Position numbers and translations under genes: made by a program
Part shown: positions 1 through 64,000 of the stretch, piece by piece
Layout: each line of letters begins with the position of its first letter
Position numbering within the stretch: position 1 is the first letter of the stretch
Assembly: GCA_029959195.1 (NCBI GenBank)
Contig: CP114121.1
Location: 2,542,001-2,606,000 of the forward strand
Source of the DNA: Dictyophora rubrovolvata
Lineage: Eukaryota; Basidiomycota; Agaricomycetes; Phallales; Phallaceae
Direction: 5' to 3'
Length of the DNA stretch: 64,000 bases
The notes under the pieces: model-generated
Databases searched by the model: none
What the model was told of the DNA's origin: nothing
The model's input: the letters and a program-made list of their open reading frames with translations, nothing else

Positions 1-1979
1 ATGTCCTCCATTGTTTTGGACCCTGGTGTCAAAGAAATGTTATTAGACGATACCCGTGATTTCTTACGCAGTGAAAAGTGGTACGCAGATAGAGGTATCC
101 CGTTTAGACGAGGTTATTTGTTACATGGTGTACGTTCCGCTTTCAATTGTTGTAAACTCTACCCAGTTCGTCTTACATTGTTCAAAAGGTCCCTGGCTCG
201 GGCAAATCATCACTCATTCATGCTATCGCTGGTGAATTAGCTCTTGACATCTACGTCGTGTCATTATCATCTAGCTGGTGAGCACCCTGCTATCCTGATT
301 TCTTTACTTTGTCACTCCGTCGATGGTTCTTTTTCGTTTTTTTCTGTGGTTATGTTTTCAAAAGTAGCAGTGGTTGTTCTAACTTTTGGTTGCGCACTTT
401 TTTCTGCGTGTTTCTGTCTAGGATTAATGATTCTACCCTCAACACTTTGATGGGACGTGTGCCCGCCCGTTGCATATTGCTGCTTGAAGATCTCGATGCG
501 GCTTTCACTCGTTCGACGAACCGTGATTCTAATTCGAATGGTCTGCCTGTTTCCAGGAATGACGGAAACAACAACAACAGCAATAATAATAATAATAACA
601 GTAACAACAACAACAACGGCAACAGTAACAATAACAACAATAATAACAACAACAACAACAATGGAAATAACAATAACGGTAATAACGGTAACAATGGTAA
701 CTCTCAAGACGAGGTTAACACTTTGAGTTTGAGTGGATTGCTGAACTCATTGGACGGTGTTGCCGCTGCTGAAGGGCGTATTCTGTTTGCGTACGTTGAG
801 CGGATCAAGTCTCTTCAAAGCTTCCAGACACCTTTAACAATTGCAAATTGCATTTTGTAGCACGACGAATCACTTGGAACGTCTCGATCCCGCGCTGTCC
901 CGCCCGGGCCGTATGGACGTCTGGGTGGAATTCAAGAACGCGAGCAAATGGCAATGCGAGCAGCTCTTTAAGAACTTTTTCCCGTCTTCCGACGACTGTT
1001 TCGCTAGCTCTTCTTCTGTTCCTCCGTCTGAGCGCCCTACGGAGAACCTGTCCTTGGAGGATATTGAAATTCCCGGGTTGACGTGCGAACCGTTGAGCGC
1101 TGATTCTCCCGCTAGTGGTAAAGGCAAGGGCAAGGAAGTAGTTATCGATGACGCACCTTTGCTATCCCTATCCCCATCTGCATCCACATGTTCTCTGGAT
1201 GCATTCCCTCCTACGCCTACCCAGCGTGCTAAGAATGCGCCGCTTGATCCTGTTACGCTTTCCAGGCTTGCCAAACAGTTTGCGGCTGGTATACCCCAGG
1301 GCGAATTTTCTATTGCTGCATTGCAAGGATGTACGTCGCTGTCTGTTTTTTTTTGTTTTGGATCTCTTTTCATTTTGATTGGTTGTCTTGCTTTTTCATA
1401 GACCTGTTGAAGAACAAAACTAGGCCTGAGGCTGCGGCTGGTGAAGCTGCACAGTGGGTTATCAGCGAGCGCGAGCTCAAGGAACGTTTAAAGCGGGAGA
1501 AGGAAGAGAAAGAGCGTAAGGAGCGAATGGAGAAGGAACGAGTTAGGCGCGAGGCGCTTGAGAGGGAGAGAGAGGAAGAGGAGAGGAGGATTAGACGATT
1601 ACGTGAGGAAGAAGAAGAGCGCGAGAGGGACAGGAGGAGACGGGACGAAGAGAGGTTGAGGAAGGATGTTACGGCGAGTATGGTTATGTTGCCACCGTCG
1701 TCAGCACTGGCACCACTTTCGTCGGTGTCGTCTCCAGTTGTTGTTTCTCCTACTTCGGCGGCTGTTGCTTCACCACCGTCACCAACTGTTCTATCGGCAC
1801 CACTACCTCCACCAGAGTCGTGGATTGTTACCGATGGTAGTGGTTCGGGAACGTCTACACCTGCTGCTGGTTCCGACATTGCTTTACCCGCCGCTACCAC
1901 CGCTGCTGCTGCCGCGGTTCCTGCCATGGCGGCCGTGGCTGCTGTTCCCGAGTTCGGCGATGTTTTGACTGCTGCGTGA
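1..1979 (+). CDS. BCS1-like mitochondrial AAA ATPase, 5' partial
   Basis: This is the AAA core and C-terminal tail of a BCS1-type ATPase. The family sits in the mitochondrial inner membrane and helps assemble complex III. Exons by splice fit: 1-129, 189-277, 421-790, 861-1330, 1402-1979. Visible landmarks are RRGYLLHG plus [16 protein letters not shown] (Walker A, split by intron 1), [26 protein letters not shown] (Walker B), [10 protein letters not shown], and [21 protein letters not shown] (sensor 1 and arginine finger). The BCS1 N-terminal domain must lie upstream of the window; the ATG at base 1 is probably internal. Two oddities: an Asn-rich tract of about 50 residues (about 566-702) sits inside the AAA domain after LDAAF. 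The tail after 1402 is a K/E/R coiled coil followed by a Ser/Pro/Ala-rich end. Agaricomycetes carry many BCS1-like paralogs, so this need not be the true BCS1 orthologue. Confidence 0.88.
566..702 (+). repeat. AAC/AAT microsatellite encoding poly-Asn
   Basis: An impure AAC/AAT trinucleotide run interrupted by ggc and agt codons lies in frame in exon 3 of the BCS1-like gene. It encodes an Asn-rich loop with single Ser and Gly interruptions between Walker B and the downstream sensor region. Confidence 0.9.
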
Positions 1980-3014
1980 CTAGGATCAGATGGGGCTGTT
2001 GTCGACAATGCAGAGGATGATCATTCGGAGGCTGATGATGCTGCTTCTGGCAGCATTCAACTTCTTCAGCTTCAACATAAGCAACCTCTTCGCGTTCACC
2101 GTATCATATGGGATCAATGGCGTAATTTGGCATACCTCCTTAATCTCCAAAGTATCGGCGTTGATCTCAATCTTGTCACAAACCCAACGATGGTTCCAGT
2201 CCCAGCTGCTGTTTTGTTATATCTGTCTGTCATCTTGGATTTCGTCATACGTGCATTTCAATTGTAAAAAAACAAAAACAAAAAAGCTACTTCGAATGTT
2301 TCCTGTGTTCATGTTTCATATTATGTTCCTCTACCTCTCCCGTCTCATTGATGCTTTTTGTCGGCGTTTTTTCTTTTTCTTTACCACTTGCGCTATTTTG
2401 TCTCGTGCTCTTTTTTTCCCTTTGAAATTTTTTTGTTGTTTCAAATGCCAAAAAAAAAACCTTTTTTTACCCTTTGCACATATTTACCTCTTCCACTAAC
2501 GCGCAACCCACTTTTCTTCTTATCATTTTTTGGCTGCTCTGGTTGTTTCTATATATTCATCTGTATATCGCTCAAACTCCGTCATTGAATCTCAACAAAC
2601 TTAAACAACTTTCCCCTAACGCGTTTACATTGTACATACATGCGTGCGTGCACGTCGTGTGCATGTCATGCACGCTACAGTTTTCTCAATTGTCTGTTTT
2701 ACAATTCGCACTCAATTTTTATCTATGCTTAATGATTTATATATATATAAGTTTGAAAAAAATCAAGTGGAAGTATGTAGTATAAAATATATACCGTTTG
2801 ATCACTTGGTCTATACATACGTTGGATTCAGAAAAGTTTGTGGTAATGAGCAAGATCTCAAGTTATTATTTCTCAGAGAATTGCTCGGAGCCGCTCGTTT
2901 CTTCAACGTGGAACAAATGCTTATGTAATTCAATATTGCCGCCCGTCACTAGAGCGCTCGTTCGACGTTCATACACCGGGCTCATATTTTCGGTTTCTAC
3001 AGTGCTCTAGAAAT

Positions 3015-3260
3015 ACTACGGGTCGGATTGCAGTCAGTGAATGCGTTTTCGTCGACTTCGCAAGCCGAACCTTTCATCCATAAATTCCCCAATCCAAGAT
3101 TGCATAAATTATATTAATACCCCCCAAGTGGTAACTTTGCCGACAAACCTTGACTTCCTCTCGCAGTTCTCTCCCAGTTATCATGCAATGGACTAGAGCC
3201 GATAAGAGTGGTTGTTCCTCTTGCGGACCCCCTAAAATTACTACGGGTCGGATTGCAGTC
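3015..3260 (+). repeat. Pair of 22-bp direct repeats
   Basis: The sequence tactacgggtcggattgcag followed by tc occurs at about 3015 and again at about 3239, in the same orientation, about 225 bp apart. The flanks are not obviously similar. It could be a leftover of a local duplication or of two insertions of one repeat. Confidence 0.7.
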
Positions 3261-3417
3261 CGAAACGCCCGAATTGCCGACTGCTTGAGATGTGTAGACG
3301 ATGAACGTGCCTGTTGCACGTCTACAAGTATGAACATACTGTGATTACAGTCATGAGAAAGGTCGATTTTAGGATCTGCTGTGTCCAGATTAGCCCGACT
3401 TCCCATACCATAGCCAC

Positions 3418-3484
3418 AGCCGTGGTATGATCAGGTCACGCCACGGTATGATCAAGTCGCGCCACGGTATGGTCATGATCACCC
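3418..3484 (+). repeat. 21-bp minisatellite, three units
   Basis: Three tandem units of about 21 bp with the core ccacggtatgatcaagtc lie head to tail. The last unit is more diverged. The core contains the palindrome tgatca. No coding role is apparent. Confidence 0.75.
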
Positions 3485-4289
3485 CATGGTTCGGCCCCGG
3501 CCCCAATCCCAAAGCATAGGCGGCCAGACTCTTCGCTCATAGCCTTTGGGGGCAGATCTTTCACGTTGATGCGTGTGAGCCTGCCTGAGATGCATATAAA
3601 ATTCTTTATCATCCACTCTACGAAACATTTTAATTAACCCTCTGTCATTCTCTCTTAGAGCTTAGCTGCCGCCGTCTCCATCAAGCCAGTTTCGCGCAAC
3701 CTTCGCCATGTCATTGATACCTTGTTGGAGAATGTCCAGACAAGATCACCACCACCTTCTGGTATCATTTCATTCGGGTCGGATCCTAATGCTACTTGAA
3801 GTTCGGTACAACTCAAAATTGTTGGTAAGAATGGTATGTTATTGTTGTCGTTATTGTTGTGGAACTTGAAGACAATAAGCTAAACTCACATCAGCCATTT
3901 TTATGATGCGAGCCTGAGGAGCCTCACACCTAGTCTCTATGCGGCTGAGAATCCGAACCACTGTCTACAGCTGCTATATGTTTTTCGTCTAATCCGGTTC
4001 AAAGTCATGAGGAGATGTTAGTAAGCTCCTTTCCTAACAGTCCGCTTTGACTTTCCTATCCTATAACCCCTAGGGCCATCTACGAATGTAGCTTCAATTT
4101 TAAAAAAATAAAGCCCCGCAGAATAAATAATATTGCTTCATTCCACTGTGTTCTACTCGGAAATGAGTCTGCAACATCTATTCCATTTGGGATGCCACGA
4201 GTCCTTCGAATAAGGCGCTCAGTAGTGGGTAATGATTAATGATTGTTGAGGAATCGACAGGCGGTTCCTCCTTTCTGTCGGGGAAACAT

Positions 4290-4530
4290 CTTTCGTTGTT
4301 AAGGAGCCCACTGTGCAGGTTAAACTGGTAAAAAGGAGGGCTTTACGCATGACTCTAGCTTCGTGGAATGCCACGCAGTGTAAGTGGAGACGGATGACAG
4401 TTTCACTTCTCGCGGCGCATTTGAGGCAAGCGAGAGTGTTGAACCGTTGAATACGGTGGAGGTGTGCGTTGAGTGGTGCGTAGTTAATTGAGTGTACTGG
4501 CGTGTCCTCTCTCCTCGAGAAGTCAACCTT
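4290..4530 (-). mobile_element. LINE ORF2 C-terminal remnant (Cys/His knuckle)
   Basis: On the minus strand the translation holds APLNAHLHRIQRFNTLACLK, then CAARSETVIRLHLHC and EARVMRKALL. This matches the pattern seen after the RNase H domain of fungal non-LTR retrotransposons: PLN-x-HLHRI, a C-x2-C pair, an ET-V-x-H-x-L-x-C stretch and a basic helix. The open frame runs 4866 to 4219, but the part upstream of about 4530 shows no recognisable reverse transcriptase or RNase H sequence. This is an isolated, old fragment. A host Cys-rich ORF is the alternative. Confidence 0.5.
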
Positions 4531-4920
4531 ATTTTCCAAGTTATGCCCTGGGCCTCCTAGGCACCAGCGCCCAGTCGACATGGTGAAAAACCTTGCCGAA
4601 AGTCCCAATAATGGTACAATTGGCGAGTTCATTAAATTATGTGTATGATTTCGCTTAGGCCATGGCAGTCTGTCGTGGCCTTCAGGCTCATATACATGTA
4701 TGACATGGCAAGTGGACTCTGAGGATTGGCTAATTTCACAGACGAACTCAAAATAACCATGGATCTCCCGGAGTTCCAATATCTTTTCCCTTTTCCTGCG
4801 TATGTGAGCCTTCCACAAGGGAAAAACTGTTTCTTGGCTGGCCGCGGCCAGATATTGCTGTTCCATGGCTACTTCGCCATGTCCTCCCCCATGACTTAAA
4901 AAACAATGAGCACAACGACA

Positions 4921-4930
4921 TATAAAATAG
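4921..4930 (+). promoter_or_regulatory. TATA box of the zinc-finger gene
   Basis: The sequence tataaaatag lies 55 bp before the ATG at 4976. It is followed by a short GA run just before the start codon. Confidence 0.6.
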
Positions 4931-4975
4931 GGTAGAGACTACCTTGAATTACACACTGAGAGAGAGAGAGCATTG

Positions 4976-6241
4976 ATGGCTACGCAGAAACCCTCTGGTC
5001 TTCGAGTTGGAATACATGCTTCCCCGTGCTCTCAGACTTCCCCACTTTCTCAGACTTCACCATTCTCTCAGACTTCACCGTTCTCTCAGCATTCACCATT
5101 CTCTCAGATTTCACCATTCTCTCAGATTTCACCGTTCTCTCAAACTTCCCTTTACTCTCAAACTTCCCCTTATTCTCAAACTTCCCCTTATTCTCAAACT
5201 TCATCTTCACAAATTTCACCATTCTCTCAAACTTCCTCTTACTCTCAAACTTTCGCATGCCCTGAGATTCCTCTTGAATCAGCTATATGCGGCCTAGGTA
5301 GACATTTTGTTTCCATATACATGAGATACTACTACTACTTTTCATAGATATTAACATGGATCATTCAAATTCGAGTCTGGAAATGCCAATGAATTCCATA
5401 TATATGTCTCCCGGGGGCTGCAATTACGCCGGTTATGTGGATTCACAAGTCTTTCAAGTTCCAGATCAAGCCTTTCAGCCTCCAGGTCAAGCCTTTCAAC
5501 CTCCAGGTGATGACCATTCTATAGTCGAGGAGCTTGCTGAAAAATACTTGATGCCAATACAGGTCCTTATGTCAATACCAACGCATCATGGATGGCGCAT
5601 TCTCAGAACAACGTTGGGACTAATGTAAACAATACTGTTGACTCGAATTTAGTCCTCACGTCAAGTGACTCACAGCCTCAAGTCGCAAACGAGCCGGTAT
5701 GTTACATCATTAATGTTTTTTTCCCTCTGCTTTGACAACTGCAACTCGCCGAAAAATAGGAGGCAACCATTCATGACTCAGTTAGGGACTTGAAGATGTT
5801 CTCCGCAGACACATTCTGCGTACGCATTGGGGATGGTTTTCGCTGTACTCTTCAAGGGTGCAAGGAGTTTTATCATGATTCTTCGACACAGGAGAAAGTA
5901 CTTCAGCACATTCAGCAGGAAATCAAGCGACGTCAGTTTGCCTGTACATGGTAAATGACTTCGTTTTTGATCTCGAATAATATCGTTTTACGCTTTCTTA
6001 AGCAATAAACGATACAAGAATAAAGGGGAATGCGAACGACACGTAAGAGAAAAAAACAACCCAGGCGCATATCGTTGTCAAGTCAAAGACTGGTAAATTA
6101 CTCCCACAATGCTCCTTAATGAATATCTGTTAATTTTATTGTAGTGGATATGCCACCGGCAGAAGCGATTGTCTACTGCAGCATGAAAGAACTTCTCACG
6201 GAAATAGAAAATCAAAGAAGGCGTCCTACAAGCCGTACTAA
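4976..6241 (+). CDS. C2H2 zinc-finger protein with N-terminal SQTSPF repeats
   Basis: Six exons give one continuous frame of about 330 residues: 4976-5297, 5348-5506, 5563-5696, 5760-5950, 6003-6092, 6145-6241. All introns are GT-AG, 50-63 bp, and every phase matches. The N-terminus (residues about 20-95) is tandem hexapeptides of the SQTSPF/SQTSPY type. A Pro/Gln-rich linker with two copies of QAFQPPG follows. The C-terminus has three finger-like units. Finger 1 (FRCTLQGCKEFYH) lacks a clear second His. Finger 2 (FACTCNKRY ... ECERHV) has an odd C-x-C spacing. Finger 3 is well formed: YRCQVKDCGYATGRSDCLLQ followed by HERTSH. This suggests a nuclear DNA-binding regulator with a low-complexity activation-like region. 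The target is unknown. ATG 4976 was chosen because it is the first ATG after the TATA box and opens the frame. Confidence 0.78.
5028..5255 (+). repeat. 18-bp coding minisatellite (SQTSPF units)
   Basis: About twelve units of an 18-bp repeat with the core ctctcagacttcaccatt lie head to tail in frame in exon 1 of the zinc-finger gene. Variants encode SQTSPF, SQISPF, SQTSPY and SQHSPF. Array length probably varies between strains. Confidence 0.9.
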
Positions 6242-6570
6242 TTACAGGTGTTCCACAGGATGGTCAACACCCACCGTATGACTGCTTAACTCTTTCTCTT
6301 TCCATTGCCTCTCTCTCTGATTTTGCATTTTAGAAAACGTAAAAACACACCAAGTACATATGCTTAGACTTCCTTTTTCCTTAGACTTTGAGTTTATGTC
6401 GATTTTGAGCTCAAACCCGTTCGTTAATGACTAGAACTTATTCGTAAGGCCGTCAACTGCACTGACTGTGTGAAATGATGAATACATAGACTCCTTAAAG
6501 CACTTTGTTGGGGATGATCACCGTCACCGTCGATGACGTGCTGGCTATTAATCTGCTACTCGTCCGCACG
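6242..6570. other. Intergenic region
   Basis: 3' flank of the zinc-finger gene. I see nothing identifiable until about 6570, where homology with the flank of the third MADN copy begins. Confidence 0.5.
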
Positions 6571-6725
6571 CACTGAATATATTACAATGGGGTATTACAA
6601 AGCTTGGATTCTAGTTTAATGCAAATGACTCGAGTCAAAGAAAAAAAAATAATGGCATATGAAAGAATTTGAAATGAAAGACAGTTTTAAAAAAGAATTC
6701 GCAATGAAAGAGAAATCTATTTCAA

Positions 6726-7778
6726 CTAATGATCGCTGCGACGCGCGGCTGTTGGAGCAGACCTTCGCCAGAGAGGAACGTCTGATGCGTTGTCGTCAGT
6801 TTCCGCGTCCTCAGGCGCAGTACGATATGTATAAATGGGAACCTTTTTAAAGGGTATTTGATATTCGGGATATTTATCAAGAAATGGAGACGCAGACCAT
6901 GGGTGGCGGTACTCGAGCGAAGGACAAGGATTTGAAAATGTAGCAGGCTCCTTATTCGTAAGCTTGCCGCCTGGGCGCCCACGTTGTCCAGCCATTTCGC
7001 GAGCAGTTTGGACATCAATGGGTCTCGGAATACGAAGCTGCTCATAGTCCCGCAGGGAATTAAGGACGTGCAGCGAAAGGTTTTTTACTTGAACGATCCT
7101 GTCCTGGGCGATTTCGTCCTGAAAAGGATCGGAACATTTAGTGTCGGGTGTGTCCGAGGCAGGGGGGAACACACGAATGACAGGAATCGGAAGTCCGTGA
7201 TTATCCTCCGGAAATTTTACCATGGTATGGGAAGGAGAGAGGGATGGAGGCTGAGAATTCCCACTAGCGTTGTTTGTGGTTGAAGCGTTGATACCCAGAT
7301 TGTGGAGTGTGCGCCTCATGTTGAGCTCTGAGAACGATTCTTGGTTCCTCTTGGCTAGCCAGGCCAAAGATAACACAACGCCGCCATCATCCAATCCAGC
7401 CGCCTTTACTAAACCGAAGATCCACTCCAGATATGCAAGGCGTTTCTCCAAACTCAGCTTGGCATCGATAATCGCTTGAACTTCTTTTTTGCTAGCCTCA
7501 GCTTTTGGAGCTTGGAGCGCTTGCACCACCATAGCTATGAACAGTTCGGGGTCAAATGTCCGGACGAAGCGATATACGGGGGAAGCGACTGGAAAGATTG
7601 CATAGAATTGGTTGAAGTCGAGGTTGGCGAGAAAGTTGGTGATTCGGCTGAATACCACATCCAGTGCGGCTTCGCGCACCACTTGCAGTGTGCCCTTTGG
7701 AGAAGATTGCGCGGGAAGAATGTTTGTGAGAGATTCGAGGAGGGCGGGTGACATTACAAGAGAATTATCAGCCATCAT
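6726..7778 (-). CDS. MADN-family protein, copy 1 (unknown function, 350 aa)
   Basis: I do not recognise this family. It is a single uninterrupted frame of 350 codons beginning MMADNSLVMSPALLESLTN. Residues about 30-165 are helical in character and hold the blocks conserved among the copies: LDFNQFYAIFP, FDPELFIAMVVQAL, PKAEASKKEV, LEKRLAYLEWIFGL, AAGLDDGGVVLSLAWLAK, NQESFSEL and RRTLHNL. A Ser/Pro-rich linker follows, then a second conserved block with PIDVQTAREMAGQRGRPGGK, LTN and EYRHPWS. No signal peptide or membrane segment is seen. Paralogs lie at 10581-11117 (+) and 49826-50650 (-). This copy is the longest and probably the reference form. The start is the first of two tandem ATGs, conserved in all three copies. 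Homology continues about 250 bp upstream and about 150 bp downstream, so whole segments were duplicated. Confidence 0.72.
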   Translation of the reverse strand: MMADNSLVMSPALLESLTNILPAQSSPKGTLQVVREAALDVVFSRITNFLANLDFNQFYAIFPVASPVYRFVRTFDPELFIAMVVQALQAPKAEASKKEVQAIIDAKLSLEKRLAYLEWIFGLVKAAGLDDGGVVLSLAWLAKRNQESFSELNMRRTLHNLGINASTTNNASGNSQPPSLSPSHTMVKFPEDNHGLPIPVIRVFPPASDTPDTKCSDPFQDEIAQDRIVQVKNLSLHVLNSLRDYEQLRIPRPIDVQTAREMAGQRGRPGGKLTNKEPATFSNPCPSLEYRHPWSASPFLDKYPEYQIPFKKVPIYTYRTAPEDAETDDNASDVPLWRRSAPTAARRSDH

Positions 7779-8030
7779 CGTTGAAATAATAATGAGTTGA
7801 AAAGAAACTTTTCGGAACAGAAAGCGAGTGGAATGTAATTGGGGAAACGGATGCTTCCGTCAAATTTGGGGGTGAGTATTTATACACCTTCGAGTTCAGT
7901 TGTGGACATAGTTTATCATCCATAACCCGTAGGGACAAACGAACGTTCATTGAGCGTGTCTACGTCAATCTCCCACCTAAGCGTCCTTGTCCCCTGAGAC
8001 GCGTCTGGCTAACGACACGCCCAGTCCACT
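7779..8030 (-). promoter_or_regulatory. Conserved MADN promoter, copy 1
   Basis: Read on the minus strand this stretch matches the upstream regions of both other MADN genes. It contains a TATA box (7877-7884, tataaata), about 100 bp from the ATG. Just upstream is the conserved block tgtccacaactgaa (7895-7908). Between TATA and ATG is the block caaatttgacggaagcatc. Similarity to copy 2 runs out to about 8030. Confidence 0.75.
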
Positions 8031-9021
8031 GAGTAGGATCCTGCTCAAGTTAGCCTAGCTGCTCTTACAATACCCTTATTGGAGGATCTTTGAACGCAGT
8101 GTAATTAGTTAATCTAAGCTTTCTGTTCAAATAATCGCTCTGAGACTTAGCTCAGACAATACGCACAGTTGATAATTGATAAACGCTGACACGGTACGGC
8201 ACACGTCCATTCGGTACATATTACAGTCCGCCCGAATAGTCCTATTTGTCCTTACAAAGGATACTGCATCCGTACTCAGGAACCGAGTCCACATCCGAAG
8301 TTTAGAGTTTGACCTGAATGGTTATCAAAACTTCAGTGAATGAGTAAAACAAAGCATATCTACTAGACCCATAAAAATTTTAGTCCACAGTCAGTATTGA
8401 GGCCAGGATATCGATAGGATGACTGTTTGCATTGCTGTTCGTGGACATTAATTCGAACTCCGATCTCGGCGCTCATTTTCTTTGTCTTCAACAAAGCTTC
8501 ACTCATTTTGTTGAGCCAACGTGCAGACCGAGTTTCAATTATTCTGCGTTTAACAGTTCGCAGAACGTGCGCCATAGGTGACTGCAAAGAATTCCTCCTC
8601 CGATATTTCTTACGACACCCTTCTTCCCACATGTCTCTGCCTTTGTGGTCGTAAACGCCGTGATTCCATTTCGCAGAACAATTGTTCTCACAGGATCTAA
8701 GGGCGATACTAGGGTAATACAACATATAAGAAAGCTTTGTTGAATATCGAATTTCTCCAAAACAAACCATAGCCCATTTTCTGCTACCTAGGTGTATTAG
8801 ACATTCACCCTAATCGAGATTTCCAGATTTTCTTAACATGTTTGTTGTACGCGAGCCTCTGAGTCTTAGTTTCACTGTCTTGTTGTAAGTTGTGTGCGGA
8901 AATTGTTTCATCCAACTGAACTTTAGGACACCACTAACCAGGTCAGTTGTTGTCCGTCCACGTCGAAAGCAACCTTCCCTGGGATGTTTATTCGTCCGAC
9001 GGTCGATGGACATACGAAAAG
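8031..9021. other. Intergenic region between divergent genes
   Basis: A 135-codon minus-strand frame at 8363-8770 has no recognisable motif and no supporting splice or promoter signal. I treat it as chance. Nothing else is identifiable. Confidence 0.5.
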
Positions 9022-9028
9022 TATATAA
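9022..9028 (+). promoter_or_regulatory. TATA box of the small two-exon gene
   Basis: The sequence tatataa sits 63 bp before the ATG at 9085. Confidence 0.6.
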
Positions 9029-9084
9029 GGCCCCATTAATTCAATCTCTCCGTAACCCATCGCCGAAATTTACAGCTTATCCCG

Positions 9085-9618
9085 ATGTTTTCTTCTATCG
9101 GACCTCGAAACCGAGCAAACTCCCATAACAAAGACTCGCCCCAAGCAGTTTCCGCTTCCGATAAACTGGCGGAATGCGATTCAACCTTCGACTGCGAAGC
9201 CAATCAAACCAAGAATTCGGATGATTCTGGCAACCCAAATAACTCCCAGAACAGGGACTCATCTCAAGCCGCGTTTGTAAAACTTGCGGAATGTTATGCA
9301 GTCTTCGACATTAAAGCCCATCAAAGCAAGAAGATTACAGGTGATCTGAATCATCAACCTCGTAATCCACCGAGGTCTATTAGGTATCGCGCATCTAGTT
9401 TTGTCTTGGTATGTTTGTCTGTTTTGTTTTGGTTCGGCCTATTTTTGTTCATCCGGTTCTCGTTATCGTAGGATGAACACACGAGATCATTACCGGTTTA
9501 CCCTGTGGAGTTAGACTATCATGATTCTGAATGCTTTCCTCCCTTGAGTGCTTTGATGATGAACTGGAAGAATAGAGCGGCGAGGAGAAAACTCAAGGAC
9601 TCGGATGATGTTGCGTAG
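9085..9618 (+). CDS. Small two-exon protein with duplicated NKD-type motif
   Basis: I do not recognise the product. Exons 9085-9408 and 9472-9618 join in phase 0 across a GTATGT...TAG intron to give about 156 residues. The protein has two internal copies of one motif: NKDSPQAVSASDKLAECDST near residue 16 and NRDSSQAAFVKLAECYAVFD near residue 52. The second exon begins DEHTRSLPVYPVELDYH and ends in a basic stretch. The gene at 25803 carries a related single motif (NKDPFQEAFSELVENYF), followed by a phase-0 intron and an Asp codon. That makes distant homology plausible. No signal peptide or membrane helix is seen in the spliced form. The hydrophobic tail of the unspliced frame is intron translation. 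Confidence 0.6.
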
Positions 9619-10344
9619 CGGATCCCCAAAGATCCTTCATAGTTTCTTACTGACTTTGGGGTGATGCAATATGGCATAATAATGGAAAGTTAATGTGGTT
9701 AAATAAATATAAGCTCCATATGAATAATAAATGTATGCTTATGTATTCTTCTGCTAATTTCATAGTTTCTGTGTGCTTTACGGATGATATTACTATCTCT
9801 AGGTCCACGTTAACTTGAGCACCTCATAAACCGAAACACGTAAATCAGCACAAGGTTACAGAGCTCTAAAGCCTTCTTGCTTTCAGTAGTCACGAAAGGT
9901 TGGATTCCTGACCGTTAATTACACTAGTGGGCATATGATACCGTTTTCTGATTCGTTTAGAACCATGACCAGCTTAGCGCGTAAGAACATCAAACCATCA
10001 TCGTTCATCTTTTTATTCTTCTGACAGTAGACGGTTCGATTGAAATGCAATATACAAAATGTGGAATCAGGTCGAGGAGGGCCATGAACAGGCTACGAGA
10101 GAAATCCACGCAGACCCACGCTGTTTCACCCAGTTTAGAACACCTCTATTGGAGCGAACTTGAAGTTCTCACAATAAATCCAAATTCCAATCTTATTATC
10201 TTACCTACGTCCCCAGTCGTGATTGACTATCAATGAAGAGAGCTGTCGCCGTATATTCTAACGGAAAGTTGAAATCAGCCAATTACACGGCATTCAAAGA
10301 CCATCAAATAAGGGTCTTGTAAAAGCAGGTAAGCATGTGAGGTG
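9619..10344. other. Intergenic region with one arm of a direct repeat
   Basis: It contains the left copy (about 9984-10071) of a diverged 85-bp repeat whose second copy lies at about 11149-11232. A 63-codon frame at 10045-10236 is not supported as a gene. Confidence 0.5.
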
Positions 10345-10580
10345 GTCCTTTTCAGTGGACTGGTCCCGTCGTTAGCCGACCGCGATTAAAAGAGGACCCA
10401 CTGCGAGGACATAAAGGTGGAAGATCGACATGGACGCATTCATCTGCCCCTACGGATTATAGGTAATAAACCACAATGTCCACAACTGAACGCGAAGATG
10501 TATAAACACCCACACCGAAATTTGACAGAAGCATCAATTTCCCCCAATCACAAATTCTCTTTCAACTCGTTATTTGAACG
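10345..10580 (+). promoter_or_regulatory. Conserved MADN promoter, copy 2
   Basis: It matches the minus-strand upstream region of copy 1 over about 235 bp, starting near cagtggactgg. It holds the block tgtccacaactgaa (10477-10490) and a TATA box (10501-10507, tataaac) about 75 bp before the ATG. A caaatttctttcaactc-like leader precedes the start. Confidence 0.75.
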
Positions 10581-11117
10581 ATGATGGCCGATAATTTTCC
10601 TGTGATGTCACCCGCCATTATCAAACCTATCACAAACATTCCTGCGCAAACCTCTCCTGAGCGCAAACGACAAGTAATATACGAAGCCGCAATAGAGGAG
10701 GTATCTACACGAATCACCACCTTTTTCGCCTGCCTAGACTTCGATCAATTCTATGCAATCTTTCCGATCAATTCCCCCAAATTTCGCTTCGTCCAAACAT
10801 TTAACCCCGAGCAGTTCATAGCTATGATGGTGCAAGCGTTCCGAACCCCAAAAGCTGAGGCTAGCAAAGAAGAAGTGGAAGGGATTATCGGTGCCAAACT
10901 GAGGTTGGAGAAAAGGCTTCGATTTCTGGAGTATATGTTCGGTTTATTTGAGGCGGCTGGATTGGATGATGGCGGCATTGTGTTATCTTTGACCTGGCTG
11001 GTCAAGATAAACCAAGAATCGTGTTCAGAGCTCCACGCGAGGCACACCCTCAACAACTTGCGTCCTAACATCCAGACCTCCCCAAACCATGCTATTGGTC
11101 CCCCGTCCACTGGGTGA
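10581..11117 (+). CDS. MADN-family protein, copy 2 (short form, 178 aa)
   Basis: This is the second copy of the unrecognised MADN family. It begins MMADNFPVMSPAIIKPITN and keeps the whole first conserved region: LDFDQFYAIFPINSP, FNPEQFIAMMVQAF, PKAEASKEEVEGIIGAKL, LEKRLRFLEYMFGLFEAAG, LDDGGIVLSLTWLVK and HTLNNL. It then ends after about 20 unrelated residues (NHAIGPPSTG). The basic RRPGGK block of the other copies is absent, and homology stops near 11100. It could be a functional short form or a 3'-truncated copy. The promoter is well conserved. Confidence 0.65.
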   Translation: MMADNFPVMSPAIIKPITNIPAQTSPERKRQVIYEAAIEEVSTRITTFFACLDFDQFYAIFPINSPKFRFVQTFNPEQFIAMMVQAFRTPKAEASKEEVEGIIGAKLRLEKRLRFLEYMFGLFEAAGLDDGGIVLSLTWLVKINQESCSELHARHTLNNLRPNIQTSPNHAIGPPSTG

Positions 11118-11318
11118 TAAATCATCTAACAATTAGAATTACTATATAAGAATATCAAACCATTATCTCTTGATTCTTCAAACAGTAAATGGTTCAATGA
11201 GATTGCGTGACATATACAAAATGTTCAATCAGACTATTAGCTTTTCCTTGAGCTTGTGATATTCTCCCGAACTCCTCTATAATACGGCGCATATTCTTAA
11301 GGAGACAAGTACTAGTAA

Positions 11319-13007
11319 CTAGTAAGCACTACCCTGTGACGGCAAACCATTCGGGAAATATTGTTTGAAAAGATCGGGATAGTGTCGCTCTCCGACGTCA
11401 GGATGAGATCTAATTAGGTAGGAATATAGATCATTAGCTCTGACGATTTTAAGCGTACTATGCGCACGTACTTTATGCGCCCAATCAAATTGACTTGACC
11501 TGACGGTTCGCCACGATCATATTCCGAGAAGTTCACCGCTATGAAGAGAATTAAGGTGTAAATACCTTTGTTAAATCAGAAAAGTGAAGTAGGCTTACAA
11601 TCGCTAGCAGCTACATTTCCTCGCGCGCGAGCAAGTTCCATGACTTCTTCGGGCACTTTAAAAATAATTATATCAGATCATCGCACAACGAAGAGAAAAA
11701 AATGCGATCGACTTACAGTCAAGAATCTCTTCGCCTACACGAACATTCTGACTAATATTCTGAAAGAGAGGAACAGAATATCGGGGCCCAGAAACCGAAG
11801 CTGAATCATCATCTGAAGGTGACACGACACGATGAGAAGTGGCTTTCGCAACCCCACGCGTTGCTGTTTCCAAAGCTGTCGATAAAGTAAGCTTATAAAT
11901 GAGAAAATTTAGACTACGATCTGTTATATATAATACCTTTTCCAATGTTCACAACAAATGTTCCGGGGATTGGACTGGCAGGAATCCACTCTCCCCGAAT
12001 ATTTTGGACTTGGAGACCTTCGTGCGGGGATGCTTGAAGCAGCTTTTCAATTAAAAGGTAACAATGTGAGTACGATATACTTTATAAATGATTAGAGGAG
12101 TGAAAAGCATACGAATGTAAGAAATCCTGCGTCGTAATGAGGTCCGACTCCCTGTTTGCTCCCTCCGTCTTTAATTGGAGGGTATTTTACCAGCTAAAAA
12201 CAGTCAATTATCTTCAACCGATCATTTTAATGTGAAAAACAAATAACCAACTTTACATCGCTGTTGAATGTCCTTCACACTCGGAGCGTTATCGTAAAAT
12301 TTGTCAAGTGCATTGGACGGAAGACCAAGGGCCTCCGCAATCAACGAAGCAAATTTGAAGCTCAGCTCTCCAACTTGAGTTATGTATGTTTCGACAGTTT
12401 GACGGAAACCGGGAAGTAGATCTTCATCGGGCCACTAAAAACATTTAAGATTTCACAAAAAAGGAAAGGTGTTAATAAGCAGACAACGCTACTCATACCT
12501 GAGCAGCGCCCCACAATCTCAAATACTCCGGTTTACCTGGAGCCCATATCGAAACATATGGACTGGCAAAATCAAACTGTTCCCTCAAATCAGTAGCTCC
12601 TTTGGTGAATTCAGCTCCAAATCGGGTATAGCCCAAAAAGCAAGGACTATTTCGCATTGAAATCTTGTCTTTCTCTTCTTGGGGTAAAGCAAACAGGCGC
12701 GGTATATATGAAATCAGGTCATCAACTACGTTCTGGGAGACGGGTGAATTGGCGAGGTAGAGAAAGCTGCCACATTTGGGTTGAAGTCATGCCAGTCAGG
12801 TGATAGCTTGACGTTGTCAAGAAGTTTAAATTATACCCAACATATATGAGAGCATGCCTAAGTTGAGCGAGAAATTTGGGTTTATCTACAAATCGAGTTT
12901 GAGCCGTGGCCGGTGACTTCAAGCAGATCTATAAGACAACTCTCACCTGTATTTATCAACTCATAATCCAAAAGGGGAACACTTGTAAAGTCATTAAAAA
13001 CTGGCAT
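11319..13007 (-). CDS. 2OG-Fe(II) oxygenase (isopenicillin N synthase-like)
   Basis: Non-heme iron, 2-oxoglutarate-dependent oxygenase of the IPNS/ACC-oxidase type. Exons on the minus strand are 12928-12837, 12766-12499, 12434-12252, 12193-12113, 12042-11937, 11875-11717, 11655-11599, 11538-11472 and 11409-11319. All phases agree. Landmarks in order: FLAQLRHALIYVGFLYLANS (N-terminal DIOX_N region), SMRNSPCFLGYTRFGAEFTK, GVGPHYDAGFLTFLLQASPH (iron ligands His and Asp in HYD), SPIPGTFVVNIGK, ATSHRVVSP (second iron His) and PRYSVPLFQN (RxS motif for 2-oxoglutarate). The catalytic set is complete. The first exon is uncertain: ATG 13007 fits if a 52-bp intron with a weak GTTCCC donor is removed (12980-12929). 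The substrate cannot be told; the family acts on small molecules in secondary metabolism and detoxification. Confidence 0.86.
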
Positions 13008-14130
13008 GTTTCGCTATGGATCGGTTTCGACAGAGAACGAAGGGAATGTAGAGTGAAGAACAAGCCCAGAATGACACCATTCTCACCTAATCCCAGGCCA
13101 TGCGATTGCGCATGTGTCATCATCCGAAGAAGATAACGTCACGCGGTCACGTCAAGTTTAGATTCCGAGGTTGGCGCTTATTCTTTCATAGGCGTTTTTG
13201 TGTCTCTTCTCCAATGAATGTTGATTTCGATGCCCTCTATTGACGGCACGGATATTTGCATTGTAGAACTAAACTAGGATTTATTGGATATTCTTAGCCG
13301 CATTCATTGTCCCGACTCGGAGAAACATAACTCATCGTTTCTTTTCAACATTGAATCAAAGCCTGTCTTTTCATTCCAAAAAGCCAAATAGACAAAAGTT
13401 AAAACTACCCAAATACCTCTATGGCCTAACATCGGCATCGGTAAGTGGCTGATGTGAGGTAACAAAAAATCATCGTTTGTCAGACTTTTTACCACACCCT
13501 GTCTGGATTATATTTCGCTTCGGTGGAGTCTTCCGATCATGATGTACAATGACAGATGTACTGAACACCAGCTACTGGATGACAACTAAAAAGCATAGAA
13601 AGAGAGACGGTGACGTCATAGGAGATAGAAAAACGTTCAGAAGCCCCAATACTCCTCCTTGTGATCAAGCCTTTGCGTAGCATTGACGATCGACCTGGCA
13701 CTGCGATCTTAGCCGATCTAGGGAGACAAGTTGTGTTCAACACCAATAAAGGAAGATAAAGAAAAGGTTCTTCATGAATTGAGTTTCCAGCGGTTCAGAG
13801 GAAACAATGTAGCTCGGCTTGGAAATAACCAGATTAGTCTCAGATGTAGATAAAAAAATGAGTTAGTGTATTTACAGCTTCCTAAGGCAAAATCGAATAC
13901 AACTTGAACCACTCGAGGCGGCACGTTAGCATAGCAACAACGGTTTTTAAAAAGGTCCAAATCGATAAATAAAAGCGCTATGGGATGTCACTAGGGTGAA
14001 TGGCAATTAAGAACATGTGTCAGCGAGCATACGAACCATGTCATATGAGGCACAACCCGTAAGTATCTAGCCTTTCTAGTTAACAATTACCAAGCTATCA
14101 TACGCCCGAGACCTCATCATCTGTCAGTGC
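13008..14130. other. Intergenic region
   Basis: Several frames of 60-76 codons lack motifs, conserved starts or splice support. I see no RNA gene or repeat of note. Confidence 0.5.
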
Positions 14131-14289
14131 GTCGTGTCAGAAATGCGCGCCCACTGTTGGGATGGAAGAGGGGAAGTTACGGGCTATGCTAATCAGAAGT
14201 CGCAGGTCGATTTAGAGCAAACAAAGCTGTCGAAAGAGATAGGCGAGTTTGAACGGAATTCGCCGTGGGATAAACTGAGATTCATTTTA

Positions 14290-14541
14290 AGTTCATTACC
14301 CGGACGTAAATGTGGCCCCCCGCATCATTATTTCAGCCTGGAAAGCGTAACATGGGCTAGGAAGCTCTTCTTCATCACTGGGAGATAGTATTGTGGTGTC
14401 CTACATACAGTTATCAAAATGATGAAACGACGTAGAGATACTTACCCCAACACAGTCACCGCGAAACTGAAATAATTTTCTACTAGTTCCAAAAAGCCTT
14501 CTTAGAAAAGGGTCTTTTGTTAGGGAGGTTTAGGAAGACAT
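14290..14541 (-). pseudogene. Decayed copy of the 25803 small gene
   Basis: The reverse complement aligns with the gene at 25803-26050 over both exons and the intron. The start ATGTCTTCC, the NKDP region, the GTAAGT donor and the ggacaccac-agtgaagaagaagagct exon-2 start are all recognisable. A 12-base deletion after codon 3 creates a TAA as codon 4, so this copy should make no protein. Similarity continues downstream to about 14130 and upstream to about 15300, interrupted by an inserted element at 14625-14957. Confidence 0.65.
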
Positions 14542-14624
14542 AATTATGCAATAAACTGTGAATGTAGAATGCTCGCGAGGAAGAAGATTTATGTATGTAC
14601 CCGTTGCAGTGTTGCTTGTAACAT

Positions 14625-14957
14625 CCTGTCTCGTCTTGCTCTCTTTCCGAAAATGGCAGCTGTGGTAGGTTGGGGGAAGAACAGAGCTCGGTACGCAGAA
14701 CAGACGACCGCTGGGTGGGCGGGCCTTCTGTCCTACGGTTCAGATGCCAAATCCGGAGGATGTGTTCGAAGTATTACGGTGTATTAGCTTTGTTGTAATT
14801 TACTTTAACCAACTTATGTTCTGGGATGGGAAGGGAGGGAAAGCAAAAGATGGATGATAACTAATGTGAGTGAATGTGAAAACTATCTAGTGAGATGATG
14901 ATGGTGTGTGAAAGAGCCGCGAAGGATGTTGGTGCCGCCCCGGCACCTTCCTACTGG
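14625..14957 (+). mobile_element. Hairpin-ended dispersed element, copy 1
   Basis: This block is absent from the paralogous segment at 25.7 kb, which marks it as an insertion. It matches the reverse complement of 15490-15838. It starts cctgtctcgtcttgctctc and ends with the 17-nt hairpin ggtgccgccccggcacc (14931-14947) plus a few bases. It contains no ORF. A tRNA B-box-like stretch (ggttcagatgcc, 14738) is present. A terminal hairpin close to the 3' end and a tc 5' end recall non-autonomous Helitrons. SINE or MITE origin is also possible. No clear target-site duplication is visible. Confidence 0.55.
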
Positions 14958-15489
14958 TCCGCGTCCTTGAAATGTTGGACTGGCGTGCGTCTCAAGATTA
15001 GACTTGTTCATCCCAATACGGGGACCGGGTCTTTTCAAGGATGGCGTGGCTATGACAGTACTCATTCTATTGTCTGAGCACTTCCTGTTATCTTGAATAG
15101 ACTAGGCACGCTGAGTAAGGCCAAGACAAGACCGGGCGAGGTGATACATGATCTCGGGAAAAGTGCGACCAATTTGACATCAACATTGGGTCAAAACTCG
15201 GAATAGTGGCGCTATCATATCTCAAAGGTTCCAATGACATTAAGAGCCCAAACAAAGGCAACGTCATAAGCCCGTTCTGAGGCATCGAAACGACCCGCGA
15301 GACATGCATGTATGAACGTCACTTCATCTGAGACATCCAGGTTTGAATACAAGGGTATTTCCTAGCACCACGGAAGAGTGCGGCTCTCTTTGGGACGTTT
15401 CGTCGTTTGCACGCTATTGTTGGAAGTGATGGAAATTGTTTCAGAGAAAAGTTAAAACTAATTGCGAGAAGCTCCAATTAAAGAAGAAG

Positions 15490-15838
15490 AATAGATCAGG
15501 TGCCGGCCCGGCACCAACTTCCTGTCAAGCACCTGCTCTTCGCTCTCACCTTCAATCTCTCCTTTCTCTCCCACCATCCCGTCCCAAATCCTTATTAATT
15601 ATTCCTTCCTGCCTTTCTCACATTATAAGACAGTAGCACTTGTTAATTTCCATTCTCTCATACGGTAGCGCAATAACACTCGTTAGTAATAAAGTTTGCG
15701 TCTCTCCCTGAAAGGTGGCGTCCGAATCCGCCGAGCAGGAGCCCACCCACCCGGCGGCCTTCCTGTCCGCGTTCTGAGCACAGCTCAACCCCCCAAACCT
15801 ACCGCGGACTCCATCTCGGGGAGCGAGACGAGACAGGA
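15490..15838 (-). mobile_element. Hairpin-ended dispersed element, copy 2
   Basis: This is the inverse orientation of the copy at 14625-14957. The hairpin ggtgccggcccggcacc lies at 15499-15515. The opposite end reads gagcgagacgagacagg (about 15821-15837). The shared interior includes the cccacc-cggcggcc and gaatccg-cgagcagg regions. No coding capacity is seen. Confidence 0.55.
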
Positions 15839-16737
15839 GTGTGCAGAAATAGGTAGATGAGTACTTGAGTCGAAAGTTTCTTGAGTCGAAAGTTTATTGA
15901 GAAGTTCCGTCAAATTCCAATGTAATATCCAAGACGACCGCATGGACAACGACAATGATCACATGTGCTAAGTTGTCGTTGTCTAGTTGCTGTGTTAGCA
16001 GACTGGTAGATGTAATATTACGCTGTCAATGGCAATATAAACATATTAATAAACCACTGGAAAAACGTACCACACGAATATTCAAGATATGAGCCAAACT
16101 GGTGGGCGCGGGGGAAGAAGAAATCAATCTCCGCTAACATGCGGGAGCACCGCGTGACCGTGACATAGCGGAGATTCTATCGCAACTTGTGGATTGCCCT
16201 GCACCGGGCTCGTCAGTCCGCTTAGCCGAACCGTACAACTTTACTGGACTCCCATCGACTGTTCACCGCGGAGATTCTATCGCATGTTATCACTTCTCCA
16301 TTCTAATCCAAGAACGAAACAAAAATACGACACTGTTGGATCACGAAGCCTCTTCGGACGAGCTGCCACCGGAACTGTCGCCCCAAATTGGTTAGGGCGA
16401 AGGCCAAAGACAAGGGTTCGGTGCGCGGGTAAACGGGCAGAACGGGCACTTGTCGCGCTGCACGTTGGCTGCAGGTAAGCTATAAACACAAAGTGACCAA
16501 CTTTGTTTCTACTCATGCTTCAACAGCACGTTTATTTGAACGGAGTCGGATGCGGGAGATGGAGAGCTGAGCTGAAATCTCAAATCCGAAGCACGGACGG
16601 GCGCTCGCTTGCATCAGCCTGGCACTGATTAATTGACATTTCCCTCTATTATTATTTGAGCCAGTGCCCAGCATTTGATTGGATTCATGTTCTCTCAAAA
16701 ATACCCAGAAACACTTATTGGCTCTGGCCCTCGCCGA
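15839..16737. other. Intergenic region upstream of the ABC transporter
   Basis: Overlapping frames at 16189-16516 carry no recognisable domain. The phrase gcggagattctatcgca occurs twice (16166 and 16269), a short direct repeat. Nothing else is identifiable. Confidence 0.45.
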
Positions 16738-16747
16738 CAATATATAT
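16738..16747 (+). promoter_or_regulatory. TATA box of the ABC transporter
   Basis: An AT-only stretch, tatatatc, lies about 100 bp before the ATG at 16846. Confidence 0.45.
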
Positions 16748-16845
16748 CAGACCGTATATCAGTTGCTGTCAGTAAACCCCGCGCAGTTCAGCCCCTCTCA
16801 ATTTCCCTACCTTTGTCCTCGTCTGCATCCCACTATTCCTACGAA

Positions 16846-19837
16846 ATGGACATCCTTCCAAGTTCCTCTTACCCTCAAGTTTATGAGAAATCCGTCGATT
16901 CGACTGTTGCCTCAACAACACAACCAACCGCAACTACGACTAGGAGCTCAATTCTTTCTTTTCGAAACCTCAGTTATCAAGTCAAGAGTAAACAGGACCA
17001 CGTCTTGTTGGTCGATGATGTCTCTTTGGATATCAAAACTGGCGAACTGTTGGCAATAATGGTAAACGTATTTTGTCGTTATCGTACGGTGGTGCTGACT
17101 ACTTCATCAGGGTCCGTCAGGCGCAGGTACGCGTTTCCGTCCACGCACTGTCGTAACCAACTGACGTAAAATATGGTATGGTAGGCAAAAGCACTCTCCT
17201 CGATCTCATGTCTTTCCGCAAGCAACCAATGTCTGGTGCTTCCGTAAGCGAATCTACAACCCTCAGCCCTTTCCTGAGCATCCTACATCTATCATCTTCA
17301 TAGGTTTTTTACAATGGCAAAATCATCGACAGGGAGGATATGCAAGAGCTATCCATATTTGTAGAACAAGAAGATGCACTGATTGGCGTTTTGACCGTCA
17401 GAGAATCAGTCCGACTCTCTTTGGAGCTCCAGTACGCCGCCCTTATAACACATCTCTGGCCGAATCTTTGAAATTTACTGTCGCTTTTTTTTTTACAAAT
17501 CAGTAACCCAAATTTACCAAGAAAGGAAGTCAACGCTCGTGTTCAGCGTGTCTTGTCCGTTATGGGTCTACTCTCTTGTGCGGAACAGCGCATTGGCACT
17601 GCAATTTCACGCGGCATATCGGGCGGTAAATTTCTTCCCCTTGACCCTGATTTTCAGTGCGACTTACGTGTGATTTCTCTAAGGTCAAAAACGACGTGTT
17701 ACAGCTGCTTGTGCTATGGTTACCTATCCGTAAGAGTTTGCAAATTCCGCTCTATGCCTTTCGGATCTTTTTATTCTAAAATTTGAAATTTCATTAGTAA
17801 AATCTTTTTCTTGGACGAAGTCACCTCTGGCGTATGTGTTTTCGAGCTCCCCTTTCCTTGATTGGGACTAACTCCATTGGGTCGCTCGTACAGTTGGATA
17901 GTGCGACTGCCCGAGAAGTGATGACAGCCATTCGCAATCTAGCATTAGCTGAAGGAATGATTGTCTTGGTCACCATCCATCAACCATCATACGATGTCAT
18001 ATCCCAATTCACGGATGTCTTACTATTGGCAAAAGGAAAAACTTGCTTTTACGGAAAAGTAACCGAAATGGAAGGCTTTTTTGAAAAGTGGGGCCATCCA
18101 GTCACCAAATTCGTATGTCGTATAAAAAATGACAATTCAAAAAGACGACGGTTTTTTAAACTATTTTTTTTTTTCCTTTCAGGTTTCACCCACCGAACAT
18201 GCCATGAATTTTTTAAATGAAGATTTCTCAGTATCCAGAACAGGATTAGAATCAAAACCTCGAGGAGATTCGATGAGAGAATTTTTCCTAAGCCACAACC
18301 CGAGACAACTCAGTCCCGAAATATTCGAAATTGCGGCCGTACAGCACAAGGAACGGTTTCATGCCCCGCAAACATTGGACATCGCGCTGAAAAGAACTCT
18401 TGTATTATCGGAGAGAAGCGCGATTAATTATTCCAGAAACCTATTGGCTTATGGTGTTCGGGCGGGAATGTATGCAGGTGAGTGATGATGCACTTCTTCC
18501 TCTTCTTGCATTGGTTCTTTAAGGCTGACTTTGGTTTGACGGTAGGAATGGGTTTAATGGTTGCGTGAGTAAACGAAAAACCAATTGCCGGTCTGACATT
18601 TGAAATTAATTGTAACGCCATAACATACTATAGGACGATCTGGATTAGGTTGGGCCCGAGTGACGCGAGAATCAACGATCGATTGTCGGTTTATTTCTAT
18701 TCCGTCGCATTTTTATCTTTTGTAAGTAAACATATTTCTATCTCGGTTTCGAATTAATAATAATAATTCAATCCTCCATGAATTAGATGTCCGTTGCGGG
18801 TATTCCTAGCTGTAATGATCTATGATTAATTCTCTGGGCGAGAATTCGTTGAATACTGACCATAAGCTCTGTTTTTTTTTTTCCCTTTTCTAGTCCTCGA
18901 AGAACGTGCAGTGTTCTATCGCGAGAAGAAAAATGGATTGTGCACCACTTTACCCTTCGTCTTATCAAACACGATTGTCAGCCTTCCGTTCCTTTTCCTG
19001 TGTACAACGCTCTTCATGCTTATATCTTATTGGGGGGTAGTAAGTTGTCACACATTTTCACACTGGATGCTCTTTTAACAGGTACACTAGGGCTTACATC
19101 CCGGCGCTGCTGCATTCTTCAGGTTTTTCGCATTCCTCTATCTGTCAATTATCGCAGCCGAAGGTCAAGTTGTCCTTGTATCATCTATTTTCCCCGTTTT
19201 TGTTGCTGCGTTAGCTATTTCTGCTTTGTACGTGATTCTACTTTCACATAATACAACGAAATACTAACTGACCTCTATCGTATATAGCGTAAATGGCTTC
19301 TTGATGAGTGTTGGAGGGTTCTTGTAAGTGGCTGGCTACCCCGAGTTTCCGCACTTCGGAACTTCTATAACCTGACCTTGTTCTCTAGAGTCCGATCTAG
19401 ATCGCTTCCACGGTTCTGGTTCTTTTCTTTCCATTACATGGACTACCAAAAATATGCATTTGAATTAGTCACACACGTAAGTTCTTCCATTCAACTTCCA
19501 AACCTTGTGATACCAACAACCCAAAAATTACTACTACGCAGTCCGACTTGGCCGGTCTCACATTCACGTGCAGTGACGTCGTTAATGGCACCTGCTTTTG
19601 TGCATATCCCACATCCACTCCACAAGATTGCACTGTCTCTGGAACAGACGTCTTAAACTACCTCGAGATCGACACGATTTCATATGCCAAGTGGACGGGG
19701 ATTCTCATTTCAATAACTGTTATTTACCGTATCATGTGGGTTCAGAATTCTTTTCCAAAATATGAAAGAAAAATCATGTGCTAATTATTTTGAAAATGGA
19801 TAGGTTATACTTCATTTTGCGGCTTTCGTCTCGATGA
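16846..19837 (+). CDS. ABCG (WHITE-type) half-transporter
   Basis: ATP-binding half-transporter with the ABCG domain order, nucleotide-binding domain first and membrane domain second, about 640 residues. Spliced landmarks: MDILPSSSYPQVYEKSVDS start; GPSGA|GKSTLLDLMSFRKQ (Walker A split by an intron); EDALIGVLTVRES (Q-loop region); ISRGISGG|QKRRVT (ABC signature); KIFFLDEVTSG|LDSAT (Walker B and D-loop); VLVTIHQPS (H-loop). The membrane half includes VFYREKKNGLCTTLPF, typical of ABCG, then several hydrophobic helices and a Cys-rich extracellular loop (TCSDVVNGTCFCAY). More than a dozen short introns. The final exon reads LYFILRLSSR before the stop at 19835. ABCG half-transporters dimerise and export lipids, sterols or xenobiotics; the substrate is not predictable here. 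No frame break is evident in the parts checked. Confidence 0.85.
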
Positions 19838-21146
19838 TGATGGGGTTACTATGCTGGCTGATTCATTTTTCGACGTCGGCGCATGTATGACATGGACGTT
19901 GGACTTTTTTATTTCTTGAGCTTTTCTCGAGCGTCCAATGAATTAGTATCTTCAATATTAGTTCGTTTAGTTAGTTATTACTAGTCTAGGGTACCCGTGC
20001 ATAATATTGTCCGCGTACCCCATACCTGTCTCGGTGTCAGAGGTTGAACCCGTGTTCGCCATACACGATCTTGAAAGGCCAGGACCAAATTCAATACTAA
20101 ACCTGGATTATTATTATAATCTCTGTGGTTTGGACACCATTGTTTCGGACGCTTAAATTTAAAGTGCATGCTCACACCCTATTAGACAACCGTTCCACTG
20201 GACCACTGACTCGGAGGCGAAACAGAACCTATACCTTCAGACAATAACTCCTGAAATGCAAACCTCGTCAAACCTCGTTATGGTCCTTATTCTGATATTT
20301 TCTCTACAAGAAATTAATAAACACCGAACGAGAAGGATCATTTTGATATGCAATATTTCCGGATCCGCGGTTTGTAGAGGCGGTCACCTTAGTAAAACTA
20401 TTCAATATAACCAAAACCACTACGAACGTAATACTGTCCATTGCAAAATTCACGACATTGTTCATTTCCATCAAGAAGACGTCATTCTATTCATCTGGAT
20501 CATCTTTGTTATTCAGGAGAATCAAATTATGGAGCTCGAATAGTCCGCGGAAAACCTTGTACATAAATTCGGGAGGTGTTCATCAAAGAAGAGAACGCAT
20601 ATATCCAAACCTCACACAGTCAAGACTACTCAAAACCAACTCGTTGAATTCAGGGTCCAGCAACAAAAACTAGGTCCGCACGAATAAACGTTTCTCTCCG
20701 TGCTTGTCATTTACATATGCACCGCTTCAATTGTAGACGAGAACAGCCGGATGAAAAATATAAATAAGCACACCCTTAATTTACACACCAGGGTACCAGT
20801 TTATCAGCTGGAACGGTGTTGCGCATGTCATTTCACTGGGCGATATTGTGATCAGCTAAGAAAGTCAATTAAGGAGGAATAATGGGACGGATCGATCTGA
20901 CCCGTCGCCTGTCCGTTTGTTGTATTGAGCGAATGTTGGAACCACGGCATTTGGGTCATTGTCACGTACGAAACCTTTTGCAGGCCCAAGTTGACCGGGA
21001 GATCACTAGTCGACGTTGAGTTGTATATTTTCAAACTACATTACAAAGAAAATTATTAGCTATAGGTTTTGAACTCTAAATACAAAATATGACATGGCGC
21101 CAGTTTGTCACTATTAGGTGGAGTTAACAAGGTAGAGAAGACATAC
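19838..21146. other. Intergenic region between convergent genes
   Basis: This is the 3' flank of the ABC transporter and of the phosphodiesterase. Short frames only; no gene supported. Confidence 0.55.
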
Positions 21147-22666
21147 TCACAGCAGCTCGGGGTTTAATCCGCCAAAACTATTCTTCTGTGTATTTGACAC
21201 ACCGTTGAGAATTGCAATGGCTTCTGGAAATTTGCCGTCAGCAATCCAATCCATAAGAACAAAGTTTGCGGATCTTCCTCCATTGAGCGGAGCACATCCG
21301 TTCGAGTCAGCCAGAATTGACTTGACGCTATTTGTAGTGTTCGCAGCAGCCCTATCGGGAATCAAAATATCCAATATTTCTATGTCCAAATAATGATTGA
21401 TAAGATTCATGTGATCGGTTATGTTTAGGGGGCCATTTATCCTGTTCACGCTACATGGGAATGAGGAATTCGTGGAATCAAAAGGAGTTTCCCAGATCTT
21501 GAATAACAATGGAATTTACTGCTTTTATTTGGAGAACAAGATGAGTTCTCACGTACTATATTGAATTCAGGAAGAATATAAGGGATAACTTCCTGATTAC
21601 TTGATTCGGGGGTGTGGTAAAAATTGTGAAGAAAAAAAGTATCAAGTCTTTATTGTTTACCTTTGATGATCCATGAAAACAACAACTCTTTGTTCGCTAT
21701 CGATCATCTCACCCAGTGTGGGCCATTGAGATTGAGACATTAGGGGATTTGGTGGAATGTACACAAGATCTTTTATGCCGGAAGCATTAAATACAGGATC
21801 CCACGCGGTTTCAACAGAGGCCAGATCGGGATTGGTGAAGAGCAATGTAATGACTATTGAAATCAATTAAGAGATATAATTTAGTTTCGAAGGCCATACC
21901 TTCGTTGGGATTGCCATCGAGAAATTGCTTCACTGTCTGTAAGTATTTCAAAACAGTGCCTCCATTGAAAAGGAACTGTTCAAAAAATTTAAATATCTCA
22001 TGATTTTTATGGCAAGAATAACATACACAAGCTATATATTTATGTTGAATAAATGAAGTCAGTTGTGATTAAGATAATGGAGCACTGACATGTATGACAA
22101 AAGTGAAGTTGACCCTCGAATCTAACGATATGTCAGCAATCAGTTATGACATAACTACACCTTTATTACATGTGTGATTGAGCCTGAAGGAGGCGAATAC
22201 CAAGGTTGAGTTGCTGAATTATATTGACAGTTTGTGCTCTCGCCACTGTATAATAAGTTAACCATCATTACTGCCACTATTAGAACGTGACCTTTCTTAC
22301 ATGCCAAAGGATCAGAAGAAAAGGCAAACGAATCATGAGCTGAAAAAGACCATAAAGATCAAGACCCATCGAATTGAGGAGCGAAATACCGACCTCCTGT
22401 ATGTGTTATCTTGTTCCAAAAAGGCTCAGCTCTACCTATTCATATGAACCAAGGGTCCTACTCACATTTCCATACGAGCGATTACAAAACTCAGCATGTC
22501 CATTGCACAGACGATCTGCCCTAAATTAAGAAGCGGTGAGCGAATCTTGTTTCAACATAACGTCTTCAGCCTTGGGTCTAACTGCGAACCTTGTGCTGGT
22601 GACACCAGCTTCACAGATCTCCAAGTTCAGGAGAGCGGCAAGAAGAGCAAAGGTAAAGAGAAACAT
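21147..22666 (-). CDS. Secreted PLC-like phosphodiesterase (PI-PLC X-like)
   Basis: TIM-barrel phosphodiesterase of the fungal PLC-like family, about 325 residues over roughly ten exons. Landmarks in order: signal peptide MFLFTFALLAALLNLEICEA; CNGHAEFCNRSYGN; ITHTAHDSFAFSSDPLA (first catalytic His region); LGIRLLQAQSH; GQLHFCHT (second catalytic His region); NGGTVLKYLQTVKQFLDGNP; VITLLFTNPDLASVE; QWPTLGEMIDSEQRVVVFMD; EVIPYILPEFNI; WETPFDSTNSSFPCSVNRIN; and INHYLD. The family cleaves or binds phosphodiester lipids outside the cell. The exact substrate is unknown, and many fungal members lack tested activity. The Cys pattern and leader suggest secretion. The last codons before the stop at 21147 could instead be a GTGAGT splice donor, so the C-terminus is slightly uncertain. 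Confidence 0.82.
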
Positions 22667-22741
22667 TGAGAAAAAAAGCAAGTTCACCCCGGTACATTTT
22701 GTTGGGGAAGTGTGAGCAGTTGACGGCCCCTTTCGTCTTTA

Positions 22742-22748
22742 TTTTATA
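22742..22748 (-). promoter_or_regulatory. TATA box of the phosphodiesterase
   Basis: On the minus strand tataaaa lies about 76-82 bp before the ATG at 22666. Confidence 0.55.
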
Positions 22749-23400
22749 GGATCTTAGGTTAGGATTCCCGACCTGATTGATTGTGGGCAAGCTAGGAGAA
22801 GAATGGTGCCGTCAGAAGATCTAATAAGTCAGGTGTGCTCGCGTGGTGGTGGCAGACAGTTGTTGGACAATTATGTAAAGTTTACCAACAGGTGGGCACT
22901 AATATGGCCCTCGCCGGCGCTTGGTGCTTGAAACAAGCTTTGCCATTCACTTTTGGGCAACATTCGGGTTAACTGGTTGAGGATGGCGCCGGTGTCCAAT
23001 GCTCAAGCCTAGAGTATGGTAGACCCCCCGTAATGCTTTTCACATTAAATAGTACGAGTTTCTCAGTGATAATAAATATTTAAAACTTCAAACAAGTAAT
23101 TCATCTCAGATGCGGAACGACTTGGACGTTATGGTCGTCCGCTGACATCCCTTCTTCAACATCATTAGCAATTCGCGCGAATGAGTCGGATCTCTTGTAT
23201 TCGGATTTAATCTACACATATTATAAAATTCCTTAAACAAAAGAAACCCGATGATTAATGAAAATTGAAATTACTGACAGGCGATTGTGCATCTTCAGAT
23301 CCGAATAAAACATTATACTCATGTTTGTCTTTACGAAATGCTGGTCTTGCATTGAATGTAGATAGCAAGGAATTCGTGTACAGTTTACCAAGGGCAAAAC
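22749..23400. other. Intergenic region
   Basis: Upstream flank of the phosphodiesterase and downstream flank of the DUF6534-like gene. Nothing identifiable. Confidence 0.45.
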
Positions 23401-23409
23401 CGAACACGA

Positions 23410-24773
23410 AGTTACTAGAATACTTCAATTGTGGTTTGCCTTTGAATATGAATGACGTACGTAGAAGTGTTCTGTGGGGAATAAATATGAGACAGTGACG
23501 ACATTGTGCAAAGAATTACGATTAAACCTACGAGAGACGCTTGAAATACTACAAAATCCAATATCGCGAATAGGGAAGCCTGCATGAATGGTATCTAAAA
23601 GCCGATGTGCTGTCAACGAATCTACTACCCGGTTGATCATGGAAAATGACCTACACTTAATGTTTCTATTCACGATACCATTGATATTCTTATCACCAGT
23701 TCGGTATTATCTCTTTGAAACACGGTGTAATTTTATAATAACGACTAGCATTTTTTTTGCTCACCAATGACCAAACCAAACATATTGTGATCGAAATATC
23801 GGCGAGAGCCGAAGAAACGAGCCAGAGACTGACGGCCCATCGAGAATCCGCAAGCTTAGGGAATGTTGGAATCTGACCGTTATATGCTGTAACGGCCAGT
23901 CCTCCGGCTGTCAGTATCGATCCACAGTAAGTACAAGCCCCTAAATTTTGAAGATCAACACATATACCTACCTAAGGAACACAGAAAGGAAGGCGATGAA
24001 GAATGATATAGGCATAACTTTCGTGCTAAAAGTGTAGAGCAACACGGTTATTCTCCAGCAGATGAACAATTGAACAGGTGTAGAAATGAGGACCTGGTAT
24101 CCATTAAACGGTATTAGTGTTCATGTCATCAGACACAACGGAAGAAAACGCACCGTCAAGAGAGGATCTATTATTGGATTATAGGAATTTGGTCATGTAA
24201 GTAAGAAACAACTGTGAAAATGTGACACTACCCGCTGTAAATACTGAGGAAACGAACTTAATTAACCCGATCCATGTAATTTACGACGATAAACTTACGA
24301 ATGGGAAGTCTCGTCATATATCATCCCGATATCGCACAGCGTGTTTATTGTTTCGCAAATAAATAGGTACAAACTTCGATGACAATGAACAGTGAGAAGG
24401 TTATGAGACTATAGCGACATACGAGATATCTAATCCATTTTGCATCACTTTTGGCCATTGTCAGATATGATTCGTTCACAAACAATGTGATTTTACAGAG
24501 CATAATTCTGATAGTAAATGATGGACTCAGGACAATGTGTAAGCGGTGTCAAATCACGAAAGAAAAAAGGAAAAAAGAATTACTTGGACTATTACGACCT
24601 GGGAGATTTGTTATGATACTGTTCCAAAGTACTAAGTGAAATAATACCTACACCGTATAATATTGTATTGAGAAAGACACCGATAAGCATAGGTCCGAAG
24701 CTGTAATCGTTAAATCAGCATACGTATTCTTAAAAAACGGGGGCAGTGCATACAGTGGGTTAACATTGACCAT
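23410..24773 (-). pseudogene. DUF6534-like multi-pass membrane protein, possibly decayed
   Basis: Minus-strand exons give the pattern of the basidiomycete seven-helix DUF6534 family, whose function is unknown. Landmarks: a start at 24773 (MVNVNPLYALPP); FGPMLIGVFLNTILYGV; AKSDAKWIRYL; CETINTLCDIGMIYDE; LLTVLISTPVQLFICWRI; KVMPISFFIAFLSVFL; ILTAGGLAVTAYNGQIPTF; WAVSLWLVSSALADISITIC; LVWSL; and MINRVVDSLTAHRLLDTI. I could not join WIRYL to CETINTL in frame with a normal intron: the only GT-AG pair (donor at about 24422) is off by one. The last exon is also diverged from the family's usual end. Either it is a decaying gene or an unusual splice escapes me. The 3' end is approximate. Confidence 0.5.
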
Positions 24774-25329
24774 ATTTTAGTGTTTGGAATAGAGTACAGA
24801 GGCAAGATAAGTTTAGAACAGACAGCTTGAAGCTTTTTATAACCGCGGCGGCCGAATGGGAAATCGACAAAAAGGACCCAAGCGTGCTTGTCCGGAGCAA
24901 TCATTTGCCACTTGGAAGCATATCATTGACACTCTTGATTTTGAAAATCTTTTGCTATCCGACGATCTCACGATAGCGCGTTTTCTTCTCTTACGCACGC
25001 CGTTTCTGATCCAATCATCAGTCAAAGAATCGTCCTACCGCGATGCGGGTAGTCAGGTATATGAAGGAATTTATAAGTAAAACCATGTTGAGTACTTTGA
25101 CGATGATTTTGATTGACGGTCGCAGAGGAACGAATCGATAACTGAGCGGTCGTTATGTTGCCATCAGCGTGCTCGAGGCACAAAGATCGCACACAGTATC
25201 GGGTTGATTAACAGGGATCAAAGTCAATGTTCGTTTTCGGCTTGAATTGGTGTTGTATGTGCAATGAAAGCCCAGGAAGGATAAAAAAAAATATTCGTCA
25301 TGCACGTTACGCGTTACGTGTTATTCTTA
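24774..25329. other. Intergenic region
   Basis: A 74-codon frame at 24856 lacks any motif. No RNA gene or repeat is seen. Confidence 0.45.
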
Positions 25330-25724
25330 GCTCCGACTGAAATTCAATCAGGCATCATGGGTTTAAGTTATCTCTTAATGTATCCTCGAACTCATTGATA
25401 TATGACAGCGTCACTATTTCGGGTTTTTGACCCAATGTTGATGTCAAATTCGTCGCACCTTTCCCGGAACTAACGTACGTACTACTACACCGTACACTTG
25501 CAATTGCGGACCACCTTGTTTGGTGCTCAGCACGCCCCGAGCATGCCCGGCCTGTTCAAGACAACAGCAAGAGGTACGGAGGTGCTTAGACAATAGAAGT
25601 CTTACTGTCATAGCCTCAAAAAAACTAGGTCTGATATTGAGATGGACGGTCTAATTTCAAGTGGTCCGAAGGCGCACGCTAGTCCAACATTTCAAGGACG
25701 CTGGTCCATGTTACAAGCAACAAG

Positions 25725-25733
25725 TATATATTA
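25725..25733 (+). promoter_or_regulatory. TATA box of the 25803 gene
   Basis: The sequence tatatatta sits about 75 bp before the ATG at 25803. Confidence 0.55.
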
Positions 25734-25802
25734 AAGTCCTCTTCCCCGTCAGCATTTTAATTCTCACCCTCCATTGACAGTTTTATTGCGTACATACTTG
25801 TT

Positions 25803-26050
25803 ATGTCTTCCTCCACTAACAACCAAACCTCTCTTAACAAAGACCCTTTCCAGGAAGCCTTTTCGGAACTCGTAGAAAATTATTTCAATTCCAGTTTTGT
25901 TCAGGTAAGTATACACATTCTCTACACTGTTTTATCATTTTTATAGCTTTGGTATCATAGGACACCACCAGTGAAGAAGAAGAGCTGCCAAACCCATGGG
26001 GAGAGTATAGCAGGAAGCTCGTACGTACTTTCGACCTTATTTCAGGTTAA
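25803..26050 (+). CDS. Small two-exon NKD-motif protein (unknown function)
   Basis: I do not recognise the product. Exons 25803-25904 and 25961-26050 join in phase 0 (GTAAGT donor, ATAG acceptor) to give about 63 residues. It starts MSSSTNNQTSLNKDPFQEAF, continues SELVENYFNSSF, then exon 2 begins DTTSEEEELPNPWGEYSRKL. The region between NKD and NYF resembles both internal repeats of the 9085 protein. The sequence ctcgtacgt in exon 2 could be a further donor joined to an acceptor at about 26068, giving a slightly different tail (AETMWGPHLCPAE). A pseudogene copy lies at 14290-14541. The TATA box, conserved splice sites and duplicated copy support a real gene. No secretion signal is seen. Confidence 0.5.
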
Positions 26051-26250
26051 TTCCTCACGCTGCCCAGGCTGAAACAATGTGGGGGCCACATTTATGTCCG
26101 GCCGAATAGTCCAAGTGAGTCTCGGTTTATCCCACACCGAATTCCATTCAAACTCGCATATCTTTTTCGATAGCTTGGTTCTCTCTGAGTTCTCCTGCGG
26201 CTTCTGATCCGAAGTCTTATTAGTTACGAAAGACCGAAACACTGGTCTAA

Positions 26251-28540
26251 AATCTTGTATATTATAACGGCCGAATTCGTTTGATCATCGAGAGTTTTAG
26301 TTTGTCTTGATTACTAATATGAGTTGAGAATTGGAAGCCGTTGATGAAGCCTGATTTTTTTGTTCCTCCTTCCTAGTCAGTATTTATCCACAATTTGAAC
26401 AAAGACATAATCAATTTTTAATGCCGGTTGTGATGTGTGGATTTGTCTCCTACCATACGAAAATGATTAAGAACGATTCTACTTTTGTCGTACGCGGTCT
26501 AAGCGACAGCTATTCAAACCCGAGTTCAACCTAGGTTCGGCGTAAGTTCGGCCGATGTGCCGAACCTAAGTTCAACGGCGCTGGTGCTGGTTCGTGTCAC
26601 CATGTTACTTCCGTGCTGTTACAGCCGTCTTTTCATTGTCTTTTCACCCGCTCTCCATCGCACACTTGTGGCGCAGAAGCCACGGGCTTGTCCATGTGTA
26701 TATGAAATAGAATGGCAGTCGACAAGAATCGACCTTCCAGAATTGTGATGCGTATCTTCATATAGTCTCTTTCTTGAGCATCCATCACTGCTGCAAACCG
26801 AGGCTCCTAAACGTCTCACGCACCCGGACTGAATGGCCTTTCCACTATCTCTTCTTGGTCTTTTCATTGATGTTATCTAGCTTGTGTTCTATATAGCTGG
26901 CTAAACGTTGTCCTGACACCAATGTTGAGCCTAAAGTGAACCGCCGACGCAATGGGTGAGGGCTAAATTCAAAAAGAGGGACGAAGATCAACACGTTGCC
27001 GTTGGCTTCATACGTTTTTCCTATCGCTTTGAGTACATCATCAGGAGATTTCACTTAACAGGCAGAAATGTTTTCTCTACATCCTATGCATTGTGCCGGT
27101 TCTGACTGTACTTGGTAGAAGCCCGGTAAATATGATTCACAATAGTAATATTAATCTTACCCTCGGAAAGCTGTACTCTAAGTCGTTACTATCCACTTTC
27201 AATGCCAGAGCGTGGTTCGATAACAAATTGTTGTTTTTGAACCGCAAAACAAACAAACAATTGTAAGCAGACTTTACTCCGCTTGTTTGTCTTGTCACCT
27301 AACCAAAATGTCGCAATTTGTTTTTTTTTTCTTGGTGGAAGTATACTGACTGCGGTTAGAAGTTTTTATCATTCCCACAAATCTCAAGCGGCGATCTTAA
27401 TCGAGACACGATTCTTACGACTTAAGGCCTCGATTTAGGAGAAAAAGCACAGAAAATAACCAACGCCAAACCCACCAGTACTTTTTTACCAATGGATATA
27501 CCTCGGATATCTCGGCCAAAACGTTATCGATCGAGGTGAATAGCAAATTATGTTCTGGATGATAACCAAAAAAAGTCGCTCCGATCATATCTTAATCGGT
27601 GCCCAGCGATACCCTTTGAGAGGTCCAGTCGACTACTACTACATCCATGTATACTAAGAGCTCGACGGTACCCCAAATGCTAAAGAGTAGGTGCCTCATT
27701 TTCTGGAGCCAATATCGTATGACAATTCATGTTTCTGTAACGGGGTCATGTCTGTCTAATCAAAATATTAAGCCCAATTTTGGTAAGATACAGTGAGTAC
27801 AATGTACAGGGTAATGCCTAGTAATGCAGGGTAATACTTACTAAAGAGCAATGTTCCTGATACGAGCACGGAAGTTTTACCTGTTGACGAAAAATCAGCA
27901 CAGGACGGCGTTGTTGAACCCTATCAATGAGGAAAGATACTACCAGGGGTAACAAAGATGAAATAGCCATCACGGACCGCAGTCGCCGACCGCCTTATCA
28001 AAGTCATTGTCTACAACGAGGCTACCAACTTCTACTCACTCGAAATAGGCAATGACAAAAACCCCCTGACATGGAATCACCTGAGATAAATACAGGAAAA
28101 AATCATTGTAGAACTCAAAATACCCAGGAAAACAATGCATCTTAATTCCTTGCCTGACTTATCTTGACCCACACTGACTTATCGGTCCCCGATCGACATG
28201 GTAGACTCTCACGCGACCAATAAGCGCGATCGACGGTTTGAATTGCGCTATTTGATGAAACCGTCCCGCAGAGGCTCAAAGTGAGTTTTAGGCAATAAAA
28301 AGATGTGATTTATGGTTATTGTATTTTTATAGTGATAACAAAGAGAGAGAAAAACTCGAGGCGGTCCAAGTGCCTGGCCTTCAGGCCTCCAGGCCCCACT
28401 ATCCTTCTTTTTTTGACAAAACTCGCAATTCAAGATAGGGCGTATTTTTACACGAGGGCAGACTTAATGAACAGCGCAGCATATGGTATGATAAGCATTT
28501 GACCCTTCAGGAAGGAAATTGATCCAAGGTTCTATGATAT
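26251..28540. other. Long intergenic region
   Basis: About 2.3 kb with no frame longer than about 82 codons and no motif that I can recognise. It includes a long T run near 27320 and no clear repeat. It may hold the far-upstream regulatory region of the OPT gene or decayed sequence. Confidence 0.5.
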
Positions 28541-28543
28541 CGG

Positions 28544-28550
28544 TATATAA
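28544..28550 (+). promoter_or_regulatory. TATA box of the OPT gene
   Basis: The sequence tatataa lies about 50 bp before the ATG at 28596. Confidence 0.6.
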
Positions 28551-28595
28551 AGCTATCGCTCGATGATTTCTCCTCCTTAGCCACAGACAGGCAGA

Positions 28596-31500
28596 ATGAC
28601 TCGCAGAAACGAGCTACAAGTTGCCGACGAAGACACTTTCGTTAATGCAGCTGCCCATGAGACCTTGCCAACGGACGACAACGAGCAGTCGCGGTCTGCC
28701 TCTTCCATCGACGAAAAGGACGCCTATGACAAGCTCGACAAGCTTGAATCTACGCTCAGTCCCGATGTAACATACACGGCAGAAGATAAGCTTTATGATG
28801 CCAATGGGAAAGAGAAGGTTTTGGAAACAGCCGAAGATTTCGCTACTGCTCTAGTTAGTTTAGAGGACGACCCCACCCTACCTATTCATACCTTCAGAAT
28901 GTGGTTTTCTGGCTTGGGTCTTGCCGTCTTCGGTGCTGTTCTCGCTATGCTTTTCGTAAGTTTTCATGTTTCAAAGGCATGCATTATTCTTACTTTTTGT
29001 CTTCTTAGCAATTCCGTCCTCAAGTAATCAGTGTTTCACCCTTGTTTTTGCAATTATTGGTGTACATGTTCGGAAGAGTTTTCGAGTTTGTCATCCCAGG
29101 GCCTGGAAGTCGATGGCACAATAACAACTGGTTTTGGAGGTTTATGAATCCTGGCCCTTTCAGTAAATCCAGACGCCGCACTGTTGTCACAATTCCTGAT
29201 TTTTTTCCCTTGCAGACATCAAAGAGCATGCTGCGGCGCAAATCATGGCCAACACCGCTGCTGGAGCCGCTAGCGCCTGCTTTGTCTTTGCATCTGATGA
29301 CTTGTTCTACAATATCACTGTTTCGGTAAGTATTGAAACTTTGAACATCTTTCATTTTTCCTCAAGTAAACTTTGTAGGTACCTAATGCCATTTTCACCG
29401 TGCTGGCGTCTCAACTCATTGGCTATGGCTTTGCTGGGATCTTCCGTATGTCGTTCTTTGTTCTCGACGTGAAAGTAGTTGAGCAAGCTCTAGGATCCTT
29501 CCTTGTCTATCCAACTATCATGCTGTACCCCCAAAATCTTATTTCGGTCAGTTTATTCGATGTATTGCATCGGTCCAAAGGCGAACTGCTACAAGGCAAA
29601 CGGTATTTGTGCCCTTTCCGTAAACCATGACCGGATCCTGAATTCATTTCCAGTCTCAAATTTTTCTGGATTGTCACCATAGTCGTGTAAGTTTCATGCT
29701 ACCCCTCTAGAAATATTTTGGATACTTGAGCTTGTTTTCTATAGTTTTGTTTATGAGGTACGAGAGACGCACAGATATCGGCGATATAGCTCTTAACCAT
29801 ATTCTATTACCTAGTGGCTGCCCGAGGTTAGTTTGCTTTGTTTTCTCTCTCGGTCGATTTATAATTTCACGTAGTACATCGCACCTTTACTTGGATCCTT
29901 CAACATCGTTTGTCTCGCTGCAAGAAACTCGGTCTGGGTCTCATACATTTTCGGTGGTGCAGACGCCAACGAAGGTATGGGATTGCTTGGATTCGGGTTG
30001 GATTGGGCAAGTAAGTGGCTCCGTGCTCCCACTCATGGGTTTTATGCTAAACGGCTATATAAGATATATCCAGTGCACCGTTTTACCAACCGTTGTCGAC
30101 TCAAATATCTGGTAGGTTAAGATACGCTCAGCTGCTAGCCACCATTATTAAAAGTACGTACAGTTTACATTGGCTGGGCTTGCAACTACATCATTTTGCC
30201 TTTGGTGTTCGTTCGTAATGTTTGGTAACGCATATGTTCGCTTTTTTTCGAAAGTATTTCACTCATGCAACTGTGCAGGCATTCCAAGAACTTCCCATTC
30301 ATCAGTCAAAATCTATTCTGCAAGTTGCTTTTCTGTTTCTCTCAATCGTAAATGCTCATCAATGTTGTCAGTCGAAAACGGAACTGTCTACGACCAAACT
30401 CTCATTCTAAATCCGTACGGAGTTTGTTTCCCAAAACATATGATCAAACTGATTGATTACGATTTGTTATTTAGTGATCAATCGTTGAACACTACCGCTG
30501 TCGCAATCTTTGGGCAGCCGTGGTTAAGCGGTTCTTCTGTGATTTTCAATCTCGGTCTCAATCTCGCCATCGGTACGAACTTTAGTTTATTCAATGGATT
30601 TTTAGTCATTATCGTTTATATCAGGCGCTACATTTGTACACATCGCACTTTGGTTCGCTGTCTCCTTTCATTATTAGGCAAAAATTTCTAATATAATTAC
30701 ATAGGCATGGCAAAGAAGTCAGTATTAATCTCTCCAGTGTAAATTCCGACGACTGATCTTCATCGAACAGCTATACAGTGCTTTCAGAACATAGTATGTT
30801 ATATTCCGCAACATTGTCTCCTTTCTAATCCGAAGGCAGTTTCCAAGGAGAATTCGTCGATGATCCCCACTATGCAAAGATGAAGGTAGAGCATTTTTCC
30901 CTGTGGCCTTTTTAGATAGGGGCTGATATGTTTTCTAGGTCTACAAAGAAGGTAATCAAACGGGGGTTATCGACCACGAAGTACTCTGAATCTCACTGTA
31001 TGTCTCTAGTTCCGATGTGGTGGTACGGACTTGTCGCCCTCTCCGCCTTCATCGTTGCCAGTAAGCACCACGTTTATGTCCCAACTATACACACCAATAA
31101 TGGTATCAATAGTGGTTTGTATTCATACCGAGAAATCTCAGTTCGTGTCAATCATACGTGCAAAATCGCTTTGTCTGAGTACGCATCTAGACTGCCTTGG
31201 TGGGCTTTGATAGCAGCTTTGATATTTGCTATTCTCGTCCTTCCCTTCTACGGAGCCATGATTGCCATTTGTTCGTAAGTAACCTTAACTGGCTAATTTG
31301 AGAGAAGATTACACAACGTCGAAACTAGCACCGCTCCTGCCTTTGATCAACTTTTCCAGATGCTGGGATCTGCCGTCATCCCGGGTTCATCTCAAGCCAA
31401 CATGGTGCGTAATGGATAGTGGTCTCTGTATTCTCACTGACTATGCAAATAGTACTTCCAACTTTACTCGAGTGTTTCTCTGGCTCAAGCGCAATTCATG

Positions 31501-32766
31501 CTTAGCGATCTTAAGCTCGGACAATATATCAAACGTAAGTCTGTTCGTTCATTACTGTCTTCTGTTGTTTGACAATCATTATAGTTCCTCCTAGAGTACG
31601 TTTGTCTATTATATTTACGCTTGAGATTTTTCTTTTTAACTTTTTTTTCAATATAAAGGCTACCTTCATTGTCCAAATGGTCGGAACCGTAGTTGGAGCC
31701 TTGTTGAACTGTAGGCCAGCCGTTGTTTTATAAATTTACTGTGTGCTTATGAATAATAGACGTTATTATGCAAGTCGTCGTCAACAACGAGAGACCTATC
31801 TTGGTAAGGTCGTATTTTAACCTTTTCAGACTTCTTTGCTTATCGTACCGTAGTTGAGCAACGAAGGTACCCGTGTTTGGAGTGGACAACAAATCCAATC
31901 ATACAATGCTAATGGTTCGTTCAATCTCACACTCCCATCGTTATGTGTATATTCCTCAATTGCTTTCAGCAATTCTTTGGGGTGCACTCGGCAAGGAAAT
32001 CTGTAAGAGTTTTCTGAAGAATCGTCACTATATGAGAACTTACGACGTATGGCAGATGGTCCCAAGGGTCCTTACTTCATTGTACCCATCGGGATTGTCA
32101 TCGGATTGGCGTTACCGGTGATCCCGTGGCTATTGTACAAGAAGTTCGGCTGGAGATGGTTGCCCTATCTTAACACATCATTGATTGCAGGTGCGCATAC
32201 ATTTTGCCACCTGCCATGAGGGGTTGCAGGGTTGCACCAATTGGTTCTGACGCTGACTTTAATTAGTGAACATCGGCGATTTAGCTGGAGGGACGAACGG
32301 ATATATCAACACCTGGATGGCTATTGGTCTGCTCTCGCACTTCTACATTAGGAAGTATCATGCGGGCTGGTTCAGGAAATACAATGTGAGTGGATCATTG
32401 CATATACAATAGAGAAATGGTTCGGTTCTAAGATTGTTCGTGCCAGTATCTCCTCGGTGCTGGAATTGATGGAGGAGCGCAAATCTTTGTGTTCATTTTT
32501 TCGGTAAGCATTTTCCACAAAGACGTAGTGCCTTAGAATTCGTTTTGAAGTTTTACTTTCCAGTTTGCTTTAGCTGGGGCGGGTGGAAGAGAGGTTGACT
32601 TTCCAATGTAAGTTTGTGTCTGGATTCTTTGATAAAATTCATCATTGAGGATGGTTTAGCTGGGCTTTGAATCCCGACGGAAATTCGGTATGTTCTAATT
32701 ATATTTATTAGAGTTTTGAGCTAATACATTAAATAGGATTATTGTGCTATCACCGATTCTCAATGA
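28596..32766 (+). CDS. OPT-family oligopeptide transporter
   Basis: Proton-coupled oligopeptide transporter of the OPT family, in the plasma membrane, built from many short exons (about twenty). The N-terminus is hydrophilic and acidic (MTRRNELQVADEDTFVNAAA; later LESTLSPDVTYTAEDKL). First helix: FRMWFSGLGLAVFGAVLAML. Next come QFRPQVISVSPLFLQLLVY, the family motif NPGPFNIKEHAAAQIMANTA, ASACFVFASDDLFYN, LASQLIGYGFAGIFR and many further hydrophobic exons. The last exons carry AGAGGREVDFPM, WALNPDGNS and the ending DYCAITDSQ, typical of fungal OPTs. The 16-helix architecture is inferred from the family. OPTs import small peptides or glutathione-like compounds; the ligand cannot be predicted. 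I did not verify every splice junction in the middle. Confidence 0.82.
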
Positions 32767-33502
32767 TTTTTATGATTCTTAATTTTTTCTCTTGTCTCGA
32801 TAAACGCTCATGAATAAAATGTTTTAATGCGATGCAAAAAACTAAGGTCTCAAGCTGAAATACTAACACGAATAAGAAGTACGATAAGGCTGCACACGGG
32901 CGCCTGGTTTTTGTCGACGACCAAACGAAAAGCAGCTGCTCTTCGTATCTGTATTGAGTCCCATGTGGCTGAAATTCTTCGAGAGGCTGGGCCGCGAGTT
33001 TGTCTGTCTTGATTGCCATACTAGCTTACGCTAATAATGTACATGGGTAGGGCTTACACGTCAATGACATAGCTGTGCAGAATAACCAGGATCCTTCTAA
33101 ACTCAGTAAGTACTTACCAACCTGGTTCAATTCCTTATGTCTGACGAATGCTCGTCGTTCCATGTAGGCAGTTGTCTTCGTTATTTGGCGACATATCATG
33201 TCTTCAAGGAAACTACTCCCAATGTTTTCGCTAACACCCGAATTTCCTCCTTGTTGGATACCGGAAAGTCCATTCAAAATCTGCTAGCGAAGTGTGTTTT
33301 TCCTATGCATCTATTACCAAATTCACTCTCTTAATGTCACGCCGCTTGCAGCCCCACTCAGAAATACGACGATACTTCTGGATTAACGGCATTAGTAGCT
33401 TGCCAGCAAGTCGCTCAAAAATCTGAATGCTTAGTTCATGTGCTGAGAACGAGAACACAATATTAAATAGGCTTGACGAGTGCACCAAAGCCGCTGCATA
33501 TA

Positions 33503-35116
33503 CAGTGACTTACAAAACTGTTCACGCGCTTCGCTGTTTTGCGCGCAAATATTCATAACTCTTCCAATAAATTTGATAAAATCGCGAAAATGTTTGTGAA
33601 GATAGCTGGACATAGTAGCCAAAACTTCCATTAAAAATGTATACAATAATTTTCGAGAATTATACATGATATACGCTATTCTACTGTCCCAGGTCAGATG
33701 AACAGTTTTGTCAAGTGCCAAACAAAAATCAGAAAAGGGTATCTATCTAATATTTGGTATATCCACCTTTTGCTTTTATCACAGCCTCCACTCTTCTAGG
33801 CATACTCTCAATCAAATCCTGACATTCCTTCAGTTCTATTCCCTCCCAGACAATGCTAACCCTCTCCCAAAGCTCATGGATCCCACTGGGGACTGTTTCA
33901 TACCCAGAAAGCCTCCTTTTCACAACACTCCATAGATGTTCTATTGGATTAAGGTCAGGGGATTGTGGAGGCCATTTCATAACATTGACATTATGATTTT
34001 GAAACCAGGATTTCGCTTTTTTTGATGTATGCTTGGGGTCATTGTCCTGCTGGAAGATGACTTCTTCAACTGTTTTCCCAAAATGCTCCAAGGAACCCTG
34101 TAAATCTTCTTGTAGGATTTCACAGTAAAGGTCTGCATCCATTTTCCCATCGATTTTGACCACATATCCTGTCCCATCCCAGCCAAAACAGCCCCACACC
34201 ATGATTGAGCCACCACCATGTTTGACTGTTCCTTTGACAAGTCTTTCATTTATGGATTCCCCCGGTTTTTTCCAAGCCCATTTTCTCCCATCTGACCCAA
34301 ACCGATTAATTTTTGACTCATCTGACCACACAACACGTTTCCAGTCATCTATTGTCCAGTGTTGGTGGGCAACAGCAAAGTCAAGCCTCTCCTTCTGGTG
34401 CCTTTGAGAGAGGAATGCTCGTTTAATCTTAACAACCGACTTCAAACCCTCACTTTTGAGGCATCGTCTGACTGTTTGCACATTCATTACTAGATCACAC
34501 TGCTCTCGAAGAATTTGCTGGAGCTGGACAGCAGTGTCCGCCTTTCCAGAGCTGATATATCGCGTGCAGAGCCTGACATCATTCGGGGAAAGCAACCTCG
34601 GACGGCCACCACAGGACTTTTTTCGGTCCGGTCTATGGAGTTTCCCAACTTTATGGACACTACCAACGCTAACGCCAACCCTCTGAGCAATCTCCCTGAC
34701 CGCACAGCCAGAATCCAGAAGAGAGATGATGTTTTGAGTGGTCGAGGTGGAGAGCTTCATAGCAGGAAATTTTGACTGTGCTGATGCTGATATTTTTCAC
34801 TCAGAGTCATGACTAGATATATTGCTCAAAAATAAATGATCACATGACACGCATTTAATGCTAAAAAAACTGCGGAAAACCTTATTTTACTTTCCACTTT
34901 CGCCAGCGACAAAACTGTTCACGTGATGTTAGCCTAAATATTTGTATATAACTCGTGAACGCGACGCGTTTTGCTCAAACTCCCTTAATATCATCGATAG
35001 CTCATATATCACACTACCTCCATGAATATTTCCATGATTTTATAAATTTTATTAGAAGAGTTATGGACATTTGCGCGCAAAACAGCGAAGCGCGTGAACA
35101 GTTTTGTAAGTCACTG
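33503..35116 (-). mobile_element. Complete Tc1/mariner transposon with long inverted repeats
   Basis: The element starts cagtgacttacaaaactgtt at 33503 and ends with its reverse complement at 35116. It is flanked by TA on both sides (33501-33502 and 35117-35118), the expected Tc1 target duplication. The outer inverted repeats extend about 75 bp with only three or so mismatches. A second, inner copy of the motif acaaaactgttca sits about 200 bp inside each end in opposite orientation (about 33700 and 34909). It carries one uninterrupted transposase gene. The near-identical ends and intact ORF indicate a recent insertion. Confidence 0.95.
33747..34760 (-). CDS. Tc1-family DD34E transposase, intact
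   Basis: 337-residue transposase, the normal length for Tc1. The N-terminus has paired helix-turn-helix DNA-binding domains: ISLLDSGCAVREIAQRVGVS, and a second with QILREQCDLVMNVQTVRRCL. Between them lies a GRPR-type hook (GGRPRLL). The catalytic DDE residues are visible: Asp in VVWSDESKINRF, Asp in QQDNDPKHTS and Glu in SPDLNPIEHLW, with Tc1-like D34E spacing. The ORF starts at the ATG at 34760 with no intron and no internal stop. It lies inside perfect-looking ends, so the element could be autonomous. The fungal relatives are not identified here. Confidence 0.95.
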   Translation of the reverse strand: MKLSTSTTQNIISLLDSGCAVREIAQRVGVSVGSVHKVGKLHRPDRKKSCGGRPRLLSPNDVRLCTRYISSGKADTAVQLQQILREQCDLVMNVQTVRRCLKSEGLKSVVKIKRAFLSQRHQKERLDFAVAHQHWTIDDWKRVVWSDESKINRFGSDGRKWAWKKPGESINERLVKGTVKHGGGSIMVWGCFGWDGTGYVVKIDGKMDADLYCEILQEDLQGSLEHFGKTVEEVIFQQDNDPKHTSKKAKSWFQNHNVNVMKWPPQSPDLNPIEHLWSVVKRRLSGYETVPSGIHELWERVSIVWEGIELKECQDLIESMPRRVEAVIKAKGGYTKY

Positions 35117-36187
35117 TACTTGGGACGTTTTGGCGGACCCTACCACGGTCAAGTCTAACGAACTTTCAGATTCGGCATTTTCCAAATATATTGGAAACGG
35201 AAAATCGTTTTGGGAATATTTTGGAGATCCAGAACAGGCGTTTAGAAGTCGTCGGTTCAATATCGGTATGCATGGCATACGAAGGTTGCAGCCTCAAGAT
35301 GTCATTCTTTCTGGTACATTTTATTGGTCAATGTTCTGTATGGCCGATTAATATCTCATGATGTATTAGTTTATGACTGGAAGACTGTCCCGCCCGGAGC
35401 TGTCATCGTAGACGTCGGAGGAGGTGTAGGAACCACCCAATTATCTTTGGCTAGAGATTTTCCGCTCTTCAAGATCATCATTCAGGATAAACCGAAAGTG
35501 ATTGAAGATGGTATAAAGGCGAGTTATCACAAAGTTAAACGGGCGATGACGGCGTGATCAGAATATAATAGATGTGGCGTGAAAATAACTCGGATGCAAT
35601 AGACTCCGGAAGAGTAGTATTTGAAGGTAAAGTGATATAATGATATGGTGATTGACAATCAATGAACTGTTAACCTAATATGTGTGCAAACGCAAGTTCA
35701 CGATTTCTTCACACCACAACCGGACCGAGAAGTTTCATTCTTCTTTCTCAAACAAATTTTACATGACTGGTCAGATGAATATTGTTCGAAAATTCTGATA
35801 CACCTACGGAAGGCTGCGTCTCCGAGCACGAAACTCTTGTCTATGGACAGCGTTATACCATATGCGTGTCGGGATACTTCCCCGTATTCATTTCCCGGTG
35901 CCATTCCAGACGAAGCTCCTTCCCCGCTCCTGGCCAATTGGGGAGGCGCAAATACATTGGGATACCAGATTGATATTACTGCAAGTATTCATATGCATGC
36001 GACGCATGTTAGTTATACTTACGACTTGGTTTGTTTTTAGGTAATGTCTGTGTTCAATGCCAGAGAAAGAACTGTCGGCGACGCTGTCAGCTTGTTGGAG
36101 AAGTGCGGTTGGAAAATAGTGGAGATACATCGTCAAAGGGGAGCACAAGGCTCATATTTGCAATGTTTAGAGGCGATTCCGATATGA

Positions 36188-36554
36188 TGTGATCTACTAA
36201 ACTTCATCCCAACAGACGAAGCATTCTCCTATATGAATCACTTTTTTGTACGTCTTCATGATGTAGATATCCAGGGTATTATTAGAGCGAATGACATGGA
36301 CTTGTTGAACTTCTGGATTGGAATTTGATTCTCAGGGCTAAGATTATTAGACGGCAGTTTCAATAAACTGAAGCCGCTAGTGAAAGAAGCCACTAAGTCG
36401 TTAATAGTGTGCTTTTATTATACTCTCCCCGTTTTGAAAAAAAATAAATGATATAGATATATAAATATAATAAAGATTCTGAAAAACGATGCTAAGAGAA
36501 GCAGTTTCATTTGGAAAGACACGTACCCTTTGCGAAACAATAACAAAGTCTTCA
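36188..36554. other. Short intergenic region
   Basis: 3' flanks of the methyltransferase and of the minus-strand small gene. Nothing identifiable. Confidence 0.5.
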
Positions 36555-37046
36555 TCACCGACGTTTCTTCCCTCTCCGAGTTGCGCTACTACCTCCCTTG
36601 GCAAACTTACGATTCCCTTCCGGAATCCATTCATTTTCTTCAGCCGATTCATCAACCTTAGTCACTTTCTTCTCCTCGTTCTTCTCCTTTTCCTTCGCAT
36701 TCTCTTTCGCCCTAGCCTTTTCAACAGCCGCCTCAATCTCTTCCGTGCTAACTTGTTCACCAGCTCTCAAACGTGCCGCAATTTCAGGTGTAACAGCTAT
36801 ACGTTTGACTCCCGTCTGAAATCCGGGTGCACCACGCCCAATACCTGTTCTAGCTAATTTACGAGCAGCTAGATATCGCCGGACGTAGTAATATCCGAGT
36901 GGTAGAAGAACGAGAGGAAAAAGAGGAAGACTATACAAGAAGCTCAGTTTGATGCGGGAGGATTTTTTTTAGTCCGTTTCAACTCACAGATACCATGTTG
37001 AAGAAGAAATCTGTATTTGGTTTGAATTTGCAGATCTACTGTTCAT
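36555..37046 (-). CDS. Small membrane-anchored basic protein (unknown function)
   Basis: The body is a minus-strand frame of about 127 codons (36938-36555). An N-terminal hydrophobic helix, LPLFPLVLLPLGYYYVRRYL, is followed by a conserved-looking block RTGIGRGAPGFQTGVKRIAV then TPEIAARLRAGEQVSTEEIE. A Lys/Glu-rich coiled coil comes next, then NEWIPEGNRKFAKGG and a basic tail. The frame has no ATG at its start. One splice model joins a first exon from ATG 37046 (MNSRSANSNQIQISSST) through a GTATCT...GAG intron (about 36995-36950) in phase. Short relatives with the GIGRGAPGFQ-type block exist in other basidiomycetes as far as I recall. The role is unknown; a single-pass membrane protein is inferred. 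Confidence 0.55.
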
Positions 37047-37356
37047 CGCTGAACGGTGCGTGGAAGGCACAGAAACAAACCAAAAATTACGTAACAAACG
37101 CGGGAACAGCAGAATCTTGGGCGCTTTTGTTTTCTTCCGATCAGGCCGGCACCTCCAAGCCGATTAGTCATCAAAGGCTGAGTCGGTAAAAAAAACTATT
37201 CAAAAACTGCATTTTGAAAGAATATTACCCGACTTTCGTCTCTTCGCTTGAGTTCTTTGTGAAATGGAAAATTTTACGACTTTCAGCCATTCCACTCTCT
37301 TCCTTCGTTTCCTAAACCGCAACAAAAACAAGGTCCTTGTTGACCATTAACTCCAG

Positions 37357-39798
37357 ATGTCACCCTCCCAAGTGTGTATTTCAAGTCACGGTAACATTGA
37401 AGATCTTAACTTACTGTTGCGGCTTTGTTTTAGAATTCTAAAGGGGATCGGATGAATGCCGCGCTCATTATATTAACCTGCTTTTCTACGACAGTCCTTA
37501 GCGTACGTGAATTTAAGCCTCCGAGTCAGCAAGGCGAGAGACCTCAGACATTTACGACTTTACCAACCAGTCTTTTTCCGTTTCTGGGCCAAGTATAGCA
37601 CTTCCCTCAATAGGCCACGACCTCAATCTCTCGCAGGCTGAACTGCAGTGGATTTGCAGCGCGTTTGCTTTATCATCTGTGAATGTTCTTTGTTAAAGCT
37701 TCCGCCGTCAAATTCTCAACAGTTTTTTTTTTCTTCGCCAAGGGATGCTTTCTCCTCCTCTTTGGCCGTCTTGCAGATATCTACGGACGAAAGCTCATTT
37801 TTCTTCTTGGAACAATGATAACAGGCATATCCAGTCTCGCCTGTGGTTTTGCGCGAACCCGGGCGCAGATTATCTTTTTTAGAGGGTTGCAAGGGATGGG
37901 GAGTGCAGCGTCTGTTCCAGCTGCTGTAAGAAAATCGAATACCAATCCACGTGAACTTGAACTTGAGTAGCTTACTTTTTTTAATTTAGCTTGGGATTTT
38001 GGCACATTCGTTCCAACCCTCGTTAAGACGCACCGTAGCTTTCTCAGTTTTTTCGGCCGGAAATCCCTTCGGGAGCGGGTTGGGTTATATTCTGGGAGCA
38101 TTAGCTGGTCAATATTCAGCGTATGTTCGAGGTTATGCTGCATAAAATTACCTGTTCAATTTCGTAAAAGCGTTAAATGGCGAGCTGTATTCTTTATCGG
38201 CTCTGGCATAGCGCTTCTTTCGTTCATTGGCGCGTCGCTTGTTTTCAAAAACGACCGGGCCACGAAGGATACCAATCTGTGGGTAAAATAAATTTAATTT
38301 TTAATTCATTTTCAATTTTCTCCTTCAGGAAAGTGGATTGGCTCGGCGCATTCTTTATAACAACAGGTCTAGCCTCCATTCTTTTTGTTCTTGGCCAAGG
38401 CACCACTCCAGGGCTTAATTCAGGTTGTAAGTACCTATACAACAACGTTCACATAGTAAACTGAGTTCTAAAATCAACATCACCCATACCAGGGCTGGCT
38501 CTAATTTTAGTCCTGGGGGTAATTCAAATCATTCTTTTCGTCCTATGCGAACAGTACTTGGGAAAACATTGTCGTTTTTCTTCTGACAACTGTCCACCAT
38601 TGATGCGCTTAGATTTATGGACACGCGCGAATGGAAAGTTCGCAGCTATGCAGGCAATCGCTTTTTATGTGTGGTATGTTATGGGTTCAAAGACAAAGAA
38701 AAAACCAAATTAATGTGGTGCAAAATTTGTTAGGTGCGCATTCATGTCATGGATGATATGGGTTCAGCTTTATTACCAACTTTACGAGGTGAGCCGTCCA
38801 CCATAACCATAACCAAAAACTCTCATGTTTGTTTCCTAGCACTACACCCCGATCCAGACGATGCTCCGCCTCCTCCCAATGTCCATAACAGGTCTAATCC
38901 TAAACATCCTAATCAGCTTCATCATAAACCGAATCAACGTCCTCTGGCTCCTCACATCCGGTACACTCTCAACATCACTCGCATGTCTCCTTTTCGCAAT
39001 TATCAAACCAACATCACCACATTCATACTGGGCATTTGGTTTCCCAGCGTCCATTTTGGCTGTGTGGGGTGTAGATTTCATATTCGCATGTGGGACGTTG
39101 TTTGTTGCGAGCGTGGCGAGGAAAGGGGAGGAGAGTGTTGCTGGTGGGGTGTTTCAGAGTGTTGCGCAGGTGAGAGATTCAGAGTATTGGGTGTTGTAAG
39201 ATTTGTTTTTCGGATCGTTGACGCGCTGTTTAAAAGCTTGGAAAGGCGTTTGGATTGGCTATTTCGACTAGTGTTTACAATGCAGTTGTGCTTCTTGATT
39301 CTACAGATGGACATGACGGCTCAGCTCCCTCACTCCATGCATTCAGAGCGGCCCAATGGACGGCATTCGCATTCGCCATGATATGTTCGATAAACCTTTT
39401 ATTCTGAGAAAAAAAAAAGGAACCACTCATAATATAATATATCTTTTTTTACAGCATTCATATTAGCCGTTCTATTCTTCCGCAATGTCGGGGTGATAGG
39501 ACACAAACCAAGTTCGGACTCGACATCTCGCAAACTCGAATCCGAATCCCAATCTCAACTCGAGCTGGGACGAACCCAATCTGAACACTCGAATTCGAAT
39601 TTACATCAAGAACCAAAGTCCAACTTGACCAGAGTTGATAGCGCACTCACACTTGTTGTCGATGGCGCTTCCACAAGCACCAAACTAGGGGAAAGTTCGA
39701 GTATAGGTCATGATGATGATCTCTCCAGGAAAGAGCCGTCGCCGTTGGGGCCTTTGTCGACACCGCGCCATTGTGTTTCGTGCGATTCTCTAATTTGA
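37357..39798 (+). CDS. MFS drug:H+ antiporter (DHA2-like, about 14 helices)
   Basis: Major facilitator of the DHA2 type. The start MSPSQ is followed by a first intron, then NSKGDRMNAALIILTCFSTT (helix 1). SFSVSGPSIALPSIGHDLNL and QAELQWICSAFALSS follow. Motif A appears as GCFLLLFGRLADIYGRKLIF, then FFRGLQGMGSAASVPAA, FGSGLGYILGALAGQYS (antiporter motif C-like), KVDWLGAFFITTGLASILFV, AAMQAIAFYVWCAFMSWMIW and further helices to AFILAVLFFRNVGVIG. The C-terminal tail (about 100 residues) is cytosolic and Ser-rich, ending CVSCDSLI. About nine short introns. Family members export drugs or secondary metabolites across the plasma membrane; the substrate is not predictable. It lies divergent from the small minus-strand gene, about 310 bp away. 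Confidence 0.82.
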
Positions 39799-41026
39799 AT
39801 ATTAGACCTGGAAATCTGTCATGACAATTGGAATCGGGTTCCGAACTGTATTCTGGAAAGCCATTGATGTTTTCCATCAAAACTTTCATTTCTTTCGTCG
39901 TCTCTACATAAAAAGTTAAGGTTAATTTTTTTACATAATTGCCTTTTTACATTTTACAATCATCAGATTACCACTATCGTCGCTCCTTGTTTCCAACTTT
40001 CTTTTTATTACCGCATTCCGCTCGTTTCGTTTCCAAGTTGTTACAAATAAACTCTCTACGTCTGTTATTCTATCCAAAGTCACATCATCGTTTGGTTGCC
40101 CCCAACGGGAGGCTTCTCTGTCTACATAAGTATGTAATTTGAGTTGCCACCTCGACGCGTAGCAGAGGCCTGTTATGCAGTACTTAATTGAAGTTAGATC
40201 TTTCCTCGTGCTGATTTTGGCCGCCAGATTTGATTACGTCGCCTAGGAGCACTATAGCATCGATGTGGGCACAATTGCAAAGCATTCCTATGTATCTAGT
40301 TGGCACACTGCACTGTCAATTCAAAAATGTTGCGGTGACGACAATAATCATATCTTAATCATGTATCTCCCATAGGAGTTGCATATGTGGCGTTGCTTGT
40401 GGATTGCCATAGAATCATTGATGATTTTATCCAAGTGAGACTGTAAGGAGCTGTTTTTTTTTAACGTTAGAGTTACCAAGGTTTTAGATAAATGAGGTTC
40501 GGAATTTCCAAGGGAAGAAATGCGCACGTTTACAATTTTGAATGTTGTGGGACTCGTAGAGTATACTTAACCGACCTCTTTCTCTATAAAACTGGTATCT
40601 ACGGTTGTATATCGTCTCAAGCGCGTGCATATATGTGCTGTGTCTGGCGCATTCTATGCAATGGTGACAGCCATCGCTATCGTCATGGATCATCGTCTGT
40701 CAACGTGTCAACACCGGTCACTACTCACATTCAGTGGAAAGTCACTTAAACTGGCATCGCCTTCGGCTTCCATTGAATAAAATGCATCTCTAACGGTTGG
40801 TCGGTTCAATTTACACTTTATTCGTAGAAATAGATTGTTATTATCCAAATTTAGGGGAGGTGAGTCACGAGCACGATATGTACATAGCGTGATAGTATTA
40901 GAAAGTACTAGTAAGGATTAGAATACGAGATACATATCACAAATATAGAAAATTAGTAATGTAGGGAGAATTTGGGAAATACAAACTAGGGATACATTCA
41001 ATCGGAAAAATTTAAGCAAAGCAAAG
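39799..41026. other. Intergenic region between convergent genes
   Basis: T-rich 3' flank of the MFS gene, then unremarkable sequence. The 69-85 codon frames near 40490-40750 have no support. Confidence 0.5.
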
Positions 41027-41413
41027 TCAACGCGAAGGAGTAATTTGGGTAAGAATTATCTCTGTCGAAAGGCATGAGAAAATCATAGAAAAATAACAAC
41101 GAGAGAAAATATGACGTACCGAATAATAAGCAGTACAGTTGGGACACCTCCCGCTCCTCTGCTCTTTATACCTTTCTTTATACTCGACGACTGGGGTGCA
41201 TAAGTGGTGAGTGCGGCAACTAGCGCCGGCTGTGGCACAGTTGTAGCAATCGCGTGCGCCAGTACCTGTGCATGCGCCGTTGCGGCAGTATGTAGGGTGA
41301 TAGGAGCTTGAACTGCACGTTTGGGAATGACAGGACGTGCGTGATTGGGAGGAAGGGTGGACGTGTCCACAGGAAAGATATTTTGTTTGACCTGTGACGA
41401 GGACTATGCACAT
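41027..41413 (-). CDS. Small Cys-rich protein (unknown function)
   Basis: 128-codon minus-strand frame starting at ATG 41413 (MCIVLVTGQTKYLSCGHVHP). It is rich in Cys: SCGHVHP, TSCHSQTCSSSS, PTYCRNGACTGTG, ARDCYNCATAGASC, HHLCTP and GRCPNC. This resembles the small intracellular Cys-rich proteins with a CGH and a terminal CPxC that are common in basidiomycetes, probably metal binding by inference. After CTAYYS a GTACGT donor and a CGACAG acceptor could remove an intron. The mature C-terminus may then be a few residues beyond that point, and the hydrophobic end of the raw frame would be intron. No signal peptide is convincing. Confidence 0.55.
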   Translation of the reverse strand: MCIVLVTGQTKYLSCGHVHPSSQSRTSCHSQTCSSSSYHPTYCRNGACTGTGARDCYNCATAGASCRTHHLCTPVVEYKERYKEQRSGRCPNCTAYYSVRHIFSRCYFSMIFSCLSTEIILTQITPSR

Positions 41414-43084
41414 TTGAGATACGCCTGGAGTCTAAGGGTGGGGTGGGGAAGATGGTGTTTATGCGGAGGTTATTTGGTGCGTTCCCTTATTTATTTATTT
41501 ATTTGAGGGTAGCGGGAGAGTTACGGTGCAAGTGAGGTAGGTGGACGCGTACGGGCAATGGGTGGCGACTTGGAGACTGTAGGTACTAGGTACGAGGGAC
41601 TGGGTAGTAACTGTGAGTCAGAAGAACAAGGAGATGTGTAGCTGGATACTTTCCATGCGAGTCCATGGAGTATTTATGCATGAGTCAGTTAGTCGTCGTG
41701 AGGAAGGCCACATGAGTCAAGCGACGTGTACAGGATTTCGGATTTCCAGGCAGACAAAATAATTATAAACATAAATAAAACAGCATTGGAAGCTGACAGA
41801 TACCGATACTAGTAGTAATACAGATACAGCTACGCCCGGAGGCCAGCCAGTTGGAGATGGGAGGGAGGCAGATTGGGCGATTGGGCAGCAGCGCAGCATA
41901 GCTATAAGCTCCGTATTGGCCAGTTGACAAACTTAATTGAATAATGTCAGCAGTTAAGGTGGCGTGCTTCGGCAGATAATAAATATCTCCGGAAAAGGAG
42001 AGATTGGCAATTTTCGTGAATTTAGCACCCGAATACATAATTTGCGCTGATAACGGGTAGATCTCCATTGAGAAGAAAAGAAGTCGCAATAGACTTTTGA
42101 CTCTGTTTACCTTCTGTAAATTGGGTGCTTTTTGGAGTCACGAGGGCGCTGACACAGCCATGACTCAGATTTCCTCCAAGTCCAACAACAAAAACAAAAA
42201 CAAAAAAAAAAAAACAAGAACAAAAAACAAAATTGATTATGACTGTGATTGAATGATGACTCGACAGCGCACAGATCTCGTTTTTGTTCTTTTGTTGTTC
42301 CTCAAGCGAGCGCTGGCCGTATATTCCGGGCGCAGAATAACAACTACATATCACCAACTGTTGACACGTTAGCAGATCAAATTCGAAACTCAAGTCTGGA
42401 CAAAAACAACTGACTAGTAACCGATGACCAAGGAACAATTTATGTAAGTGAAGTTTTTATGTCCAAATTACTTTGGTCAAACAGCATCGCAATAATAGCA
42501 TGCTGCATTGCTTCGTTTTTTAAGGTTGTTTACAAAGTGAGAAATCCACCCACGTTTGTTTGATCGCTGCGCTGACTTGGCATGGGTGATAATGCATATG
42601 GACATCTGGCGAGTTGGCTGCTGTATGAAGCCGAGCCTCAGCATGCTGGCCAATGCTGGCTCTGGTCATCAACGTACGTGTGGGCTGTGCAATGCACCCA
42701 CAAAGCACCAGAGAGCACCATGGTCATACATCCGGGTCACCCACAAATCAATCCTCAGCTCGTCGACACAACCGTAGTTCATTGGCTTATTATCACCCAA
42801 ACAAGTCTACGCTGTCTCGAGCTAGCGACGATGCAACAGCGACAAGCGTGTCTCGTAATCGAACAAGTCATGTAAATAATAATAGCACGACGCTTCCGGA
42901 CAAACAAGCCCGATCATCCCACTCCCAGCAGTACATACATACGTATCCTTTCTTTCTTTCTTTCTTTCCCCTTCGCCACTTCCCTTATTTCATTTTCTCT
43001 GTCTTTTTAATTTTTGCTTCTTTACGCTCTTCATCACGTTTTTTTTATAACATACTATATCAATCTCAATAATAATCACCATCA
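41414..43084. other. Long upstream region of the large Ser/Pro-rich gene
   Basis: It holds no gene I can support. It contains simple repeats: atttatttatttattt near 41490, an A-rich caaaaa run at 42185-42235, and a tttc run at 42950-42967. Confidence 0.5.
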
Positions 43085-46000
43085 ATGAGTTCTCCCACGC
43101 CCCCAGGCTATACGTATGTCCCCCTTGAATCAAACTCGCTCTCTCACCCGACAGCCAGCTCATTACCCATACCCAATTAAATAACAGAGGCAGACCTTCT
43201 TCAAACATTTCTGGCGGTGTCAAAACAATCGTAGACCGCGTCAACAAAAAATGGGCCAAGAGTCGAACAGTCAGCATGGCTCCTACCCCCAGCAGCGGCG
43301 ATGGCGGCGGCAGCTCTTCTTATCGCAACAGTAGTATGGCTGCTGCTACTTTTGCCCTTGAAGAGGTGAGCCAAAGTGTCCATTGCCATCGACATTCATT
43401 TCTGACGCGCGCGCGTGTGTATCGTCGCAGCAATCATACCTCGTACAATTAATGCTCGAGATAGAGCATAATACCGGTGCCGTTGAGCTTTGTCAATCCA
43501 TTCTCGGAGACTTTCAGAGAACGGCCAGGACCTATTATTCTCAAATGTCTAATTTGCACCAAGCTAGGTGAGCAAACCAAAAACCTGCTCCAGCCCCTCC
43601 ACCCCCCTAATTAACTCGCGTGTCTAGGACCGCAATCTCAAACGCCGATACAGAAGGAGTCCGCATGCTTCAAGAGAGAGTTATGGTCGTTCTTACCAAA
43701 CAGCGCATGTTGGACATTGAGATTAAATATTTGGAGAACAAGGTCAATATGACTAGTAACAACTTCCCCTAGCATGCCCGAACTTACTCTTCCTTCCAGA
43801 TCAACTTATTCCAGCGACGCAACCGCGCTTTTGATGAGTTCAACGAACGGCTCATCACATTATACAGTTCAAGTTGGCCGAAGAGTTCCATCAAAAGTAC
43901 GTTTGTTTTCACCTCTCCTTACCTTCTCATCAACTTTGCTCATGTTTTATTTTACCAGAATCACAGATAAGCCAAGATAGCTTTGAACGGAACATCGACG
44001 AAATATATAATCAATTGCATAAAGCCGATATGACGTTGGAGAGATATAAATTGTTGAAGGCGCTTTTGACCCAGGGCGAGAAGGCTTTGAGGGCCGCCGG
44101 AAAGTTTGCTGAGGGGTTCAAGGAGGAGAATGGAAGTCTGAGCCCGGGTATCAAGAGTAGGTTGAATAACAAGTACTTGGATGGTGAGTCAGAGTAGAAG
44201 AGTGTTTTGTTTGTCTTCAAGGGGGCTTAGTTTGGGTTTCCTAGCGATGCGGATGTGCACGGTTCAAGCAGATGTTGCAATGAAGCAGGCCAAATTTGTT
44301 TTACCTTCCTTGTTCAAAGATTACCTGAACGTAGAGATCTTTCAGGAGTGAGTGTGGCTCATCATGTGCTGATTCATGGTCTTGATACTGATGTGATGAT
44401 TGATTGGCTTTTTTTCAGCGGCTGGCTTTCTTCAGTTTTCCGATCGGACAGAATCGAGGGTTAGTTCATCAACCCATCATAATTCACTTACCCCGCTTTA
44501 ATCTATCTATCTCACCTAGACGCAAACCAACACCTCAAAACCTTCTCCACACACCACACAGCTCTCAAACCCATTATAGAACAATCCAAGGAACTTATCA
44601 AAAACCAATCAGAACTTACCCACGCCCTTAGGACGAGATATCATGATGCACTTTTGTCAAAGGAGAATGCCCAGAGGAAAACGCTGTACGACTTTGTTTT
44701 ACCATCTACCATGGCTGCGTACTTGGAAGACCCGTCTGGCACGAGAGGGAAAGAGAGCGGAAGGGATTTGCTTTATTTCCGAATGGACAGTCTTGAAATG
44801 AAGCTAGACAAGATTCTATACAACGCTGATGTGCATGCCAGTAAGAGTAAGAGTAGGAGTGGGAGTGGGAGTACGGAGGAGAATGAGGTTGGAAATGGGA
44901 ATGAAGCAAACTTGGATGCGGAAGAGGATCTCGTCGCCACCACCAATCGTATAATGATGAACAACCCCAAACGCCAGACATTCATTGATGATTCGTCATA
45001 TCGCGAAGCAGACGGTGAACCGACCTCGAGTAATATTTCGCGCCCCGTTCCAGTCTCCACCACTAACACTGCTTTATCTTCTTCTTATCCTCATCCTGCC
45101 ACATCGTCACGGGCTCCCTCGCCTTTGAATAGTTTGAGTAACAGTCGGGCTGCTTCTCCTGGTTTTGCAGGCATTGGTGCTCGTTTTTCGAGTGACGGGT
45201 CAATCACATTCGCATCCATGTCCACATTCGACTCAGCTCCAATTCCTCCCGTGGCAATATCAAACACCCCCGCGACGCCCATTTCACCAAGTGAATCAGG
45301 CCCCTCAACTGGACCTAGATTTGCAGCACCTAAGCCCATACGCGCCTCTTCCAGAGGCCACTTCAAAAGTTATTCAACATCAACACCAGCAGTACGAGGC
45401 ACTTCGGGTGCCAATCTGGGTACGTCCTCATCTAACCCTCCCCGCCGTCCTTCAAGCCGACCGCCGAACCTCTTCGACTCGGAAGATAATACTAAAGTCG
45501 ATGGTGTGGTATCCCCTTTACCTGGCGCGATTGCAGCAAAAACGCCTGGACCGTCGTTATTATCTTCACCCTCGCCCGCGCATACGTCTTCTTCTCTTAC
45601 ACCTTCTCCCGCGGCTTCAGCGTCATCCTCTCCCGCACAATCTCGTTCACAATCTGCGTCTCCTGCACATTCGCTCGATAACTCCAGATCTAGATCTAGC
45701 CTAGGTATGGATTCGAACGCGAGTCAAACCCGTGGCGAAACAGAAGCATCCCGCCCGCGTATACAAGATGGTGTGCCTCGAATGAGGTCACCTTCCCCGC
45801 TGAGACCATTACGTCCTTCTCAACCGGCCCCGGTCCCGTCGTCTTCAACTCTACCGCTGACGATTCCTTCTCCTCCGATGTCGACATCAGTTCGACGATC
45901 CCCGTCGCCTTTACCCATACCTCCTTCCATCGCACCTGTCGTTCAATCTCGAACTCCGTCACCATCAACAAGACCTATGCGCGCTCTGCCTATTCCGGGT

Positions 46001-48118
46001 CAGAATTGGAGTCAGAGATCGAATAGCGATGAGCAGGGGCAAGAGCAAGGACAAGGACAAGGACAAGGAGTATTACCTATCGGACGCCCTCCGCCGCTTC
46101 CATCTAAGCCACCTGGATATTCGGCAGTTCCACATCTAGACAGGCCGACACAAAGTCCGCGATCGCCCTCTCCGCCCGGAGAAGTAGCTATTTCAGGATC
46201 GATAGTTGGATTGGGCAGAGATTCGCCTGCTCCTGATACTCCTTCGTCTGCGTCTTCTTTATCCGTCTACTCTCATATGATCGATCAAAGCAAGGATTAT
46301 GAAGAAGGAGATGAAAGAGACGACAAGACTGATAACGTTATACCTCGAGATGAAGCTAAACCCGAAGCTCAAGCTCAAGCTGAACCTGAAGTTGAAACCG
46401 AGGTTAAAGGCGAATTAGCCGAGGTGGGAAAAGCCAAAGCGGAAGGAGAAACTGGAGCCGAGCCGGCGGCAGTCAAATCACTAAGATCAGCTCCATCATT
46501 TCCACCCCCATCCCCACCTCCATTATTACCACCACTTTCAAAGCTCACATCGACAGTACAAAGTTCGAGTACTCGATCTGTAACTCCGCCGCCTTATATG
46601 TTTTCCTCTCCTCCTCCTCCTCGTCCTGCTTTTACAAATAACTTGTCCCCTCTTGGATCTCGAGCGCAGGCTGCGACAACATCTACGCCTAACCTTACAA
46701 CCACGACTATGACCACGACTACGACGACGTCTACAACACGAGCCGCACCACCACATGGCATACTCAAGCACATTTCATCGCAAAGCACGATCAGCACCAG
46801 TCATTCTACTGCAACAGTACCAGAAACTGCAGGCACCGCAGAACTACCACCACGCAAGCAGTCGAGTCTTGAAGAGTGGGGAACCGTTAAAGTGGGAACT
46901 GCGCCTTCAACGAATACAAAGGCGAAATTCAAATCCATGTTTAATCGATTACGTGGCGAGGGTCACTCCTCCCACGGTGGTGGGAGTGGTCATGGTGACA
47001 CGGCGCGCAATAATGCTACTCGTGGTGTTAAACCGAATCGTCCCGACTCTGGTAGTTCGTCTTACAGTGCCGGCAGTGGCAGTGGGGTAACGTCCCCTGC
47101 TATGGCTGCGGCTATTGCTGCTGGGTTTATCTCCCCTCCCGGAGCTCACGGTCAGGGTCAAGCTTCTCAGTCACAGCTGAGACCGCAATCGCAATCGCAA
47201 TTACAGTCACAGTTGCAAATCCAGCGCAGTCGTAGTCCGCGCTTTGTTGATAACGTGGAGATCATACCCCGTCCTGAAGTCGATTCGTATCCTTATTCGA
47301 GTGACGAGGACGAGGGTGATGCGGCTGAACAACCGCCTTCGCCTTTGAAAGGGAATTCGATTTTGCGGAGTGATGGTCAGACTGAAGAGGATGACGACGA
47401 CGATGACGACGACGACGAGGAAGAAAAGAAGGAGACGAGGGTGAAAGGGAAAATGGGAGAGGGAAGGGCAATTGATGGTAGGGTGTTGGATGATGAAGAC
47501 AATATGGGGGATTATTATTATGTCGAGTCTCCTGTGCGCCACCATCAAAGACAGAGTCAAACCGTGGTTGATCAGACCGGTCAGCCGCGGGAACGCGGAT
47601 GGGCTGAACGTTATCATGGACAAGATAATCGTGCGAGCTCCTCATCTGGAAGGGAGTCTTATGTTCCTTCTGGAAGTCGTCGCCTGAGCCCGAGCCCGAG
47701 CCGGAATAGTAATATCAATGAAGCCGTGCGTCGACGCGAGATAGACAATACTGGTGCTGCGATGGACAATCGTCGCAATAGTATTGATAAGTATAAGACG
47801 TTTTATGATGACATGTTGCTGAAGCCAGCAGGTGAGCAAAATCTGAACATATATATCGGATCTCCAACTACTTACTGTATTTTTTTTTGCTTCGCAGCAC
47901 CGCCCTTGACATCTCGTAATCCTCAACGACCACGACCAGCCGCACCTCCACCTCCACCTCCACATCCACCACTCTCCATCAACACCATGTCCACTTCCAA
48001 CCGCGTTTCCAATCTCTCACCTCCGAAATACACATCATCACCGCCACAAATACAAGGTCCCCTCCGGTATATCCCAACACGTCCACCCCCGCCTAAGCCA
48101 GTTCAACGGGAGCCTTAG
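43085..48118 (+). CDS. Large coiled-coil and Ser/Pro-rich protein (unknown function)
   Basis: I do not recognise the family. The spliced start is MSSPTPPGY|TGRPSSNISG (exons 43085-43113, 43188-43365, then from 43431). The N-terminal 400 or so residues are helical: QSYLVQLMLEIEHNTGAVEL, GVRMLQERVMVVLTKQRMLD, IDEIYNQLHKADMTLERYKL and VQADVAMKQAKFVLPSLFKD. This suggests a coiled-coil or BAR-like scaffold. A huge exon from about 44520 to 47830 follows. It has KTLYDFVLPSTMAAYL and FRMDSLEMKLDKILYNAD, then about 900 residues rich in Ser, Pro, Thr and Gln with short PPP runs, a poly-Gln/Gly run (about 46036-46070), an acidic Asp run (about 47390-47425) and SPR-type sites. A probable last intron (about 47831-47897) happens to be open. 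The last exon is Pro-rich. A signalling or cytoskeletal scaffold is inferred only from composition. Confidence 0.65.
47390..47432 (+). repeat. GAC/GAT run encoding poly-Asp
   Basis: A trinucleotide run gives about eleven consecutive Asp codons followed by Glu codons in the large Ser/Pro-rich protein. Confidence 0.85.
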
Positions 48119-49570
48119 TCTGCCGATTCCCATGCCAACAACTATTCTATGGTAGAATCGATTCTTTCATTCTTTGTTTTATTTACTTGTTCTGGTTCTT
48201 CGTTGTTTCTTTCTTTATGGTTATGATCTGATCAACCCAATATAGACAATGGCAATCTTGCAACGAGTAATTCCCAGTTACTGTATTCCTTTCATTTATT
48301 GTTTTTCTGTGCAATCCGTGTCTTTTTTTTTCGCCTGTAGTGGATTGAGTAGTTACCTATTATATATCTATACTCATATCTTCTATGTCGTTTCAATGAG
48401 TATATCCATATCCGAAGTTAATGCGCACCTGGAGAGGTCCGCTAATGCTAGTAGGAAAAATAAGTGTGCAAGGAAAGGTATTAAATTGACATACGGATCA
48501 ACTCCACGAGGTACATTGGTTGAACAATGTTTTTTTGATAGGTGATATTTATGCGTTTTTATTACATAGAGAAGGCTAGGCGAGACATAAATAAGTCGGC
48601 TTATCAATTAGGATGTGGCATTGACAGTGATATTAATGTCTTTGTTTTTCCGCTAGTTGGAAATCTGTCCGTGCTCATGTAACGCAATAGTAAACCGACT
48701 GACTCATATTCACTGTATATATGCCGTATATATACTACATGAGATGTACCAGTGATATTCTAGAATCGTCTCATCTTTTGCTTCTTCTTTACTCCTCCCC
48801 TTTCTCCCTTTTTCTTAAGGAAAAAAGGTTTTGACGTCTGTACTTGCTGTTTCTTGTTTCGTGTATACGTCCATTTGAGACAGGTTTTTGTACATTGCAG
48901 GCAGAATTCCGAGTCAGACGAGCCTACTCTTCCTCAATCTGAGAACTCGCACGTATGTATATGCATATGCATATATGACGGTTCATTTGGAAGAAGGCGC
49001 CGCTGACATAGTAACTCTAATAACTCTAATCGTTAGATAAAGATCAGTTCATCAACCTTTAGAAAATCTTAATGCTGATTTTCTCTATTCCGTTTGAAGT
49101 TTGAATCAATAGGGTCCAACCGGCTCCAGTGCTTTGTTTGGAAATTGGGGGATGTACGCACAGTTCAATCTTAACCATAATAAAGAGTAACCAGGAAGAG
49201 ATAGTCCCCGAAGAATACAATTTGAGTACGTTAAACCTCACGTGGAATAATGAAGTGTGTATCGAGCTCAAGTGGCAGCATCTCAACATAGCAGCATAAT
49301 ACACAACCTCAATTAGCTTAAGCTGCTGCGGCACGGTGCCATATATAATATATACTGGCGCAACCATGTCCAATATGACTCACTCTTAGCGTACGCCTCT
49401 CTAACGACTCGTCTTTAGTGACGTTCCTTGAGGGAAAGTCCAATAAAACCCATAATGTAAACGCTTCGAATTATGAGCACCGAGCACTGAGCAGTATTGT
49501 CAATTTCTTCTATCTCGTTCGATGGCGACGTCAACGACTTTAAATAACTCGAAGGGTGTTAGATGAATGT
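48119..49570. other. Intergenic region
   Basis: 3' flank of the large gene and downstream flank of MADN copy 3. Frames up to 104 codons (49059-49373, minus) carry no motif. A short palindromic run atatgcatatgcatat lies near 48959. Confidence 0.5.
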
Positions 49571-49825
49571 AACTGATTATATTGCAATGGTGGATTACAA
49601 AAGCTTGGATTCTATTATAATGAATGATTCGAGTCAAAGAAAAATGGAATGGCATATGAGAAAATTGTGAACTATTTTAACTAATGATCCCCGGTGCGAC
49701 GTGCGGCGATTGAAAAAGACTCGCGGGAGGAATGTTTGATTCGTTTTCGCCATTTCGATGTAGTTGGGCACAGTACAATATGAATGATTGACGATTACTT
49801 CAGGGGCGATTGGATTCTCTGGACA

Positions 49826-50650
49826 TTACATAGACCATGGGTGGCGGTACTTGAGAAGAGGATCAGGATTTGAATAAGGTAAAGTCTCATTGTTCGTAAG
49901 CTTGCCACCTGGTCGCCTGCGTTGTGCCGCCATTTGGCGAGCAGTTTGGACATCGATGGGAATCTGCATGCGAGGTTCGATCCATTCTGTCTCGAAAGAA
50001 TTGGGGACGTGTAGTGACGGGGTTCTTGCGTGAACGATCTTATGCTGGACGAGTCTATCCTGGCCAGATTCCCAGGATTCGGGTCCTGGCAATTTTTCCC
50101 CGGTAGGGGGAGGAGAGATGGCTAGAAGCTGAGGATCCCCACTAGCATAATGGCTTGTGAAGGCTGAGGAGTTTAGATCCAAGTTGTTGAGGGTGCGCCT
50201 CGCGTTGAGCTCTGAATACGATTCTTGGTTCATCTTGGCCAGCCAGGCCAAAGGGAACACAACGTCGCCATCATGCAATCCAGCCACCTTAAATAAACCG
50301 AACATCCACTGCATGTACGCAAGCTTTTTCTCCAACCTCAGTTTGGCATGGATAATCGCGTCCACTTCCTCTTTTCTAGCCGCAGCTTTTGGGGCACGGA
50401 ACGCTTGCACAACTATAGTTTTGAAGTGTTCGAGGTTGAATGTCTTTATGAAGCGATGTCCGGGGAAATTACTTGAAAATATTGCATGAAATTGTTTCAT
50501 GTCTAGGCAGGCGAAAAAAGTGGTGATTTGGGTAGACACCTCCTCCATCGCAGCTTCGTACAGTTTGCGCTCAGGAGAGACTGACGCAGGAACGTTTGTG
50601 ATAGGTTCGATCATGGGGGGTGACATCGCAGGAAATTTATCAGCCATCAT
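49826..50650 (-). CDS. MADN-family protein, copy 3 (274 aa)
   Basis: Third copy of the unrecognised MADN family. I place the start at ATG 50650 (MMADKFPAMSPPMIEPITNV) to match the other copies. The longer frame back to 50740 reads into the conserved promoter/leader. Conserved blocks are LDMKQFHAIFSSNFP, TFNLEHFKTIVVQAF, LEKKLAYMQWMFGLFKVAG, LAWLAKMNQESYSELNARRT, then the second block PIDVQTARQMAAQRRRPGGK, LTN and KYRHPWSM. It ends there. Copy 1 continues about 47 residues further, and similar DNA is present downstream here out of frame. This copy therefore has an early stop relative to copy 1. Small differences (for example LDM-KQFH for LDF-NQFY) fit an older split from the others. Confidence 0.68.
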   Translation of the reverse strand: MMADKFPAMSPPMIEPITNVPASVSPERKLYEAAMEEVSTQITTFFACLDMKQFHAIFSSNFPGHRFIKTFNLEHFKTIVVQAFRAPKAAARKEEVDAIIHAKLRLEKKLAYMQWMFGLFKVAGLHDGDVVFPLAWLAKMNQESYSELNARRTLNNLDLNSSAFTSHYASGDPQLLAISPPPTGEKLPGPESWESGQDRLVQHKIVHARTPSLHVPNSFETEWIEPRMQIPIDVQTARQMAAQRRRPGGKLTNNETLPYSNPDPLLKYRHPWSM

Positions 50651-50900
50651 CGTTGGAAATAATGAGTTGAAAGAGTATTTTTCTGAGGAAAAACAGGTAG
50701 TGGGTGGTATGTGATTGGGGGAAATTGATGCTTTCGTCAAATTTGGGGGTAGGTATTTATACGCCTTCGCGCTCAGTTGTGGACATGGTTTATCGTCTGG
50801 ACAAACAAAAGTTCATTGAACGCGTCCAAGTCGACCTCCCCCCTTAGTGTGTCCAACGGCACCCCGGGAAGTTTTCCCTGGATCAGTTCGAAGTGTGCCC
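50651..50900 (-). promoter_or_regulatory. Conserved MADN promoter, copy 3
   Basis: On the minus strand it contains tgtccacaactgag (50774-50786 region), a TATA box (50755-50762, tataaata) about 105 bp from the ATG, and the caaatttgacgaaagcatc block. The layout is the same as in copies 1 and 2. Confidence 0.75.
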
Positions 50901-51903
50901 GTTGGTGCAATCGGCTAGACTCGAAACAGCTCCTCCCCACGGGTCTACGACGTCAGCTTAGGGCGACGTATATCCTCCGAGACACTGTTACCAGAGGACT
51001 GTCCTCAACGATCCTCGTGGGGCGGCAGCCTTCCTTCGTGAGAGCCTCCCTGAACCATTAACCAGTCATCAATGTTTACCACGACGACCTCGACGGCTTT
51101 CTCTCTATTGACAATCGACGACTTGCAGTTTGCCGGTTGTCGTGACCCGAGAGGAAGCAGGACGCCTGCTTCAAGAACATTTCGATTGCGACGGAGTTAA
51201 TCCTGATGAGCTATTGGCGTAACGTCTCACAACTACGGACAAGGGATATTCTGTCCTCGTCAGGGGATCACCGGTATCACCCTTGGGAGTTTCGCAAGGC
51301 GCCGTGTCTTACATTCCATCTCCATTCGTTCAACCCACTTTTATACACGATGAGATCCACGACGCGCTCTAGTGTATCATTGTGCTCGTTACGAGACTCT
51401 TCAGATCTGAGATATTTCCCTTCGTCCCATTTTATTTATTCTCGAAGTTGCTTGATTTTTGTTCAGTGCATGACAACTTGGGCGAAATTTAGACTTTAAT
51501 AAAATTTAGCACGGTTCCACGGCTATCCACAATCGATTCTCCATGCCAATTTCACCCTGTCGGGGCAAGATTCACCGGTTCACCGTGGAAACACTGGAAA
51601 CTACTCGTCCGATGAAGTTAGAAGTACTTGAACTTGATTTGAACTTAAATGAGACTCAATGGGAGTGACCATTGTCGAATTGCGATATGTTTTATACTCG
51701 CTTTGTTGTCTTATTTTGCTTCCTTGAACTTGAATACGCAATGTCCGTAGTTTCTTGGCGTATAAGTATTCTGCTTCGGTGCTGCCTCGCCGGGTGCTCC
51801 GGATTTACAGACCTGCATGGCCGTCAGCGCTGAGTGACGTCACGGTCACGGTCACTACTCACTACCTTCTCAGTCATAGCAGCGCTGTTGATCATTTCAA
51901 TCT
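50901..51903. other. Intergenic region
   Basis: I see no gene, RNA or repeat. The 97-codon frame at 51206 is not supported. Confidence 0.45.
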
Positions 51904-52340
51904 AATTGGCGAAAACATTTTTTTTACTCGGCGCGCGCCGACAAGCGCATTGAGCTCATATTAACGTCTGCTGTCTCCTGCCACCACCACCTTTTTCACG
52001 TTTTTAAAAAAAATCTGTTGTTTCTGGATATTCATATACTTTTATCTGTTCACTAATGAACCCCTTGTATCCTTTGCGTCGACTTAGTCTCAAATCCTCC
52101 ATTCTTCTATCTCTCGCTCTCGTCTTCTCTGTTTTTGTTTTGCATCATTCTGCGCATGGCTTGCCACGATTATTCGTTATTACACCGTTTTCGTCTAATC
52201 CTATACGGATAGGTTTACCACAATATAGGCACATCTACGAGATGGAGAGGACGTTGCCGCAACACAATTTGACCCTAGCATTTCCGGAGGGACGGACGGG
52301 GAGATATGTGCGTTTTGCCAATCAGATCGCAATGTTAGGC
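51904..52340 (+). repeat. Recent duplication, left copy (upstream part of the GT gene)
   Basis: From aattggcgaaaacatt at 51904 the sequence matches 63574 to the window end almost base for base. The right copy shows a few substitutions and a small deletion in the leader. The flanks before 51904 and 63574 differ, which sets the breakpoint. Confidence 0.9.
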
Positions 52341-53673
52341 TGGAATAATGTTTTAAACGAAGTGTAAGTGGTATTATTATCGCAGCGAATTTTGTGTTGT
52401 TTTAATTTTAATTTTTGTCCGTTCAGCCTTTTGTGTTCACATCTGGCCTGGCGCGCCAACAGAGCCTACGTCTTCCAAGACTATGTCTGGAAAATCGAAT
52501 ACTTTCCCTGGAAAGTCTATGGCAACGTACCTCGAACGCCTCTTAACGCGCTCATCGCAGGTCCTACCGCCGGCGGACCTTGGTCAGTAGATGACCCTTC
52601 ACCCCGGGCAATCAGTGACGTATGGTTTCATACCGTTTGTCCTGAAAGCGAAATCATCTCGATCGATGCTTCCAAAATGAAGAACCCAGTACGGGGAAAA
52701 ACCGCGGATGTTGTTATGAATTATTGGGTTGACCTTTTGTCTGAACACCCGGCGAGATGTATTGAGGTTGTGTCTGGTTCTGGGGATGATTTCCCTCAGA
52801 CGTTTGATTTATGGTAAGATGAAAAATGGGAACTCTGAAATGAACGAACGAATGAATGACCTATTTTCCTTTACCTTGCAACAGGACAGTTAGCACACGT
52901 CTCGTTCTGCCCATATGGGAAGAGTTCAAAAAATCTCCCATCTCCCGTCTCCTTCGTGCCCCACCGGTCGTCAACCGAGCCATCACCTTAAATGAGCATC
53001 TCTTCTTCCCAGCAAATACACAAGCCGCTACCCTACGATACGACGCAATGATGGCACTTCACTTACGACGCGGAGACTTTGTTGGCGCATGTCAAAGTCT
53101 CGCAAACTGGAACAGCTCATTTTACATGTGGAATTTATTACCGGACTTGCCTGATTCTCTTGAGGTTGGACCTCCCGTAGGGGAAGGAATAGAAGGTCAA
53201 AACACTCCGGAAAATTATCTGGTATATAAAAGGCGGTGCATGCCTTCTGAAGAGGAATTAGTTGCGAAGATTATGGAAAGTAAGTTAGATTGGGAGACGG
53301 GTGCTGGGAATAATAGGCGGCTCGATCATTATCGGCGCAGAGAGCAACTTTCCATGCTTTATATTTCGACGAATGCGGAAAAGAAGTGGATTGATCAGTT
53401 TAGGAAGAGGATGATTGAGGAAGGATGGACTACTGTTGTATCTTCTGCCGATTTAGTGCTTAATTCGGAGCAGACTGCTGTGTCAATGGCGGTTGATATG
53501 GATATTGCGAGACGGGCTGCTGTATTTATTGGGAATGGGGTATGTTTGTTGTGTACAGACGAAATACTGACAAGCTAACTGACGCTTTCACACAGTGGTC
53601 TTCGATGACAAGTAATATTGTACACAGAAGGTTGGTAGACGAAAATGATTATATTTCTACTCGGTTTTGGTAA
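52056..53673 (+). CDS. O-fucosyltransferase-like type II membrane glycosyltransferase
   Basis: Four exons: 52056-52363, 52427-52813, 52885-53539, 53596-53673. All phases fit, giving about 475 residues. The N-terminus MNPLYPLRRLSLKSSILLSL with FVLHHSAHG is a short cytosolic stretch and one signal-anchor helix, as expected for a Golgi type II enzyme. Downstream are EGRTGRYVRFANQIAMLGWN, HLAWRANRAYVFQDYVWK, MALHLRRGDFVGACQSLANW (the HxRRGDF motif of GDP-fucose O-fucosyltransferase-like folds), LYISTNAEKKWIDQFRKRM, AVDMDIARRAAVFIGNG and WSSMTSNIVHRRLVDENDYI. The donor-binding assignment rests on that motif. The acceptor is unknown. A near-identical second copy starts at 63716. Confidence 0.75.
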
Positions 53674-54469
53674 ATATCACTCGGCGTCAAAAAAAGTATC
53701 TAATGATACCCTATTTTGTATTAAAACTATTTTTGGGACTTGTTTAGGACTAGAATTCAACTATGCCAAGTCAGACCATTGTATGTCATCTGACTTGTCC
53801 TTCGAATCATAAGAACGTGCTGTGCATCAAGTGAATTGAATATGGTCGCGACCAACAACATGACAGGATCTAACTAGTCTAGTTCTCCCAACTCTGTTGA
53901 CTAGTATCTGGTGAAAATGCCTAAGGTTAGGTTTACTCCTTGACACTTGAAACTGAATCGCTCTCTTCCTCCCGCAAACCCAATTTCAATATATCGTAAC
54001 CATTTTGTGTAAGATACTCCCGAAACTGGTACAATATTAGCAGTAAAAACAAAGGAATTCGGCCAACTTACAACTTTATCTTCTTAGATTAGTGGATGAA
54101 CAAAGAAGAAGGAATTACAGCACTTGTCAAAAGTTAAGGCGGGTTGGCTAAGAAATTTTTCACCTGAGAACAAGGATTTCTCAAGCACTATATAAGATAA
54201 TTGCTTACTTTTTATTACAATGGAATTGTATAACCCTTATCTAGCACTTGCACATATTTGTTGGGAGTTAACTATGTTGAGTGTCTTAAAAAATCTGATA
54301 TTTCAAAAACAGTCACCCACCTTAGCTTTTGAAAAGCACCATAATCAGGTTAGCAGAGGATCAATGTACACTACCACTTTGAGGAATTGTATACCTGGAA
54401 GTATGTTGACAGTGTAACATTTTGTTAGGATTTATGTCACCCACTTCTTACAGGTTCATAAGCTGTCAG
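53674..54469. other. Intergenic region at the edge of the transposon nest
   Basis: Nothing identifiable before the first LTR-like repeat at 54470. Confidence 0.45.
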
Positions 54470-54876
54470 TGTCAGGGCTACTCACTCAGACTAGAGGGAG
54501 GGGATCCTAAGTAAAATATATTCTGGGAACAATACTAACTCACCTAGAGGGAGGGGATCCTAAGAGAACAAACTTAGGGATCCCTCCTCTAGGGCTACTA
54601 ACTATATACTATAAAAAATGGCAAAGGTCATACGTGGCCCTCGGTTCATGGACTGGGTGTGGATATGGGCCGGTCCCGGATTTTTAGCCAGGGCCTAGGC
54701 CATGGCTCTGATGGGAACGGGCACTCAGCACCTGTTGAAGGGAAGAATGGGAATATGGAAGGAAAGGGAAAAGCAAGGGATGGAATGAAATACAAGAAAT
54801 ATGGAAATGAATAAAATAGACAGGAACCAAAGATAAACAGAGGAAAAGAAAGGGGACGATGCTAGTGTACCTGACA
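54470..54876 (+). mobile_element. LTR-like 407-bp repeat, copy 1
   Basis: Starts TGTCAGGGCTACT and ends ACCTGACA, the TG...CA form of a solo LTR or a short inverted-repeat element. Inside are two copies of gaggggatcctaag and an inverted match, ttagggatccctcctc, that can fold back. About 80-90 % similar by eye to copies at 59770 and 62728. No clear target duplication. The minus-strand frames inside it are not genes. Confidence 0.65.
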
Positions 54877-54934
54877 CTGCAGTCCAAACCCGGTGCCACG
54901 CACCAAAATCTATATTTGGCAAAAATTAGGGTAA

Positions 54935-55723
54935 ATGTTCCGAAGATTCCCTAATCCCATGATATGTCCCTCAGAGCTTGAATTCACTTTTGCAACTACC
55001 CAAAACCCACGTCCAAAACATTTTTTTTATCCCAAAAACATTGATACAAAAGATATGTCCTCACTCCAGATTCGCTCTTCTCATTCCCTGCCGTCCTTTC
55101 ACGCTCCTTCTATCAATGACTCTGATTGTTTTCGTTTTGTCCCTCCTACTCCTGATGTCAATCTCTGTGATTTGGACACTCAGTACTATGTCTACTTCAC
55201 ATCCTATGCGCACCTCAACCTCGATCCCTCCACTTTATTACCACTATACCCGAACCCCATTATTATCGGTCGACATAAAGCTTCGGATCTGATCTCATAT
55301 TCAGATGCGGGCAATAAGAAGGTTTCTTTTGGAACACAATTATGGTTAGAAGGATATGAAGAATGGTTCGTTGTGGTGAATATGTACACAATTCACATAG
55401 GTCTACTGGACACGGTTACTAGGATATGGGCTACTGCTGAACACAGACATGCATTCTGGCACATTGTATTTGATGTCCCTTGTTCATGGATCCGTCGTCG
55501 ATATCAGCACATGCCAGAACCTGAATTTTTCCTTCCTTTCTATGATTCTGGTACTCCACAATTTCCCATGACTCCAAAACCTCCTATCTCCACCTTTGAT
55601 CCTCCCACCGAACCTTCATCACCTTCTTTTCGTCCTACGACTCCTGTTTCTACTGTCCCCAAGCTACATCGGCTTCGGAAATTCTGTTTGGCTATATTTA
55701 AGACATCTGGGATAACGCTATAG
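54935..55723 (+). CDS. Unrecognised ORF in the transposon nest (262 codons)
   Basis: I do not recognise it. An uninterrupted frame; a likely start is the Met in DMSSLQIRSSHSLPSF, with upstream residues possibly noncoding. It has aromatic-rich blocks (QYYVYFTSYAHLNLDPSTLL, TQLWLEGYEEWFVVVNMYT, HAFWHIVFDVPCSWIRRR) and a Pro/Ser/Thr-rich tail. The next ORF at 55867 shows a similar layout, for example VDRSTLWP against LDPSTLLP and WWFIFHRPLL against FWHIVFDVP, hinting at distant relationship. Position between LTR-like repeats and an integrase fragment suggests a passenger or accessory gene of a retroelement, but this is inference. Confidence 0.4.
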   Translation: MFRRFPNPMICPSELEFTFATTQNPRPKHFFYPKNIDTKDMSSLQIRSSHSLPSFHAPSINDSDCFRFVPPTPDVNLCDLDTQYYVYFTSYAHLNLDPSTLLPLYPNPIIIGRHKASDLISYSDAGNKKVSFGTQLWLEGYEEWFVVVNMYTIHIGLLDTVTRIWATAEHRHAFWHIVFDVPCSWIRRRYQHMPEPEFFLPFYDSGTPQFPMTPKPPISTFDPPTEPSSPSFRPTTPVSTVPKLHRLRKFCLAIFKTSGITL

Positions 55724-55866
55724 GAAGTACTTCATTTGAATAATCAGGACTAATTAAAACAAAAAACAAGGACTTCTTTATTTTTTTATTCCCCTCTTTT
55801 GTTGTCTCGTTTCTTTTCTTTCGGAGTCTAAATTAATTCCACCCTTTCTTATCCTTCTCTTCCATC

Positions 55867-56454
55867 ATGAGCCTCGTACAACCTCTTGGCTACGAATCAC
55901 TTGCCCCCACTTCCTTCCTTCCTTACCCCTTTTATCCTTTCACAGGGATAACTTTGGACGAACGATATGCCAAATTTGAATCAACAATATGGATTTATCG
56001 CATCTCTGGTACAAATATCGAGGTAGACAGAAGTACGTTATGGCCGCATTCTCTAGTCCCCATTCAAGAATACCAGGTACCCTATGAGAAACTGGAATTC
56101 CCAGAGAATCCAAAAGTGAATGAAATAATCCATATTAACATACTCGCTCGTTCATATGAATTGGTTTGGATTTGCCAGTTTCATCGTAGCAAACAACCTG
56201 TTTGGTGGTTCATATTCCATCGACCACTTCTTTATCATGATGAATTTCTTTTCATAGATGCTCCCACTAATGCGATTGACAATCATCCTGCCCCTGACTA
56301 CTGTCCGCTAGAGGTTGATACTTCCCAACTGCTTCCCGAGTACCTTGAGCAGAGACCTTTAGTTCCGTACGATTGGAGCTCTTTAACAAGAGTTCAACAA
56401 CGAAATACACGGATACATATGGCAGTGGCAAACGCACATCGTTTCCGAGGTTAA
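55867..56454 (+). CDS. Unrecognised ORF in the transposon nest (195 codons)
   Basis: Uninterrupted frame from an ATG (MSLVQPLGYESLAPTSFLPY). Blocks: AKFESTIWIYRISGTNIEVD, SYELVWICQFHRSKQPVWWF and TSQLLPEYLEQRPLVPYDWS. No signal peptide, membrane helix or known motif. Possible relative of the preceding ORF. It could be a host gene stranded among transposons or a retroelement-borne gene. Confidence 0.4.
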   Translation: MSLVQPLGYESLAPTSFLPYPFYPFTGITLDERYAKFESTIWIYRISGTNIEVDRSTLWPHSLVPIQEYQVPYEKLEFPENPKVNEIIHINILARSYELVWICQFHRSKQPVWWFIFHRPLLYHDEFLFIDAPTNAIDNHPAPDYCPLEVDTSQLLPEYLEQRPLVPYDWSSLTRVQQRNTRIHMAVANAHRFRG

Positions 56455-57119
56455 AGGAAGGAGATGAAGATTGAAATCTGAGGCTGTGAAGTGCTTATCG
56501 ATGGTGATGTCTATTTTTGGAAAAATTAGTAAGGATGAATAAAATGACCTCCTATTCTCATCGTTTCCTTTCTTGTTTGCTCCTTTTTCTTTCCTTTTGT
56601 ACTTGTATTGATTCTAAATCCATTCTTTTGTGTTGCTCCTTTCTTTCTTTTTGTTTTGTCATCGCCTTGAAATTCTTTTGTTTGCTCTTTATAATAGTAT
56701 AGTCTCACTGACTCATATGCCCCTTTTTTTTATTTACTTGCTTTTCTCTTTGTTTCTTTTCTTCCTTATTACAAATCCGGCTCACAATTACTAATTGTGT
56801 TGCCACTCAAAGCCCAAAAACATTCTTATTGTTCCAAAACGTATAAATACTGCATGTAAATACCTGTAACAGCAGTAATACCTACATTGGTTTGACTCAA
56901 GTTTAAGTTTGTGGTTTTTGTTTAGTGTTTTTGGTTTTGCCTCTTGTCTATCTCTACGCTCACGTCTTTACCTTTGGAAAACTCTGAGACTGTACATTTC
57001 AGAGTATAAACTTGCAATCTGAGTTATCGCGATTATTGTACTTTGCCTCACAAGCAACCCTTGATTTGTTAACAGTAACTGTCTTTTGGTTGTTGTTGTT
57101 TGTTGTTGTTTCCATCACC

Positions 57120-58329
57120 TCCCCCTTTTTATTTCGCACTAAGCAGCACCTGGACTCGCTCCGTGGAGATTGACTACCTCACTCATTCTTTTCTTGTGTA
57201 TTTCACTAGGCGTATTATTTTTCCTTTTGCGCATAGTGAAGCTTACAACGGCTTTACCAATATTTTGGTTATTGTTGACCGACTTTCCAAACAAGCGATA
57301 TTCATTCCGACTCACAACACCATCTCTGCGTCCAAACTTGCAAAATTGTTTGTCATTCATGTCTTCTCCAAACACGGTGTCCCTTCACATGTAACCTCTG
57401 ACCGAGGTTCCGAATTTGTCTCCTGTTTCTTCCGCTCTTTGGGAACTGTGTTGGACATGAAGCTACATTTTACATCGGGTTACCACCCCGAAGGTGATGG
57501 TCAAACCGAGCATACTAATCAAACTTTGGAACAGTATATTCGCGTCTATTGCAACTATCAATAAGACAACTGGTCCGATCTTCTACCGCTCGCCGAATTC
57601 GCTTATAATAATGCTCCTTCCGCTACTACCGGTATATCACCTTTCTTTGCTAACAAAAATTACCACCCGAATATATCCGCTCATCTTGACCGAGAATTAA
57701 CTTCGGCTGATACCCATACATTTGTAACTGACTTAGATGAACTTCATGAAGAACTAAAGAAGCAAATCTCTGAGGCCCAGCATCATTACCTAACATCCGC
57801 TGATTCCCGAAGAACAGCTTCACCAAACATTGAAATTGGTTCAAAAGTCTTTGTCAAAGCAAAATTCATCTCGATGACCAGACCTTCCAAGAAGCTCGCT
57901 GAGAAATACCTTGGTCCTTATGAAGTTATAGCACAACCTGGATCTCTCTCGTACACGCTCAAATTACCAAACCACATGCGAGCAATACACCCTGTCTTCC
58001 ATGTTTCTATGCTAGAACCGCATTTCCTGAACACTATTCCGAACTGAGATCAACCTCCACCACCCGCTGTGGAGATTGATGGTGAACTCGAGTATGAGAT
58101 TGCCGAAATTCTAGATTCTAAATTGGACCGAAGATGCTGCATTCAACTACACTACTATGTAAGGTGGTTAGGCTACAAAGGTACCGATGAAGAATACTCT
58201 TGGGTTAACGCATCAGATGTTGTTAATGCACCCGATGTTGTTGAACTCTACCATACCAAGTACCCCGATAAACCCAGACCTGACCCAAAATTCTTTAAGT
58301 CATCCGATAAACTCAGTACTTCCGAATAA
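57120..58329 (+). mobile_element. Ty3/Gypsy chromovirus fragment (integrase and chromodomain)
   Basis: Fossil of the 3' part of a Ty3/Gypsy pol gene. Recognisable parts, in order: integrase core (ILVIVDRLSKQAIFIPTHNT, TSDRGSEFVSCFFRSL, GYHPEGDGQTEHTNQTLEQY), the integrase C-terminal region (HPVFHVSMLEPHF) and a chromodomain (YEIAEILDSKLDRR, YYVRWLGYKGTDEEYSWVNA). Protease, reverse transcriptase and RNase H are not present here. The copy is broken, with a small number of breaks, and looks moderately old. Confidence 0.85.
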
Positions 58330-58495
58330 TTTCTTTATTTCTTTTCCGTTTTCTGTTTCTCTCTTTCTGATAAAAACTCCATTATTCCGATCATTCTCCC
58401 AATATTCTCTTTCACTTTAAAAATTCTCACAAAATTAAAAAGAAAAGAAAAAACAATTAAATTCTTGGGTATATACGTAGTATAGTACTTTTTCT

Positions 58496-59769
58496 CTACT
58501 CCAAAGTATCCATCTCATCCTCCCCAAACAACTCTTTCTCCGCTTCACCCTCTGCATCTTTGTTCTTTCCCGCTTCCGTTTCTGCTTCCTTCTCTTTTTC
58601 TATTGCAGCTGCTATTATTCTATCGGCCTGCAATCCGTCTAATTCATCTATGGACAGTCTTGCTGTCTGTTCCAACTCCGACTCCAACCCGCTCTCTGAC
58701 CCTGATAAATCCCACCCAAAGAACATCTTCGGACTTATGTCAAGCTGGCCCTTGTTCACCACGAAGTATTCCAACTCTTGAAAGGCCTCAACCAAGACCC
58801 GGTTTAACTCGATACCTTTGCCTGCTAAATAATTTTGACACCTTAAATCATCCCAAATTTCGCCAAGCCTTTTATCGACTTGTAAACTGAGGCCTTGAAT
58901 AACCTCAACTATGGCTTGGGTGCTTGACAACACTGATGAAACTGAAGATGGGGACTGACAACACCTCTTTGAGGGACCCAGTTCCTGATATTCTTGATCG
59001 GAGAAATCTTCAATTTCTTCGACCTCTTCTTCGACCCTCTTCCTCTTGTTTGAGGGCTCCATTCTACTTGCTCCTTTTTTATTTGTGGACTCGGTTCCAC
59101 TGGTCCACCTACACCACTTTTTCTGTGCCACACATGTATTGCACATGTGTCCCTTTGAGTGTTTCGGCCCAACTTTGTAAGGCCAACCACCCCCACGACC
59201 AACTAAACAGCTGTCACACCACTCATTATCAGGCAACGGCTCACCCTTAATTGAATCAGGGTCGATGGGATTGCATTTTCTTTTTTCAATGACACCCTCC
59301 GAATTGTTGTCGACAGTGGCCTTGAAATATCATCAATCAAAGTCATTCTTTTAATCTAGGACACTTACCGGTATCTTAGCCGCTGTCCTCGCCTTCCGCC
59401 GAACTTCCTTTTCATGTTTGGCACCCTGTTCAGCATGCCGCTGTTCCTCTAAACTGGCTTGCACCATCATGGACTGCCACTGTTCGACTTCTGTCAGTGG
59501 TTGTCCTGTGGCAATTTCGTTAAGCCGACGTACTTGCCCATCTCGACCCCGCGCAGCCTCTGCTGTCGCTTCTCGTTCCCACTGTTCCCTCATTCTCTGC
59601 CAGTGCAGCTCTTTCTCAGCTTTCCGCTGGGCATCCTCCCTTGCTTTTCTCTCTCGCTCTTGCTTTTCTCTCTCGCTCTTGCTTTTCTCTCTCGCTCTTG
59701 CTTTTCTCTCTCGCTCTTGCTTCTCCCGCTCCTCCCGTAGTTTCTTCTCTCGTTCCTCCCACTCTCTCC
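58496..59769 (-). CDS. Cys-rich and coiled-coil ORF antisense to the Gypsy fragment
   Basis: I do not recognise the function. Two minus-strand pieces look like exons of one gene. The first (about 59769-59370) is a Lys/Arg/Glu coiled coil with REREKQE-type repeats, then MREQWEREATAEAARGRDGQ. The second (about 59320-58496) has LPDNEWCDSCLVGRGGGWPY followed by KGHMCNTCVAQKKWCRW, a Cys-rich zinc-binding-like module. An acidic region (EEEVEEIEDFSDQE) and a helical C-terminus ending EDEMDTLE follow. Similar Cys-plus-coiled-coil ORFs are often multicopy near transposons in agaricomycetes, to my recollection. It is cut on its 5' side by the LTR-like repeat at 59770. Transposon-borne or host origin is undecided. 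Confidence 0.45.
59641..59728 (+). repeat. 20-bp minisatellite encoding EREKQER-type coiled coil
   Basis: Four to five tandem units of ttgcttttctctctcgctct. On the minus strand they fall inside the coiled coil of the Cys-rich ORF. Confidence 0.85.
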
Positions 59770-60175
59770 TGTCAGGGCTACTCTCTCAGACTAGAGGGAG
59801 GGGATCCTAAGCAAGATATATTCTAGGAATAATACTAACTCACCTAGAGAGAGGGGATCCTAAGAGAACAAACTTAGGGATCCCTCCTCTAGGGCTACTA
59901 ACTATATACTATGAAAAACGGTGAAGGCCACACGCGGCCTTCGGTTCATGGACTGGGCGCAGATACGTGCCGGTCCTGGACTTTTATCCAGGGCCTAGGC
60001 CATGGCTCTGATGAGAACGGGTGCTCAGTGCCCGTTGAAGGAAAAATGGGAATATGGAAGGAGAGGGAAATGCAAGAGATGGGATAGAATACGAGAAATA
60101 TGGAAATAAATAAAATAGACCAGAACCAAAGATAAATGTAGAAAAATAAGGGGACAATGCTAGTGTACCCTGACA
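59770..60175 (+). mobile_element. LTR-like 406-bp repeat, copy 2
   Basis: Same ends (TGTCAGGGCTACT ... CCCTGACA) and layout as copy 1 at 54470. It sits directly against the 5' part of the Cys-rich ORF. No obvious target duplication. Confidence 0.65.
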
Positions 60176-61615
60176 ACGCCCACTCAATCTACTACCAATA
60201 ATGGCACAAAAGCAATGGGCATGGGGATAAATGAGGCTTCAAATAATGGCAACATATTGGATGCATGTTAAGTACTGATTCTCGGGTATCGGTGACAAAT
60301 GTATAAACATTAATAATCATATTTAATGATAATACAAACGTCACCATAATGTCGTAGAGTGCGGTCTCAACCTGAGTGGGTTGTACCATGACAGTCCTCT
60401 GGATGTTGGCTCTACTTGTCTTGACGTCATTCGGGATCTTCAAGTTATCGGAGAATATCATTGAGCCAAAGCTCTAGGAAGTCTAAAATGATCTGGAAGA
60501 ATAGATCATCGACTAGAAAGCAGAAGAACAAGAGATGGAAGAGGTAGTGGATCCAATGCTGGAACAGCGTTGTCACTACGGACGGTTTGGATTTAAAGCA
60601 TTTGGAAATGACGGAAGCGCTATTGGGAAATGAAGACTATATTGAGATATCAAACTAGGTTTGATATTAAGTCTGAAGAGAAGTCTAGCTACGAAGTATA
60701 GAAGGCTTTATATACAAGTATGCTAGAGGTTTGGATCTCAGTTTGAAATAGATAACGAACTTGAGAACATATATATGTCATAACATTTCATGAGTATCAT
60801 GAGTGTATGCAGGGTCGGTTTGCCATGTGGCAAACATGAGGCAACAAGAACAAAAGGGAAAACACATACAAGGACCTACAACCATCATAGATGATCTCAT
60901 ACGCGGTTTGGAACTAGAATATAGACCAAAGGTCTATCCATGGCTTACTGTAAGTCTTAGGAGGACGACGGTGTCTAGGACTTCGTGAAAACAGTGATGA
61001 AGTCTGATAAGACTTCCGGTCATAGCATCTGCGAAGTGATTGTGATAAGATAACATTTAAGTACAATAAGATAAGGGAATGTGATAAGAACTCCGTATTG
61101 CTAGTGATGTCATGAATCAGATCATGACAATGCAGGATTACTCAGTTTGGACGAAATGCTGGATGTTGATATAGACATGGAATTGGCAGAGATGACAACT
61201 GGCAACCTCATCGGCCATGCGAATATCAAACCCAGCAATGACGCCAGACTTAATGTCAAGGACTTGGAGGAAGTGCTTGTGGAAATGGCTGGGCTGAACT
61301 GAAGCACCAGTAAACCAACACTGGAGGGCAAGTGTAAGGGAATTGACTCCTACAAGAGCCTTGGCCCTCCCCTTATTAGTTAATCATTCTTATCCAATTC
61401 TCCTTACTTAACTTTCCCTTCCTTTCTTCATCTTTCTTTTCTCTATTACTTAATCATTGGGTCTCAAAAGATATATAAAGCAAGTGTTTTTGTATCTAGT
61501 TCCAGCAGTTTTCAATTAATGAGACTTTCATACACTCTGTTTATTGAACATCTTTGTCTATTTTGAAAGCTTGTGTAGTCTACATCATGAAGACTTCACA
61601 AAAAGAAGGGGACGA
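60176..61615. other. Degraded sequence upstream of an LTR
   Basis: No recognisable protein motif. The stretch is directly followed by a purine-rich tract (aaaagaaggggacga, about 61599-61613) and an LTR, so it is probably decayed internal retroelement sequence. Confidence 0.4.
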
Positions 61616-62727
61616 TGTGTCACACCCCGCTGTTGAGGGTGCAAACAAGCCAGAAGGAAAAACGTCATGATGAGTGTATTTTATTGGCACTAAGAAAATC
61701 ATTATTTCTCTTCTCCCCATACTCTGCATCACCTTCTCCTGCTCAAACTTCGCTCAAACACTCATTATTTCTATGAATTCGACTGTGGAAATTATACACT
61801 GGATTTATTATTATTTAATCATGTCAAAATGCCACTTTCCGGGCCGGTTTTTCCATCGATCAAGGTATCTCATAGCCTTGGCACAGCCCCCTCCTCAAGC
61901 CACATACTACCAATTAGACACCCTGTCTTGGCTTCCACAAGGCACAGAACCTCTTATATGCTTATTCATCGAGACTAATACATTACAAATAATGTGTTCG
62001 AACCAACACTCCAGCTCTAAACAATATCCTGGCTTAATTAATCATATTTTGTTTTGGCTGTCCTTGTTCCTGTTCCCAATCCTTTTTCCTCGGTTTTTCT
62101 TCATTTCCTTGCATTCCCATCTTGATCTATATTCCATATCCTTACATTTTGTTTTGTTTTATTCTAATTTCCATTGCGCAATGCTCTCCCTTCGTCTCCA
62201 TTTGTCTTTTCCTTGTTTTATTTTCATGTTTCTTATGTCTTCTTCAAATTCACACTTAAGTAGAAGTTCCGATTTAGTGTCGGAAATTTCACTGTAAAAG
62301 CATATATAAACTCGTCATTTAGACGAAGAATAAACCAGTATTGCACTCCCCAGTATTTTCCAGAGAGAAAATAAGTTTCTAAGTCACTTTATTGGTGATT
62401 TTCGAAGCTACACTTAGGAGACAGAGACCTCTTGATTCATCTGTCATTGCTCACTTAATTTTGTTCTTTTCAATGTCAAACAACCTCATACTCAACTGCT
62501 ATTATCTTATATCATTTCACTCTACACTCTAAACACAGATTTGGTTCCCTGAAGATCTTCTGTTTATCTCCTGCACACTTGCATCACCGTGTCAGACATT
62601 GCAACCACATGACCTGAAGTTAACAAACACGCACAGTGAGGGCACAACTCAAGAGCAAGTTGAAGCCTACCATTTATCCCTCACACTAACATTGCCAGAC
62701 TTTGTATGTGCATTCCAGCATATAACA
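61616..62727 (+). mobile_element. Probable LTR (3' LTR or remnant)
   Basis: Begins TGTCACACCCCGCTGTTGAG after a purine-rich tract, the usual boundary between internal sequence and a 3' LTR. A TATA-like catatataaa (about 62298) and an aataaa signal (about 62330) fit U3/R elements. The right boundary is uncertain; another repeat begins near 62728. The 207-codon open frame inside is not taken as a gene. The family is probably Ty3/Gypsy. Confidence 0.5.
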
Positions 62728-63107
62728 CCCTCTAGGTGAGTTAGTATTTTTCCCAAAAATATATTTTACTTAGGATCCCCTCCCTCTAGTCTGAGTGAGT
62801 AGCCTTGACAGATCCCTCCTCTAGGGCTACTAACTGTATACTATGAAAAATGGCGAAGGTCGTATGTGACCCTCAGTTCTTGGACTGGGTGCGCATACAC
62901 ACCAGTCCCGGGTTTTAGCTGGGGCCTACACCATGGCACTGATGGGAATGGGCACTCAGCACCCATTGAAAGGAGAAATGGGAATACAAGGAAAATGGGG
63001 AGTGCAAGAAATGGGATAAGATACAAGAAACATGAAGATAAATAAAATAAACAGGAACCAATGATGGACATAGGGAAATAAGGGGATGGCACTAGCATAC
63101 CCTCACA
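62728..63107 (+). mobile_element. LTR-like repeat, copy 3 (rearranged)
   Basis: From about 62812 it matches the 3' three-quarters of the LTR-like repeat and ends CCCTCACA. The first part (about 62728-62811) is the inverse complement of the repeat's own 5' end. It is an internally inverted copy, more diverged than copies 1 and 2. Confidence 0.6.
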
Positions 63108-63573
63108 GGACCTTGACAAAGTTCAGTATTATATGTTCAAGCATGTCCACTGTACTGTTGTCAAGGTGTTCATCAATGTCAATGCAAAATTATACATTAT
63201 TAGGGTGAAAATAGTCAGCATCTCAATTACCAAGGGCTCTCCTACTCCTATGCCCAGTGCAGACAAGAGGAGAATGAGCAACGGACTGCTAAAGAGAGTA
63301 CTGGGAAGAAGAGAAGACTTTATTGAAATTGTAACATATTCATAGAGTACATGCAATTGTTGTTGGAATGGTGTACATTGAATGTATTTTTGGTATGGCT
63401 AAGTTTGAATCCTCACTCGCAGGACTGTTGGCCATGCAAGGTGTTTGGTGCACGCGGCGCCTCTAGTAACTCTACTTGTGGACTCCCCTGCACCAGCCTT
63501 GGCAGCCCACTTAGCCGAATGCGACCAACTCACCGCGCTCTGCCCGTAGAGCCCTAGCATTGCATGCAAGGGA
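63108..63573. other. Region between transposon nest and duplicated gene
   Basis: No gene supported. A 70-75 codon frame on each strand near 63130-63350 lacks motifs. Confidence 0.45.
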
Positions 63574-64000
63574 AATTGGCGAAAACATTTTTTTACTTGG
63601 CGGGTGCCGACAAGCGCATCAAGCTCATATTAACGTCTGCTGTCTCCTGCCACCACCACCTTTTTCACATTTCTCAAAAAAAATCTGTTCTTTCTGGACT
63701 TTTATCTGTTCACTAATGAACCCCCTGTATCCTTTGCGTCGACTTAGTCTCAAATCCTCCATTCTTCTATCTCTCGCTCTCGTCTTCTCTGTTTTTGTTT
63801 TGCATCATTCTGCGCATGGCTTGCCACGATTATTTGTTATTACACCGTTTTCGTCTAACCCTATACGGATAGGTTTACCACAATATAGGGACATCTACGA
63901 GATGGAGAGGACGTTGCCGCAACACAATTTGACCCTAGCATTTCCGGAGGGACGGACGGGGAGATATGTGCGTTTTGCCAATCAGATCGCAATGTTAGGC
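63574..64000 (+). repeat. Recent duplication, right copy
   Basis: Matches 51904-52340 with few substitutions through leader and first exon and runs off the window end, so its true length is unknown. Confidence 0.9.
63716..64000 (+). CDS. O-fucosyltransferase-like gene, second copy, 3' partial
   Basis: The first exon of a second copy of the 52056 gene. The start MNPLYPLRRLSLKSSILLSL is unchanged. Within the visible 95 codons I see one clear replacement, His to Asp in QYRHIYEMERT, plus silent changes. The frame is open to the window edge at the AMLG position. Whether the rest is intact cannot be seen. Confidence 0.8.
   Translation, partial: MNPLYPLRRLSLKSSILLSLALVFSVFVLHHSAHGLPRLFVITPFSSNPIRIGLPQYRDIYEMERTLPQHNLTLAFPEGRTGRYVRFANQIAMLG

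Follow-up and report, generated by a model that had tools for sequence, protein, structure and literature searches.

Three related genes of a Dictyophora rubrovolvata locus belong to a larger unnamed gene family amplified in one chromosomal stretch

Does this locus hold a small family of three undescribed genes, as an earlier note on the same DNA supposed, or a part of something larger, and are such genes kept by selection or left to drift? The window, i.e. the whole stretch of 64,000 nucleotides that was analysed, corresponds to positions 2542001-2606000 of contig C5 (CP114121.1) in a genome of 28.24 Mb and 11 contigs, and the other contigs are numbered in the same way below. The comparison was carried from the three genes to the genome, and the evidence for coding constraint was evaluated separately for the three genes and for their relatives.

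Three related genes and their upstream DNA

The three genes reported by the earlier note were recovered as open reading frames of very different lengths:

6726..7778, minus strand: copy 1 (G2548), a single open frame of 350 codons with the core and the full tail
10581..11117, plus strand: copy 2 (G2552), 178 codons, only the N-terminus and the core, without the tail
49826..50650, minus strand: copy 3 (G2591), 274 codons with the core and a shortened tail, the end lying directly past YRHPWS

Their proteins are evidently related, with identities of 51-63% that lie far above chance. Copy 1 was 63% identical to copy 2 over 180 columns (E 4e-75) and 51% identical to copy 3 over 298 columns (E 2e-90) in BLASTP, and copies 2 and 3 were 60% identical over 187 columns in tblastn. 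Copies 1 and 2 are arranged head to head with 2.8 kb between them, and the gap contains a small unrelated frame. The sequence words that had been listed as a common core are present, but not each of them is found in all three copies: QFYAIFP occurs in copies 1 and 2 and reads QFHAIFS at that place in copy 3, and SLAWLAK of copy 1 reads SLTWLVK in copy 2 and PLAWLAK in copy 3. The basic block of IDVQTAR and R.RPGGKLTN is common to copies 1 and 3, just as had been described. The tail of copy 1 carries YRHPWS and a degenerate PFKKVP motif.

The likeness of the trio extends into the DNA in front of the genes:

7779..8133, minus strand: upstream region of copy 1, with homology to the corresponding region of copy 2 and, in its first 200 bases, of copy 3 as well
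10254..10580, plus strand: upstream region of copy 2, the homologous counterpart of the copy 1 region
50651..50850, minus strand: upstream region of copy 3, with homology to the copy 1 region and, in its first 143 bases, also to that of copy 2 (BLAST)

Measured from the start codon into the upstream DNA, the BLAST blocks spanned 355 and 327 bases for copies 1 and 2, about 200 for copies 1 and 3, and 115 and 143 for copies 2 and 3. Over the last 200 alignment columns upstream of the start, the identity within the trio was 80-88%, approximately the level of the coding part, and the proposal that these genes share their promoters is upheld to this extent.

Extent, architecture and spread of the family

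On the evidence of sequence, the trio is one branch of a larger unnamed family with at least 11 genes in this one fungal genome. Eleven open cores were found, a count that is a lower bound, ten of them within 183 kb on C5 (2.410-2.593 Mb) and one on C2 near 0.536 Mb. Whole-genome protein searches with six different members as queries all returned these 11 cores, and so did an iterated profile that was run on 264 kb, the window included. Broken relics resembling the member at C5:2514 kb were located on C7, C9 and C11, the two on C11 being mutually 96% identical over 1135 columns; C8 carries a tail fragment resembling that of G2533. A family of three copies, as first described, is thus too small by far. 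In the midpoint-rooted tree the window trio was joined with support of 100/99. The MMAD[NK] start is present in all three copies but is confined to this branch and does not mark the family, since MSR or ML/MF opens most of the other members, with ..PAKLP or a word like it coming next. The members are apparently without introns. A distance of about 162-345 kb separates the cluster from the end of C5; a subtelomeric setting is not claimed, and an exact TTAGGG x4 is absent from the assembly.

Searches of Pfam, NCBIfam, PHROGs and PDB sequences with the trio and the family proteins brought up nothing more significant than E 0.03, and for Pfam this holds for all 11 members, in agreement with the claim that they match no known family. 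A known domain, a transposon protein or a viral protein, any of which would have spoken against a new family, did not turn up in these libraries. The IMG/VR and GTDB contigs contained no confirmed relative, although these collections are uninformative on fungi. Nothing on the family was found in literature on orphan genes, lineage-specific families, recognition genes and promoters, where unnamed proteins elude a word search, so a previous description in print is conceivable.

The proteins begin with a short N-terminus, which has SPAK, SPVK or SPER sites in six of the 11 members, and the tail contains YRH-like motifs in six and PFIPP near the end in five. The core of about 115 residues is predicted as a helical bundle with modest confidence (pLDDT 71.7), and the long tail is predicted to be disordered (pLDDT under 50 for residues 161-350); the prediction was made from three close sequences, and pLDDT was below 46 in four of the five models. 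The helical core proposed by the earlier note is in line with this prediction. A fold search with the predicted core yielded no convincing match. The predicted core would be similar in kind to the FAT-type, talin-type and syntaxin-type helical bundles. Bundles of these types often bind short motifs. By a simple hydropathy calculation, which bears also on the hydrophobic signal peptide expected of a secreted effector, the highest 19-residue hydropathy was 0.53-1.34 across the 11 members, and the complete members are predicted to be soluble proteins with no obvious membrane span.

A TATA-like element was recognised upstream of each gene of the trio:

7875..7882, minus strand: TATA-like element of copy 1, within GTATAAATACTC, at -104
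10501..10508, plus strand: TATA-like element of copy 2, TATAAACA, at a place matching that of other members
50752..50759, minus strand: TATA-like element of copy 3, at -109

The pattern T[AT][AT]ATAC[CT], which was picked after inspection of the sequences, occurred once in the 300 bases upstream of the presumed start in ten of the 11 members, at -85 to -109, as compared to a chance expectation of 0.8% per gene from the density of the pattern in the region; the 11 members are not independent in this statistic because they are related by descent, and their start codons were presumed from the alignment. Copy 2 is the sole member without a strict match. The family genes therefore have in common a putative core promoter of the TATA type, from which transcription is predicted.

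The DNA around the family members has been copied together with them. The segment C5:2476568-2491926 is repeated in inverted orientation at 2520800-2533063, with 77-87% identity in pieces, and this block of about 12-15 kb holds the pair G2480/G2527 as well as neighbour genes. On C2, the segment near the family member contains DNA related to two genes of C5, the DUF6535 gene and one whose product has a pro-kumamolisin activation domain. The neighbour genes were scanned against Pfam on pieces of C5, and the gene at C5:2465.7 kb matched DUF6535 (PF20153) with E 6.6e-57; its relatives are found on C5 and C2 near family members. Since flanks and neighbours were copied along, we conclude that DNA segments were duplicated, partly in inverted orientation, and that the wider family expanded in this way. 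For the trio, the evidence of copied flanks is the shared upstream DNA only. The single open frames brought retroposition into consideration; it is disfavoured since the upstream DNA was copied as well, as were neighbour genes of other family members. The description of the family as an amplified, or expanding, one is borne out by the 11 open cores and the duplicated segments, and we hold the family and its duplication history to be highly probable.

Two further observations concern the same stretch of C5. An actin-like gene is also duplicated there, and another gene is present in five copies, which looks like a protein kinase by eye only and matched no Pfam family at E 0.001 when its pieces were joined end to end. 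DUF6535 is itself a family typical of Agaricomycetes, and these neighbours point to a mushroom-forming fungus. It has no assigned function, and its gene relatives are repeated beside the present family on both C5 and C2. The present proteins do not match PF20153, and the DUF6535 proteins look membrane-bound by eye, whereas the present ones do not. DUF6535 is mentioned in a paper on Flammulina.

Coding constraint and truncation

Judged from the sequences, the members of the wider family are real genes under protein-coding constraint. The frame of G2480/G2527 was 97.2% identical from the presumed start (1122 columns) as compared to 65.4% in the next 300 bases, and the identity fell in the very 100-base window that contains the stop codon. 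Upstream of this pair, the 300 bases as a whole were 89.6% identical and the 100 next to the frame 96.6%, so the contrast is clean on the 3' side only; because the nearest 100 upstream bases are as alike as the frame, gene conversion or promoter constraint may contribute. The frame of the pair contained no indels, as compared to 11 in the flanks, and its omega was 0.29 (373 codons, 2dlnL 10.8). By maximum likelihood (ML), omega was 0.39 for the core of G2480/G2519 (2dlnL 9.95) and 0.53 for the tail of G2533/C2_535 (2dlnL 8.80), and for the core of the latter pair it was 0.65, at which an omega of 1 was not rejected (2dlnL 1.68). Indels in multiples of three made up four of four coding and five of 13 flanking indels in G2533/C2_535, and five of seven coding and five of nine flanking indels in G2480/G2519. 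A branch model of the 11 cores gave an omega of 0.47 for the background vs 1.00 for the trio (2dlnL 8.58, one added omega), the background value being rough because the deep branches are long at silent sites. A dN/dS near 1, which the earlier note had named, if joined with an absence of transcripts, as evidence against its proposal, was therefore obtained for the trio and not for the rest of the family.

Within the trio, the ML omega was 1.04 in the core, where neutrality was not rejected (2dlnL 0.03), and likewise 1.04 over 160 aligned N-terminal codons. The tail of copies 1 and 3 gave 0.92, so that a kept core beside fast-evolving C-terminal ends, as previously suggested, is not what these values describe. 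The NG86 and ML estimates for the pairs disagree and both are reported here: NG86 gave 0.90 for copies 1/2, 0.62 for copies 1/3 and 0.71 for copies 2/3, and ML gave 0.84-1.34. A split of the trio gave an omega of 0.45 for copy 1 alone and of 1.12 for the remainder, a gain that was not significant (2dlnL 0.97).

Within the trio, copy 2 is shorter because its homology breaks off and copy 3 because of a stop codon; the stretches concerned are the following:

9982..10070, plus strand: left imperfect direct repeat around copy 2, 71% over 93 columns
11147..11232, plus strand: right imperfect direct repeat around copy 2, which pairs with 9982..10070
49572..49825, minus strand: DNA past the stop of copy 3, in which homology to the terminal part of copy 1 persists and indels break the frame

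Homology of copy 2 to its relatives breaks near +500 (near 11060), where the tail was lost, and no remnants of the tail were found in the next 4.9 kb. In copy 3, the stop follows directly after YRHPWSM. Indels in multiples of three accounted for seven of nine coding and four of 12 flanking indels between copies 1 and 3, for two of two and five of seven between copies 1 and 2, and for one of three and two of three between copies 2 and 3; the frame-breaking coding indels, those of G2480/G2519 included, lie near or past the end of the shorter partner. As the alignments indicate, copies 2 and 3 have kept the promoter and the core and have lost the tail or its end. The trio looks like a loosely constrained branch of the family, in which copy 1 would be complete and copies 2 and 3 relaxed and truncated.

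Alternative explanations and meaning of the family

Neutrality was not rejected in the trio, and its replacements showed no avoidance of columns conserved in the family (Mann-Whitney p = 0.13); therefore the trio may simply be decaying. In that case copies 2 and 3, and perhaps copy 1 with them, would be nascent pseudogenes that were duplicated with their promoters, truncated and left drifting without function, an explanation to which we give appreciable weight, if less than an even chance. It accords with omega values near 1 in both the trio core (1.04) and the tail of copies 1 and 3 (0.92), with the disappearance of the copy 2 tail at the homology break, and with the stop of copy 3 and the out-of-frame remains beyond it. 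The relics of the C5:2514 kb-like member on C11, C7 and C9 and of a G2533-like tail on C8 indicate that decay does occur in the family. However, the common N-terminal frame is open in all three copies, an outcome of 0.47% of neutral simulations, in which 5.3 stops were expected, although this test is a modest one because the frames came to notice through being open. The one-base replacements were also milder than random ones (mean BLOSUM 0.20 vs -0.30, n = 79, given without a significance test), all six indels between copies 1 and 3 before the stop of copy 3 were multiples of three, and the omega of 0.45 for copy 1 alone, in a split that is not significant (2dlnL 0.97), points the same way.

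Frames that stay open despite an omega near 1 could also reflect a fast-evolving recognition or conflict system, in which constrained and diversifying sites are mixed in the trio, and the clustering of the genes, the rearrangement of their locus and the presence of several multi-copy neighbours would suit such a system. However, the two-class fixed-site test gave no contrast (0.96 for conserved columns vs 1.08 for the others, 2dlnL 0.24) and an omega above 1 was supported nowhere, so diversifying selection in the trio was not upheld by this contrast and we consider the system distinctly unlikely. That the genes are the cargo or the protein of a transposable element might be thought from their single-exon frames, from the palindromic repeat that adjoins the relics on C11 and C9, and from the imperfect direct repeat of 86-89 bases on both sides of copy 2. 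Yet none of the 11 members matched a Pfam family at E 0.03 or better, and therefore no transposase, integrase or reverse transcriptase was recognised; ten of the 11 are clustered rather than dispersed, ordinary neighbour genes ride on the duplicated segments, and within the trio the limits of the homology blocks do not coincide. A transposon origin thus appears extremely unlikely.

The reading that we put forward, an amplified family of adaptor-like proteins of which the trio is a loosely constrained branch, has as a whole about an even chance of being right. On the evidence of sequence, segmental duplication amplified the family within a single chromosomal region that is rearranging. Of the ways in which a complete member might act, that of an intracellular adaptor would be the likeliest, its helical core binding one partner and its tail motifs another; this mechanism is read from the architecture alone and, taken by itself, still has well below an even chance. 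The tail-less copies 2 and 3 would probably be drifting, or may be competitors of the complete form. It is very unlikely, though conceivable from the sequences, that complete adaptors and tail-less competitors act together under one promoter type, possibly in self-recognition or development; in that proposal, tail-less forms that arose more than once (copies 2 and 3 and perhaps the 200-codon G2475) would tune the complete ones.

An amplified fungal gene family with no recognised domain is a known kind of family, and the present one is without a match in the searched libraries. For ectomycorrhizal Amanita, one study describes 109 unique families, with duplication among their named origins and strong purifying selection (PMC7674699). 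The present family is comparable to these in being without a recognised domain and in its origin by duplication, but the Amanita families are reported to be under strong purifying selection, whereas the window branch here has an omega near 1. Fungi have many multi-copy gene families that are still unexplained, and the family described in this study is one more. Should some of the tail-less copies prove functional, its interest would be broader, and for now it is solid annotation rather than a surprise. With complete and truncated paralogues, one promoter type, measurable differences in constraint and a rearranging cluster, it forms a compact natural series and may serve as a fair test case for the fate of gene copies after segmental duplication.

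Genes within the family cluster

The two head-to-head family genes, copies 1 and 2, are separated by a small reading frame:
window 9085-9471, + strand: small frame of 128 codons
A TATATAAG box lies about 60 bases upstream of this frame, which contains an internal repeat (KLAEC...FD..A.Q.K) and, like tail-anchored proteins, has a C-terminal hydrophobic segment. The Pfam search returned no family for it at E 0.01, and the genome search found no second match at E 1.

Another amplified gene was present within the family cluster of C5 (contig CP114121.1), in five copies:
C5:2484685-2486138, 2487926-2489379, 2491679-2493078, 2512086-2513553 and 2523260-2524697: kinase-like gene
The gene looks kinase-like, as judged by eye from the stretches VAIKRLDVLE... 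and DISENNILVNHFG...; the pieces of one copy, joined end to end, matched no Pfam family at E 0.001.

Mobile elements and repeats

Mobile elements, a duplication and a dispersed repeat were located inside the window:
33501-35118: Tc1-type element, transposase (337 codons; DDE_3 and HTH_Tnp_Tc3_2) between inverted repeats (105 bases, 88% identical)
57100-57564: part of a retroelement integrase core (rve, E 2e-8)
51904-54117 and 63574-64000, continuing to C5:2607816: duplicated segment of about 2.2 kb in direct orientation, with 94% identity between its copies
54470-54876, 59770-60175 and 62728-63107: three copies of a dispersed repeat, each about 400 bases long, with piecewise identities of 77-95%
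The left copy of the duplication carries an O-fucosyltransferase-like frame, which scored E 2e-5 and 24.6 bits against PF10250, under the cut-off of 31.5 for that family.

Across all 11 contigs of the genome, exact TTAGGG x4 was absent, and the control, the motif read backwards (GGGATT x4), gave six forward matches, which are perhaps one microsatellite array.

Palindromic repeat beside family relics

A palindromic repeat was found on C5 and on the DNA pieces L040, L041 and L043:
L040 655-1150, L041 3-435, L043 799-1105 and C5:2536034-2536322: palindromic repeat
On contigs C11 and C9, the broken remains of a family member like that at C5:2514 kb adjoin this repeat. One possibility is that the repeat is a foldback element which either transported these relics or inserted itself into them.
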